From: Limnomonas spitsbergensis
Lineage: Eukaryota > Chlorophyta > Chlorophyceae > Chlamydomonadales
Length of the DNA: 64,000 nucleotides
Direction: 5' to 3'
NCBI GenBank assembly: GCA_037349105.1
Contig: JAYJMM010000060.1
Span: 124,501-188,500, forward strand
In this document: positions 1 through 64,000 of the stretch, piece after piece
How positions within the stretch are numbered: position 1 is the stretch's first letter
Layout of the letters: the number at the start of each line of letters is the position of its first letter
Position numbers and translations under genes: made by a program
The notes under the pieces: generated by a model
Databases searched by the model: none
The model's input: the letters and a program-made list of their open reading frames with translations, nothing else
What the model was told of the DNA's origin: nothing

Positions 1-65
1 TCTCGGAGCTCCTCAATCACACTTTTAGTGTACTGCAGCAGAGCGGCCTTGGTCTTGTGGTGGAT
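1..65 (-). CDS. Antiporter exon 13, truncated by window edge
   Basis: Acceptor CTTGCAG|ATCCAC. It encodes [20 protein letters not shown], the start of the hydrophilic cytoplasmic tail, and runs off the window. Confidence 0.85.
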   Translation of the reverse strand, partial: MHHKTKAALLQYTKSVIEELR

Positions 66-3000
66 CTGCAAGAGGTGTGCACAGAAGGTGTGAACACATG
101 TGTGACGCGCTCCTCGTTCACACCAGAATGGCCGTTGCTGGGTCGTTCGGGCTGCTGTTACTTTCCAGCATGCTTTACATTTGTAGCTGCTGTACAAAGT
201 ACGATGGAATACGAAGCAGTTCTCCAGTTGTGAGTAGCAGGTGCCTCTATGAGAAAAACAGTTTACAGTTCCCCACAGTATGGCGTTTGCCATTTTATGG
301 TGTGACAGAAAACATATTAAACCCTGAACCCTAGCCCCTAGAATCAGACTGCTTGCCCTTTGACTCCCGATTTGAACCCCTGCAGCTAACCCCTTGCTTC
401 TAAACCCCAAGCATGGGCCCCTGAGCCTGACCTGCTTCTTGACAGAGGATATTGTGTTGAGCTTCAGCCAGCCCATGAGAGGTGTCAGCAGCGGTCCATT
501 GATGAGCAGCGTCATGAGCACATAGCCTGCAGTGTATAGTCCCTGGGGGCGGGGGGGGTAGAGCAATGCCTTCAGATCTAACTGCCATTTGGATCCAGAT
601 CTACAGGGGTGCCGGTTGTAATCCATTGATGAGCAGCGTCATGAGCACATAGCCTGCAGTGTATAGTCCCTTGGGGCAGGGGGGGGGTAGAGCAATGCAT
701 TCAGATCCAACTGCCATTTGGATCCAGATCTACAGGGGTGTCGGTTGTAATCCGTTGATGAGCAGCATCATGAGAACATAGCCTGCAGTGTATAGTCCCT
801 TGGGGCAGGGGGGGGGGGGGGAGGTAGAGCAATGCCTTCAGATCCAACTGCCATTTGGATCCAGATCTACAGGGGTGTCGGTTGTAATCCATTGATGAGC
901 AGCGTCATAAGAACATAGCCTGCAGTGTATAGTCCCTGGGGGCAGGGGGGGGTAGAGCAATGCATTCAGATCCAACTGCCATTCAGATCCAACTGTCTAA
1001 ACAGGTCTACCAAGGTTTACCCAGTACAGCCATGTAGGGGTTCACGCACTGTATAGGGTTAAGGGTTTAGGGTTTAGGCCAACATCCCGTATCGTTTACC
1101 GCACTGTACCGCACCATTTTATAGTAGCTGTGTCACCTGTGTGAAAACACCGCACCGGCCATCTGCTGACCAATCCGGCCATCTGCTGAACGCACTGGCC
1201 ATCTGCTGAACGCACAGGCCATCTGCTGACCAATCCGGCCATCTACTGAGCGCACTGGCCATCTGCTGAACGCACTGGCCATCTGCTGAACGCACCGGCC
1301 ATCTGCTGACCAATCCGGCCTTCTGCTGAACGCACCGGCCATCTGCTGACCAATCCGGCCATCTGCTGAACGCACTGGCCATCTGCTGAACGCACCGGCC
1401 ATCTGCTGACCAATCCGGCCATCTGCTGAACGCACTGGCCATCTGCTGAACGCACTGGCCATCTGCTGAACGCACCGGCCATCTGCTGACCAATCAGGCC
1501 ATCTGCTGAACGCACCGGCCATCTGCTGACCAATCCGGCCATCTGCTGAACGCACTGGCCATCTGCTGACCAATCCGGCCATCTGCTGACCAATCCGGCC
1601 ATCTGCTGAACGCACCGGCCATCTGCTGAACGCACCGGCCATCTGCTGAACGCACCGGCCATCTGCTGAACGCACCGGCCATCTGCTGACCAATCCGGCC
1701 ATCTGCTGACCAATCCGGCCATCTGCTGACCAATCCGGCCATCTGCTGACCAATCCGGCCATCTGCTGACCAATCCGGCCATCTGCTGACCAATATGGCC
1801 ATCTGCTGACCAATCCGGCCATCTGCTGACCAATCCGGCCATCTGCTGACCAATCCGGCCATCTGCTGACCAATCCGGCCATTAGCTGACCAATCTGTCC
1901 AATCTGACCAATCCGACAATTTGCTGACCAATCTGTCCAATCAGTCCCTCCCCCTCTCCAATTGTCCATTTTCCCCAGTCTGTCCCTCCCCCCTTCCAAG
2001 ACCTCCTCCTCACCATTTCGGACGTGACTCGCACCCCGCTCTTTCCACCGCTGTGGGTATCTGAGGGAGGGCGGGCAGAGGGGTAGTGAGAGGCAAGGTC
2101 GGCCATACTCTGGTCCAGGGAGAGACTGGAGCGCAGGTGCACTTTGAGATGGCGCTCACCCTGGTGTGCTGGGACTTGGACTGACTAGGCTGGACTGGGC
2201 GGCCTGGCCTGGGGATGAAGCATTTGATAAAATTTGACCCCTGAACACAGCCGACCCGCTTGCATCATTATAGGGGTGAGGCTGAAACTTGCAGACAACA
2301 CATCCGGTCCTGCAACACATCAACCCTACACCCCAAACTCTACAACCTATACCCTACACATTATCTTTTAACTCTAAACCCTAAGCCCTACACGTTGAAT
2401 CCTGTACCACACCTTAGCTGCTAAACCGTGGTTTAGATTTCAGGATGACAGCCCTAAACCCTGAACACAACTGACCCACATGCAGTATTGTTTAGGCTGA
2501 AACCTACACATTTTTAACCCTACCTCACATTTTTTACTCTACCAAATATCTCAGCCGCCTGCCTTGTAAAGGGTTCAGGACAAGAGCCCCTGACTCTAAG
2601 TACTCTAAGTAGATTTGCCTCATACTCCACATTGTTTGGGGTTGAGGGATTCAAGAATATACTAATGATCGATTGTGGATGCCAGTTTTCAGTCAGGAGT
2701 GAATCGCTCTGGTCGATACTTTGCCCTGAGGGCAGGGCATAAAACAAATCGTGTTTTCAAACCCGAGGGCAGGCAAATCAAACCTACGGTACAACTGACC
2801 CGCTAACCCTGGTTTGGGTTTCAGGATTGTTGCCCTAAACCCCACCCACAACTGAAAGAAAAAAAGCTACGCCACGTGGGGGGCGTGAGATTTAAGGAAA
2901 CAACGCAGCCCCTGGGTTGTTGAGGACGGCGGACCCACCACTGACCTGCTTGCAGCGTCAGCATTGTCTGGGCCAAGATGAGCGAAACAGCTTTCTTTCT

Positions 3001-6000
3001 GTTAGGAAACAACGCAGCCCCTGGGTTATTGAGGACGGCGGACCCAACACTGACCTGCTTGCAGCGTCAGCATTGTCTGGGCCAAGATGAGTGAGACACT
3101 GCCCCGCAAGCCACCCTGCGCAACGGGATATGAGGGGGGGTACAGACAGAAGCGTGATAATGATGAACTGTTCATACATAACAAATAAATATATACGGTA
3201 GTCTACCGCCAGCAATAAATAAGAGCATGGAAAAATACAAAATAAAGATTTAAAGATTTAAATATTTGAAAAACTTGAAAGACTTAAAAGACGCCTGGGG
3301 GAAAGACTCCCCCCAAACAGGGGGGGACCTCTCAGGAAAGAATCGAATCTTTCCAAGACGGATGCATACCACCTGGGTGCATAGATCTAAAAGGAGTGTA
3401 CTGAGATCTAAAAGGAGTGTACTGAGATATAAAAGGAGTGTACCGAGATCTATAGCACACAGATGCGGAGAGGAGGTGCGGTGGCAATGGGGGGGACACC
3501 CTGAGCAACGGGACCAGGGGGCACAGACACAGGAACCAGCGGTGTGGAAAAGTATGGACTGGTGAAATAAGTGTGGCCGTGAAAGTGAGGCCGCCAGGGG
3601 GGAGGGGTGCGGGGGGGCTCAAGAAATCCTGAAGCACTCCCATGCCTGACTGCTCGTTTGCAATAATATGTTTTCAGCAGGATTCAGCTACTATTCAGCT
3701 ACATCACTTCACACATAATCATATAGATGAATCACTTATCACACATACTGTAGAAGTTCACACCTGCTGTTCACACATTTATCCTCCTCACCATGGTCGC
3801 AAACACAATGCCCTGCCAGGTCAGATCTATGTCAGATCCGGACAGGCGGCGGATCAGAGGTGTGAACGCGGCGATCAGCAGCCACCTCAGAAGTGTGAGC
3901 ACCACGTAGATCATGGGCAGCGTCGCACCCATTGACCAGAGGAGGGCACCATGGTCCTCATCCAAAGCAACAGACAGCCTGGCCACAAGTAACGGGGAGG
4001 CAGGGTGTGCGTTTAGCGGTGTTAATGTGATAATTATAATTGTAGGTGGCAGGGCCATCCGCAGGGACCACAATAGGGAGGCGTGGTCCTCATCATGCAC
4101 AACAGACAGCCTGAAAAAGAAGGAGGGGAGGCGGGGTGAGCGGGTTAATAAGGTTGATAATAATGTGAGGGTGGCAGGCCAAAGGTGGCAGGCCCATCTG
4201 CACAGGCCAACAGGGGGAAGAGCAGGGGTGCTCATCATGCACAAAAGACAGCCTGGAAAAGAGGGAGGGGACACGAAATAATTTAGCATAAGCTACAAAA
4301 GCGGCTGCATCAGGAGGCCAGTGCTGCTGACTCAGCACCTGCTCAAACAAGGGAGCGCTGCTGACTCGGCACCTGATCACGAAGTCCGTGCTGTTGACAC
4401 AGCACCTGATCACGAAAGTGAGTGTTGCTGACTCAGCACCCGATAAGGAAGTCAGACCTGCTGACTCAGCACCCGATGAGGAGGCAGTGCTGCTGCGTCA
4501 TCACCTGATCAGGAAGTTGGTGCTGCTGACGCCGACGTAGAAGAAGATGATTCCGTTGGTCCCGAAGCTCAGCACGTCCCAGAACTGCCCCATCCACCCC
4601 TCACGCTTGCACTTAATGGACATGTGCCAGGTCGTCGTGGCCGCACCGTACAACGCATAGCACACCACCGCGATCACACCTGCCCAGGGTCGAAAGAATG
4701 ACTTGAAGTGCATGGCAGGGAGGAGTGGGCCGCCAAACGCCTGATTGGGACCAAACCTGGGAGAGCCTACGGCTCTTGGCCAAGACAAAGCATGGCTGCA
4801 TGCCGCCAACGAGGCCTCCGACCAGCGGCCAGAGTTATGTAGCTGAGTCATGTAGCAGAGTCGCGTAAAAATGAACACAGCAGTGCCCAACAAATTTGCG
4901 CACCTGAAATGGAGAGCCATAAAACGGATCAGCAGCTCACCCGATGAGGCCAGGTAGGCAGTGTTGCTGACTCAGCACATTGTCAGGAAGTTGGTGCTGA
5001 TGACTCAGCTCACCTGATGATGCCAGGTAGGCATTTGCAACATAGTAGACAAAGTAGGCCCCGCCTATTGTGACGGTGACCTCAATGTGCGGCTTGACAC
5101 GCCTCCACTGGAGCCACCGCAACATCTGGCTGCAAGGCAAAACACAACCAGCAACATCTGGCTGCAAGGCGAAGGCATTGCAACATCTGGCTGGAAGGCG
5201 CAACACAACAAGCAACACCTGGCTGCAAGGCACAACACAACGAGCATAAGGGCAGCGGGGTAAAAACACAAGGAGCGTAAGGGCAGCGGGGTAAAACACA
5301 ACGGGCATAAGGGCAGCGGGGTAAAAACACAACGAGCGTAAGGGCAGCGGGGTAAAAACACAACGAGCGTAAGGGCAGCGGGGTAAAACACAACGAGCGT
5401 AAGGGCAGCGGGGTAAAAACACAACGAGCATAAGGGCAGCGGGGTAAAAACACAACGAGCATAAGGGCAGCGGGGTAAAAACACAACGAGCGTAAGGGCA
5501 GCGGGGTAAAAACACAACGAGCGTAAGGGCAGCGGGGTAAAAACACAACGAGAGTAAGGGCAGCGGGGTAAAACACAACGAGCATAAGGGCAGCGGGGTA
5601 AAAACACAACGAGCGTAAGGGCAGCGGGGTAAAAACACAACGAGCGTAAGGGCAGCGGGGTAAAAACACAACGAGCATAAGGGCAGCGGGGTAAAAACAC
5701 AACGAGCGTAAGGGCAGCGGGGTAAAAACACAACGAGCGTAAGGGCAGCGGGGTAAAAACACAACGAGCATAAGGGTAGCGGGGTAAAAACACAACGAGC
5801 ATAAGGGCAGCGGGGTAAAAACACAACGAGCATAAGGGTAGCGGGGTAAAAACACAACGAGCGTAAGGGCAGCGGGGTAAAAACACAACGAGCATAAGGG
5901 TAGCGGGGTAAAAACACAACGAGCATAAGGGCAGCGGGGTAAAAACACAACGAGCGTAAGGGCAGCGGGGTAAAAACACAACGAGCGAAAGGGCAGCGGG

Positions 6001-9000
6001 GTAAAAACACAACGAGCATAAGGGCAGCGGGGTAAAAACACAACGAGCATAAGGGCAGCGGGGTAAAAACACAACGAGCGTAAGGGCAGCGGGGTAAAAA
6101 CACAACGAGCATAAGGGTAGCGGGGTAAAAACACAACGAGCGTAAGGGCAGCGGGGTAAAAACACAACGAGCGTAAGGGCAGCGGGGTAAAAACACAACG
6201 AGCGTAAGGGCAGCGGGGTAAAAACACAACGAGCGTAAGGGCAGCGGGGTAAAAACACAACGAGCGTAAGGGCAGCGGGGTAAAAACACAACGAGCGTAA
6301 GGGCAGCGGGGTAAAAACACAACGAGCATAAGGGTAGCGGGGTAAAAACACAACGAGCGTAAGGGCAGCGGGGTAAAAACACAACGAGCGTAAGGGCAGC
6401 GGGGTAAAAACACAACGAGCGTAAGGGCAGCGGGGTAAAAACACAACGAGCGTAAGGGCAGCGGGGTAAAAACACAACGAGCGTAAGGGCAGCGGGGTAA
6501 AAACACAACGAGCATAAGGGCAGCGGGGTAAAAACACAACGAGCGTAACGGCAGCGGGTTAAAAACACAACGAGCGTAAGGGCAGCGGGGTAAAAACACA
6601 ACGAGCATAAGGGCAGCGGGGTAAAAACACAACGAGCATAAGGGCAGCGGGGTAAAAACACAACGAGCGTAACGGCAGCGGGTTAAAAACACAACGAGCG
6701 TAAGGGCAGCGGGGTAAAAACACAACGAGAGTAAGGGCAGCGGGGTAAAACACAACGAGCATAAGGGTAGCGGGGTAAAAACACAACGAGCGTAAGGGCA
6801 GCGGGGTAAAAACACAACGAGCGTAAGGGCAGCGGGGTAAAAACACAACGAGCGTAAGGGCAGCGGGGTAAAAACACAACGAGCGTAAGGGCAGCGGGGT
6901 AAAAACACAACGAGCGTAAGGGCAGCGGGGTAAAAACACAACGAGCATAAGGGCAGCGGGGTAAAAACACAACGAGCATAAGGGCAGCGGGTTAAAAACA
7001 CAACGAGCGTAAGGGCAGCGGGGTAAAAACACAACGAGCATAAGGGCAGCGGGGTAAAAACACAACGAGCGTAAGGGCAGCGGGGTAAAAACACAACGAG
7101 CATAAGGGCAGCGGGGTAAAAACACAACGAGCGTAAGGGCAGCGGGGTAAAAACACAACGAGCATAAGGGCAGCGGGTTAAAAACACAACGAGCGTAAGG
7201 GCAGCGGGGTAAAACACAACGAGCATAAGGGCAGCGGGGTAAAAACACAACGAGCGTAAGGGCAGCGGGGTAAAAACACAACGAGCGTAAGGGCAGCGGG
7301 GTAAAAACACAACGAGCATAAGGGCAGCGGGGCGAAAACACAACGAGCGTAAGGGCAGCGGGGTAAAAACACAACGAGCGTAAGGGCAGCGGGGTAAAAA
7401 CACAACGAGCGTAAGGGCAGCGGGGTAAAACACAACGAGCGTAAGGGCAGCGGGGTAAAACACAACGAGCATAAGGGCAGCGGGGTAAAACACAACGAGC
7501 GTAAGGGCAGCGGGGTAAAAACACAACGAGCATAAGGGCAGCGGGGTAAAAACACAACGAACGTAAGGGCAGCGGGGTAAAACACAACGAGCGTAAGGGC
7601 AGCGGGGTAAAACACAACGAGCGTAAGGGCAGCGGGGTAAAAACACAACGAGCATAAGGGCAGCGGGGTAAAACACAACGAGCGTAAGGGCAGCGGGGTA
7701 AAACACAACGAGAGTAAGGGCAGCGGGGTAAAAACACAACGAGCGTAAGGGCAGCGGGGTAAAAACACAACGAGAGTAAGGGCAGCGGGGTAAAACACAA
7801 CGAGCATAAGGGTAGCGGGGTAAAAACACAACGAGCGTAAGGGCAGCGGGGTAAAAACACAACGAGCGTAAGGGCAGCGGGGTAAAAACACAACGAGCAT
7901 AAGGGTAGCGGGGTAAAAACACAACGAGCGTAAGGGCAGCGGGGTAAAAACACAACGAGCATAAGGGCAGCGGGGTAAAAACACAACGAGCATAAGGGCA
8001 GCGGGGTAAAAACACAACGAGCGTAAGGGCAGCGGGGTAAAAACACAACGAGAGTAAGGGCAGCGGGGTAAAAACACAACGAGCATAAGGGTAGCGGGGT
8101 AAAAACACAACGAGCGTAAGGGCAGCGGGGTAAAAACACAACGAGCGTAAGGGCAGCGGGGTAAAAACACAACGAGCGTAAGGGCAGCGGGGTAAAACAC
8201 AACGAGCCTAAGGGCAGCGGGGTAAAAACACAACGAGCGTAAGGGCAGCGGGGTAAAAACACAACGAGCGTAAGGGCAGCGGGGTGAAAACACAACGAGC
8301 GTAAGGGCAGCGGGGTAAAAACACAACGAGCATAAGGGCAGCGGGGTAAAAACACAACGAGCGTAACGGCAGCGGGTTAAAAACACAACGAGCGTAAGGG
8401 CAGCGGGGTAAAAACACAACGAGCGTAAGGGCAGCGGGGTAAAAACACAACGAGCATAAGGGCAGCGGGGTAAAAACACAACGAGCGTAAGGGCAGCGGG
8501 GTAAAACACAACGAGCGTAAGGGCAGCGGGGTAAAACACAACGAGCGTAAGGGCAGCGGGGTAAAAACACAACGAGCATAAGGGCAGCGGGGCGAAAACA
8601 CAACGAGCATAAGGGTAGCGGGGTAAAACACAACGAGCGTAAGGGCAGCGGGGTAAAAACACAACGAGCGTAAGGGCAGCGGGGTAAAAACACAACGAGC
8701 ATAAGGGCAGCGGGGTAAAAACACAACGAGCATAAGGGCAGCGGGGTAAAAACACAACGAGCGTAAGGGTAGCGGGGTAAAAACACAACGAGCGTAAGGG
8801 CAGCGGGGTAAAAACACAACGAGCATAAGGGCAGCGGGGTAAAAACACAACGAGCGTAACGGCAGCGGGTTAAAAACACAACGAGCGTAAGGGCAGCGGG
8901 GTAAAAACACAACGAGCGTAAGGGCAGCGGGGTAAAAACACAACGAGCATAAGGGCAGCGGGGTAAAAACACAACGAGCGTAAGGGCAGCGGGGTAAAAA

Positions 9001-12000
9001 CACAACGAGCATAAGGGCAGCGGGGTAAAACACAACGAGCGTAAGGGCAGCGGGGTAAAACACAACGAGCGTAAGGGCAGCGGGGTAAAAACACAACGAG
9101 AGTAAGGGCAGCGGGGTAAAAACACAACGAGCGTAAGGGCAGCGGGGTAAAACACAACGAGCGTAAGGGCAGCGGGGTAAAAACACAACGAGCATAAGGG
9201 CAGCGGGGTAAAACACAACGAGCGTAAGGGCAGCGGGGTAAAACACAACGAGCATAAGGGCAGCGGGGTAAAAACACAACGAGCGTAAGGGCAGCGGGGT
9301 AAAACACAACGAGCGTAAGGGCAGCGGGGTAAAAACACAACGAGCATAAGGGCAGCGGGGTAAAACACAACGAGCGTAAGGGCAGCGGGGTAAAACACAA
9401 CGAGAGTAAGGGCAGCGGGGTAAAAACACAACGAGCGTAAGGGCAGCGGGGTAAAAACACAACGAGAGTAAGGGCAGCGGGGTAAAACACAACGAGCATA
9501 AGGGTAGCGGGGTAAAAACACAACGAGCGTAAGGGCAGCGGGGTAAAAACACAACGAGCGTAAGGGCAGCGGGGTAAAAACACAACGAGCATAAGGGTAG
9601 CGGGGTAAAAACACAACGAGCGTAAGGGCAGCGGGGTAAAAACACAACGAGCATAAGGGCAGCGGGGTAAAAACACAACGAGCATAAGGGCAGCGGGGTA
9701 AAAACACAACGAGCGTAAGGGCAGCGGGGTAAAAACACAACGAGAGTAAGGGCAGCGGGGTAAAAACACAACGAGCATAAGGGTAGCGGGGTAAAAACAC
9801 AACGAGCGTAAGGGCAGCGGGGTAAAAACACAACGAGCGTAAGGGCAGCGGGGTAAAAACACAACGAGCGTAAGGGCAGCGGGGTAAAACACAACGAGCC
9901 TAAGGGCAGCGGGGTAAAAACACAACGAGCGTAAGGGCAGCGGGGTAAAAACACAACGAGCGTAAGGGCAGCGGGGTGAAAACACAACGAGCGTAAGGGC
10001 AGCGGGGTAAAAACACAACGAGCATAAGGGCAGCGGGGTAAAAACACAACGAGCGTAACGGCAGCGGGTTAAAAACACAACGAGCGTAAGGGCAGCGGGG
10101 TAAAAACACAACGAGCGTAAGGGCAGCGGGGTAAAAACACAACGAGCATAAGGGCAGCGGGGTAAAAACACAACGAGCGTAAGGGCAGCGGGGTAAAACA
10201 CAACGAGCGTAAGGGCAGCGGGGTAAAACACAACGAGCGTAAGGGCAGCGGGGTAAAAACACAACGAGCATAAGGGCAGCGGGGCGAAAACACAACGAGC
10301 ATAAGGGTAGCGGGGTAAAACACAACGAGCGTAAGGGCAGCGGGGTAAAAACACAACGAGCGTAAGGGCAGCGGGGTAAAAACACAACGAGCATAAGGGC
10401 AGCGGGGTAAAAACACAACGAGCATAAGGGCAGCGGGGTAAAAACACAACGAGCGTAAGGGTAGCGGGGTAAAAACACAACGAGCGTAAGGGCAGCGGGG
10501 TAAAAACACAACGAGCATAAGGGCAGCGGGGTAAAAACACAACGAGCGTAACGGCAGCGGGTTAAAAACACAACGAGCATAAGGGCAGCGGGGTAAAAAC
10601 ACAACGAGCGTAAGGGCAGCGGGGTAAAAACACAACGAGCATAAGGGCAGCGGGGTAAAAACACAACGAGCGTAAGGGCAGCGGGGTAAAAACACAACGA
10701 GCATAAGGGCAGCGGGGTAAAACACAACGAGCGTAAGGGCAGCGGGGTAAAACACAACGAGCGTAAGGGCAGCGGGGTAAAAACACAACGAGCGTAAGGG
10801 CAGCGGGGTAAAAACACAACGAGCATAAGGGCAGCGGGGTAAAACACAACGAGCGTAAGGGCAGCGGGGTAAAACACAACGAGCGTAAGGGCAGCGGGGT
10901 AAAAACACAACGAGCGTAAGGGCAGCGGGGTAAAACCACAACGAGCATAAGGGCAGCGGGGTAAAAACACAACGAGCGTAAGGGCAGCGGGGTAAAAACA
11001 CAACGAGCATAAGGGCAGCGGGGTAAAAACACAACGAGCGTAAGGGCAGCGGGGTAAAAACACAACGAGCATAAGGGCAGCGGGGTAAAAACACAACGAG
11101 CATAAGGGCAGCGGGGTAAAAACACAACGAGCATAAGGGCAGCGGGGTAAAAACACAACGAGAGTAAGGGCAGCGGGGTAAAAACACAACGAGCGTAAGG
11201 GCAGCGGGGTAAAAACACAACGAGAGCAAGGGCAGCGGGGTAAAAACACAACGAGCATAAGGGCAGCGGGGTAAAAACACAACGAGCGTAAGGGCAGCGG
11301 GGTAAAAACACAACGAGCGTAAGGGCAGCGGGGTAAAAACACAACGAGCGTAAGGGCAGCGGGGTAAAAACACAACGAGCGTAAGGGCAGCGGGGTAAAA
11401 ACACAACGAGCGTAAGGGCAGCGGGGTAAAAACACAACGAGCATAAGGGCAGCGGGGTAAAAACACAACGAGCATAAGGGCAGCGGGGTAAAACACAACG
11501 AGCATAAGGGCAGCGGGGTAAAAACACAACGAGCGTAAGGGCAGCGGGGTAAAAACACAACGAGCGTAAGGGCAGCGGGGTAAAAACACAACGAGCGTAA
11601 GGGCAGCGGGGTAAAAACACAACGAGCATAAGGGCAGCGGGGTAAAAACACAACGAGCATAAGGGCAGCGGGGTAAAAACACAACGAGCGTAAGGGCAGC
11701 GGGGTAAAAACACAACGAGCGTAAGGGCAGCGGGGTAAAAACACAACGAGCGTAAGGGCAGCGGGGTAAAAACACAACGAGAGTAAGGGCAGCGGGGTAA
11801 AAACACAACGAGCATAAGGGCAGCGGGGTAAAAACACAACGAGCGTAAGGGCAGCGGGGTAAAAACACAACGAGCATAAGGGCAGCGGGGTAAAAACACA
11901 ACGAGCATAAGGGCAGCGGGGTAAAAACACAACGAGCATAAGGGCAGCGGGGTAAAAACACAACGAGAGTAAGGGCAGCGGGGTAAAAACACAACGAGCG

Positions 12001-15000
12001 TAAGGGCAGCGGGGTAAAAACACAACGAGAGCAAGGGCAGCGGGGTAAAAACACAACGAGCATAAGGGCAGCGGGGTAAAAACACAACGAGCGTAAGGGC
12101 AGCGGGGTAAAAACACAACGAGCGTAAGGGCAGCGGGGTAAAAACACAACGAGCGTAAGGGCAGCGGGGTAAAAACACAACGAGCGTAAGGGCAGCGGGG
12201 TAAAAACACAACGAGCATAAGGGCAGCGGGGTAAAAACACAACGAGCATAAGGGCAGCGGGGTAAAAACACAACGAGCATAAGGGCAGCGGGGTAAAAAC
12301 ACAACGAGCATAAGGGCAGCGGGGTAAAAACACAACGAGCGTAAGGGCAGCGGGGTAAAAACACAACGAGCGTAAGGGCAGCGGGGTAAAAACACAACGA
12401 GCGTAAGGGCAGCGGGGTAAAAACACAACGAGCATAAGGGCAGCGGGGTAAAAACACAACGAGCATAAGGGCAGCGGGGTAAAAACACAACGAGCGTAAG
12501 GGCAGCGGGGTAAAAACACAACGAGCGTAAGGGCAGCGGGGTAAAAACACAACGAGCGTAAGGGCAGCGGGGTAAAAACACAACGAGAGTAAGGGCAGCG
12601 GGGTAAAAACACAACGAGCGTAAGGGCAGCGGGGTAAAAACACAACGAGCGTAAGGGCAGCGGGGTAAAAACACAACGAGCATAAGGGCAGCGGGGTAAA
12701 AACACAACGAGCGTAAGGGCAGCGGGGTAAAAACACAACGAGCGTAAGGGCAGCGGGGTAAAAACACAACGAGAGTAAGGGCAGCGGGGTAAAAACACAA
12801 CGAGCATAAGGGCAGCGGGGTAAAAACACAACGAGCGTAAGGGCAGCGGGGTAAAAACACAACGAGAGTAAGGGCAGCGGGGTAAAAACACAACGAGCGT
12901 AAGGGCAGCGGGGTAAAAACACAACGAGCATAAGGGCAGCGGGGTAAAAACACAACGAGCATAAGGGCAGCGGGGTAAAAACACAACGAGCATAAGGGCA
13001 GCGGGGTAAAAACATAACGAGCATAAGGGCAGCGGGGTAAAAACACAACGAGCATAAGGGCAGCGGGGTAAAAACACAACGAGCGTAAGGGCAGCGGGGT
13101 AAAAACACAACGAGCATAAGGGCAGCGGGGTAAAAACACAACGAGCAGAAGGGCAGCGGGGTAAAAACACAACGAGCGTAAGGGCAGCGGGGTAAAAACA
13201 CAACGAGAGTAAGGGCAGCGGGGTAAAAACACAACGAGCATAAGGGCAGCGGGGTAAAAACACAACGAGCATAAGGGCAGCGGGGTAAAAACACAACGAG
13301 CATAAGGGCAGCGGGGTAAAAACACAACGAGCGTAAGGGCAGCGGGGTAAAAACACAACGAGCGTAAGGGCAGCGGGGTAAAAACACAACGAGCATAAGG
13401 GCAGCGGGGTAAAAACACAACGAGCAGAAGGGCAGCGGGGTAAAAACACAACGAGCGTAAGGGCAGCGGGGTAAAAACACAACGAGAGTAAGGGCAGCGG
13501 GGTAAAAACACAACGAGCATAAGGGCAGCGGGGTAAAAACACAACGAGCATAAGGGCAGCGGGGTAAAAACACAACGAGCATAAGGGCAGCGGGGTAAAA
13601 ACACAACGAGCGTAAGGGCAGCGGGGTAAAAACACAACGAGCATAAGGGCAGCGGGGTAAAAACACAACGAGCATAAGGGCAGCGGGGTAAAAACATAAC
13701 GAGCATAAGGGCAGCGGGGTAAAAACACAACGAGCATAAGGGCAGCGGGGTAAAAACACAACGAGCGTAAGGGCAGCGGGGTAAAAACACAACGAGCATA
13801 AGGGCAGCGGGGTAAAAACACAACGAGCAGAAGGGCAGCGGGGTAAAAACACAACGAGCGTAAGGGCAGCGGGGTAAAAACACAACGAGAGTAAGGGCAG
13901 CGGGGTAAAAACACAACGAGCATAAGGGCAGCGGGGTAAAAACACAACGAGCATAAGGGCAGCGGGGTAAAAACACAACGAGCATAAGGGCAGCGGGGTA
14001 AAAACACAACGAGCGTAAGGGCAGCGGGGTAAAAACACAACGAGCGTAAGGGCAGCGGGGTAAAAACACAACGAGCATAAGGGCAGCGGGGTAAAAACAC
14101 AACGAGCAGAAGGGCAGCGGGGTAAAAACACAACGAGCGTAAGGGCAGCGGGGTAAAAACACAACGAGAGTAAGGGCAGCGGGGTAAAAACACAACGAGC
14201 ATAAGGGCAGCGGGGTAAAAACACAACGAGCATAAGGGCAGCGGGGTAAAAACACAACGAGCATAAGGGCAGCGGGGTAAAAACACAACGAGCGTAAGGG
14301 CAGCGGGGTAAAAACACAACGAGCGTAAGGGCAGCGGGGTAAAAACACAACGAGCATAAGGGCAGCGGGGTAAAAACACAACGAGCGTAAGGGCAGCGGG
14401 GTAAAAACACAACGAGCATAAGGGCAGCGGGGTAAAAACACAACGAGCATAAGGGCAGCGGGGTAAAAACACAACGAGCATAAGGGCAGCGGGGCGAAAA
14501 CATTTACTTCAGGGTTTAGTCAGAACATTGCCATCAGGGTTTAGGCTTAAGGGTTTAGTAAGATGCTTTTGGTGTTATACCCTAGACCCGTCACCCTCGG
14601 ATAGCTCCTCACGTGGTCAGGAATCCGAAGAAGAGCCCGATGACCAGCCCTCCGCCTGCCAGCCAAGAGAACTCCCGCAGCACCGCAGACACCTCCAGCA
14701 ACCAACCCGGCAGCGGCTGATGACTCTTGCCAGGCCCCCCCTGCTCCCCGCCAACGCCTCCGCCGCCCCACAACCAGGAGCCGCCCCCAGCAGCAGCCAA
14801 GGCCGCCGCGTCCAGCGTGGTGGGTGTGGGATCGGGGAAGGGGCTGCTGCTGCGGCTGGCGCCCGTCACGCGCTTGCCGAAGACGCGGACAGCTGCACCG
14901 ACGTGCTGCTCCTGCTCGGCGAGCTTTCGTAGGAAGATGTCGAAGAGGACCTGTGGGGCGGGGGAGGGAGGGGGCAGTGCCAGTGTGTGGATTAATTGTG

Positions 15001-18000
15001 CAGAAAGATGTCAAACAGGACACCAAATTCGCGTCTGGAAAACCCTATGAGATTCTTGTCCCGTTGTAGGACCCTGATATCTACCTGGACACCACCCTAT
15101 ATACCCTAAACCCTATATACCCTTAACCCTATATACCCTAAACCCTCTATACCCTAAACCCTCTATACCCTTAACCCTATATACCCTAAACCCTCTATCC
15201 CCTAAACCCTATATACCCTCAACCCTATATACCCTCAACCCTATATACCCTAAACCCTATATACCCTAAACCCTCTATATCCTAAACCCTATATACCATA
15301 AACCCTCTATACCCTTAACCCTATATACCCTAAACCCTATATACTCTAAACCCTATATACCCTAAACCCCTTATACCCTAAACCCTATATACCCTAAACC
15401 CTATGTACCCTAAACCCTCTATACCCTAAACCCTATATACCCTAAACCCTATATACCCTTAACCCTATATACCCTAAACCCTCTGAGCCCTAAATCCCTA
15501 AATACCCGAAATCCTACATACCCTAAACCCTGTATACCCTAAACCACATATACCCTAAACCTTATAAACAATAAAGGTATATACCCTACCAGGCCACTGG
15601 CATCGTTGAACAGGCTCTCCCCCTCCAGCAGAGTGGACAGCAGTTCCGGCGCCCCGCCTGCCTTGAGCGCGGCCGTCACTGAGGGGGGGGCGGGGGGGGC
15701 AGGGTCGTCACTGAGGGGGGGGGGGGCGGGGGGGCAGCCAGGGTCGTCACTGGGGGGGGGGGGGGGGCAGGGTCGTCACTGGGAGAGGGAGGGGGGGCCA
15801 GGGTCGTCACTGGGGGGGGGAGGGGACCTCCAGCGCCCCACCTGCCTTTCGCGTGGCCGTCACCTGAGGGGGGGGGCGGGGGGCCAGGGTCGTCAATTGG
15901 GGGGGAGGGGAGCTCCGGCGCCTCGCCTGCCTTGAGCGTGGCCGTCACTGAGGGGGGGAGGGGGGGCAGCCAGGGTCGTCAGCAGTCTCCCGTCCCTGTC
16001 CCCCACACAGGGACACAGGACGCGGGCCGTTTTGGCAAAAAATCCCGTACTGTATTATATTGTATCGGTACGGTCCACCATGGTGCAACAACTGGAAATC
16101 CACACTTTGATTGGGAATCCACACTATTGAATCCCGTATTGGGCCAAAGTCCCATATCGTATCGCGGCGTATCTTATTATCGTATTCCTGAACCCTGCCC
16201 CCCGACGAATGAGGAAACAAGGGCCAGGCAATCACAGAAAGACGCCGGCCTCTTCATCTCGACACCACGAGGGCCTCCCACGCGCCCAAGTGATCCAGCG
16301 GGCCAACACCCTGGCAACCCTAAGAGCCGCGCGCCCTTCAGCGGCACTTCAACGGAGCAGCAAGCGCGGGCCACAATTCAACTGTCCCCCAATTCATCAA
16401 AGCTTCAACTGGTTCACACTTCATCGAAAAAATGAGATGGATCCCAGTTTAGTGTTACAGTGTGCAGAATGCAGGGTTTAGGGCACCCACGTCCAACCCT
16501 GGCCGTTCAGGTCACCACTCACCTGCCACTGCGTCTGTACCACTCACCCACCACTGCATCGGTACCACTCACCTGCCACTGCATCAAATGCACTCACCTG
16601 TCACTGCATTCGCACCATTCACCTACCACTACATCTGTACCACTCACCTGCCACTGCATCTGTACCACTCACCTACCACTGCATCTGTACCACTCACCTG
16701 TCACTGCATCTGTACTAGCCACCATGTTGCTGAACAGGACAACATGCACCCACGTCCAGCCCTGGTTGTCCAGGACACCACTCACCAGCAACTGCATCTG
16801 TACCACTCACCTGCCACTGCATCTGTACTAGCCACCATGCTGCTGAACAGGGCAACATGCACCCAGGTCCAACCCTGGTCGTCGAGGCCGAGGCCGTACA
16901 GGAGGATGGGTATGGATAGAAAGGTGCCGATAGCCACCACGGCGAATGCAAAGGTCAGAGACAGCAGCAGCACCTAAGCGAAGGGGGAGGGGAGAGGGGT
17001 TTAGGGTTAAGGATGAGGGACAGGTGGAGGTCAGACACAGCAACAGCACCTACGCGAAGTGGGAGGGGGGGGGTAAGGTTAGGGTTAAGGATGGGGGAGA
17101 GGTAGTGGTCAGAGACAGCAGCAGCACCTAAGTAGAGATGCCGGTCAAGATTTGGTCCCCACCCTGCCCAGGGGAGCCCAGTGCTTTTATGTTAGGTGAT
17201 AGCCCCCAGGCAGCAGGCACGTCTTCACACGTCTCCACACTTTATCACATTTGGATGTAAACAATTGAACCCTGAAATATGAAATAAAAAATCACCGGGG
17301 GTGCCCATTTAATCCTTAACCCTAAACCCTAAAACAAGAGGACAATCCAACCTGGCGACGGAATGCAGCAGCGGCAGGGGCAGTGACAGTCCATGGCAAG
17401 TGGAAAGTGAAAAATGTGTCCACTTCGATCATGAATAAAAGAATGCATCGCAGTATGGTACCTTCTTGAAAAGAAAGTAGTCCACTCTGACAGCGGAATC
17501 CAGCAGCAGCGGCGGCAGGAACACGTAGAAAAACACCTCTGCTGGCTGCATCCCGAGCCATAGCGTGATGGCGTTTCCAAACCTGGTTAAAAACAGCGTT
17601 CATGAATACGGTTTAAGACTTTTCAAGGTGACACTGGGTGGTAGCTCACCTGGTGCTACGGCCCAACGGGTGGCTTCCTTAATCCACGCTTCAGGGCGCA
17701 TTATTTATTTATTTAATTATACATATATATATATAGATATATATATATTTTTTTTAATTAATTATATATATATTATCTTATATTATATTAATTATCTTAT
17801 ATTAATTATATATATATTATCTTATATTATATTTAATTATCTTAATTATATTATATTAATTATATTATATTATAAATATTAATTATATTATATTATATTA
17901 ATTATATTAATTAACTATATATATATTTAATTATATATATTAATTATATATATTAATTATATACATTAATTATATATATTAATTATATTATATTAATTCT

Positions 18001-18200
18001 ATTATATATTATATATATATATATATATTTACCTTATATTATATGTATATATTTACCTTATATTATATATATATATTTACCTTATATTTACCTTATATAT
18101 ATATATATTTACCTTATATTTACCTTATAAACATATATTTACCTTATATTGACATTATATGTACCTTATATATATATATATATATACCTTATATTTACCT

Positions 18201-18246
<46 letters not shown>

Positions 18247-18255
18247 ATATTTACC

Positions 18256-18298
<43 letters not shown>

Positions 18299-18395
18299 TT
18301 ATATTTACCTTATATATATATATATTTACCTTATATTATATATATATATATTTACCTTATATTTACCTTATATATATATATATATACTATATATA

Positions 18396-18471
<76 letters not shown>

Positions 18472-18479
18472 TATATATA

Positions 18480-18523
<44 letters not shown>

Positions 18524-19852
18524 TATATATATATATATATATATACTATATATATATATATATATATAAGGTGATCATGCCATCATGCCATGCCCATCAT
18601 GCCATCATGCCATGCCCATCATGCCATGCCCATCATGCCATGCCCATCATGCCATGCCCATCAAGCCATGCCCATCATGCCATGCCAATTATGACATGCC
18701 CATCAAGCCATGCCCATCAAGCCATGCCCATCATGCCATGCCCATCATGCCATGCCCATCATGCCATGCCAATTATGCCATGCCCATCATGCCATGCCCA
18801 TCATGCCATGCCCATCATGCCATGCCAATTATGACATGCCCATCATGCCATGCCCATCAAGCCATGCCCATCATGCCATGCCCATCATGCCATGCCCATC
18901 ATGCCATGCCCATCAAGCCATGCCCATCAAGCCATGCCCATCATGCCATGCCCATCAAGCCATGCCCATCATGCCATGCCCATCATGCCATGCCCATCAT
19001 GCCATGCCCATCATGCCATGCCCATCATGCCATGCCCATCATGCCATGCGCGCTCACCTGCCGAGATTGTAGCGATATGCCAGACCCTGGCAGACAGCAC
19101 CTGAGGGGCATGATCACGCGCCATGAAAACACGTTAAAGGTCGGCACGGGGCATGATCAAGCACCATGTATGCAAGGGGAGTTTGGTGGGGTGCATGAAC
19201 AAGCGCCATGCACACTAGGGGAGTCCATGAGGGGGCATGATCACGTGCCATGCAAACAAGTTTAAGCTTGGCAGGGGGAATGATCAAGCACCATAAATGC
19301 AACGTAAAGCTCATAAGGGGGCATGATGAAGTGCCATGCACGCAAGGCTATATTCAGCAACAAACGCCATGCATGCAAGGTATTTGCCACGGCTTGCCAT
19401 AATATGGAAGGCTGTATCTAAGAGAGAAAACTTTTCAGGATGAGCATGATCAAGCCTCGTGCAGGCAAGGCTGTACTGTATAGGGTTGCAGCCAGGAGGG
19501 GTTGCCATGCTGTGGGGCCAGATGATGATATGAGGGGTCTCCCTGTGGATTCATGCGGTCCCAGCCTGCGCATCTCACCCACGAACAGCACGTTCAGGGC
19601 AGAGTATTTTACGGAAGCCATCGTTGCGACCAGCAACGCAACGGCCACGAAGAGCACTGCATCGTATGCGGAATCCGGCACGGCGCAGAAGTTGTAATGG
19701 GTGGGATCGTTGACGCGATGGCTGTAGGAGACGTTCGAATTCTCGCAGGAGAATCGGCCTAGCATGGAGGCCACGGATGCGGTCTGATTCACCCACGACA
19801 CCGCATCGATGGTTTCGCCATCCGGGACGATTGTCTTCATGATGGCATCCAT
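1..19852 (-). CDS. CPA1-family Na+/H+ antiporter, 13 exons, 3' end outside window
   Basis: Integral membrane cation/proton antiporter of the NHE/NHX/SOS1 superfamily, expected to exchange Na+ (or K+) for H+. Exons, minus strand: 19852-19579, 19100-19058, 17582-17462, 16973-16811, 15678-15590, 14950-14613, 5129-5014, 4679-4505, 3978-3792, 3115-3055, 2060-2014, 542-432, 65-1. All junctions are GT-AG and phases match, giving 596 codons plus 2 nt. Motifs seen: [10 protein letters not shown] (about 127-136), ASTDAVAVTAALK (about 194-206), [14 protein letters not shown] (217-230) with the N-D pair at 225-226 and Glu221, and GGLRG (503-507). The N-D pair and Glu are the residues typical of electroneutral CPA1 exchangers. 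Many hydrophobic segments fit a 10-13 helix membrane domain; the cytoplasmic tail would lie beyond position 1. ATG 19852 follows an in-frame TAA by 10 codons, but an acceptor-like CTTCAG sits just upstream, so an earlier exon is possible. Whether it is SOS1-like, NHX-like or sperm-NHE-like cannot be decided without the tail. Confidence 0.92.
402..975 (-). repeat. Three tandem copies of the exon 12 acceptor region
   Basis: The exon 12 5' part and its G-rich intron flank are repeated at about 602-690, 731-820 and 870-955 with 128-135 bp spacing. Copies keep the AG and most of the [14 protein letters not shown] coding sequence. Confidence 0.88.
432..542 (-). CDS. Antiporter exon 12 (last membrane helix)
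   Basis: Acceptor CCCCAG|GGACTA, donor AAGCAG|GTCAGG, exactly 37 codons. It encodes [20 protein letters not shown] followed by MGWLKLN, matching the last helix (G-x-V-x-x-T-L-L-I-N) of CPA1 exchangers. Three copies of its 5' half follow upstream. Confidence 0.92.
1060..1150. repeat. Fragment of a GTACCG-rich dispersed element
   Basis: Resembles 55935-56100 and, inverted, 26210-26345: CCCGTA-TCGTTTACCGCA, CGCACC, then GAAAACACCG and GGCCAT. It leads directly into the 20-bp array. Confidence 0.6.
1150..1890. repeat. 20-bp minisatellite in antiporter intron
   Basis: About 37 units of 20 bp starting GGCCATCTGCTG, with two tail types (ACCAATCC and AACGCACC). It is intronic, between exons 11 and 12. 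Open frames across it are artefacts of the stop-free unit. Confidence 0.95.
2014..2060 (-). CDS. Antiporter exon 11 (47 nt)
   Basis: Acceptor CCTCAG|ATACCC, donor GAAATG|GTGAGG. It encodes [15 protein letters not shown], a loop leading to the last membrane helix; phases 1 and 0 fit both neighbours. Confidence 0.75.
2220..2600. repeat. Intron with degenerate telomere-like CCCTAAA tracts
   Basis: Scattered AACCCTA, CCCTAAACC and CCCTACAC motifs; no gene seen. Confidence 0.6.
2605..2790 (+). mobile_element. MITE-like element, copy 1
   Basis: About 185 bp with inverted ends related to TTTGCC-TCCCTC and GAGGGCAGGCAAATC, and internal TTTGGGGTTGAGGGAT and TTTGCCCTGAGGGCAG. Related copies are at 46405-46610, 49560-49755 and (inverted) 62645-62845. 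Confidence 0.7.
2852..3008 (-). repeat. SINE-like fragment joined to a copy of the exon 10 donor region
   Basis: AAAGAAAAAAAGCTACGCC...GGAAACAACGCAGCC matches the SINE-like family. It is followed by a near-identical copy of the exon 10 end (AQTMLTLQA then the GTCAGT donor) about 110 bp from the true exon. Confidence 0.75.
3055..3115 (-). CDS. Antiporter exon 10 (GGLRG motif)
   Basis: Acceptor GCGCAG|GGTGGC, donor AAGCAG|GTCAGT. It encodes [25 protein letters not shown] with its Arg is a universal CPA1 signature. The 3' part and donor are duplicated at about 2945-3008, where the GGLRG half is missing. Confidence 0.93.
3140..3790. other. Intron 9, no gene; short tandem repeat
   Basis: A-rich sequence with a 21-bp motif containing AAAAGGAGTGTACTGAGAT repeated three times at 3383-3452. 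No further exon found. Confidence 0.6.
3792..3978 (-). CDS. Antiporter exon 9
   Basis: Acceptor GGCCAG|GCTGTC, donor ACCATG|GTGAGG, 62 codons. It has a short acidic loop (LDEDHG), a hydrophobic helix and [17 protein letters not shown] leading into the GGLRG exon. Confidence 0.88.
4050..4265 (-). repeat. Two tandem copies of the exon 9 acceptor region
   Basis: Copies near 4080-4110 and 4195-4260 retain [20 protein letters not shown] and LSFVHDE-like coding plus the AG. They are decayed relative to [16 protein letters not shown] in the true exon. Confidence 0.8.
4280..4505 (-). repeat. Decayed tandem copies of the exon 8 donor region
   Basis: About six units of 35-40 bp sharing CTGCTGACTCAGCACCTGAT, resembling the exon 8 end (GTCAGCAGCACC...CTGATCAG|GT on the minus strand). 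Confidence 0.75.
4505..4679 (-). CDS. Antiporter exon 8
   Basis: Acceptor TGGGCAG|GTGTGA, donor ATCAG|GTGATG. It encodes [11 protein letters not shown] and then [18 protein letters not shown], ending STNFLIR. Together with exon 7 this gives SGVIAVV, as in related exchangers. Confidence 0.92.
4730..4870 (-). repeat. LINE 3'-end fragment, copy 1
   Basis: Shares GCTGCATGCC...CGGCCAGAG...TGTAGCTGA-CATGTAGC with 43626-43785, 48721-48900 and 49990-50165. The terminal part matches the end of the LINE at 52600-52680. Confidence 0.55.
4935..5010 (-). repeat. Copy of the exon 7 donor region
   Basis: Encodes [10 protein letters not shown] on the minus strand with donor GGGTGAGC; a near-copy of the true exon end at 5014-5050. 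Confidence 0.75.
5014..5129 (-). CDS. Antiporter exon 7
   Basis: Acceptor CTTGCAG|CCAGAT, donor TCATCAG|GTGAGC. It encodes [19 protein letters not shown] and ends AYLASSG, matching the (I/V)E-x-T-(L/V)-T-...-SG segment of SOS1/NHE proteins. It is separated from exon 6 by a 9.5 kb intron carrying the 31-bp array. Confidence 0.92.
5121..5240 (-). repeat. Tandem copies of the exon 7 acceptor region
   Basis: The true acceptor plus three further units of about 32 bp, each with CAACA-CTGG-TG-AAGGC and ACACAAC spacers. The last unit grades into the 31-bp array. Confidence 0.85.
5240..14500. repeat. 9.2 kb minisatellite of 31-bp units in intron 6
   Basis: About 300 units of 30-31 bp, each containing AACACAACGAGC, TAAGGGCAGCGGGGT and an A4 or A5 run. 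Variants include GCGTAAG/GCATAAG/GAGTAAG, GGTAGC, GCAGAAG and GGGTTAA. It contains segmental duplications (offsets 1692 bp and 681 bp). The minus strand has almost no stops, giving overlapping frames up to 1524 codons with repeated [18 protein letters not shown] peptides. There is no start context, no domain and no frame constraint, so I treat it as non-coding. Confidence 0.97.
14613..14950 (-). CDS. Antiporter exon 6 (loop and helix)
   Basis: Acceptor CCACAG|GTCCTC, donor ACCAC|GTGAGG, 112 codons plus 2 nt. It starts [14 protein letters not shown] long Ala/Gly/Pro/Ser-rich insertion of about 60 residues, probably a cytoplasmic loop expansion, is followed by helix [18 protein letters not shown]. 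Confidence 0.88.
14985..15040 (-). repeat. Copy of the exon 6 acceptor region
   Basis: CAGAAAGATGTCAAACAGGAC at 15000-15020 mirrors AGGAAGATGTCGAAGAGGAC at the exon 6 start (14931-14950). Confidence 0.6.
15080..15575. repeat. Telomere-like 14-15 bp array (CCCTATATACCCTAAA)
   Basis: About 33 units of CCCTATATACCCTAAAC with TCTATA, TTAACC and CATA variants in intron 5. Interstitial, degenerate and flanked by exons on both sides, so not a chromosome end. Confidence 0.93.
15590..15678 (-). CDS. Antiporter exon 5 (ESLFND catalytic segment)
   Basis: Acceptor CTCAG|TGACGG, donor CTG|GTAGGG. It encodes [13 protein letters not shown] and then [14 protein letters not shown], the most diagnostic CPA1 signature; Asn-Asp is the ion-binding pair. 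Confidence 0.95.
15681..16000. repeat. G-tract array with copies of the exon 5 acceptor
   Basis: Runs of 8-13 G alternate with CAGGGTCGTCACTG. Two larger copies (about 15830-15870 and 15912-15955) retain [12 protein letters not shown] and [16 protein letters not shown] coding before CTCAG. Confidence 0.85.
16020..16200. repeat. CCCGTAT-rich dispersed repeat fragment
   Basis: AAAAATCCCGTACTG...CGGTACGGTCCACC...AATCCCGTATTGGG; same family as 57720-58015. The rest to 16460 shows no feature. Confidence 0.5.
16465..16810 (-). repeat. 23-24 bp array of exon 4 donor sites plus partial exon copies
   Basis: Plus-strand units CCACTCACCTGCCACTGCAT equal, on the minus strand, the exon 4 end GCAGTGGCAG|GTGAGTGG. 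About ten units occur. A 65-bp copy of the exon 3' part at about 16712-16775 still encodes [20 protein letters not shown] with an intact donor; a more decayed copy is at 16480-16515. Confidence 0.9.
16811..16973 (-). CDS. Antiporter exon 4 (VASTDAVA)
   Basis: Acceptor CTTAG|GTGCTG, donor GTGGCAG|GTGAGT, 54 codons plus one base. Two membrane helices are separated by a short DDQGW loop. It ends with the S-T-D-(A/P)-V-A motif that precedes the discontinuous helix in CPA1 proteins. Both ends have tandem copies in the flanking introns. Confidence 0.92.
16975..17135 (-). repeat. Two copies of the exon 4 acceptor region
   Basis: CAGACACAGCAACAGCACCTA (17031-17051) and CAGAGACAGCAGCAGCACCT (17111-17130) copy the exon 4 start, separated by AGGGTTAAGGATGRGGG spacers. 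Confidence 0.85.
17462..17582 (-). CDS. Antiporter exon 3 ([10 protein letters not shown] helix)
   Basis: Encodes 40 codons including [15 protein letters not shown], the conserved helix of CPA1 exchangers, ending FKK at donor AAG|GTACCA. Acceptor is AACCAG|GTTTGG. A decayed partial copy lies downstream near 17330-17395. Confidence 0.9.
17700..18570. repeat. AT-rich (TA)n / TTACCTTATAT microsatellite
   Basis: Long TA runs interspersed with TTACCTTATA and TTAATTATA, within intron 2. Confidence 0.97.
18572..19050. repeat. 14-bp minisatellite (CCATCATGCCATGC)
   Basis: About 34 units with ATCAAGCC and AATTATGCC variants, ending at the donor side of exon 2. Confidence 0.97.
19058..19100 (-). CDS. 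Antiporter exon 2 (43 nt microexon)
   Basis: CAG|GT...CAG|GTGAGC. Phase 1 in, phase 2 out, so it is the only small exon that links exon 1 to exon 3 in frame. It encodes roughly [13 protein letters not shown]. It is short and not recognisable on its own; the call rests on phase and splice sites. Confidence 0.65.
19100..19480. repeat. Degenerate 50-60 bp tandem repeat (GGGGCATGATCA)
   Basis: About seven units containing GGCATGATCAAGCRCCATG and ATGCAAG, in intron 1. Confidence 0.8.
19579..19852 (-). CDS. Antiporter exon 1 (N-terminal region)
   Basis: Encodes residues 1-91 plus one base (phase 1), ending at donor G|GTGAGA. It has an extracellular-type stretch with sequons NQT and NVS, then a hydrophobic helix around [17 protein letters not shown]. 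The Met start is the first after an in-frame stop; the alternative is an internal exon starting at 19863. Confidence 0.75.
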
Positions 19853-19863
19853 CGACGTGGAGT

Positions 19864-20640
19864 CTGAAGATTTGAATGATTAACGCTACCGGTACCGGTA
19901 TTAGATTTCTTGGCAGAGATCGCAGCGGGGAAGCTCAGCAAGCAGGGCTTACTAAGCACGTGCTCATGCTGGGTAGTGTGCCGCTATTGATTGGGGGAAA
20001 TTCATCAGTGTACGCCGGAAAGAGAGATAGAAGACGCTACAAATCGTGGCTTTCAAGGAAGGACGGGAGGAGTTACCTGATTTACGAACATGAACGGGTA
20101 TGGACCACCATGGTGGTATGGACAACGGATTTCTTTGGGGCAGGGTGCCAAGGAGATAGAGCGATAGGAGCAGGGGGCAAGAGGCACACAATTGAATTGT
20201 TAAGGTCCCCTACCTACCTAAAGCCTGGTTAATGTTTAAGGCAACGACGTAAGATAAAAGGAGTGGGCACAAGTCAACGACATTAGTATAGTAGTACACC
20301 TCTGCTGCCTGTTGGGCCCTGCTCAAAATAAAAGGCTCGGCCGCGTTGGCGCCCAATTGTCCCGTTGGTCGAAAGAAGAGGAACATAAGTTGAGACGTAA
20401 ATGGAAAGAAGGAGAAGAACACAAAGGAGAAAGAAATACCCCCCCCCAAAAAAAAAGGAAAAGGCAACCCGAAGTATTGACGGGAAAAGGCAGCCCGGAA
20501 GTATTGACCCTCCCCCCTCAAGCATTCAAGAAGAAGCAATAGAGAATCTAAAAAAGTGTAGAAAATCTATTCCCCAACAAGGCAAAGAAAAGCAACAAAC
20601 TAGGCATCAACAATGCCTTACACGTCCTCATAAAGATCAG
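19864..20640. other. Region 5' of the antiporter, no gene recognised
   Basis: Holds the likely antiporter promoter and 5' UTR, or an intron if an earlier exon exists. A purine-rich AGAAGGAGAAG / AAAAAAAAGGAAAAGG stretch lies at 20385-20480. No clear promoter element. Confidence 0.4.
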
Positions 20641-23330
20641 AGCCTCCCACAGTCCCACCCAAGCTTGCCCCGGTACAACTGTTGAAAGTCCGTGGCGCCC
20701 CCCGGAGGGCCTGTCCAACCTCTCTCCCTAAGCCTCTCCTTCACGCTAGACATGCAGCGCATCCTCATCATGCTCGCCATCTCCCATTGCCCAACACCGA
20801 TGGAAGCCGCGTATCTCACGTGTTGACCGCTCCGCCGTCCTCTCGTGTCAGCCGTGCCGCCAGTGCTACCCGCTCCGAACCGCAGCCGTAAGTTCGTGCA
20901 CAAACAAACGCATGCCCTTTTGTTGGTGCAGCTCCTAGCTTGCGCCAACACGGCGCCTGCCGTAGACTGGAACCAAGCGCGGTACGTGGCCGCAGACATG
21001 TGCTCAGTGGCGGGGTTCTTGGGGTCTCCTCGGCCAGGCGTCTGAAGCTGCACCTTGCTGCCACCAGTCTCGTTGTGACGGCTGGATCTGCAGCTCCCTC
21101 ATGACCCCCAGATGACAGCGGAGGCAGACAGCCCCGCAGCTTGGCGCAAGTGCTGACTGAAGTAGACTGGACTGCATCCTGCCCCGGAGGCAGTTTTGAG
21201 GCCGGAGGTGACCGGTGGCCCACACCACATCTCCGTAGTTTGCCGCAGGTGCTGCATAGACAGCCGCTAGCCGGATGCGCGTCGGCAGATGATGCCTCAA
21301 ACGCACCCTAGCGGCCAAGCGGACACGATGCAATGCGGCAGCCATAAGCGCCTCTCTACGTTGAATGGCCTTCTTCATGCTGCCGCTTTCGTGCTGAAAT
21401 GCTGTATGATGCCCAAGAATTTGAATTTTTGGACACGCTTCGACACTTTCATACCTGAGCCGTACACCCAGACATGGGCTGGCTGTTGGAGTTGCGCTGC
21501 TGAGCGGCTGCCAAACTCCGATATCTCTGTCTTGCTGACGTTAATCTGGAGCTCTTTAACCGCCGCATATTCATGCAGGGCATCTAGCATGCGCTGCAGC
21601 CCTGCGGCCGGGCTGCCGGCTAGCAGGGAGATTTCATCCACATACAAGCCAGAGGCACCTGAGACGCAGCCCTGCCCCCAGCGCAATGCCCTCTGCTGGG
21701 CATTGGGCTGCGATCTTGCCTGGCAGGTCGCAGATATAGAGGCTGAAGAGAAGGCAGGGGACTGAGAGGGCAGCTCTGCTTGATACCGCGGGTGCAAGGC
21801 ACAGGGCCAGTGCTTTTAAAGCCATCTGTTTATCTGTGAGCGTGTAGACGGCACCGGTATATAACGCTTGCCCAGCGCATAACATGCCTGATAGCATGTT
21901 AAGGTGATCTGACAGATGCCGCTAGAGCTGCTCCTGTGGCACACAATCATAGGCCTTGGTTAAGTCCACAAATGCCACATGCAGCTTGCCGCGGCCTCCG
22001 GTTGTGCCTGCTGTGCATGGACTGCATGCCTCAAGAGGAAAGCAGCTTGAAGCGTGCTTCGGCGTCGCTGAAATCCAAACTGCTCAAGAGGGATGTGCGC
22101 GTGCAAGCGTGCCCATTGATCAGTGATGGTGTTGAGCATGCTAGCATACAGCGGGTACAACACGCTCGTGATGGCAATGGGCCGGTAGTTACCGAGGTCA
22201 AGGGAGTCGCATTTTGTTTTAGATAGGCTGCATTCGGACAGGCTGCCAGGCACTACTAGGCATTTCCCGGTGCACCACCATCAACGCCATACACTCATGG
22301 AGCATGTCTCTGATTACGTTGTCGCTGCTGCCCCTCGGTGTCGTCGTCTACCAAGGCCAGCTTGATGAAGGGCGCTGCCATACCATCGAGGCCCGCCATG
22401 GTATGCACGCGCATGCGGGAGAAACCCCGGTTAAAGCAAGAGGCTAGATGCTCGGCCGACACGCCCAAACCCTCATGCTGCGTTCTGAAAAGGGACAGAC
22501 TTGGCTGTGCGGCCGCCGCAACGCCGGGATGGGGGCGCGATGGCGGTGAACTGCTGCCGCAAGTGTGCCTCCCACCTTTGGGAGGAATAAGCCGTGGTGG
22601 GGCAGGCCTGCCGTCTCTATTGCAGCTACTCCCAGTAAACGTTGTAGTCATAACGCTGCAGCCTGTCCGCTATACTGGCTCTAGCCGCGGCCACATGGCG
22701 CGTGTATTGCCGGCGGCGGCGGCCTGCTGTGGACTTGTACCGCTGCCTGCCTGAGTGGCTGTCCTGCGCTCCGGCCCCGAGGCACAGCTCAACGACATCG
22801 ATCGCAGCTAAGCATATGCTTTCTGAACCTCCTCATTCCACCATGGGGGGCGCTGATACTGTCCGCGCTGCCCATCCGTGGCCTGGCTACGCGTGTCATG
22901 CCGGCAGCTTCGGCCGCACTCCAAACTGCGGCCATGACTCCATGAGCGCTATTGCAACTTCTTCATCGTCACCCGCCGCAATGACCGCTCTGAAGCGCTT
23001 TAGGCCCTGCTCATGTCCGGTCATCGCTCCGCTGTAAATCTCTGCCTTGTCCGCTTTCCAACTCAGGGTTGTTCTGCTCCTTCCCGTTGGCTGGCCAGCG
23101 GTAGGTAGGCTGACTTTCCCCCACATCGATTCCGCTGCCTCCGGGTTGCTGGAGGGTGGCCGCAGCCGGCCGATGATCCGAGAGATCCGATCCGGTGGGC
23201 AGAGCCACGCTAGCCTGCAACTCCCCCCACAGGGAGTGGTGCACAGCGATGTGATCTACGCGGGACCGGCCAGTACTAGCTGCTAGCATCCACTGTGTAT
23301 GATGCACGTTTTTCCCAGTTTCCATCCAGC
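20640..23330 (-). mobile_element. Decayed LINE (non-LTR retrotransposon), APE endonuclease and RT
   Basis: Minus-strand fragments follow the usual LINE order. An endonuclease C-terminus at about 23325-23130 has SRVDHIAVHHSLWG and SDLSDHRPAA. The RT region at about 22650-21370 has GLDGMAAPFIKLAL, NYRPIAITSVLY, EQFGFQRRRSTLQAAFLL, VAFVDLTKAYDCVPQEQL, GIKQSCPLSP and LYVDEISLLAGS (YVDE in place of the usual YADD). Thumb/C-terminal pieces at 21378-20640 include LAAVYAAPAANYGDVVWATG. Motifs fall in different frames and stops interrupt them, so this is a dead copy. The upstream limit is uncertain; it could extend to about 24070. Confidence 0.85.
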
Positions 23331-24720
23331 CAGACAGGCTACCCGATGGGCCCTCCCGCCAGCCAGCTGCCCACTCGGCATGGCCCCGCTTAGAGGACCT
23401 GAATGGGGCGGCTATGCTACCCCTACAAAGTCAACAAGTGAGGGCAGCCTAGGCAGCACTTCGGAAGCCCGTGTCGCACCATAGAGCAGTAAGCCAGAAA
23501 CTGCAACACTATGGTAATCCCAGAACATGGCGCATTAGAGCGGCGCCCGCTGACTCACAACGAAGGTACTTCTTGGTGCTCAAAGGTACATCGTGCTACA
23601 ATACTAAGGTACAAGTGAGGGCAACCTAGGCACCACTTCGCCCGCCCTGAGCTGCGACCTGTCGCTAGTACCGAGGTTGTTCAGTCCATTAATTGTTGGA
23701 CAACACCACTTTTTTCGATAACATGATTCAGATCGGAGGAAGGTCTGGGATCCCTCAACCTTGCCCAGAGAGGCGGGGTAGGAGTGGCAGCCCAGACCCG
23801 GCCAGGTGCCTGTCCGTCCCAACCGCTGGCTATTCCCAACGCCGTTGCATAATTTGCAGCCAATGTCACAAGCCTGGATAGGCCGTACTCCAACCGTTCG
23901 CCCCACCCTGAGAGCTTGGATAGGTTCCCGCAGCACCCGTGGCCCTGACACACTCGACGATCCACCACCTGGGTGACCTGTCTGCCAGCCAAAGCCAGGC
24001 GGAACCCGGGTGCTGAGCCAGGGCTTTCGTACAACTGGAGCCAGCCTGGCTTCCCTCCAGCCTGGCAAAGGCCTGCTGTTACCAATAAAACACCACTATT
24101 AGTATTTAATTTTTAATTATTTTTTGCGTGCCTGCATCTTCTTTTATCTTTTTGTACCGCTCCGAGAGGTCCAAGCACAAAATCAGGGTTCCGGATGGTA
24201 AATCCAAGTCCTGCAGCAGGCAAAAGCTTCCAGCCAGCTTCCCCATCAAGGGGGTGTCATGCTGTTGCCCCAGTCGCACCAGAGGTGCCCCCTGTGGGCC
24301 CCCGTGCAGCAGCCAGAGGGCGTCCGCCAAGGCCGCAACAGCCGCTTGGCCTAAGGGAGTCGCTGGTGCCACCCAATTTCGTTTCAAATGCAGCGCTGGT
24401 GTCTACAGTGTACGATGCACCGTTGTCCCAGTTTCCGCCCAGCCAGGCAGGCTATCTGATGAGTACCTCTGCCAGCCAGCTGCCCCCTCGAACCCAAGTG
24501 GGACGGTACAGGTAAGGACAAATGGAAGGATTGGTCAGAGACCGGCAGGTACGGTATTTTACCCAAACGGCCGTATTGGGAAACCCTGTGCTGCTCTTAG
24601 CACACATTTCTTGGCTTACTCAGTTATTGTTCCCACCCCTCGTGGTCAGTGGCATGCGCTTAAATCCGGGCCCCACTTCTACTTTCTAAGCCTTTTCATG
24701 GCTAGCAAGTCGAGCAGTTG
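23330..24720. other. Intergenic region with a two-copy dispersed repeat
   Basis: About 80 bp near 23295-23375 recurs, diverged, near 24410-24490 (shared CCCAGTTTCC and GCCAGCCAGCTGCCC). A shorter pair with AAGTGAGGGCARCCTAGGCA lies at about 23430 and 23607. No protein domain recognised. Confidence 0.5.
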
Positions 24721-25970
24721 ATTCATCAGCCGATCTCCATAAATCATAGACCTGCAGGAAACATGAAGGAAACTACCATAACGCTGCAGGCGAGATCGCG
24801 GCATGCATAACATTACTAAGAGGAAAAGGAGAGACGAAACGCTTTTTTATTACTAAATTATTAAACAAATATCATCGTTTTTGTTGATTTAATTAAACAA
24901 CATACCTACCGTATGTATGCGAACTTTACACACTTGCTCGAGTTGTTGTGCGTCCTAAGGTCTAGGAAGCCATTGAGCAAGCATTAGAGGCTGCAACTCA
25001 AGTTGAATCGGTCAATGACGCAACACCGCTGGGCCTTGTTGCAAAGGTTCGGCCGTAGATTATTTACGGCCGAACCTTTTCCCTCACAGACAGTTGGGCA
25101 CCCACGCATGACACAGAGGTGTAACGCCACTGAAATGCACATACCGTACAGCATCACCCCGGTGTCCAATCTCCATGCCTCCTTGTCAATGATGGTCACC
25201 GAGGAAGTCCGCATGCCCAACCGTTTTGAACCGTTTCTTCATAGCTGGCTTGGCAGTCTTAAGACCTATTGGGCCTTCACCCCTGGAGTCCAGCTTCATG
25301 CTAGAGACATATCCATTTCTGGGTATGGACTGGTGGACAGCCACCTGCCAACGGGGCTAGCATGGATGAAGATGTAGGTGGATAGTGACGTTGGGGTGTC
25401 GCTTTTTTGCGTTCTATGTTTTCTGAGTTACTGCGTTATTCATGGCACCCTATCATCTTCGCTTCATGACACTCGCCCGCATATTGATTTGGTATTATAT
25501 ATTTCTTGGCGTAGGTTTGACACATGTGGTCGGGCTTTTTAAGTATGGCCCACACAAGCCCATGCAAGGCGGATGAAAGGGCAAGCTAGATCAATATTCC
25601 ACAGCTGTCTGGCCACATGCCCATAGTTGTTAAACGGGTTTCTTAGAGTGCACCAAGCGCAATGCATCATAGCTTGATCGCCCACCCCCTTGACCCCCTT
25701 CAGTGTGTGTGTATCCAGTACTGCGTTTGGGCAGATTTGTATTTAAAATCGACGAAATACTGCGCATGGGCTGTTTGGCCTTAGAAAACGGGCATGCTAA
25801 TTATGTGTGGCCCATGAGGAGACAAACCCTAGTGTCTGCAATAGTAACATACTAGCAATGTCGCATCCAAGAGGTCTCTATGTGGTAAGATATAGGGATC
25901 TGAGGTGCTGGACATCTCTGCTCGCCCCTAGGACTCAAGGCATCCATGATGGCGGCCCTTTTCGGGGCCG
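24720..25970. other. Intergenic region 3' of the YchJ-like gene
   Basis: AT-rich sequence at 24840-24930, a perfect hairpin at 25043-25079 and otherwise nothing recognised. A minus-strand frame near 25130-25190 faintly resembles a kinase helix but has no supporting motif. Confidence 0.4.
25043..25079. other. Perfect 15-bp inverted repeat (hairpin)
   Basis: Arms AAAGGTTCGGCCGTA (25043-25057) and TACGGCCGAACCTTT (25065-25079) with a 7-nt AT-rich loop. It lies downstream of the YchJ-like gene. It could be a structured RNA element or a small palindromic transposon remnant; no U-run terminator context applies in a nuclear genome. Confidence 0.85.
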
Positions 25971-25974
25971 CACT

Positions 25975-26100
25975 TTATTTCTTGTCTTCCTCGAATTCGC
26001 TTTCCATGTACTGCCACTGCCCTCCTGCCTTCAGGAAACGGCTCCGCTCGACACGTTGGATCAGCCCGGGGTCCTTATCATCTCGTACCATAAAAGACAG
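25975..26100 (-). CDS. YchJ-like terminal exon 5
   Basis: Acceptor GCCGCAG|CTGTCT, stop TAA at 25977-25975. It encodes LSFMVRDDKD, ERSRFLKAGGQWQYM and an acidic end EFEEDKK. Confidence 0.9.
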   Translation of the reverse strand: MSFMVRDDKDPGLIQRVERSRFLKAGGQWQYMESEFEEDKK

Positions 26101-29100
26101 CTGCGGCATGCATTTGAATTCAAATCCATGCGTCTCAGCTTGCGCCATTTTGAATTTCCATGGCAGTCGCAACAATACTCCAGGTTCCCCGGTACGGAAA
26201 TAAGGTACGATCAAACAGTGTAGTACGGATATCAGTTTGGTACGGACAAAAGGACGGACTGGTAAGAAAATGGCCGATTCGGCGTTTACCACCGTGTGGT
26301 ACAGTACGGTAAATGGTACAGGATTTGGGCCCAACCGGCCATCCCGGGTTGCCCAAGTGATACTCCCAAGCCAATGGGCCAGCCACCGCCCATGCACAGT
26401 CCATGCTTTCATGGAAGCTTTGCCACCTAAACCAAAGCGGTGAACCAAAGCGGTGAACCAGTGTCTTTCATCTACAATTCAGCTACCAACTGACCTACTG
26501 CCGGCTGGCTGTGTACTGCCACATTTCTCTGCCCCAGGATTACCCGGTACAGGAATACGATAGGTATGCTGGTACGGTACAGCCAAACAGTACAATAGGT
26601 ATGCTGGTACGGTACAGCCAAACAGTACGGTATGGATGCTGGTACGGTACGGCCAAATGGACGGTCTGGTAAGAATATATGGCCGGTACATGGTACGGTC
26701 TTTTAACATGGTATGGTATTTTTCAACGGAGCAGAACATTACAGTCCACAGTTCGGGAATTGGGACCCAACAGCCAAAAAAAGAAAGAAAGCTACGCCCT
26801 GGGCGTGGAGGTTAAGGAAACAACGCAGCCTGGGGCCGTGGCCACATCCGCGCCGTTACCATCCCAACAGCCCTACTGGGTAACCCTGCACGCACCTTCA
26901 ATGTGATGTACCACTCCTTTGGCCCTTAAGGTGATTATGCTACACAATGAGCCGCCACCTAGCGTGCAGCGCCCTCATGCACCGCACCTTGAATGCAATA
27001 TTGTAATAGATCCCTCCTTTGGTCGTTAGGGTGATTAAGCTTCACCTACGTTTCAATTATGATTTCCCGGACAGATGGAACATGCAAGGCGTGGATCGAG
27101 AGCTTTTGCGTCGATACAAATGTGCACAATGAACTGAGCAACGTGCTGTATCACACGCGAAGATTCATACAAGCTAGAAGAATTTGGCAAGTAGCAGGAG
27201 GGTCTCGTCCGCTCGCAAATTAAGTTCATTTCCATGCAATCGCAATGTTTTTTTACACCAGGAAGGGGGGGGAGCACAGAAATGCACCGTTTAGACCAGA
27301 AGGGGAGGAGGGAGCACAGAAATGCACCGTTTAGACCAGAAGGGGAGGAGGGAGCACAGAAATGCACCGTTTAGACCAGAAGGGGAGGAGGGAGCACAGA
27401 AATGCACCGTTTAGACCAGAAGGGGAGGAGGGAGCACAGAGATGCACCGTTTAGACCAGAAGGGGAGGAGGGAGCACAGAAATGCACCGTTTAGACCAGA
27501 AGGGGAGGAGGGAGCACAGAAATGCACCGTTTAGACCAGAAGGGGAGGAGGGAGCACAGTAATGCACCGTTTAGACCAGAAGGGGAGGAGGGAGCACAGA
27601 AATGCACCGTTTAGACCAGAAGGGGAGGAGGGAGCACAGAAATGCACCGTTTAGACCAGAAGGGGAGGAGAGGCACAGAAATGCACCGTTTAGACCAGAA
27701 GGGGAGGAGGGAGCACAGAGATGCACCGATTAGACCAGAAGGGGAGGAGGGAGCACAGAAATGCACCGTTTAGACCAGGAAGGGGGGGGGGGAGCACAGA
27801 AATGCACCGTTTAGACCAGAAGGGGAGGAGGGAGCACAGAGATGCACCGTTTAGACCAGGAAGGGGGAAGGAGCACAGAAATGCACCGTTTAGACCAGGA
27901 AGGGGAGGAGGGAGCACAGAAATGCACCGTTTAGACCAGGAAGGGGAGGAGGGAGCACAGAGATGCACCGTTTAGACCAGGAAGGGGGAAGGAGCACAGA
28001 AATGCACCGTTAAGACCAGGAAGGGGAGGAGGGAGCACAGAGATGCACCGTTTAGACCAGGAAGGGGGAAGGAGCACAGAAATGCACCGTTTAGACCAGG
28101 AAGGGGGGGGAGCACAGAAATGCACCGTTTAGACCAGAAGGGGAGGAGGGAGCACAGAGATGCACCGTTTAGACCAGGAAGGGGGAAGGAGCACAGAAAT
28201 GCACCGTTTAGACCAGGAAGGGGGAGGGAGCACATAAATGCACCGTTTAGACCAGGAGGGGGGGGAGCACAGAAATGCACCGTTTAGACCAGAAGGGGGA
28301 GGGAGCACAGAAATGCTCCGTTTAGACCAGAAGGGGAGGAGGGAGCACAGAGATGCACCGTTTAGACCAGGAAGGGGGAAGGAGCACAGAACTGCACCGT
28401 TTAGACCAGGAAGGGGGGGGAGCACAGAAATGCACCGTTTAGACCAGGAAGGGGGGGGGAGCACAGAAATGCACCGTTTAGACCAGAAGGGGGGGGAGCA
28501 CAGAAATGCACCGTTTAGACCAGAAGGGGAGGAGGGAGCACAGAAATGCACTGTTTAGACCAGAAGGGGAGGAGGGAGCACATAAATGCACCGTTTAGAC
28601 CAGAAGGGGAGGAGGGAGCACAGAGATGCACCGTTTAGACCAGGAAGGGGGAAGGAGCACAGAGATGCACCGTTTAGACCAGGAAGGGGAGGAGGGAGCA
28701 CAGAGATGCACCGTTTAGACCAGAAGGGGAGGAGGGAGCACAGAAATGCACCGTTTAGACCAGGAAGGGGGGGGAGCACAGAAATGCACCGTTTAGACCA
28801 GGAAGGGGAGGAGGGAGCACAGAGATGCACTGTTTAGACCAGAAGGGGAGGAGGGAGCACAGAGATGCACCGTTTAGACCAGAAGGGGAGGAGGGAGCAC
28901 AGAGATGCACCGTTTAGACCAGGAAGGGGAGGAGGGAGCACAGAGATGCACCGTTTAGACCAGGAAGGGGGATGGAGCACAGAAATGCACCGTTTAGACC
29001 AGGAAGGGGAGGAGGGAGCACAGAGATGCACCGTTTAGACCAGAAGGGGAGGAGGGAGCACAGAAATGCACCGTTAAGACCAGGAAGGGGGGGGAGCACA

Positions 29101-32100
29101 GAAATGCACCGATTAGACCAGGAAGGGGAGGAGGGAGCACAGAGATGCACCGTTTAGACCAGAAGGGGAGGAGGGAGCACAGAAATGCACCGTTTAGACC
29201 AGGAAGGGGGGGAGCACAGAAATGCACCGTTTAGACCAGAAGGGGAGGAGGGAGCACAGAGATGCACCGTTTAGACCAGGAAGGGGGAAGGAGCACAGAA
29301 ATGCACCGTTTAGACCAGGAAGGGGAGGAGGGAGCACAGAAATGCACCGTTTAGACCAGAAGGGGAGGAGGGAGCACAGAGATGCACCGTTTAGACCAGG
29401 AAGGGGGAAGGAGCACAGAAATGCACCGTTTAGACCAGGAAGGGGAGGAGGGAGCACAGAGATGCACCGTTTAGACCAGAAGGGGAGGAGGGAGCACAGA
29501 GATGCACCGTTTAGACCAGGAAGGGGGAAGGAGCACAGAACTGCACCGTTTAGACCAGGAAGGGGGGGGAGCACAGAAATGCACCGTTTAGACCAGGAAG
29601 GGGGGGGGCACAGAGATGCACCGTTTAGACCAGAAGGGGGGGGAGCACAGAAATGCACCGTTTAGACCAGAAGGGGAGGAGGGAGCACAGAAATGCACCG
29701 TTTAGACCAGAAGGGGAGGAGGGAGCACAGAAATGCACCGTTTAGACCAGAAGGGGAGGATGGAGCACAGAGATGCACCGTTTAGACCAGGAAGGGGGAA
29801 GGAGCACAGAAATGCACCGTTTAGACCAGGAAGGGGAGGAGGGAGCACAGAGATGCACCGTTTAGACCAGAAGGGGAGGAGGGAGCACAGAAATGCACCG
29901 TTTAGACCAGGAAGGGGGGGGAGCACAGAAATGCACCGTTTAGACCAGGAAGGGGAGGAGGGAGCACAGAGATGCACCGTTTAGACCAGAAGGGGAGGAG
30001 GGAGCACAGAGATGCACCGTTTAGACCAGAAGGGGAGGAGGGAGCACAGAGATGCACCATTTATACCAGGAAGGGGGAAGGAGCACAGAAATGCACCGTT
30101 TAGACCAGGAAGGGGAGGAGGGAGCACAGAGATGCACCGTTTAGACCAGAAGGGGAGGAGGGAGCACAGAAATGCACCGTTTAGACCAGGAAGGGGGGGA
30201 GGGAGCACAGAGATGCACCGTTTAGACCAGGAAGGGGAGGAGGGAGCACAGAAATGCACCGTTTAGACCAGGAAGGGGAGGAGGGAGCACAGAGATGCAC
30301 CGTTTAGACCAGAAGGGGAGGAGGGAGCACAGAGATGCACCGTTTAGACCAGGAAGGGGGAAGGAGCACAGAAATGCACCGTTTAGACCAGGAAGGGGAG
30401 GAGGGAGCACAGAGATGCACCGTTTAGACCAGAAAGGGAGGAGGGAGCACAGAGATGCACCGTTTAGACCAGGAAGGGGGAAGGAGCACAGAACTGCACC
30501 GTTTAGACCAGGAAGGGGGGGAGCACAGAAATGCACCGTTTAGACCAGGAAGGGGGGGGGAGCACAGAAATGCACCGTTTAGACCAGAAGGGGGGGGAGC
30601 ACAGAAATGCACCGTTTAGACCAGAAGGGGAGGAGGGAGCACAGAAATGCACCGTTTAGACCAGAAGGGGAGGAGGGAGCACAGAAATGCACCGTTTAGA
30701 CCAGAAGGGGGGGAGGGAGCACAGAGATGCACCGTTTAGACCAGGAAGGGGGAAGGAGCACAGAAATGCACCGTTTAGACCAGGAAGGGGAGGAGGGAGC
30801 ACAGAGTACCGTTTAGACCAGAAGGGGAGGAGGGAGCACAGAAATGCACCGTTTAGACCAGGAAGGGGGGGGAGCACAGAAATGCACCGTTTAGACCAGG
30901 AAGGGGAGGAGGGAGCACAGAGATGCACCGTTTAGACCAGAAGGGGAGGAGGGAGCACAGAGATGCACCGTTTAGACCAGAAGGGGAGGAGGGAGCACAG
31001 AGATGCACCATTTAGACCAGGAAGGGGGAAGGAGCACAGAAATGCACCGTTTAGACCAGGAAGGGGAGGAGGGAGCACAGAGATGCACCGTTTAGACCAG
31101 AAGGGGAGGAGGGAGCACAGAGATGCACCGTTTAGACCAGGAAGGGGAGGAGGGAGCACAGAGATGCACCGTTTAGACCAGGAAGGGGGAAGGAGCACAG
31201 AAATGCACCGTTTAGACCAGGAAGGGGAGGAGGGAGCACAGAGATGCACCGTTTAGACCAGAAGGGGAGGAGGGAGCACAGAGATGCACCGTTTAGACCA
31301 GGAAGGGGGAAGGAGCACAGAAATGCACCGTTTAGACCAGGAAGGGGAGGAGGGAGCACAGAGATGCACCGTTTAGACCAGAAAGGGAGGAGGGAGCACA
31401 GAAATGCACCGTTTAGACCAGGACGGGGGGGGAGCACAGAAATGCACCGTTTAGACCAGGAAGGGGAGGAGGGAGCACAGAGATGCACCGTTTAGACCAG
31501 AAGGGGAGGAGGGAGCACAGAGATGCACCGTTTAGACCAGAAGGGGAGGAGGGAGCACAGAGATACACCGTTTAGACCAGGAAGGGGGAAGGAGCACAGA
31601 AATGCACCGTTTAGACCAGGAAGGGGAGAAGGGAGCACAGAGATGCACCGTTCAGACCAGAAGGGGAGGAGGGAGCACAGAAATGCACCGTTTAGACCAG
31701 GAAGGGGAGGAGGGAGCACAGAGATGCACCGTTTAGACCAGGAAGGGGGAAGGAGCACAGAAATGCACCGTTAAGACCAGGAAGGGGAGGAGGGAGCACA
31801 GAGATGCACCGTTTAGACCAGGAAGGGGGAAGGAGCACAGAAATGCACCGTTTAGACCAGGAAGGGGGGGGAGCACAGAAATGCACCGTTTAGACCAGGA
31901 AGGGGGGGGGAGCACAGAAATGCACCGTTTAGACCAGAAGGGGGGGGAGCACAGAAATGCACCGTTTAGACCAGGAAGGGGAGGAGGGAGCACAGAAATG
32001 CACCGTTTAGACCAGGAAGGGGGAGGGAGCACAGAAATGCACCGTTTAGACCAGGAAGGGGAGGAGGGAGCACAGAAATGCACCGTTTAGACCAGAAGGG

Positions 32101-35100
32101 GAGGAGGGAGCACAGAAATGCACCGTTTAGACCAGGAAGGGGGGGGAGCACAGAAATGCACCGTTTAGACCAGGAAGGGGGGGGGAGCACAGAAATGCAC
32201 CGTTTAGACCAGAAGGGGAGGAGGGAGCACAGAGATGCACCGTTTAGACCAGGAAGGGGGAAGGAGCACAGAAATGCACCGTTTAGACCAGGAAGGGGAG
32301 GAGGGAGCACAGAGATGCACCGTTTAGACCAGGAAGGGGGAAGGAGCACAGAAATGCACCGTTTAGACCAGGAAGGGGAGGAGGGAGCACAGAGATGCAC
32401 CGTTTAGACCAGAAGGGGAGGAGGGAGCACAGAAATGCACCGTTTAGACCAGGAAGGGGGAAGGAGCACAGAAATGCACCGTTTAGACCAGGAAGGGGAG
32501 GAGGGAGCACAGAGATGCACCGTTTAGACCAGAAGGGGAGGAGGGAGCACAGAGATGCACCGTTTAGACCAGAAGGGGAGGAGGGAGCACAGAGATGCAC
32601 CGTTTAGACCAGGAAGGGGGAAGGAGCACAGAAATGCACCGTTTAGACCAGGAAGGGGGGGAGGGAGCACAGAGATGCACCGTTTAGACCAGAAGGGGGG
32701 GAGGGAGCACAGAAATGCACCGTTTAGACCAGGAAGGGGGGGAGGGAGCACAGAGATGCACCGTTTAGACCAGAAGGGGAGGAGGGAGCACAGAAATGCA
32801 CCGTTTAGACCAGGAAGGGGGGGAGGGAGCACAGAGATGCACCGTTTAGACCAGAAGGGGGGGAGGGAGCACAGAAATGCACCGTTTAGACCAGGAAGGG
32901 GGGGAGGGAGCACAGAGATGCACCGTTTAGACCAGAAGGGGGGGAGGGAGCACAGAAATGCACCGTTTAGACCAGGAAAAAGAGGGGGGGGGGAGCACAG
33001 AAATGCACCGTTTAGACTAGGAAGGGGGGACAGCACAGAAATGCACCGTTTAGACCAGGAAAAAGAGGGGGACGGAGCACAGAAATGCACCGTTTAGACC
33101 AGGAAGGGGAGGAGGGACAACAGAAATGCACCGTTTAGACCAGGAAGGGGGAGGGAGCACAGAAATGCACCGTTTAGACCAGGAAGGGGGAGGGAGCACA
33201 GAAATGCACCGTTTAGACCGGAAGGGGGGGGGAGCACAGAAATGCACCGTTTAGACCAGGAAGGGGAGGAGGGAGCACAGAAATGCACCGTTTAGACCAG
33301 GAAGGGGGGAGGGAGCACAGAAATGCACCGTTTAGACCAGGAAGGGAGGAGGGAGCACAGAAATGCACCGTTTAGACCAGGAAGGGGGAGGGAGCACAGA
33401 AATGCACCGTTTAGACCAGGAAGGGGGGGGAGCACAGAAATGCACCGTTTAGACCAGAAGGGGAGGAGGGAGCACAGAAATGCACCGTTTAGACCAGGAA
33501 GGGGGGAGGGAGCACAGAAATGCACCGTTTAGACCAGGAAGGGGGAGGGAGCACAGAAATGCACCGTTTAGACCAGGAAGGGGGAGGGAGCACAGAAATG
33601 CACCGTTTAGACCAGGAAGGGGGAGGGAGCACAGAAATGCACCGTTTAGACCAGGAAGGGGGAGGGAGCACAGAAATGCAGGGGTGTATTGTGATCGTGT
33701 ATGCTACGCTGTCGTCTATTGTTTTGGAACAGAGCTCCCCCTGTGTAAGTGGGTCCAACCTAACACGAGGGATACGTTTGGCAGGCCTCCCTGCACTGTT
33801 CTTCCGCCAATGGAAACACAAAGTGATCGGTTGCCGGCAGTTGCCGCGCTTTCCCTCCAATGGAAACACACCGTTAAGGTGATTCAGCTGCCACCGCGTT
33901 GGCAGCGCCCTCATGCCCCGCACCTGGAAGGTGATGTACCACTCTTGTGGCCGTTAGGGTGATTCAGCTACACTTCAGCTACATTTCAGCTGCCACCCAG
34001 CTTGCAGCACCATCAAGCCCGCACCTTGAAGGTGATGTACCACTCCTGTGGCCCTCGGCCTTCCTCCTGTTTGAGGATCTCAAGACCGCGGCAGTCCATG
34101 CGCCTCTGTAATACAAAAAAATGGCAAATTGGTGCAAGTGTCAGCGCCAATGCTCACGTTTTCATGTCCCGCCTACATGTCATGCCAACAGCGCTTGCTG
34201 CACCCAGTCCTCCCAGACAAACGCCGGGTTACCGCTAAATTGCAATTAAAAAAACCTAGATTAGGGTTTAGGGTCTAGGGTCACCGCTAAATTGCAGTTA
34301 AATCACCTAGATTAGGGTTTATGGTCTAGGGTTACCGCTGAATTGCAGTTAAAACACCTAGATTAGGGTTTAGGGTCTAGGGTTGCCGCTAAATTGCAGT
34401 TAAAATACCTAGATTAGGGTTTAGGGTCTAGGGTTGCCGCTGAATTGCAGTTAAAACACCTAGATTAGGGTTTAGGGTCTAGGGTTGCCGCTAAAATGCA
34501 GTTAAATCACCTAGATTAGGGTTTAGGGTCAAGGGTTGCCGCTAAATTGCAGTTAAAACACCTAGACTAGGGTTTAGGGTCTAGGGTTACCGCTGAATTG
34601 AAGTTAAGACACCTAGATTAGGGTTGAGGGTCTAATGTCACAGCCTAATTGCAGTTAAATCACCTAGATTAGAGTTTAGGGTCTAAAGGTACCGCCTAAT
34701 TGCAGTTAAAACACCTAGATTAGGGATTAGGGTCTAAAGTTACCGCTGAATTGCAGTTAAAACACCTAGATTAGGGTTTAGGGTTTAGTGTTTAGTGTTA
34801 CCTCTGAATTGAAGTTCAAACACCTAGATTAGGGTTTAGGGTCTAGGGCTGCTACTGAATTGAATTTAAAACACCTAGATTAGGTTTTAGAGTCGAGGGT
34901 AACTGCTGAATTGAAGTTAAAACACCTAGATTAGGGTTTATGGTCTAGGGTTACCGCTGAATTGCAGTTCAAACAACTAGATTAGGGTTTAGAGTCGAGG
35001 GTTGCTGCTGAATTGAAGTCAAAACACCTAGATTAGGGTTTAGGGTCTAGGGTTGCCGTTGAACTGCAGTTAAAACACCTAGATTAGGGTTTATAGTCAA

Positions 35101-38100
35101 GGGTTACCGCTGAATTGAAGTTGATACACCTAGATTAGGGTTTAGGGTCTATGGTTGCCGCTGAACTGCAGTTAAAACACCTAGATTAGGGTTTATGGTC
35201 TAGGGTTACCGCTGAATTGAAGTTAAAACACCTAGATTAGGGTTTAGGGTCCAGGGTTGGTGCTGAATTGCAGTTAAAACACCTAGATTAGGGTTTAGGG
35301 TCTAGGGTTGCTGCTGAATTGCAGTTAAAAAACCAAGATTAGGGTTTAGGGTCTAGGGCTGCTGCTGAATTGAATTTAAAACACCTAGATTAGGGTTTAG
35401 AGTCTATGGTTACTGCTGAATTGAAGTTAAAACAACTAGATTAGGGTTTAGGGTCTAGGGTTACCGCTGAATTGCAGTTAAAACAACTAGATTAGGGTTT
35501 AAGAGTCGAGGGTTGCTGCTGAATTGCAGTTAAAACAACTAGATTAGGGTTTAGAGTCGAGGGTTGCTGCTGAATTGAAGTCAAAACACCTAGATTAGGG
35601 TTTAGGGTCTAGGGTTGCCGCTGAACTGCAGTTAAAACACCTAGATTAGGGTCTAGGGTCTAGGGTTACCGCTGAATTGAAGTTAAAACACCTAGATTAG
35701 GGTTTAGGGTCTAGGGTTGGTGCTGAATTGCAGTTAAAAAACCAAGATTAGGGTTTAGGGTCTAGGGCTGCTGCTGAATTGAATTTAAAACACCTAGATT
35801 AGGGTTTAGAGTCTATGGTTACTGCTGAATTGAAGTTAAAACAACTAGATTAGGGTTTAGGGTCTAGGGTTACCGCTGAATTGCAGTTAAAACAACTAGA
35901 TTAGGGTTTAGAGTCGAGGGTTGCTGCTGAATTGCAGTTAAAACAACTAGATTAGGGTTTAGAGTCGAGGGTTGCTGCTGAAATGAAGTCAAAAACCTAC
36001 ATTAGGGTTTAGGGTCTAGGGTTGCCGCTGAACTGCAGTTTAAACACCTAGATTAGGGTTTAAAACACCTAGATTAGGGTTTAAGGTCTAAAGTTACCGC
36101 CTAATTGCAGTTAAAACACCTAGACTAGGGTTTAGGGTCTAGGGTTACCGCTGAATTGAAGTTGAAACACCTAGATTAGGGTTTAGGGTCTAGGGTTACC
36201 GCTGAATTGAAGTTAAAACACCTAGATTAGGGTTTAGGGTCTAGGGTTACCGCTAAATTGCAGTTTTTTCAACCACCATTCTATGAGAGGTGCCTGGCTA
36301 ACTCAGGCTACCTACTGCAGCTACACATTGCAGCTACGTACTGAAGCTTATACTGCGGCTACGTACTGCGTTGCCTTGACAGCACAGATGTTAACGGCCC
36401 GAGTGACCGTGACGTCCTTGCTGCCTGGGTGCATGGTTTAGGGTTTAGGCTTGCACCTACGTGGCATTCACAGCATTATTGTACATGGCCCGTGTGCCGG
36501 TGACCTCCTGTCCGACTGGGCGCTGTTTAGGGTCTAGGGTTCAGGGTAGCTGCATTGTTTAGGGTTTAGGCTTAAGGGTTTTAGCTGCGTTGTTTAAGGT
36601 TTGGGGTTAAAGGTTTTAGCTGCGTTGTTTAGGATTTGAGGTTAAAGGTTTTAGCTGCATTGTTTAGGGTTGGGGGTTAAGGGTTTTAGCTGCGTTGTTT
36701 AGGGTTGGGGGTTTAACTGTGTTGTTTAGGGTTAAGGGTTAAGGGTTTACCTGCCTTGTTCAGGGTTACGGGTTAAGGGTTTACCTGTGTTGTTTAGGGT
36801 TAAGGGTTAAGGGTTAACCTGCGTTGTTTAGGGTTAAGGGTTAAGGGTTAACCTGCGTTATTTAGGTTTAAGGGTTAAGGGTTTGCCTGTGTTATTTAGG
36901 GTTAAGGGTTAATGGTTAACCTGCGTTGTTAAGGGTTAAGGGTTAAGGGTTAATGGTTAACCTGCGTTGTTTAGGGTTAAGGGTTAAGGGTTAAGGGTTA
37001 ACCTGCGTTGTTTAGGGTTAAGGGTTAAGGGTTAAGGGTTAAGGGTTAACCTGCGTTGTTTAGGGTTAAGGGTTAAGGGTTAAGGGTTTACCTGCGTTGT
37101 TTAGGGTTAAGGGTTAAGGGTTAAGGGTTAAGGGTTAACCTGCGTTGTTTAGGGTTAAGGGTTAAGGGTTTACCTGCGTTGTTTAGTGTTAAGGGTTAAT
37201 GGTTAACCTGCGTTGTTTAGGGTTAAGGGTTAAGGGTTAACCTGCGTTGTTTAGGGTTAAGGGTTTACCTGCGCTGTTTAGGGTTAAGGGTTAAGGGTTT
37301 ACCTGCGCTGTTTAGGGTTAAGGGTTTGTACCTGCGTTGCCTTGACGGCACTGATGTACGTGGCCCGTGTGCCGGTGAACTCCTTGCTGTCAGCGTGCGT
37401 GGTGTCGGCTATGAAGTTGGAGTTCTTGCTGAAGTAGGCGCTGTACCTGGTGGGGGGAAGAGCAGGCGGGCGTACCAGTAATTAATTGACATAGAGATTA
37501 TGGGTAATTAATTAATAACTACCGGTATCAAGGTTTTTACCCAAAAATGATTAATATCAATATTGGTACTCACTGTCGTTTATATTGACCTGGTTAAGGG
37601 GGGAGCAGGCGGGCAGGCGGGCGGGCGGCAGGCGGGCGGGCGGCATGAGGGCGGGCAGGCAGGCGGGCGGGTGAGCGGGCGGGCAAGCAGGCGGGCGGGC
37701 GGGCGGCGGGCAGGCGGGCGGCATGATGGCGGGCGGGCGGCATGAGGGCGGCATGAGGACGGGCAGGCAGGCGGGAAGCGGGCCTGAGGGCGGGCCTGCA
37801 GGCGGGCGGGCGGCATGAGGGCGGGCGGGCAGGCGGGCGGGCGGGCAGGCGGCATGAGGGCGGGAGGGCAGGCGGGCGGGCGGGCGGCATGAGGGCGGGC
37901 AGGCGGGCGGGCGGCATGAGGGCGGGCGGGCAGGCGGGCGGGCGGGCGGGCAGGCGGCATGAGGGCGGGAGGGCAGGCGGGCGGGCGGGCGGCATGAGGG
38001 CGGGCGGGCAGGCGGGCCGGCGGCATGAGGGCGGGAGGGCGGGATAACTGACAAAATCATCCAACAGTTCCAGTAGCTTTGAATCCCTTCAGCCTTCCCT

Positions 38101-41100
38101 CATAATTAACGTTAATTAGGGGTGAGGGACTCATCCAACACCAGTTCCCGCCCAGTTTCAGTCGAAGAAGGCGCGTTACCTGGGTCGGGGGGAGCAGGTG
38201 AGGGAGCGGGCGGGAGAGGGAGCAGGCAGGCTGCAGACGGGATGGGGGGGAGCAGGTGGGGGAGCGGGCGGGTTAGGGAGCAGGCAGGCTGCAGACGGGA
38301 TGGGGGGGAGCAGGTGGGGGAGCGGGCGGGTTAAGGAGCAGGCAGGCTGCAGACGGGATGGGGGGGAGCAGGTGGGGGAGCGGGCGGGTTAGGGAGCAGG
38401 CAGGCTGCAGACGGGATGGGGGGGAGCAGGTGGGGGAGCGGGCGGGAGAGGGAGCAGGCAGGCTGCAGTCGGGATGGGGGGGAGCAGGTGGGGGAGCGGG
38501 CGGGTTAGGGAGCAGGCAGGCTGCAGACGGGATGGGGGGGAGCAGGTGGGGGAGCGGGCGGGAGAGGGAGCAGGCAGGCTGCAGACGGGATGGGGGGGAG
38601 CAGGTGGGGGAGCGGGCGGGTTAGGGAGCAGGCAGGCTGCAGTCGGGATGGGGGGGAGCAGGTGGGGGAGCGGGCGGGTTAGGGAGCAGGCAGGCTGCAG
38701 ACGGGATGGGGGAGAGCAGGTGGGGGAGCGGGCGGGTTAGGGAGCAGGCAGGCTGCAGACGGGATGGGGGGGAGCAGGTGGGGGAGCGGGCGGGTTAGGG
38801 AGCAGGCAGGCTGCAGACGGGATGGGGGGGAGCAGGTGGGGGAGCAGGCGGGAGAGGGAGCAGGCGGGCTGCAAACAGGATGGGGGGGAGCAGGTGGGAG
38901 AGCGGGCGGGTTAGGGAGCAGGCAGGCTGCAGACGGGATGGGGGAGAGCAGGTGGGGGAGCGGGCGGGTTAGGGAGCAGGCAGGCTGCAGACGGGATGGG
39001 GGGGAGCAGGTGGGGGAGCGGGCGGGTTAGGGAGCAGGCAGGCTGCAGACGGGATGGGGGGGAGCAGGTGGGGGAGCGGGCGGGAGAGGGAGCAGGCAGG
39101 CTGCAGTCGGGATGGGGGGGAGCAGGTGGGGGAGCGGGCGGGTTAGGGAGCAGGCAGGCTGCAGACGGGATGGGGGGGAGCAGGTGGGGGAGCGGGCGGG
39201 TTAGGGAGCAGGCAGGCTGCAGACGGGATGGGGGGGAGCAGGTGGGGGAGCGGGCGGGTTAGGGAGCAGGCAGGCTGCAGACGGGATGGGGGGGAGCAGG
39301 TGGGGGAGCGGGCGGGTTAGGGAGCAGGCAGGCTGCAGTCGGGATGGGGGGGAGCAGGTGGGGGAGCGGGCGGGTTAGGGAGCAGGCAGGCTGCAGACGG
39401 GATGGGGGGGAGCAGGTGGGGGAGCGGGCGGGTTAGGGAGCAGGCAGGCTGCAGACGGGATGGGGGGGAGCAGGTGGGGGAGCGGGCGGGAGAGGGAGCA
39501 GGCAGGCTGCAGACGGGATGGGGGGGAGCAGGTGGGGGAGCGGGCGGGTTAGGGAGCAGGCAGGCTGCAGACGGGATGGGGGGGAGCAGGTGGGGGATCG
39601 GGCGGGTTAGGGAGCAGGCAGGCTGCAGACGGGATGGGGGGGAGCAGGTGGGGGAGCGGGCGGGTTAGGGAGCAGGCAGGCTGCAGACGGGATGGGGGGG
39701 AGCAGGTGGGGGAGCGGGCGGGTTAAGGAGCAGGCAGGCTGCAGACGGGATGGGGGGGAGCAGGTGGGGGAGCGGGCGGGTTAGGGAGCAGGCAGGCTGC
39801 AGACGGGATGGGGGGGAGCAGGTGGGGGAGCGGGCGGGAGAGGGAGCAGGCAGGCTGCAGTCGGGATGGGGGGGAGCAGGTGGGGGAGCGGGCGGGTTAG
39901 GGAGCAGGCAGGCTGCAGACGGGATGGGGGGGAGCAGGTGGGGGAGCGGGCGGGAGAGGGAGCAGGCAGGCTGCAGACGGGATGGGGGGGAGCAGGTGGG
40001 GGAGCGGGCGGGTTAGGGAGCAGGCAGGCTGCAGTCGGGATGGGGGGGAGCAGGTGGGGGAGCGGGCGGGTTAGGGAGCAGGCAGGCTGCAGACGGGATG
40101 GGGGGGAGCAGGTGGGGGAGCGGGCGGGTTAGGGAGCAGGCAGGCTGCAGACGGGATGGGGGGGAGCAGGTGGGGGAGCGGGCGGGTTAGGGAGCAGGCA
40201 GGCTGCAGACGGGATGGGGGGGAGCAGGTGGGGGAGCAGGCGGGAGAGGGAGCAGGCGGGCTGCAAACAGGATGGGGGGGAGCAGGTGGGGGAGCGGGCG
40301 GGTTAGGGAGCAGGCAGGCTGCAGACGGGATGGGGGGGAGCAGGTGGGGGAGCGGGCGGGTTAGGGAGCAGGCAGGCTGCAGACGGGATGGGGGGGAGCA
40401 GGTGGGGGAGCGGGCGGGTTAGGGAGCAGGCAGGCTGCAGACGGGATGGGGGGGAGCAGGTGGGGGAGCGGGCGGGTTAGGGAGCAGGCAGGCTGCAGTC
40501 GGGATGGGGGGGAGCAGGTGGGGGAGCGGGCGGGTTAGGGAGCAGGCAGGCTGCAGACGGGATGGGGGGGAGCAGGTGGGGGAGCGGGCGGGTTAGGGAG
40601 CAGGCAGGCTGCAGACGGGATGGGGGGGAGCAGGTGGGGGAGCGGGCGGGTTAGGGAGCAGGCAGGCTGCAGTCGGGATGGGGGGGAGCAGGTGGGGGAG
40701 CGGGCGGGTTAGGGAGCAGGCAGGCTGCAGACGGGATGGGGGGGAGCAGGTGGGGGAGCGGGCGGGTTAGGGAGCAGGCAGGCTGCAGACGGGATGGGGG
40801 GGAGCAGGTGGGGGAGCGGGCGGGAGAGGGAGCAGGCAGGCTGCAGACGGGATGGGGGGGAGCAGGTGGGGGAGCGGGCGGGTTAGGGAGCAGGCAGGCT
40901 GCAGACGGGATGGGGGGGAGCAGGTGGGGGAGCGGGCGGGTTAGGGAGCAGGCAGGCTGCAGACGGGATGGGGGGGAGCAGGTGGGGGAGCGGGCGGGTT
41001 AGGGAGCAGGCAGGCTGCAGTCGGGATGGGGGGGAGCAGGTGGGGGAGCGGGCGGGTTAGGGAGCAGGCAGGCTGCAGACGGGATGGGGGGGAGCAGGTG

Positions 41101-44100
41101 GGGGAGCGGGCGGGAGAGGGAGCAGGCAGGCTGCAGACGGGATGGGGGGGAGCAGGTGGGGGAGCGGGCGGGAGAGGGAGCAGGCAGGCTGCAGACGGGA
41201 TGGGGGGGAGCAGGTGGGGGAGCGGGCGGGTTAGGGAGCAGGCAGGCTGCAGACGGGATGGGGGGGAGCAGGTGGGGGAGCGGGCAGGAGAGGGAGCAGG
41301 CAGGCTGCAGACGGGATGGGGGGGAGCAGGTGGGGGAGCGGGCGGGTTAGGGAGCAGGCTGGCTGCAGACGGGATGGGGGGGAGCAGGTGGGGGAGCGGG
41401 CGGGTTAGGGAGCAGGCAGGCTGCAGACGGGATGGGGGGGAGCAGGTGGGGGAGCGGGCGGGTTAGGGAGCAGGCAGGCTGCAGACGGGATGGGGGGGAG
41501 CAGATGGGGGAGCGGGCGGGTTAGGGAGCAGGCAGGCTGCAGACGGGATGGGGGGGAGCAGGTGGGGGAGCGGGCGGGAGAGGGAGCAGGCAGGCTGCAG
41601 ACGGGATGGGGGGGAGCAGGTGGGGGAGCGGGCGGGTTAGGGAGCAGGCAGGCTGCAGACGGGATGGGGGGGAGCAGGTGGGGGAGCGGGCGGGTTAGGG
41701 AGCAGGCAGGCTGCAGACGGGATGGGGGGGAGCAGGTGGGGGAGCGGGCGGGTTAGGGAGCAGGCAGGCTTCAGACGGGATGGGGGGGAGCAGGTGGGGG
41801 AGCGGGCGGGAGAGGGAGCAGGCAGGCTGCAGACGGGATGGGGGGGAGCAGGTGGGGGAGCGGGCGGGAGAGGGAGCAGGCAGGCTGCAGACGGGATGGG
41901 GGGGAGCAGGTGGGGGAGCGGGCGGGTTAGGGAGCAGGCTGGCTGCAGACGGGATGGGGGGGAGCAGGTGGGGGAGCGGGCGGGTTAGGGAGCAGGCAGG
42001 CTGCAGACGGGATGGGGGGGAGCAGGTGGGGGAGCGGGCGGGAGAGGGAGCAGGCAGGCTGCAGACGGGATGGGGGGGAGCAGGTGGGGGAGCGGGCGGG
42101 TTAGGGAGCAGGCAGGCTGCAGTCGGGATGGGGGGGAGCAGGTGGGGGAGCGGGCGGGTTAGGGAGCAGGCAGGCTGCAGACGGGATGGGGGGGAGCAGG
42201 TGGGGGAGCGGGCGGGAGAGGGAGCAGGCAGGCTGCAGTCGGGATGGGGGGGAGCAGGTGGGGGAGCGGGCGGGTTAGGGAGCAGGCAGGCTGCAGACGG
42301 GATGGGGGGGAGCAGGTGGGGGAGCGGGCGGGTTAGGGAGCAGGCAGGCTGCAGACGGGATGGGGGGGAGCAGGTGGGGGAGCGGGCGGGTTAGGGAGCA
42401 GGCAGGCTGCAGACGGGATGGGGGGGAGCAGGTGGGGGAGCGGGCGGGAGAGGGAGCAGGCAGGCTGCAGACGGGATGCGGGGGAGCAGGTGGGAGAGCG
42501 GGCGGGTTAGGGAGCAGGCAGGCTGCAGTCGGGATGGGGGGGAGCAGGTGGGAGAGCGGGCGGGTTAGGGAGCAGGCAGGCTGCAGTCGGGATGGGGGGG
42601 AGCAGGTGGGGGAGCGGGCGGGTTAGGGAGCAGGCAGGCTGCAGACGGGATGGGGGGGAGCAGGTGGGGGAGCGGGCGGGAGAGGGAGCAGGCAGGCTGC
42701 AGACGGGATGGGGGGGAGCAGGTGGGGGAGCGGGCGGGTTAGGGAGCAGGCAGGCTGCAGACGGGATGGGGGGGAGCAGGTGGGGGAGCGGGCGGGAGAG
42801 GGAGCAGGCAGGCTGCAGACGGAATGGGGGGGAGCAGGTGGGGGAGCGGGCGGGATAGGGAGCAGGCAGGCTGCAGACGGGATGGGGGGGAGCAGGTGGG
42901 GGAGCGGGCGGGTTAGGGAGCAGGCAGGCTGCAGACGGGATGGGGGGGAGCAGGTGGGAGAGCGGGCGGGTTAGGGAGCAGGCAGGCTGCAGTCGGGATG
43001 GGGGGGAGCAGGTGGGGGAGCGGGCGGGAGAGGGAGCAGGCAGGCTGCAGACGGGATGGGGGGGAGCAGGTGGGGGAGCGGGCGGGAGAGGGAGCAGGCA
43101 GGCTGCAGTCGGGATGGGGGGGAGCAGGTGGGGGAGCGGGCGGGTTAGGGAGCAGGCAGGCTGCAGTCGGGATGGGGGGGAGCAGGTGGGGGAGCGGGCG
43201 GGTTAGGGAGCAGGCAGGCTGCAGACGGGATGGGGGGGAGCAGGTGGGGGAGCGGGCGGGAGAGGGAGCAGGCAGGCTGCAGTCGGGATGGGGGGGAGCA
43301 GGTGGGGGAGCGGGCGGGTTAGGGAGCAGGCAGGCTGCAGACGGGATGGGGGGGAGCAGGTGGGTGAGCGCGCGGGAGAGGGAGCAGGCAGGCTGCAGTC
43401 GGGATGGGGGGGAGCAGGTGGGTGAGCGCGCGGGAGAGGGAGCAGGCAGGCTGCAGTCGGGATGGGGGGGAGATTAAATTGGTGATTCAGGAGCAGCTCC
43501 GGAGTCTTCGGCGGCGAAAAATAAACACTACCCTCAGCGCCTCCCATTAACTTGCATTAACCGGTATCCTTTTACCTCAACCTCAACCACCCTGCAATCA
43601 GCCTTTATTTCCCCAGGAATCAGCTACATGTCAGCTACATTCCAGCGGCTGGCCGGAGGCCTCTATAGAGTGAAGCCCTGCTGCTTTTGCTACTAGTTGA
43701 AGGCTGGTCCAGTTTTGGTCATAATCGGGCCTTTGGCAGCCACGGGCCCCCCTGCCGAAGATATAGACTCTGCAGCCCCCACAAGAAACGGTGCCTGAAG
43801 AATGAATTTTACATGCCCCCTTGCAATCCACCTGGATCTCAAATGAAACTGTGTCTATGCATCTGCTATGCACCTGCCATGCATCTGCCATGCATCTGCC
43901 ATGCATCTGCTATGCATCTGCCATGCATCTGCCATGCATCTGCCATGCATCTGCCATACATCTGCCATGCATCTGCCATGCATCTGCTATGCATCTGCCA
44001 TGCATCTGCCATGCACCTGCCATGCATCTGCCATGCATCTGCCATGCATCTGCCATGCATCTGCTATGCATCTGCCATGCATCTGCCATGCATCTGCCAT

Positions 44101-47100
44101 GCATCTGCTATGCATCTGTTATGCATCTGCCATGCAACTGCCATGCATCTGCCATGCATCTGCTATGCATCTGCCATGCATCTGCTATGCATCTGCCATG
44201 CATCTGCTATGCATCTGCCATGCATCTGCCATGCATCTGCTAGGGCCCAGCACTCCTGCAATTTACCTGGATCTCAGGAGCTGCTCAGGAGTCTCTGGCA
44301 GTGCTGTCCCGCTGATGAAGGGGCCGCAGCAGGCCTGCAAAGGGGTTTAGGTGTTTAGAGGTTTATAATCTAGGTTTAGGGGTTTATGGGTTTAGGGGTT
44401 TAGGGACGTGGAGGATGTGGAGGATCAGTCTCTGGCAGTGCTGTCCCGCTGATGAAGGGGCTGCAGCAGGCCTGCAAAGGGGTTTAGGGTTTAGGTTAAA
44501 GGGTTTGAGGGTTAAGGGATGTAGGGAATCAGTTTCAGGCTGGACCGTGCCAACGCTGTGGGAGGGGCGCGCCGCAGGCCTGCAAAAGAGAGGCGCAATA
44601 TGAGGGATATAGAACAGGGCTTTTGGGGGGGCGCCTGGAATTTATTATGGTTACCAGGAGTACCGGTAGCGAGTACTTGCGGAGTTCTGGGTGAAGATCT
44701 CACCACAGGCCTGCAAAAGACAGGTGCCTTATGAGGGATGTAGATCAGTGGTTTGGGGGGGGGCACTCGGAATTAATTTTGGTAACCAGAAGTAGCGAGC
44801 TCTTGCGGAGTTCTGGGTGAAGAGTTTGACGCAGGCCTGCAAAAGAGAGGCACATTACCGTAAAACGGGACAGCATGCGCGCACCTCTGCTTTGAATAAT
44901 TTATCAAAATCACCACGTTGGCAAAAAACACCCCATTCCGCGTAGCTGCGTTTTTTTTAAATAACAGTATTTTTAAAATACAGCAAAGTACATTGTGGCT
45001 GTATTGTGCAGCCGATCAGAATAAGGTAATTAAGGTCCGCGCTGCGCTTTTAGTCAGTCATAAAATCAACTCCGCGCAGCGCTTGCAGCCACACCGTTTA
45101 GTTGACTCGATCAAAACTTGTTTGATGCCCGAAAGAAAAGTACACCGTCAGGTAACAATGAACGGATGTCGAATCAATCAGTGGCGCGCTAGCGCATGTC
45201 AGTGCATTTTTAGTGCATTTAACGCAGTTTCAGTGCATTTTTAGTCATTTATAGTGCATTTCAATGCATTTCTAGTGCATTAATAGTGCATTTTATCGCA
45301 TTTTTAGTGCATTTCTAGTGCATTTCTAGTGCATTTCTAGTGCATTTCCAGTGCATTTCTAGTGCATTTCTAGTGCATTTTAACGCATTTTTAGTGCATG
45401 TATAGTGCATTTCTAGTGCATTTTTAGTGCATTTCTAGTGCATTTCTAGTGCATTTTAACGCATTTTTAATGCATGTATAGTGCATTTCTAGTGCATTTT
45501 AACGCATTTTTGGTGCATGTATAGTGCATTTCTAGTGCATTTCTAGTGCATTTTAACGCATTTTTAGTGCATGTATAGTGCATTTCTAGTGCATTTTTAG
45601 TGCATTTCTAGTGCATTTCTAGTGCATTTTAACGCATTTTTAATGCATGTATAGTGCATTTCTAGTGCATTTTAACGCATTTTTAGTGCATGTATTGTGC
45701 ATTTCTAGTGCATTTTAACGCATTTTTTGTGCATTTTTAGTGCATTTTAACGCTTTTCTAGTGCATTTTTTTTAGTTTGTACCAGAAGGCTACCGGTACT
45801 CCGCGCACACCCCAGGTGTTTTGGTGTTTTGGTCTGTGACGGACTGGCCGCGCATCCCTGGCGTGAATTCAAATCTTATTATTAAATCGCGCATCAACTC
45901 CGCGAACCTCCAAAAATAATTAATAGGCGAGTCTACGATATGAGCATTTGTTTGTGTTTGTGACATTCGAAATTAGTTTCGGTTACCAGAAGCAGGCGAG
46001 GAGTTGATGAGGGGTGCGCCGAGGGCGCTGAAAAATCCAGTGTTTCTTTTCGTGGGCACCAGACAGCGGCGGCCACCTACGATTGGGACACAATGTTGAC
46101 GGGAAGAACCCTAAACCCTACTCCCTTAATCCTAAACTAGGCCGGTGGCCCGGGCAGCAAGCACCTTGCTGCCCCAGACCCCCACGTACGCCGTAGCAAG
46201 TAGCTGAATCGTATCTGAATCGTAGCTTAAGCATGCTGAAAGGAGACTGCCGAAATCTCACCCCGATCCTATCATCCTAATTAATTTCTTTGTTTCTCTT
46301 TACCGCGCGGGACTGGACCTCGGCTTCGCTGAACTTGCTTTTGTTCCAACTTTGGTTACGAATCGGAACCAGTCACCATTTAACGAGGACTTATGATTAC
46401 TGTAAATTTGCTTTGCCTTCCCTCACAATCCATGTTGTTGTTTGGGGTTAAGGGATCCACGAAATTCCTAATCATTGGTTCTCAACGCCAGAGTTCAGTT
46501 AGGAAATAAGAGTTCTGGCCTCGGTTTTGGCCGAAAGTTTGCCCTGAGGACAGCATAAAAAGAAATCATTTTTCATGCCCGAGGGAAGGCAAATCAAATC
46601 TACGGTATGAGGGATAGAGGATCAATCTCTGGCCGAACTGATCGTCCGCTGGACCTCCCGGCCCAATCGATATTGCAACGTATGGATGGCCTGGGATGCT
46701 TTGGGCGGGCGCCCCCGCCGCGGGGCTTGGGTCGGTATGCCCTGTTGCTTGAGCTGCCGGCCAAAGGCCGGTCAATGCCATGCCCCCACCTGCCCTGTTG
46801 CAGTCGAGCAGGCAGGGTGGGTAGCGTGGGACGCAAACAGGGCTGGTCCCCACTGCAGGGGGTATGCGGGCGCTTTGGGTAGGCATTATAAACTGTATAT
46901 TTGATTGATCGTAGTGTCAGTCCATTTTCGTTTTATTCTGAGTTCGTCTTTTGTGTCGAAACCTTCTTTTGCCTCAGTCACGCTGTTCGTTTTATTGGTT
47001 CGTTTTTCTGATGGGAGGCTGATCTTTTTCAAATCAATTATGGTTGTCTCCCCAGAACCACTTAAAAATAATTATAAATCAACCACTGGTTCGTTTTGCC

Positions 47101-50100
47101 CCAAAACTAGTTGAAAGTATTCATCGCTTCGTTTTCTGTTCGTTCCAGATGCTCAAATACCTCTCCTAAGGTCACTTTTAGGCACTTGCCGTTCACACAT
47201 CCCTCATCAAAAAGCGTTCCATACCAGAGCAGCAAGGTCCTTGGCCCGCTGGATTATGGGCGAGTGTGAGGCCCTGAAAGTATCGAGATGCAGAGACCAG
47301 CTTTTTACTGCGACTGGGCCTAGCCTTCTCCGAGACGGGGCAGGTGCGGTGCGGGGGCGGGGCCGCTCTAAGATAATCTGGAAATCCGTATCGACTGGTG
47401 CAGTTGCAGGTGCTATGACACCAGCTATGGCTGTTGTTGCTGGTCCTGGTAGAGTCACTGGTACTATCTGATGCATCGCATCTGGTGCCCGCATCTTGCC
47501 TTCGCCTTGGCGAATGACTCAGCAAAAGAGAGCTGCCTTTTCATGAAACAAGATGCATTTTGATACGATGACAGCGACGAAACGCTGCCAATAGTGTGAA
47601 CAAAGCTGCGCTCTGTGATGGCGATTTTTGAGGGTTTGGGGCGAAAAAATATCCGTTGTATGGATCGTTTTCCGGTTTTGGTATAAAATAATCAGCGAGA
47701 TCATCCATTCGTTTTCTTGACAAACGATGCATAAAACAAGTTCGGACTGACACTACGGTACATTCCCTCGGTTCCACACTACGGTACATTCCCTCGGTTC
47801 CAAAGTTTCAGTTCCTTTCATGCAGCCCTGGGGGCGAAATCAATTTTGTATTGCTGCCCTCTGGGCAGATTTTCCTTCAGATCTATTTCGTTCCCTCGGC
47901 ATTGGAACTTTGCTTAATGTCAGTCCCGCAAGCCCGATGGCCATCCCTCACCCAAAATAATGATCATTAAATGATTATTACATGATTATTAAAGAGCTCG
48001 CAGACACTACCCTCACCCCCACACAACATACATCATATAGGAAAGCCTATTCGAATCTACAGTACCAAATAGTAATAAGAGGGCCCATACCAGTGTCGTC
48101 TTTTACAGATTTTAGGACTTGATTTCTAGGATCCAGGGGTGTGAATAAGTGTGTCCGAGAGGGGAAAGTGTGGGCGTGAAACCAGGGAGCGTTATATACT
48201 AAAAAAGTTTACAGACGCTCTACCCTTTCGGGTATAGCCCCCCTCGCCCTGCCTGGGTCGAGGGCAGGGCTGGTCCCCGCTTTCAGGAGGCTTCCCGCTT
48301 TCTTGTTTACATTGTTAGTGTTATACTGCATTCTACTAAATTTAAAAAGGGTATGTAGACTCCCTACCCTCCCGGGTTTAGACCCCCTCCGCCCTCGACC
48401 TGCCTTATACGCGGACAGGGCTGGTCCCCGCTTCTCGGGGGGGCTTATCTTGTTCATTTTTTTAGTGTTATACTGCATTCTACTAAATTTAAAAAGGGTA
48501 TGTAGACTCCCTACCCTCCCGGGTTTAGTGTTATATTAAATTATACTAAATCATAAAAGGGTCTGAAGACTTTCTGCCCTCTCGGGTTAGACCCCCTCGG
48601 CCCTCGACCTGCCTGGTACGCGGACAGGGCTGTCCCAGCCGGGTCCCAGCCGTGACAGCCCTTGGGGGGCAGCTGGGTGGCCGTCAGAAGGAAAGATTCA
48701 GCGTTTCGTTTTTCGTGACTCGGCTACATGTCAGCTACATGTCAGCTACACTCATGCCACTAGCGAGAGGCCCCGTTTATGGCACGTCAGCCAAACTGCC
48801 CTGGGCACCAGTTGTAGGCACCTGTCCTGGCTTGGCCTCAAACGGGCCTTTGGCTTGCGCGGGGCGGCTTGCCGAAAGGTGGAACCGTAGCCGAAAAGAT
48901 GAACAGTGTGCTGCGTGGAACCATCACGCCTAGACCGGCCTCTACCATGGTGAGGCCTGAGCAGCTTGTGCATTGCATGTACTGTACACGGTGCACTGCG
49001 TGTACTGTACACGGTGCACTGCTTGTACTGTACACGGTGCACTGATTGTACTGCACGCGGTGTACTGCTTTTATTGTACGCGTTGTACTGCTTATAATGT
49101 ACTCGCAGCACTGCTTGTACTGTACGCGGTGTACTGCGTGTATTGTACGCGGTGTAATGCTTGTACTGTCCATGGTGTACTGCACGTACTGTACGCGGTA
49201 TACTGCTTGTACTGCGTTGTATGCAGAGTACTACTTAAGCATGTGCTTCCGCGCGACGTGGCAGCGGCAGGCCATGATGGAGCTGATTTAAGGGAGCAGG
49301 GAGTGCCTCTTCCGTCTGGGACCGGAATCAAGGTCCTATGTTCAAACGAGCCCTAGGGGGCCCATAACAGTGATTATTTGAAGGCGTGGTATAACACGAA
49401 TCGTGGTTAAACGGGGGGTAATCAACCCTGGTCATCGTGGTAAAACCTAGGTTCTTGAATTTTGCAATCGTGACTGGTCATTTTGTCATAACAGCCCTTC
49501 AGACAACTTCGGGTTTAAACCCTGAACCCTAAACCCTAATATTCGGGCCCCATAAAATATACCGTTGATTTCATTTGCCTCCCTTCCTTATTAACGTTGC
49601 TCGGGGTTGCTTGATCCATGAATTTGCTAATTATCGATTGTCAGCACCACGTCGGTTATGAAGAGTTATTGTCGATAAGTTGCCTTGATGGCAGCAATGA
49701 AAGAAATCATTCCTTTGCGTTTTACAAGGGGGGGCGAATCGAATCCATGGTTAAGCTCTTTGTGCTCTTACCCGACGGGCCTCAAATGATTTGCGAGGAC
49801 CCACGCGGGTATGGGTGGGGGGGGTCGTACATCAAGCGCTTGGGCTAGGGTAACTGGGGTCAACAGGCAAGCCCTGTTGCCTGAGCTAACAGCCAATGGC
49901 CGGTTCAGGTACGAATTGTCCCCACCTGCCCTGTCGCGGCCGCCCAGCGGCCTGCTCAAGGTGGGGTCTTGTGCGCAGTGTCCCTTTTATCGGCGGCGAT
50001 TCCACCTTCGGCAGGCCGCTTTTTAGCGGACGCCAAAGGCCCGATTGAGACCCAACCAGGGCCGGCCTGTACCTGGTCCCCAAGGCAGTTTGGCTGCATG

Positions 50101-50706
50101 CCACAATTGGGCCCTCTAGCCAGAGGCCAGATTGTAGCTGACATGTAGCGGAGTCAAGAAGAAGAAAAAACTGCTTGCGTGCACGAAACTACACAATGAC
50201 GTGTGCCATCAGTCTAAAGGGCTTGGCACCTATGGCCATGGACTGAAGGTGGTGGGGAGGATGGGCCCTCCTGCCATGCATGCCGCCCATGGCATGGCAT
50301 GGCATGGCCTAGCATGGCGGGGCATGGGGGTGAAGCAGTTGGGCTTTCTCGTCCTTATTCTCCCCTTGGCTACCCTACCCTGGAACTTCCCCCCCTACTG
50401 GTAAGCACCTACCTGGTAGACGGCTCCAGAACCGCAAGGGCAGTTTTTAGCGGGGTCGATCACGTTCGCGGCCTTCACCGGCGGGCCGAAACCTTTGCTT
50501 TGCTTTACGGCCGAGGTCCTTCCGAGCCGTTGGGCTGGACGTGTCGTCGTGGGAAGTGCCTCGAACATTCCATTTTGAATTGCGATAGGCTGTAGCAGGT
50601 GCGGCCTGCTGCTCGCGGGTCTCGAGACTCGAGGTGTGGTAAGGTCATGTACCCCTGGGCAGCTCTTTTGCGAGTGGCAACGGAGGGTTTTCACACATGC
50701 TCGCAT
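25975..50706 (-). CDS. YchJ/UPF0225-like SEC-C domain protein, 5 exons, complete
   Basis: Exons: 50706-50413, 44334-44267, 37446-37332, 34105-34025, 26100-25975. Phases 0, 2, 0, 0 match at every GT-AG junction, giving 227 residues and stop TAA. Residues 1-80 are Ser/Thr/Arg-rich without acidic clusters, like a plastid or mitochondrial transit peptide. C89-P-C91-G-S-G-A-V-Y-Q-A-C100-C101 is the SEC-C zinc motif, followed by GPFISG, PETPEQLLRSRYSAY (111-125) and FIADTTHADS, the hallmark start of the YchJ NTF2-like domain. CRGLEIL, WYITFK and ERSRFLKAGGQWQYM complete the domain. Bacterial YchJ has this order in roughly 150 residues and its biochemical role is unknown; plant and algal homologues carry an organellar leader. 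Met50706 is the first Met of the open frame; a start at the later Met in MFEALP would shorten the leader. Confidence 0.93.
26205..26350 (-). repeat. GTACCG-rich dispersed element, copy
   Basis: Inverted relative to 55930-56100: GACGGACTGGTAAGAAAATG, CGGTAAATGGTACAGG and GATTTGGGCCC. Confidence 0.65.
26535..26735. repeat. GGTACGGTACAGCCAAACAG tandem repeat
   Basis: Three to four units of about 38 bp around TATGCTGGTACGGTACAGCC, related to the GTACCG dispersed family. Confidence 0.75.
26771..26868 (-). mobile_element. SINE-like element, copy
   Basis: On the minus strand it runs from GGTAACGGCGCGGATGTGGC to a GTAGCTTTCTTTC tail. Sister copies at 53295-53390 (plus), 54255-54345, 56848-56940 and 63103-63190. 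No clear Pol III box was identified, so the SINE class is inferred from the tail and size. Confidence 0.6.
26880..27040 (-). repeat. Decayed copies of the YchJ exon 4 donor region
   Basis: Two copies (about 26888-26930 and 26970-27030) of GCACCTTGAAGGTGATGTAC-type sequence from the exon 4 end, 7 kb from the true exon on the far side of the 40-bp array. Confidence 0.75.
27265..33690. repeat. 6.4 kb minisatellite of 36-41 bp units in YchJ intron 4
   Basis: About 160 units with GCACAGAAATGCACCGTTTA, GACCAG and a G-rich tail of variable length (GAAGGGGAGGAGGGA, GGAAGGGGGAAGGA, GGAAGGGGGGGGA). Open frames on both strands are artefacts. Confidence 0.97.
33880..34022 (-). repeat. Copies of the YchJ exon 4 donor region adjoining the true exon
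   Basis: 33905-33960 carries CGCACCTGGAAGGTGATGTA with a valid G|GTGCGG-like context. The short CATTTCAGCTGCCACC repeat links it to the true exon. Confidence 0.8.
34025..34105 (-). CDS. YchJ-like exon 4
   Basis: Acceptor TTACAG|AGGCGC, donor TTCAAG|GTGCGG. It encodes RRMDCRGLEILKQEEG and ends EWYITFK, the (W/M)xGLEIL strand of the family. Confidence 0.92.
34230..36265. repeat. 51-bp array with TTTAGGG-like core in YchJ intron 3
   Basis: About 40 units with AATTGCAGTTAAAACACC, TAGATTAGGGTTTAGGGT and CTAGGGTTRCCGCTGA. On the minus strand each unit has CTGCAATTTAG- or CTGCAATTCAG-type acceptor-like ends. Confidence 0.95.
36365..36540 (-). repeat. Two decayed copies of the YchJ exon 3 donor region
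   Basis: About 36368-36435 retains SKDVTVTRAVNICAVKATQ-like coding (compare SKEFTGTRATYISAVKATQ). A second copy at 36450-36530 is more decayed. Confidence 0.85.
36540..37330 (-). repeat. Array of exon 3 donor sites fused to telomere-like TTAGGG repeats
   Basis: About 18 units of GTTTAGGGTTAAGGGTT followed by WACCTGCGTTG. On the minus strand CAACGCAG|GTWAAC reproduces the true junction GCAACGCAG|GTACAA. Confidence 0.92.
37332..37446 (-). CDS. YchJ-like exon 3
   Basis: Acceptor CACCAG|GTACAG, donor ACGCAG|GTACAA. It encodes YSAYFSKNSNFIADTTHADS and then KEFTGTRATYISAVKATQ. Confidence 0.93.
37595..38045. repeat. GGGCGGGCAGGC array
   Basis: Irregular GGCGGGCGGGCAGGC units with GGCATGAGGGCGG every 50-60 bp. 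It follows a stretch resembling the exon 3 polypyrimidine tract. Confidence 0.93.
38145..38205 (-). repeat. Decayed copy of the YchJ exon 3 acceptor region
   Basis: Plus GTCGAAGAAGGCGCGTTACC and GGGGGGAGCAGG parallels the true junction CTGAAGTAGGCGCTGTACC and GGGGGGAAGAGCAGG. Confidence 0.75.
38190..43475. repeat. 5.3 kb minisatellite of 58-bp units in YchJ intron 2
   Basis: About 91 units with GCAGGCAGGCTGCAGACGGG, ATGGGGGGGAGCAGG and TGGGGGAGCGGGCGGG. Variants are GTTAGGGAG/GAGAGGGAG and GCAGAC/GCAGTC. Very G-rich on the plus strand. Open frames repeat every 58 codons and have no domain. Confidence 0.97.
43480..43525 (-). repeat. Decayed copy of the YchJ exon 2 donor region
   Basis: GATTCAGGAGCAGCTCCGG then AGTCTTCGG parallels the exon 2 end GATCTCAGGAGCTGCTCAGG then AGTCTCTGG. 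Confidence 0.65.
43626..43785 (+). repeat. LINE 3'-end fragment, copy 2
   Basis: CAGCTACATGTCAGCTACAT start, AATCGGGCCTTTGGC and CTGCCGAAG; inverted relative to copy 1. Confidence 0.55.
43826..44255. repeat. 11-bp minisatellite (CATGCATCTGC) beside an exon 2 donor copy
   Basis: About 35 units at 43855-44240. The left flank GCAATCCACCTGGATCTCA copies the exon 2 donor region GCAATTTACCTGGATCTCA at 44258-44276, so the array lies between the two. Confidence 0.93.
44267..44334 (-). CDS. YchJ-like exon 2
   Basis: Acceptor TTTGCAG|GCCTGC, donor ATCCAG|GTAAAT. It encodes ACCGPFISGTALPETPEQLL and then RS; Cys-Cys completes the zinc site. Confidence 0.93.
44335..44855 (-). repeat. Four copies of the YchJ exon 2 acceptor region
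   Basis: The copy at about 44430-44495 is nearly intact and would encode ACCSPFISGTALPET (Gly to Ser). Others around 44555-44590, 44690-44722 and 44820-44852 keep GCAGGCCTGCAAAAG. Telomere-like GGTTTAGGG runs lie between. Confidence 0.88.
45185..45775. repeat. TAGTGCATTTC 10-12 bp minisatellite
   Basis: About 50 units of AGTGCATTTCT with AACGCATTTTT and ATGTATAGTGC variants in YchJ intron 1. Confidence 0.96.
45776..46400. other. Intronic sequence, nothing recognised
   Basis: No exon, repeat array or RNA gene seen apart from a short CCCTAAACCCTACTCCC tract at 46107. Confidence 0.4.
46405..46610 (+). mobile_element. MITE-like element, copy 2 (best preserved)
   Basis: Ends TTTGCCTTCCCTCAC and GAGGGAAGGCAAATC are inverted repeats. 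The interior shares TTTGGGGTTAAGGGAT and TTTGCCCTGAGGACAGCAT with the other copies. No coding capacity. Confidence 0.78.
46610..46880. repeat. Dispersed GGCCGGT-rich repeat, copy 1
   Basis: CCCTGTTGCTTGAGCTGCCG, AAAGGCCGGTCAATG and CCCACCTGCCCTGT recur at 49870-49940 in related form. Confidence 0.6.
46880..48190. other. Intronic sequence, no exon recognised
   Basis: Contains a 25-bp exact tandem duplication at about 47750-47800 (ACACTACGGTACATTCCC). An open minus-strand frame at 47494-47207 has no recognisable domain and does not fit the YchJ exon chain. Confidence 0.4.
48190..48640. repeat. Three-copy tandem repeat of about 170 bp
   Basis: Units share AGTGTTATACTGCATTCTAC, TAAATTTAAAAAGGGT, CTACCCTCCCGGGTTTAG and GACAGGGCTGGTCCCCGC. 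Confidence 0.85.
48721..48900 (+). repeat. LINE 3'-end fragment, copy 3
   Basis: CAGCTACATGTCAGCTACA duplicated at the start, then CTCAAACGGGCCTTTGGC and GGCTTGCCGAAAGGTGG. Confidence 0.55.
48965..49230. repeat. 24-bp minisatellite (TGTACTGTACGCGGTG)
   Basis: About 11 units of ACTGCTTGTACTGTACGCGG with CACGG and CATGG variants. Confidence 0.94.
49560..49755 (+). mobile_element. MITE-like element, copy 3
   Basis: Begins ATTTCATTTGCCTCCC and ends GGGGGGCGAATCGAAT. The interior TTGCTCGGGGTTGCTTGATC and TAATTATCGATTGTC match copies 1 and 4. Confidence 0.65.
49860..50165 (-). repeat. Dispersed GGCCGGT repeat followed by LINE 3'-end fragment, copy 4
   Basis: 49870-49940 matches 46740-46800. 49990-50165 ends AGATTGTAGCTGACATGTAG, resembling the LINE end GGAATGTAGCTGACATGTAT at 52643-52662. 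Confidence 0.6.
50413..50706 (-). CDS. YchJ-like exon 1 (transit peptide and SEC-C cysteines)
   Basis: 98 codons ending NCPCGSGAVYQ at donor TACCAG|GTAGGT. The leader has TTPRVSRPASSRPH and a basic stretch AVKQSKGFGPPVKAANV. Confidence 0.92.
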
Positions 50707-50890
50707 CTTGAATAATCCTTTGAGGGTGACAGTATCGACGGGCGAAGACTCCTTGAGATTCGTCGCGATGTCCGCTGTTTACTGGGTCATATAGTTTGTA
50801 TGGGAAAGAGTGTGGGGTTGAAAACGGGGTGCATCGAGGCGATTTCGTATGTGCTGACTTCAGTGGGCTTGCACGCTTCTGACTGACACT
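50707..50890. promoter_or_regulatory. Putative 5' flank/promoter of the YchJ-like gene
   Basis: Short region between Met50706 and the LINE. No TATA box or other element can be named. Assigned by position only. Confidence 0.3.
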
Positions 50891-52680
50891 TCTGCAGCAG
50901 CAGCAGTTAATGGCTATCCCTCGGACCCTGTGGCCTACACTGCGGGCACCCGGCAGGGATGCCCCCTAGCCCCCATTCTCCAGTCTCCACCTCCGCATAG
51001 CATGCATGGGCACTTCACTTTTCCTGCATTCCAAGGCTCCACACTTGCGACGCGGTAGGCGTGGAGGTTCGGCATGGGAAGGTCCTTGTAGGTGACCAAT
51101 ATGCTGATGATGCCCACCCCCTCCTGAATGAAATCCCTCCCCCCCCTCCATGTTCAATCTTTCCTTCATACCATGGCGATTTTCGCCCGTGCGTCGGGGC
51201 AGCACCTCAACACCTCCAAAACATGCCTCCCCCCTGTGAGTGACCTCGATGCATTGGGGCCTAGGCCGCTAATGGTTGAGAACCTCACTGTGGTCCCGAC
51301 CTCCACGTCCCTGGGCATTGCGTTTTGCTCAGACACTTCTGAGCCTAACCCCCACATGGCATGGGATGCGAAAATGGCGTCTGTGAAGGCCTCCTACAGT
51401 ACCGTCTCCAAACTCCCACTCTCCACCTTTGGCCGAGCTATGGCAGGCTTTGGCTATGGCACTCCCCGCATCCTCTTCCATGCTGAACATGGCGCCCTCC
51501 CCACACCACTTCTCCACACACTCCACCATTGGACATCCAGCCTCATTGACAGGGGGGCGGCTCCTCTGCCAGATCTTGTCATGGGGCTACCCCGCCACCC
51601 CCATCCCCAGTGTAGGCCTGGAATGCACTCGCGCCCCCTTCCGGGGAAGCCCAAGAAGGGCGGGTATGGGCGCCATTTCTTGGGCGGCTCATCTCCTTGC
51701 TCGAGGTTTTGCCCATGCCCGGCGCCTCCCAGCATGTACTGCGGGCAACATGGGCGTGCTCTTCCCTGGGCGCCTCCGCCGCCTCAGTGTAGCCATGGAA
51801 TGCAACCCAGAGAGGGATCTCATACTTGAGGAGGAACTCCTCCTCACTGTCACACCTTGTCGGCCGCTCTGGATCAAGCTCGCTGAAGATCTCCTCCACC
51901 ATTCTTGCCCCTCCACTCCCCCCCTCTCGCTCTCTTCACTTCGGCCCTCACCAATGACCAGGAAGTGGCCTCTTGCCTTCTCCCATGGCCCCCCATCCCC
52001 TGTGCTTCCTATGGCCCCTCTCTCAATCCGCTCTTGCAATTGAGCTCCTCGCTCCACGCCGTACGGTTGCCTGGCCGGTCAAACTGCAGCCTCCACCTCC
52101 CCCCCATCTCCCCCACCACCCATACTTTGGGTTGCGGGTTTTGCTTCCATCCGTGTCAGGGACCTCTGACCTCCTTCTGACCTCCTTCTGACCTCCTTCT
52201 GACCTCCTTCTGACCTCCTTCTGACCTCCTTCTGACCTCCTTGAAACGCTCAAATCCCTGTGGGGTCTCCGGTCCGACCCTAAACCCCCGTTGCAAATAT
52301 ACCCTCTGGCGCTTGAACCTGAATGGCGTGAAGGCAGATGGTGGCCATGATGTCGCTTTCAACCAGCCTTGCCAATACGGTTGTCGTCCTGGACCCCAAG
52401 ACCCGGCAGCACCCCCCTTCCACCAAGCGTATTCTCTCCGAGCACACTGCTTCTGGAGCTGCCCTCTTGCCCAAGCTGTGGTGGCACAGCCAGTGGGGGC
52501 CCTCCCGCCTGGTCCTCCACTCACGTTCGCGGATGTTTGGCTTTTCCAACCCCCATCTGCCCACCACATCAACCCTGGTGTAGGGGCTTTAGTCTGCAGG
52601 GTCGCCCTCCATGCTATGGAGCTCGGGCGCCTAGCTAGCAGCCGGAATGTAGCTGACATGTATCTAAATCATGAAAAATA
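50890..52680 (+). mobile_element. Decayed LINE, RT domain and C-terminal zinc-type region
   Basis: Plus-strand RT motif B TAGTRQGCPLAPIL at about 50935-50985 and motif C QYADDAHPLL (YADD codons 51100-51111). The connection domain is at 51160-51560 (SGQHLNTSKTCLPP, LGIAFCSDTSEPNPHMAWD, GRAMAGFGYGTPRILFHAEH), then GMGAISWAAHLLARGFAHAR at about 51660-51720. The C-terminus RAHCFWSCPLAQAVVAQPVG lies at about 52425-52490. Motifs occupy different frames, so it is inactive. The 5' RT part and endonuclease are missing (5' truncation). An 11-bp array (GACCTCCTTCT, about 9 units, 52158-52240) lies inside it. Confidence 0.87.
52158..52240. repeat. 11-bp tandem repeat GACCTCCTTCT inside the LINE
   Basis: About eight near-perfect units. 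Confidence 0.95.
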
Positions 52681-52842
52681 AAACAATGATATTTGACCTA
52701 TCAAGCTTGATGGGCGGCCATCAGAGAGAATTTAGTTGCAGAAGTCACCCAAAACGACAAACAAGTCCAAAATATTTTAACTAAATGATTACGACTGTTT
52801 TGGCAAAGGTGCTCAGCAAAATACATTGGATGAAATAAACAT

Positions 52843-52902
52843 TCAAATTCCCTTGGCTCCCAACTGCTTGGCCTTCCACTCCTCCAGCCGCATCTGAGAC
52901 TC
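52843..52902 (-). CDS. GCVT-like terminal exon 10
   Basis: Acceptor CTGCAG|GAGTCT, stop TGA at 52845-52843: ESQMRLEEWKAKQLGAKGI. The 3' UTR probably extends toward 52690, facing the LINE tail. Confidence 0.85.
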   Translation of the reverse strand, partial: ESQMRLEEWKAKQLGAKGI

Positions 52903-55900
52903 CTGCAGATGGCGAACGAGAGAGGGGGGGGCAGATGTTTGTACCAGCCATGCTTTGTCAGTACCAGCCATGCTAGATGACGAATGTACCAGCCATGCAC
53001 CAATGATCAGTACACTTAACTTCATGCAGTCAGCACCACAACAAGCACATTGGTCCACGTGGTCCACGTTTGCATCCATGGGTAGAACATATATGAACAC
53101 TGGGCAGCCATGCAAGATGCAGCCATGCAAGAAGCAGCCATGCAAGATGCAGCCATGCAAGATGCAGCCATGCAAGATGCAGCCATGCATCGCTTGTCAT
53201 GTTTTGATACTTGATGATTCAGCACATGAAAACAAGGAATGAAGGTCACTACTCGATAAATCAGACCATGCAATATAATGCCAGGCAATACCATGGTCAC
53301 GGCTCGGATGTGGCTTCGGCCCAGGCTGCGCTGTTTCCTTAACTCTCTCGCCCCCTACGGGGTGTAGCTTTCTTTCTTTCTTTCTTTGCCCTGCAATAGG
53401 CCACGACCAGACCCGATGTGTCACCTAGGCGAAGGTTATATTTTTTGGCGGGGGGTATTTCTTGGCGGGGGTTCTTTTTTTCTTTTCTCTTCATTTTTTG
53501 TTTTTTTTGTTTGGTTAGGCAGAGGGGGGGCGCGTTGAGATAGTCTGAAAGGGATCAATCCACGTCTCAGGACACACACTTAGTGTTGTGAAGGGATGTC
53601 GCTAAGCATTTAAACAACCTCAAGGTTTTAGGGTTTGGGGTTGAGGGTTTAGGGTTTGGGGTTTCGGATGTATGGGTTGTGGATCTGGCCCACCTTGATC
53701 CGCTGGCGGCGTGCCTCCTCCTCCTCAGCAGCCGCATGCAGCAACCTCTCTCTGAAAGGTGGTGGGGGGAGGGGGCCAAAAGTGTGACTGAGGGTGGGGT
53801 GGCATAGAGTGTGGGAAAAGTGTGGCAGAATACATGAGGTCATCGGATGTGACTGTCAGCAGTCTCTTCCTCTCAAGACACAGAGCAGGGTGTAGATTTT
53901 GACCGGGTATACCAAGGCAGCGCGATATGGTAAGTCGGCATATCATATTCATATCGATGGAGCGTTGACTATGCTTGTGTTGTGGCATTCTCGCTTGTTG
54001 AGTATCTGGAAAGTCCACAGGCTGATACTAGGGAATTTCGAGCTCCGAAACCAAATCTCCCATGCTAACCCCATGATACGGTCTGTCAAAGATACTATAT
54101 TGAACGATATGATATGATATGATGACCCAAAAGACTATATCGTGCCACCTTGGAGTAAATGAGGTGCAGGGGGCTGATGGTGAATCGTGCTACGAGAGGG
54201 AGACCTTCAGTGAGGAGACCCAACCTGGGGACTGGGCAAATAGGGAGCCCCAAAGAAAGAGAGGAAAACAACGCCCCGCAGGAGCGTGAGGGTTAAGGAA
54301 ACAGCGCGGCATGAGCCTAGGCTGCGACCACAGGGGGGCGCCCTCATGTCTGGATCAAAAAAACTGAGGTCCCTCGCTCCCCAACCTCGCCGCATCTTGA
54401 CTGCACCTCTCTTTGGCGGCCAGCTCCGCCATGATCTCAGCACCCGGCCCCAGCACCAGGCCGCGGTCCACGGCGCCTCCGGAACCAGAGGCAGGCAGCA
54501 GCACGTCGCCCAAAAAACGCCGGCTGGCAAATGAGAGAGCGGCTACAGTGGCCGGTGAGCCAGAAACTTGGACGGACAGGCCTGTGTATTTATTTTGCAA
54601 GTTTCGCCATTTAGTGTTTGATGGCCACCATTTTTATGTTGGATGGCCGCCATTTAATGTTTGATTGCCGCCCTTCGATGTTGATTGCCACCATTTACAT
54701 TTTGATTGTCGTTGTTTCATGTTTGAGTGCTGCCATTTAACGTTTGATTACCGGCATTTAATGTTTGATTGCCACATTTCCCCGGCTTACACCTGGAACA
54801 CGGTAAATGGAATAATAATACAATATAATGTCGGTGAGTTCGGTCAGGGGATGGCGTTAGACGTCTAATGCGTTCGGTCCGGTGGCCGGCGTCGGGCGAG
54901 GAAGAGTGACGGACTTCTAAGAAATATGCCCGCAGATGTTTTGCTTACAGCTATAACAATGGTGACACTTCGCGACCGCACACACTTTCAAACTTTCCAA
55001 CATACCATGCGCGCGGACGGGAACGTCCACGATGCTCCCCTCAACGCACCAAATTTGTGCCAATTTGTTACCTTCAAACAAAAGCACAGCTTTCTGGACG
55101 AAATCGTGGCTAAACACGTCAGCAAAACGACATGATTGGGCGAAGCGGTTCAAATGTCATGGGCCCGGTCGATCGATCGTCGATTTTGAACTGGAAAGTG
55201 GGGGTCTGGTAGTCGCAACAGCCTCCTTCCTCAAACATTGTTGACGTAGGCGGCGTAAGCCACTAGGACATCTTGCGCAAGATTGCCTAGGGGCTTCCGC
55301 CGCCTACTTCAACACCCTAGCAGTACAAAAACAACCCGTTCCTTCATTACCTTGTTGCAGGCTTAGTCCCGCTCCCGAGGCCCGCCTTGTCTGCAGAAAG
55401 GCGAGGCCGAAGTGGTTGCCGGTGGGCGTGGTGGTCGAGCTGGTGACCTCCCCCACCACCTCACCATCGTCCAGAGCCACCAACGCACCGGGAGCCGCCG
55501 CCGCCTTCAGGGTTCAGATAGGGTTTATACAAGGTTTATATAGGGTTTACATAAGGTTTCTATATGGTTTATACAAGGTTTATATAAGGTTTAGATAGGG
55601 TTCATATATGGTTTATATACGGTTTATATAGGGTTCATATATGGTTTATATAGGGTTTAGATAGGAAAGGCACAGGGTTCACAGAGGGTGAGAACATAAT
55701 TTGTGCAGGACTTGCAGAATGTGCAACGAGGGGTAACGAGGGCTGTGTCCACTGTTTCGATTACGGTGCTCTCGGTAGCTGAATTATGCAGTAGGGGTAG
55801 CGAGTTTCAGTCACCGCAGTCTTAAGGCAGATTCAGCTACTTTACCAGTCAGGGACCGTTATCACTTACACAATTTCTGAACTACTGCGCAATTGCACAG

Positions 55901-58900
55901 CACTCAGGTGTTTGGGTTGCATAGCTCTAGGCTCTATATCCCAGTACGGCAATTTGGGTCCAAATCCCGTACCGTTTACCGCATGGTATCGCACCGTTTA
56001 ACGATACCGTATGGTGTTGAAACACCGTGTCGGCCATTTTCTTATCTGTCCGGCCATGTTGGCCGTACCGTACCGTACCGTATCCGTACCGTACCGTTTG
56101 ACCGCACCGTACTGTTATAATATTGGTACGAGCTGCACTGCCACTGTAATATCTTGTGCAAGACGTCCCAGTGGCATGTGCAGCTTTTCCGTACCGGGTA
56201 ACCCTTACCCTCTGGTCCTGAGCCACCAAGGCGCCCGGGGGCCACTGCCGCCTACAGGATTAATAAAGGGCATTTTATACGTCATACCACACGTGACAAG
56301 ATTAGGAAACCATTGAACAAATCAATCCTGTATGCGATGAGGCGTGGATTCAGGAAGCCACCCATTCAGCCGCACCCCTAGGTGAGCTACTGGAACCACT
56401 GGCACTACGCAGCTGCAGTAATTAGCTCAATAGCTCAACCATTGCTCGCTGATTGGACGGCATTCGCCCTTTCAACCCCCCCCCCCCCCCCCCCCGCTCC
56501 TCCACTACCTTCCACAAGTCGCCTTCAGAGTTTGCAGGCGGGGCATATTGGTGCATAAATGCAGACAGTGCATTCAACTCATGTATTGACCCAACGCACC
56601 CGCAGTTGAAGACCCCAGAGCTGTCGCGTCTGTCCATGCGCCTCCTTGTCCGCCAGTGCCTACAGGTTTCGGGTTTGGGGTATAAGGTTCAGGTTTTTGG
56701 ATTCAGGGTTTTGGGTTTAGGGTTAAGGGTTCAGGATTTCTGGGTTACGGATTGGGGTATAGGGTTCGGGAATTTTTGGTTCAGGGTTAGTTTTTATCTT
56801 GCAGGTCCAGGCAGTCCAAGACCTGATTGTGCGATGACGGCGTGATGAAATAAACTAAGAAACAAAGCTACACCCCGTTAGGGGCGTGAGAGTTAAGGAA
56901 TCATCGCAGCCTGGGCCGAGCCACATCCGCGCCGTTACCGTAATGCATACAGCCCTGCCTCAAGTACCGTCGTGTTTAGGGTTTATAGGAGGCCAGGGTT
57001 GAGAGTTTAGGGTTTAGGGTCTTCACCTGCAGGCCTAGGCAGCCGACGACCTTGTTGAGCGACACGGCGTGATACAGCCCTGCCTCCAGCACCGTCGGGG
57101 CGCCCACGGACACCTGCAGCTCGCTTCCGGCGATGGGCCGCCCAGCCAGCGTCCTGGCACACTCCCACTCCTGCTCCCCCATGAGAATGCAGCTCTGCAC
57201 CAGGAGTAGAGTGAAGGGAAATGAGACCAAGTTTTGCTGGTAAGCCTTTCTCTCTTTTCCAGCATGGCAGTGAGGATAGAGAGGCACAGTGAAGGTATTA
57301 GGGTTGAGGGTTTGTCTTGTGCAGGTGTGGCGAGAGGACTGTGCGGTCACTCCCACTCCTGCTCCAGGGGGGAGCGAAGCGAGGAAAGTAAGAGGGGGGA
57401 AACAAAGGAGGTTGTACCAGGTGGTCAATGTGTGAGAAAATGAAAGCACGGCGTATCCAAAGGGTGCCGTATTATCATAAGGTGCGGTGCGGGACGGGAC
57501 GATGAACGGGACGGGATTTGGGTAGTTGTTTTGTAATTTCCACTTTTTCAGCATGGCTGTGAGCATGGTTTAGGGTTTAGGGTTAAGGCCCCCCACCCCA
57601 CACTTGTTGTACCCTAAACCCTGAACAATGCGCTGTGTATGACAGGACGCAAGTGTGGCGAGATCGCACTGTCAGATTTAGCGCTGAATGGACTTGTTGT
57701 GAAAGTGGGCAACAGGGACACAGGATACAGAATATGGCAATACGATACAGTACGATACGGGATTTTTGGCCAATACGGGATTTTTGGCCAATACGGGATT
57801 TTTTTTGGCCCATACAGGATTTTTGGCCAATACAGGATTTATTGGCCCATACGGGATTTTTGGCCCATACGGGATTTTTGGCCCATACGGGATTTTTGGC
57901 CCATACGGGATTTTGGCCCGTACAGGACATATGCATATGTAAGGATTTCCAGTTTGTGCACCGTAGTGGACCGTATCGAAACATTACAATACGGGATTTT
58001 TGGCAAAAACGGCATCACGTGCCCCTGTTGCCCAATCTACGGTATGTTTGTAAGGGTGGCCATTTCTCATGCTGCGGCTAAAATGTGAGGCTCCTTGAAC
58101 CACATCCTGGGAAACAAATCAAATGTCCTGGGAAACAAATGTATGTGTTTTTGATTAAATGATCCATTCATTTGTTCACCGGTATTCAATTATTCATGAT
58201 ATTTCATTATTTATTACTTATTCAATTGAATTCATTTTTTCATTGATTATTCAATCATTCAATTACTGTACCTTGGAGGCCAGCACGGAGAAGAGGTCCC
58301 CGGCGACCGACTCGTCCACAATGAAAGTGAAGCCTGGGCAGGGCAGCCCACAGCCACAGGCGGCCTGCAGCAGGAGACATACATTTTAATAATATGATTT
58401 AATATCGTCATTTAAACATATGATTTACAAAGTGATTTATCAACATGATCTAACATGATTTAAGATAAATGTCAGGCCGGGGCAGGGCAAATATGATTTA
58501 ACAACGTCATTTAACACACTTATTTAAAAACAGATTATACTTAGCAACATACTTAGCAACATACTGGGAATTCAACTACTTGATTTAACAACATCCTCCT
58601 TAAACCCAAAACCCTAAAACCCAAACCCGTACCTGCAGCGGAGTGCCTCGGAAGTTGAGCAGGGCATGGCGGCCGTAGGACAGTGCCCCGCCCTCCAGCT
58701 CCGAAGGCAGTGTCTGGGACACACAAGCGTGAATAAACAAATAAGTATATAGGCAAACAAGTGCAAGGGTTGAGAAAGATGCCCATTATGGCCCACAAGC
58801 ATGGGAGCTGGTCACCATGGAGCACCGTGGTTGCAACACATAACGGAAATGTGTTACAACCACGAAAACATGGCATGTCAGTCAGATGATGTTGCACCCT

Positions 58901-61900
58901 TTAGTTCAACCTTTTCCCCAGCACCATGCCCCTTTTCCCAGTCCCTCCACTCACCCCCCTTCCACTCACCCCCCCACTCACCCCTCCCATACACTCACTA
59001 CTCACCTCCACTCATCCCCCCCTCCACTCCCCCCCCCTCCACTCCCCCCCTCCAATCACCACTCCCACCCACCCACCCCCTCTCCACTCACCCCCTTCCA
59101 CTCACCACTACCTTCCACACACCCCTCCACTCACCCCCCTTCCATTCACCCCCCCCCCTCCACTCACACATCCCCTCCCCCCACCCCCCTCCACTCACCA
59201 CTCATTTCCACGCCCCCCCCTCCACTCACGTCCCCATCAACTCACCACACCCCTCCACTCACCCCCCTCCACTCACGCCCCATCCACCCACCTCTCCTAT
59301 CCACTCACCACTCCCATCCACTCACCCCCCCTTCCACGCACCCCCCTTCTACGCATCCCCCTTCCACCCACCCCCCTTCCACTCACCCCCTTCCACCCCC
59401 CCCCCCCCCACTCACCACTCCCTTCGACACACACCCCTCTACTCACCCCCCTCCCCCCTCCACTCACCCTTCCCTTCCTCTCACCCCTGATATCTCCTCC
59501 CCTCCCTTCCCCTCCCCTCCACCCACCTCCCCTCTACTCACCCCCCCCTCCACGCACCCCTCCCTTACACTCACCCCCTTCCACTCACCCTTCCCTTCTC
59601 TTCCAATCACCCCTCCCTTCCACTCACCTCCCCTCCACTCACCCCCCCCCCCCCACTCACCTCCCATCCATTCACCTCCCCTCCACGCACCCCTCTCTTC
59701 TACTCACCCCCTTCCACTCACCCTCCCCTTCCACTTCCCCCGCCTCCACTCACATCCCCTCCACTCACCCCATTTTCACTCACCCATCTCTTCCACACAC
59801 CCATCCCTTCCGTCCACCCCCCTTCCACTCACCCATCCCCACCACCCACCCCCCTCTCCCCTCCCATCCAATCCCTCTACCCATGCACTCGCCCCTCCAC
59901 TCTACTCACCCGTCCCCGCCACTCACCCCCCCCCCCCACACACACACATCCAATCCCTCTACCCATGCACTCACCCCTCCCCTCCACTCACCCCCCCCTT
60001 CCATCCGATCCCTATACCCATGCACTCACCCCTCCACTCCACTCACCCATCCCCGCCACTCCCCTCCCCTCCCATCCCTTTACCCATGCACTCACCCCTC
60101 CACTCCACTCACCCATCCCCGCCACTCCCCTCCCCTCCCGTCCCTCTACCCATGCACTCACCCCTCCACTCCACTCACCAATCCCCGCCACTCCCCTCCC
60201 CTCCCATCCCTTTACCCATGCACTCACCCCTCCACTCCACTCACCCATCCCCGCCACTCCCCTCCCCTCCCATCCCTCTACCCATGCACTCACCCCTCCA
60301 CTCCACTCACCCATCCCCTCCCATCCCCTCCCATCCCTTTACCCATGCACTCACCCCTCCACTCCACTCACCTCTCCCCTCCCCTCCCATCCCTCTACCC
60401 ATGCACTCACCCCTCCACTCCACTCACCCATCCCCTCCCCTCCCCTCCCATCCCTTTACCCATGCACTCACCCTCCACTCCACTCACCCATCCCCGCCAC
60501 TCCCCTCCCCTCCCATCCCTCTACCCATGCACTCACCCCTCCACTCCACTCACCCATCCCTGCCACTCCTCCCCCTCCCATCCCTCTACCCATGCACTCA
60601 CCCCTCCACTCCACTCACCCATCCCCTCCCCTCCCCTCCCATCCCTATACCCATGCACTCACCCCTCCACTCCACTCACCCATCCCCTCCCCTCCCCTCC
60701 CCTCCCCTCCCAATACCCATGCACTCACCCCTCCACTCCACTCACCCATCCCCGCCACTCCCCTCTCCTCCCATCCCTATACCCATGCACTCACCCCTCC
60801 ACTCCACTCACCCATCCCCGCCACTCCCCTCCCCTCCCATCCCTCTACCCATGCACTCACCCCTCCACTCCACTCACCCCTCCCCTCCCCTCCCCTCCCT
60901 ATACCCATGCACTCACCCCTCCACTCCACTCACCCATCCCCTCCCCTCCCATCCCTCTACCCATGCACTCACCCCTCCACTCCACTCACCCCTCCCCTCC
61001 CCTCCCATCCCTTTACCCATGCACTCACCCCTCCACTCCACTCACCCATCCCCGCCACTCCCCTCCCCTCCCATCCCTCTACCCATGCACTCACCCCTCC
61101 ACTCCACTCACCCATCCCCGCCACTCCCCTCCCCTCCCATCCCTTTACCCATGCACTCACCCCTCCACTCCACTCACCCATCCCCTCCCCTCCCCTCCCC
61201 TCTCATCCCTTTACCCATGCACTCACCCCTCCACTCCACTCACCCCTCCCCTCCCCTCCCCTCCCCTCCCATCCCTCTACCCATGCACTCACCCCTCCAC
61301 TCCACTCACCCATCCCCGCCACTCCCCTCCCCTCCCATCCCTCTACCCATGCACTCACCCCTCCACTCCACTCACCCATCCCCGCCACTCCCCTCCCCTC
61401 CCATCCCTTTACCCATGCACTCACCCCTCCACTCCACTCACCCATCCCCTCCCCTCCCCTCCCCTCCCATCCCTTTACCCATGCACTCACCCCTCCACTC
61501 CACTCACCCATCCCCTCCCATCCCCTCCATAAACAGGTGCCTCCAGTCACCCCTCCACTCCAGTCACCCCTCATATGCACTCAAGCCCCCCTCCACTCAC
61601 CCCCCCCCCTTAACTCCACTCCACTCCCCCCTTAAGTCCACTCATCCCCTTCCATTCATCCCCCCCCCCCCCAACCTCCACTCACCCCTGCTATCTCCTT
61701 AATCACTGCCTCCGACTCGGGTCCCACCAGGGACAGCATCGCACACCGAGCGGACACATTGGCCGCAGACACCTTCAGGCTGTTGGCGAGCGCCCGCTCC
61801 TTGACCCAGGCTTCCACGCTGGCACCGCGATCCGGGCTGGCAATGAGCATCACGTGATTCTCACTCAAAAGAACCGTGACCAGATCTACGGCATTCCCAT

Positions 61901-64000
61901 TATCATCCAGCAGGATCTGGCAAGAGAGAGGAGAGAGAATGCGAGAAAGACATATGGTGAGCTGGCAATGAGCATCACGTGATTCTCACTCAAAAGAACC
62001 GTGACCAGATCTACGGCATTCCCATTATCATCCAGCAGGTTTCAGCAAGAGGGAGGAGTGTGGCACGGTCAGGCACGGTCACTACTCATCATGGGTGGAC
62101 ATGGAGGAGGCAGGGGGGTGTCCTGTGCCTGGGTATCAAAGGGACGGTCACTACTCATCATGGGTGGACATGGAGGAGGCAGGGGGGTGTCCTGTGCCTG
62201 GGTATCAAAGGCACGGTCACTACTCATTCATAGTGTTTCGGTATATCGTGGCATACAGCCATTTTGTTGCCTGGTGCAGCAAGCCCTGCTGCTTGCTAGG
62301 GCCGTAGGCCGGTCTAGGTTAGTATAGCGTCCCTGGATGCTACTGAGTCTAAGGCTATACAGATGTACATGCTGTACACCTATATAATGGACAGTGTATC
62401 GTATCTCGAGGATATGTTGAGGAGACACTGACAGTACTGATCGAGGCGGGGCTCTTTACGCTACGAAACTCCAATAATCCATATTCAACGTTACAGCAGA
62501 GCGCTACAGAGTGAGTGAGAGAAGGGAGAGCGTCTGTTAGAGATCAGGGTCACAGAATGCTCACTGAAGAAGCGTGACTGCTATATGAACTCTAAACGCA
62601 CGAAGGATTGGAAACCATACGCAGTTCTTACTTCTTACTTATACTCTAAATTTGATTCACCTTCCCTCGGGCATCAAACAGTGTTTTCTCTGAATGCTGC
62701 CCTCAGGGCAAAATGTCGACAAAAACTCACACCGTGATTTCTAGACTGATAACTGGCGTCGGCAATCGATAACTAGTAAATTCATGCATACTTCAACCCC
62801 AAACAACATTAATTATGTGGGAAGGCAAAACAAACTGACGGTTTATAAGGCATCGAGCTGAAAGGAGGAGGAGGAGGAGGAGGAGGAGGAAGGAGACAGT
62901 GAGGCCGGCCATCAGCATACAAATGTTCTCGTTCACTGTACTGTGGCAAGATCTACCGCCTGTGACCAGATATACAGACCGTGACCAGATAGGGTATGCG
63001 GACTGTGACCACATGTACCGCCTGTGATCAGATCTATAGGCTGTGACCAGATCTACACACAGTAACCAAATCTGCAGAGTTCCCGCTGTCCATCTCAGCC
63101 AGGCGAAGAAAGGAAGAAAGCTGCGCCCAACGTGGGGGTCAAGGGAACAGCGCAGGTGGGGGCCTTAGCCACATCCATGCCGTCACCGTCCGCTAGTCAA
63201 CCTACGGCATCGCATCCCTGGCCTAGGCTGGAAAAATTACTTCTGAGATGTTTACTTTTAAGACTATTCTTAGATGCTTCTCAGATTGGTCTTAGATACT
63301 TTTCAGGTACCTCTCAGATTCGCGTTTCAGATACATGTCAGATGCAGCTCAGATCTGTTTCAGATACTTCTCTGATACTTCTCACAGATGCTTATCATAA
63401 ACATCTCACATGCCTCCCAGATGCGTCTCAGATATTTCTCAGATATTTCTCAGATATTTCTCAGATATTTCTCAGATATTTCTCAGATGCTATTCACATA
63501 CCTCTCAGAGACCTCTCAGATATGTCTCATATATTTCTCAGATATTTATCAGATGCTTCTAACATACATATCACATACATGCTTCTCAGATGCTTCTCAT
63601 ATATTTCTCATATATTTCTCAGATGTTTTTCATATACCTCCCAGATGCGTCTCAGATACTTCTCAGATATTTATCTGACTTTTCTCGCAGATGCTTATCT
63701 GCCACCCAGCTCACCGTAGTGCATCCCTGACCCGGGACCAGGCTGGAGAAGATACCTCTGAGAAGTATGCGTTTGAGATACTTCTTAGATACTTCTCAGA
63801 TACAATTCAAACAGATATGTTTCTAAGATACTTCTCACAGTTGCTTCTCTGCCACCCCGCTCACCGTGTCGCATCCCTGCCCCGGGACCAGGCCGGAGAA
63901 GTCCTGCGAGCTGCACCTCTGCAGCAGCGGGACCCGATCTCGGCCGGCCAACCGGATCCGCGGCCAGTGAGACCGGTCCACTAGCACCGCCGCTGTGGCC
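52843..64000 (-). CDS. COG0354 / GCVT-like folate-binding-fold protein (plastid type), 10 exons, 5' end outside window
   Basis: Exons: 64000-63865, 61916-61686, 58713-58633, 58364-58272, 57194-57027, 56659-56600, 55504-55351, 54581-54407, 53751-53694, 52902-52843 (stop TGA). All GT-AG with matching phase, 404 codons. The product resembles the plant plastid COG0354 protein represented by Arabidopsis At1g60990: DRSHWPRIRLAG (8-19), GQGCDT (40-45), NAVDLVTVLL, SLVGPESEAVIKEIAG, LSYGRHALLNFRGTPLQ, WECARTLAGRPIAGSEL, LEAGLYHAVSLNK (to 228), QLWGLQL, GEVTSSTTTPTGNHFGLAFL and an acidic/basic coiled C-terminus (about 350-404). COG0354 proteins (YgfZ/IBA57) assist Fe-S enzyme maturation with folate; that role is inferred. 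The usual KGCYxGQE signature reads KVVGCLGL here. Confidence 0.92.
53105..53190. repeat. 15-bp tandem repeat (GCAGCCATGCAAGAT)
   Basis: Six units in the last intron of the GCVT-like gene. Confidence 0.95.
53295..53390 (+). mobile_element. SINE-like element with TTTC tail
   Basis: Plus-strand copy: GCTCGGATGTGGCTTCGGCC, AGGCTGCGCTGTTTCC, TTAACTCTC, GGGGTGTAGC and (TTTC)n. The best view of the 3' tail in this family. Confidence 0.65.
53694..53751 (-). CDS. GCVT-like exon 9
   Basis: Acceptor TTTCAG|AGAGAG, donor ATCAAG|GTGGGC: ERLLHAAAEEEEARRQRIK, a charged coiled coil. Confidence 0.85.
54255..54345 (-). mobile_element. SINE-like element, diverged copy
   Basis: GCGTGAGGGTTAAGGAAACA then GCGCGGCATGAGCCTAGGC, like the other copies. 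Confidence 0.5.
54407..54581 (-). CDS. GCVT-like exon 8
   Basis: Acceptor TACACAG|GCCTGT, donor GAGAG|GTGCAG. LSVQVSGSPATVAALSFASR ends the barrel; a Gly/Ser linker and IMAELAAKER start a helix. A TGA would follow at 54357 if unspliced, but phase to exon 9 is exact. Confidence 0.87.
54600..54790. repeat. 24-bp tandem repeat (CCATTTAATGTTTGATTG)
   Basis: About eight diverged units with GCCGCCATTTAATGTTTGAT. Confidence 0.88.
54795..55350. other. Intron 7, no exon recognised
   Basis: Unique-looking sequence. A short plus-strand frame (54926-55135) has no recognisable domain. A short inverted pair (GTAGGCGGCGTAAGC / GCTTCCGCCGCCTAC) lies at about 55246-55304. Confidence 0.45.
55351..55504 (-). 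CDS. GCVT-like exon 7
   Basis: Acceptor CTGAAG|GCGGCG, donor CAACAAG|GTAATG. PGALVALDDGEVVGEVTSST then TTPTGNHFGLAFL is the C-terminal barrel (G-x-V-T-S) of GCVT proteins. Confidence 0.92.
55515..55660. repeat. GGGTTTATATA telomere-like array
   Basis: About 12 units of AGGGTTTATATAAGGTTTA next to the exon 7 acceptor. Confidence 0.88.
55930..56190 (+). repeat. GTACCG-rich dispersed element, fullest copy
   Basis: CCGTACCGTTTACCGCATGG, AACACCGTGTCGGCCATTTT, CTTATCTGTCCGGCC and CCGTACCGTACCGTACCG. Related to 26205-26350 and 1060-1150. Confidence 0.7.
56600..56659 (-). CDS. GCVT-like exon 6
   Basis: Acceptor CTGTAG|GCACTG, donor CTGCGG|GTGCGT, 20 codons: ALADKEAHGQTRQLWGLQLR. The spacing from LNK to QLWG equals that in the plant homologue as I recall it, supporting the exon 5/6 junction. 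Confidence 0.82.
56810..56980 (-). repeat. Copy of the GCVT exon 5 end split by a SINE-like element
   Basis: 56812-56850 (TGCAGGTCCAGGCAGTCC then GACGGCGTGAT) and 56948-56975 (CATACAGCCCTGCC then AGTACCGTCG) are two adjoining halves of an exon 5 copy. The SINE-like unit 56850-56940 lies between them. Confidence 0.8.
57027..57194 (-). CDS. GCVT-like exon 5 (signature region)
   Basis: Acceptor GTGCAG|AGCTGC, donor CTGCAG|GTGAAG, 56 codons. It contains LAGRPIAGSEL, LEAGLYHAVSLNK and KVVGCLGLQ where KGCYxGQE is expected. Confidence 0.9.
57235..57370 (-). repeat. Copy of the GCVT exon 5 acceptor region
   Basis: CACTCCCACTCCTGCTCC at 57345-57362 repeats the exon 5 start at 57161-57178. Confidence 0.65.
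57735..57995. repeat. 18-20 bp tandem repeat (GGCCCATACGGGATTTTT)
   Basis: About ten units with CAATACGGGATTTTTGG and CATACAGG variants. Confidence 0.94.
58272..58364 (-). CDS. GCVT-like exon 4
   Basis: Acceptor CTGCAG|GCCGCC, donor TCCAAG|GTACAG, 31 codons: AACGCGLPCPGFTFIVDESV then AGDLFSVLASK. Cys-rich start. Confidence 0.9.
58380..58610. other. Intron 3, AT-rich, short ATGATTTAAC repeats
   Basis: Degenerate ATATGATTTAAYAACGTCAT units; no exon. Confidence 0.5.
58633..58713 (-). CDS. GCVT-like exon 3
   Basis: Acceptor TCCCAG|ACACTG, donor CTGCAG|GTACGG, 27 codons: TLPSELEGGALSYGRHALLN then FRGTPLQ. Confidence 0.9.
58930..61685. repeat. 2.7 kb pyrimidine array of GTGAGT-like donor repeats in GCVT intron 2
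   Basis: On the minus strand the units read GGGGTGAGTGGAG, the same as the true exon 2 donor context GGG|GTGAGTGGAGG at 61686. 59990-61540 is organised in about 21 longer units of 60-80 bp with CCATGCACTCACCCCTCCAC, CATCCCCGCCACTCCCC and CCTCCCATCCCTCTAC. Long plus-strand frames (up to 938 codons, Pro/Ser/His/Thr) are artefacts. Confidence 0.95.
61686..61916 (-). CDS. GCVT-like exon 2
   Basis: Acceptor TGCCAG|ATCCTG, donor GCAGGG|GTGAGT, 77 codons. DDNGNAVDLVTVLL, MLIASPDRG, VKERALANSLKVSAANVS and LSLVGPESEAVIKEIAG give the domain core. Confidence 0.93.
61961..62040 (-). repeat. Exact copy of the GCVT exon 2 5' part
   Basis: About 79 bp identical to 61836-61914, offset 125 bp, but without a usable AG at its 5' side. 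Confidence 0.95.
62078..62225. repeat. 69-bp tandem duplication
   Basis: Two and a fraction units with ACTACTCATCATGGGTGGAC and GTGTCCTGTGCCTGGGTATC. Confidence 0.95.
62300..62640. other. Intron 1, nothing recognised
   Basis: No exon, array or RNA gene seen. Confidence 0.4.
62645..62845 (-). mobile_element. MITE-like element, copy 4 (inverted)
   Basis: Minus strand: GTTTTGCCTTCCCACA, TTTGGGGTTGAAG, TTTTGCCCTGAGGGCAGCAT, GCCCGAGGGAAGGTGAATC; same layout as copy 2. Confidence 0.72.
62950..63100 (-). repeat. Decayed GCVT exon 2 copy and 18-bp tandem repeat
   Basis: About six units of CCTGTGACCAGATCTA. The last unit extends as GNSADLVTV-like coding, matching GNAVDLVTV of the true exon. Confidence 0.75.
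63103..63240 (-). repeat. SINE-like element adjoining a decayed copy of the GCVT exon 1 end
   Basis: GAAAGCTGCGCCCAACGTGG then AGGGAACAGCGCAG, ACATCCATGCCGTCACC, followed by CGGCATCGCATCCCTGGCC (true exon: GTGTCGCATCCCTGCCCC). Confidence 0.7.
63240..63700. repeat. TTCTCAGATAT 11-12 bp array
   Basis: About 38 diverged units of TTCTCAGATA(TT/CT), plus strand; a further run is at 63750-63850. Confidence 0.93.
63700..63770 (-). repeat. Copy of the GCVT exon 1 donor region
   Basis: CACCCAGCTCACCGTAGTGC then ATCCCTGACCCGGGACCAGG copies 63853-63893 with the donor kept. Confidence 0.85.
63865..64000 (-). CDS. GCVT-like exon (first visible), open at window edge
   Basis: 45 codons plus one leading base, donor GACACG|GTGAGC. 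It encodes DRSHWPRIRLAGRDRVPLLQ and then SSQDFSGLVPGQGCDT, the N-terminal folate-fold strand and helix of the family. Confidence 0.92.

Follow-up and report, generated by a model that had tools for sequence, protein, structure and literature searches.

Gene models and copied exon ends in the window

The window analysed here is a stretch of 64,000 nt from Limnomonas spitsbergensis (contig JAYJMM010000060.1, positions 124,501–188,500, forward strand). Three gene models lie within it, all on the reverse strand: a Na+/H+ exchanger (antiporter), a YchJ-like gene and a GCVT-domain gene. Open frames are formed by joining 25 exons across the three models, giving 22 introns and 44 junctions. The Pfam matches (PF00999 for the antiporter, PF17775 and PF02810 for YchJ, PF01571 for GCVT) were obtained from preliminary protein drafts and not from the final models, with antiporter exon 2 in the wrong frame and GCVT represented by exons 1–5 only. 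The closest named relative of the YchJ-like gene is from Chlamydomonas eustigma (61%). The genes, the copies of their exon ends and the associated arrays are listed in Table 1.

Table 1. Gene models, copies of exon ends and related tandem arrays in the window (positions counted from the first base of the window).
Feature	Position	Strand	Remarks
Na+/H+ exchanger (antiporter) gene (PF00999)	432..19852	-	11 exons modelled, runs past base 1; joined frame; PF00999 E=5.4e-18 (draft)
YchJ-like gene	25975..50706	-	5 exons; joined frame, ATG to stop; PF17775 E=4.2e-19
GCVT-domain (aminomethyltransferase folate-binding) gene	52843..64000	-	9 exons seen, 5' end outside window; joined frame; PF01571 E=2.3e-20 (draft exons 1–5)
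Array (129 bp x 3.8) over antiporter E11 acceptor	495..995	-	TRF, copy tests and array-junction comparison
Tandem duplication (109 bp x 1.9) over antiporter E10 donor	2895..3098	-	exon part 42/44; TRF 95% matches; own junction best among 44
Antiporter E9 exon start copy (acceptor side)	4066..4110	-	35/45
Antiporter E8 donor copy array, units of 33/67 bp	4309..4530	-	TRF, copy tests and array-junction comparison
Array with antiporter E5 acceptor copies	15674..15981	-	best copy 38/44; own junction best among 44
Antiporter E4 donor copy array, 25 bp and 113 bp units	16514..16887	-	best copy 56/60; own junction best match among 44
Antiporter E4 exon start copy (acceptor side)	17107..17127	-	21/21; inside array 16952–17132
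Antiporter E3 exon end copy (donor side)	17331..17383	-	38/53
YchJ E4 exon end copy (donor side)	33924..33952	-	27/29
YchJ E3 exon end copy (donor side)	36366..36423	-	49/58
Array of 34 bp units, closest to YchJ E3 donor	36520..37326	-	score 23.0, next junction 16.5
YchJ E2 exon start copy (acceptor side)	44427..44471	-	44/45 identical
GCVT E6 exon start copy (acceptor side)	56203..56251	-	39/49
GCVT E5 exon end copy (donor side)	56800..56846	-	37/47
GCVT E5 exon start copy, weak	57330..57365	-	28/36
GCVT E4 exon start copy, weak	58465..58489	-	20/25
Degenerate array of 2.7 kb, unit closest to GCVT E2 donor (modest margin)	58942..61668	-	score 29.0, next junction 24.5
GCVT E2 exon start copy (acceptor side)	61982..62039	-	58/58 identical; recent
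GCVT E1 exon end copy (donor side)	63715..63762	-	41/48

For each of the 44 junctions, the 60 nt exon end was used as a query against its own flanking intron, accepted copies being sought on the coding strand. In a first test, 21 junctions reached p ≤ 0.02 against 100 dinucleotide shuffles and 20 against other introns, while on the reverse strand the shuffle maximum was attained in 2 of 44. A stricter repeat left 17 junctions, falling on 15 of the 25 exons, which beat both shuffles and other introns at p ≤ 0.01; on the reverse strand, where shuffles were the only control, this was the case for 1 of 44. The comparison of junction-intron matches with shuffled controls proposed in a sequence-only reading of this DNA is thus positive for 17 of 44 junctions. 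That reading had stated that most exon boundaries are copied, which is true of exons (15/25 carry a passing junction) and overstated for boundaries. Thirteen of the 15 boundaries it listed are among the 17, its antiporter exon 12 being equated with E11 of our model and the other exon numbers taken unchanged. The two others are the antiporter exon 7 acceptor, where TRF lists adjoining repeats of about 32 bp (5119–5246) but neither control is beaten (shuffles, p = 0.10; other introns, p = 0.93), and the YchJ exon 2 donor, which stands out from the shuffles (p = 0.01) but not from other introns (p = 0.15). Four passing junctions had not been listed, namely the GCVT E4, E5 and E6 acceptors and the antiporter E3 donor.

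The search was extended to 26 further gene loci, sampled from other parts of this 260 Mb genome and corresponding to 28 of 30 PF00133 matches (two C113 matches with internal stops were dropped, a few others with a stop were kept), all 11 PF00999 matches, and the 37 of 88 HSP70 and 57 of 72 Cpn60 matches found in the fetched loci. The 133 exons of this sample have 266 possible ends. With a matrix trained on the window's 44 junctions, 191 of them had a splice-site score of at least 4, and 182 of these were also flanked by 150 bp or more. Exon-end copies were found at 22 of these 182 junctions, with 1 of 182 on the reverse strand, in a sample which holds duplicated gene pairs and is therefore not fully independent. 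Junction copying is genome-wide, as had been proposed, and the window is unusually rich in it. A related antiporter gene on contig C37 has one acceptor in five tandem copies (111 bp spacing, stretches 79–84% identical), against one place in the window.

Structure and origin of the copies

The 39 copies accepted in the window and the sample comprise 21 at acceptors and 18 at donors, so that boundaries of either kind (5' and 3') are affected. They might be put down to chance similarity, low sequence complexity or errors of assembly, since low-complexity arrays are abundant in the introns and the short GCVT E4 and E5 matches are weak. The shuffle, other-locus and reverse-strand controls were nevertheless passed, and 26 of the 39 copies are less than 88% identical, unlike assembly errors, which leaves this explanation a probability close to nil.

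An extended BLAST alignment was available for 36 copies (three had none). At least 5 bp on either side of the splice site are spanned in 23 of them, with intron sequence past the splice site amounting to 17 bp in GCVT E2 and 51 bp in antiporter E10, while 12 are essentially exon only, with little or no similarity on the intron side; the antiporter E9 alignment lacks the exon side altogether. The exon-only alignments are what would be expected if the copies were derived from RNA, by reverse splicing or retro-copying of exon fragments. We reject this origin as extremely unlikely, given the alignments which cross splice sites into the intron, the nearly empty reverse strand in both sample and window, and the location of 28 of the 39 copies less than 200 bp from their junction, several of them being TRF arrays. 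The spacing between junction and copy has a median of 152 bp and a maximum of 2342 bp. None of the 36 alignments is exactly head to tail (|gap| ≤ 10, from BLAST extents); TRF lists head-to-tail arrays, with units of 25–129 bp at antiporter E4, E8, E10 and E11. The AG is retained in 12 of 18 acceptor copies and the GT in 5 of 18 donor copies, according to a simple-offset mapping in which indels cause misses. The exon part of the copies is 91% identical and the intron part 80% (n = 20, p = 0.0004), a comparison biased by the copies having been found with exon queries.

Junctions compared with intron interiors and exons

The sequence-only reading placed duplication at splice sites. Such a process, in which duplication would be actively centred on junctions, for instance through transcription- or splicing-coupled breaks, and introns would grow outward from their boundaries, agrees with the exon edge being reached to within 3 nt in 34 of the 39 copies, although this anchoring is also expected from any duplication spanning an edge. 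It is opposed by the intron interior, where local copies were found for 24 of 108 60-mers in the sample and 19 of 40 in the window, compared with 22/182 (Fisher p = 0.03, interior higher) and 17/44 junctions, respectively. As 8 of the 108 sample queries also match the reverse strand, tandem duplication does not account for the whole interior rate, and net of reverse-strand matches the rates are close (about 11.5% for junctions, about 15% for the interior). Exon middles had local copies in 0 of 4 cases in the window and 1 of 40 in the sample, the difference from junctions not being significant in the 60-mer test alone (p = 0.087).

Repeat density gives a similar picture. Local direct repeats span 3.7% of exon-interior points (40/1086) and 10.5% of junctions (20/191) in the sample, while their density in introns climbs from 9.3% at 0–50 bp from the exon to 18.2% at 200–400 bp, 27.5% at 400–1000 bp and 30.7% beyond 1 kb (per-intron means). 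In the window, 10 of 44 junctions lie in local repeats; for intron points the share is 66% overall and 31% outside arrays. Within introns of at least 600 bp, junction and interior values are 16% and 24% in the sample (40 introns, p = 0.06), and 24% and 49% in the window (17 introns, p = 0.11). A measure in favour of junctions concerns repeats of at least 90% identity, which in the sample cover 4.7% of junctions, slightly over the 2.7% (s.e. 1.0%) of the nearest 50 bp of intron. The junction rate did not exceed that of the intron interior in window or sample, by either the 60-mer or the repeat-density test, and exon-edge copies are no commoner than copies of ordinary intron sequence.

Arrays bear on the same question. 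The own junction is the best match among the 44 in 8 of 17 array-junction pairs at most 60 bp apart, so arrays touching a junction are often derived from it. Among the 73 pairs lying farther apart this is the case in only 2, where about 1.7 would be expected, which indicates no junction ancestry for distant arrays. Among the ten rank-1 pairs are those of the GCVT E2 donor with the 2.7 kb array and of the YchJ E3 donor with a 0.8 kb array; the long arrays with units of 31, 40, 58, 51 and 60 bp are not among them, and the resemblance of the 9.3 kb array of 31 bp units to the adjoining acceptor repeats is not significant (p = 0.14). The idea that several large arrays began as junction copies is rejected as a general account of large arrays, on the distant pairs and the 31 bp array. 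Further support for centring comes from a survey of Chlamydomonas and Volvox, in which repeats become more frequent near the ends of introns, as far as its available text goes (PMC3887541). Given the interior rates, we reject duplication centred on splice sites as very unlikely.

The explanation we favour, and regard as likely, is frequent local tandem duplication throughout introns, with the junction copies as its tolerated, exon-bearing subset. Local duplication at the DNA level that adds to introns, the more general part of the sequence-only reading, is supported by local copies exceeding the controls. Such duplication would hit introns often, with a median junction-copy spacing of about 150 bp. 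Where the duplication runs across a splice junction and splicing still uses the outermost site, the mRNA would be unchanged, so that the event would be tolerated and the intron lengthened by one unit. Use of the outer sites is suggested by the reading frames, which are intact with them. Duplications within exons would mostly be purged by selection, which may account for the depletion of local repeats in exons. The copies may afterwards decay or expand into minisatellites, and those carrying exon sequence would stand out because the parent exon remains constant, whereas intron-intron pairs drift on both sides. The duplications themselves may originate in break repair or replication slippage, followed by unequal exchange.

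The repeat fraction increases with intron length, from 4% below 200 bp (n = 10) to 45% above 2 kb (n = 12; rho = 0.61, n = 106). Between duplicated genes, however, the difference in intron length follows non-repeat length (rho 0.82) more closely than it follows the repeats that can be detected (rho 0.36, p = 0.03; n = 36), so duplication is not shown to be what chiefly sets the length of ordinary introns.

Relation to known systems and implications

The pattern had been thought undescribed, but it has precedents in the available texts on lancelets and on green algae. In lancelet "mirages", exon-intron boundaries of either kind, 5' and 3', have been duplicated in tandem; such structures are known in the Adh3, globin, troponin C and PGBD5 genes, with RNA evidence for lancelet genes (PMC3087553, PMC3902484; this and the following according to the portions available). 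The algal repeats resemble them in spanning the exon-intron boundary (23/36 alignments) at both 5' and 3' ends. Mirage units are about 10–160 bp in tandem, compared with array units of 25–129 bp, a median spacing of 152 bp and no exactly head-to-tail alignment here. Mirage copies often keep the splice dinucleotide, compared with the AG and GT retention given above (simple offset), and their copy number is unstable between alleles, while the related algal genes differ by five copies to one. Mirages leave regular splicing unaffected, which in the alga is indicated by intact reading frames alone. They were described in single genes of lancelets, whereas here the frequency of such copies was measured in a green alga, with intron interiors and exons as controls.

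In Chlamydomonas reinhardtii and Volvox carteri, repeat density is likewise highest in introns, and intronic tandem repeats cluster near intron-exon junctions, while in the present genome, with a different repeat measure, density is lowest near exons; exon-bearing copies are not described in the available part of that survey (PMC3887541). Intron gain by tandem duplication, i.e. duplication of a proto-splice site, shares the local duplication around AG/GT sites (PMC2891723, PMC4974935, in the parts available). It creates a new intron inside an exon. In the present alga, by contrast, introns already in place become longer, and the exon blocks of each of the three duplicated pairs examined are collinear. 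The type of structure is already known from lancelets; relative to the open-access literature covered, new here are its presence in a green alga and the quantified genome-wide control.

Mirage-like structures are thus shown outside lancelets. The present genome carries a warning, as searches anchored on exons make duplications look concentrated at junctions. It also suggests a testable candidate process, since exon-bearing copies serve as tracers of a duplication that goes unseen in intron-only copies, where both partners decay. Tentatively, local tandem duplication, with junction-spanning events as a tolerated subset, might be the chief contributor, over the long term, to intron length in this lineage of green algae and explain its long introns, the outer splice sites acting as fixed posts from which duplicated junctions would be pushed inward and decay.

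Genes, introns and repeats of the window

The genome assembly comprises 260,226,709 bases in 124 contigs, with the window located at C60:124501-188500. The window's three genes, all in the same orientation, have 25 exons in all, which give open frames when joined. The nearest named relative of the YchJ gene is from Chlamydomonas eustigma (61%), which suggests that the source is probably a Chlamydomonas-group green alga. The 22 introns are 268 to 9,483 bp long, and local direct repeats (BLAST) cover 68% of their bases; TRF reports 115 rows within the window. Telomere-like CCCTAAA/TTTAGGG heptamers, possibly scars of break repair, are in excess both here (85 vs 15 in shuffles, the arrays contributing part) and in 269 kb of the sample (93 vs 26).

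Features of the window
Feature	Position	Strand	Remarks
GCVT gene		minus	PF01571; named from preliminary protein draft
YchJ gene		minus	PF17775; named from preliminary protein draft
Na+/H+ exchanger (antiporter) gene		minus	PF00999; named from preliminary protein draft
31 bp array	5234-14502		single, ~300 copies, most of a 9.5 kb intron; blocks seemingly in a higher-order repeat pattern (by eye)
Probable old interspersed repeat	157-308		in intron; 31 matches on other contigs/places, 71-86% identical
Broken reverse-transcriptase-like frames	21378-22280	minus	between antiporter and YchJ genes; weak RVT_1 matches in 2/8 tested, under curated cut-off

Copies of exon ends inside introns

For each of the 44 window junctions, the terminal 60 nt of the exon were aligned to the adjoining intron. 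Matches exceeded 100 dinucleotide shuffles at 21 junctions (p<=0.02) and other introns at 20, and the shuffle maximum was attained on the reverse strand at 2. With both controls at p<=0.01, 17 of 44 junctions had accepted copies (reverse strand 1/44, with shuffles the only control). Thirteen of the 15 boundaries for which the sequence-only reading had listed copies are within these 17, the exceptions being the antiporter exon 7 acceptor and the YchJ exon 2 donor. The observation is real, while its frequency, put at most exon boundaries, was overstated.

The sample, taken elsewhere in the genome, consists of 26 gene loci (~269 kb, 133 exons) of class I aminoacyl-tRNA synthetases, Na+/H+ exchangers, HSP70 and Cpn60/TCP1, with exons found by Pfam searches and splice sites refined. 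A first pass on raw match ends gave 16/78 ends above shuffles, 16/78 above other loci and 14 above both (reverse strand 2/78); after refinement, 22/182 passed both controls (reverse strand 1/182). The window is richer (17/44 vs 22/182, Fisher p=0.0002), which is expected since it was picked for the pattern.

The 39 accepted copies from window and sample range from 70% to 100% identity, and the duplication events therefore seem to be of many ages; identities down to 70% rule out assembly error as the source of the older copies. The exon edge is attained within 3 nt by 34 of the 39. Among 36 extended copies, 23 cover both sides of the splice site by at least 5 bp each, 12 consist almost wholly of exon, and one lacks exon-side coverage; their median spacing to the junction is 152 bp, divisible by three in 11/36. 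Copies have kept their exon part better than their intron part (median identity 91% v 80%, higher in 17/20, p=0.0004), which fits a conserved parent exon, although the exon-based search biases this figure upward. For array-junction pairs at most 60 bp apart, the array's own junction ranks first among the 44 in 8/17, and for more distant pairs in 2/73.

Junctions compared with intron interiors and exons

The same test was run with 60-mers from intron interiors, which had local copies in 24/108 cases in the sample (reverse strand 8/108) and 19/40 in the window (1/40), and from exon middles, with 1/40 (reverse strand 1/40) and 0/4, respectively. BLAST also gave the percentage of points that a local direct repeat spans; the deep intron bins contain long introns only, whose length is partly due to arrays.

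Points spanned by local direct repeats
Location	All repeats	Repeats of >=90% identity
Sample, exon interior	3.7% (40/1086)	0.6%
Sample, junctions	10.5% (20/191)	4.7%
Sample, intron 0-50 bp from exon	9.3%	2.7% (s.e. 1.0%)
Sample, intron 50-100 bp	11.8%	3.2%
Sample, intron 100-200 bp	13.2%	4.1%
Sample, intron 200-400 bp	18.2%	6.4%
Sample, intron 400-1000 bp	27.5%	11.4%
Sample, intron >1 kb	30.7%	20.0%
Window, exon interior	6.8%	
Window, junctions	10/44	9.1%
Window, random intron points	66%	47%
Window, non-array intron points	31%	7.9%

Junctions are intermediate between exon and deep intron, with no peak; the slight excess of sample junctions over the nearest 50 bp of intron in the >=90% class is below the sample's resolving power. 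When only introns of 600 bp or longer are considered, junctions fall, if anything, below the interior, at 16% vs 24% in the sample (p=0.06) and 24% vs 49% in the window (p=0.11). Junctions are not above the intron interior, and the proposal of duplication centred on splice sites is not supported.

Known systems, related genes and intron growth

Nor is the pattern undescribed, as had been claimed; it belongs to a kind already known. Lancelet mirages are tandem duplications of 5' and 3' exon-intron boundaries (PMC3087553, PMC3902484), with PGBD5, Adh and troponin C genes among further cases in the passages compared (PMC3902484). What is new relative to those published passages is the genome-wide frequency and the interior control. 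According to the passages compared for Chlamydomonas and Volvox, tandem repeats are concentrated in introns, reportedly toward intron ends (PMC3887541), from which the pattern in the present genome differs.

BLAST matches between related gene pairs of the genome are nearly limited to exon-sized blocks, averaging 84-85% identity. In the pairs on contigs C119/C36, C21/C124, C39/C99 and C60/C37, exons are ~79-85% identical and introns largely unalignable. The sequences of such pairs suggest an old duplication of the genome or of large segments. In the antiporter relative on C37, an acceptor (placed by eye) together with ~62 nt of exon is present as a tandem series of five copies spaced 111 bp apart, of which the final one lacks the intron part, and its window counterpart occurs in one place; at the exon 11 acceptor, the window has an array of 3.8 units of 129 bp, whereas C37 has one full and one partial match. 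Accepted copies per junctions tested in three gene pairs were 1/16 v 0/15, 0/11 v 0/6 and 4/10 v 1/10. Given these copy-number differences, many duplications appear to be later than the split of the pairs, although decay of older shared copies is a possible alternative.

The local-repeat fraction of the 106 sample introns (median 471 bp) climbs with length (rho 0.61): it is 4% in introns shorter than 200 bp and 45% in those longer than 2 kb. Length differences between 36 matched intron pairs correlate with non-repeat sequence at rho 0.82 and with detectable repeats at rho 0.36. Growth by duplication, unproven for ordinary introns, is well supported for long ones, and the general mechanism put forward from the sequence, by which introns are enlarged through local tandem duplication, is supported.
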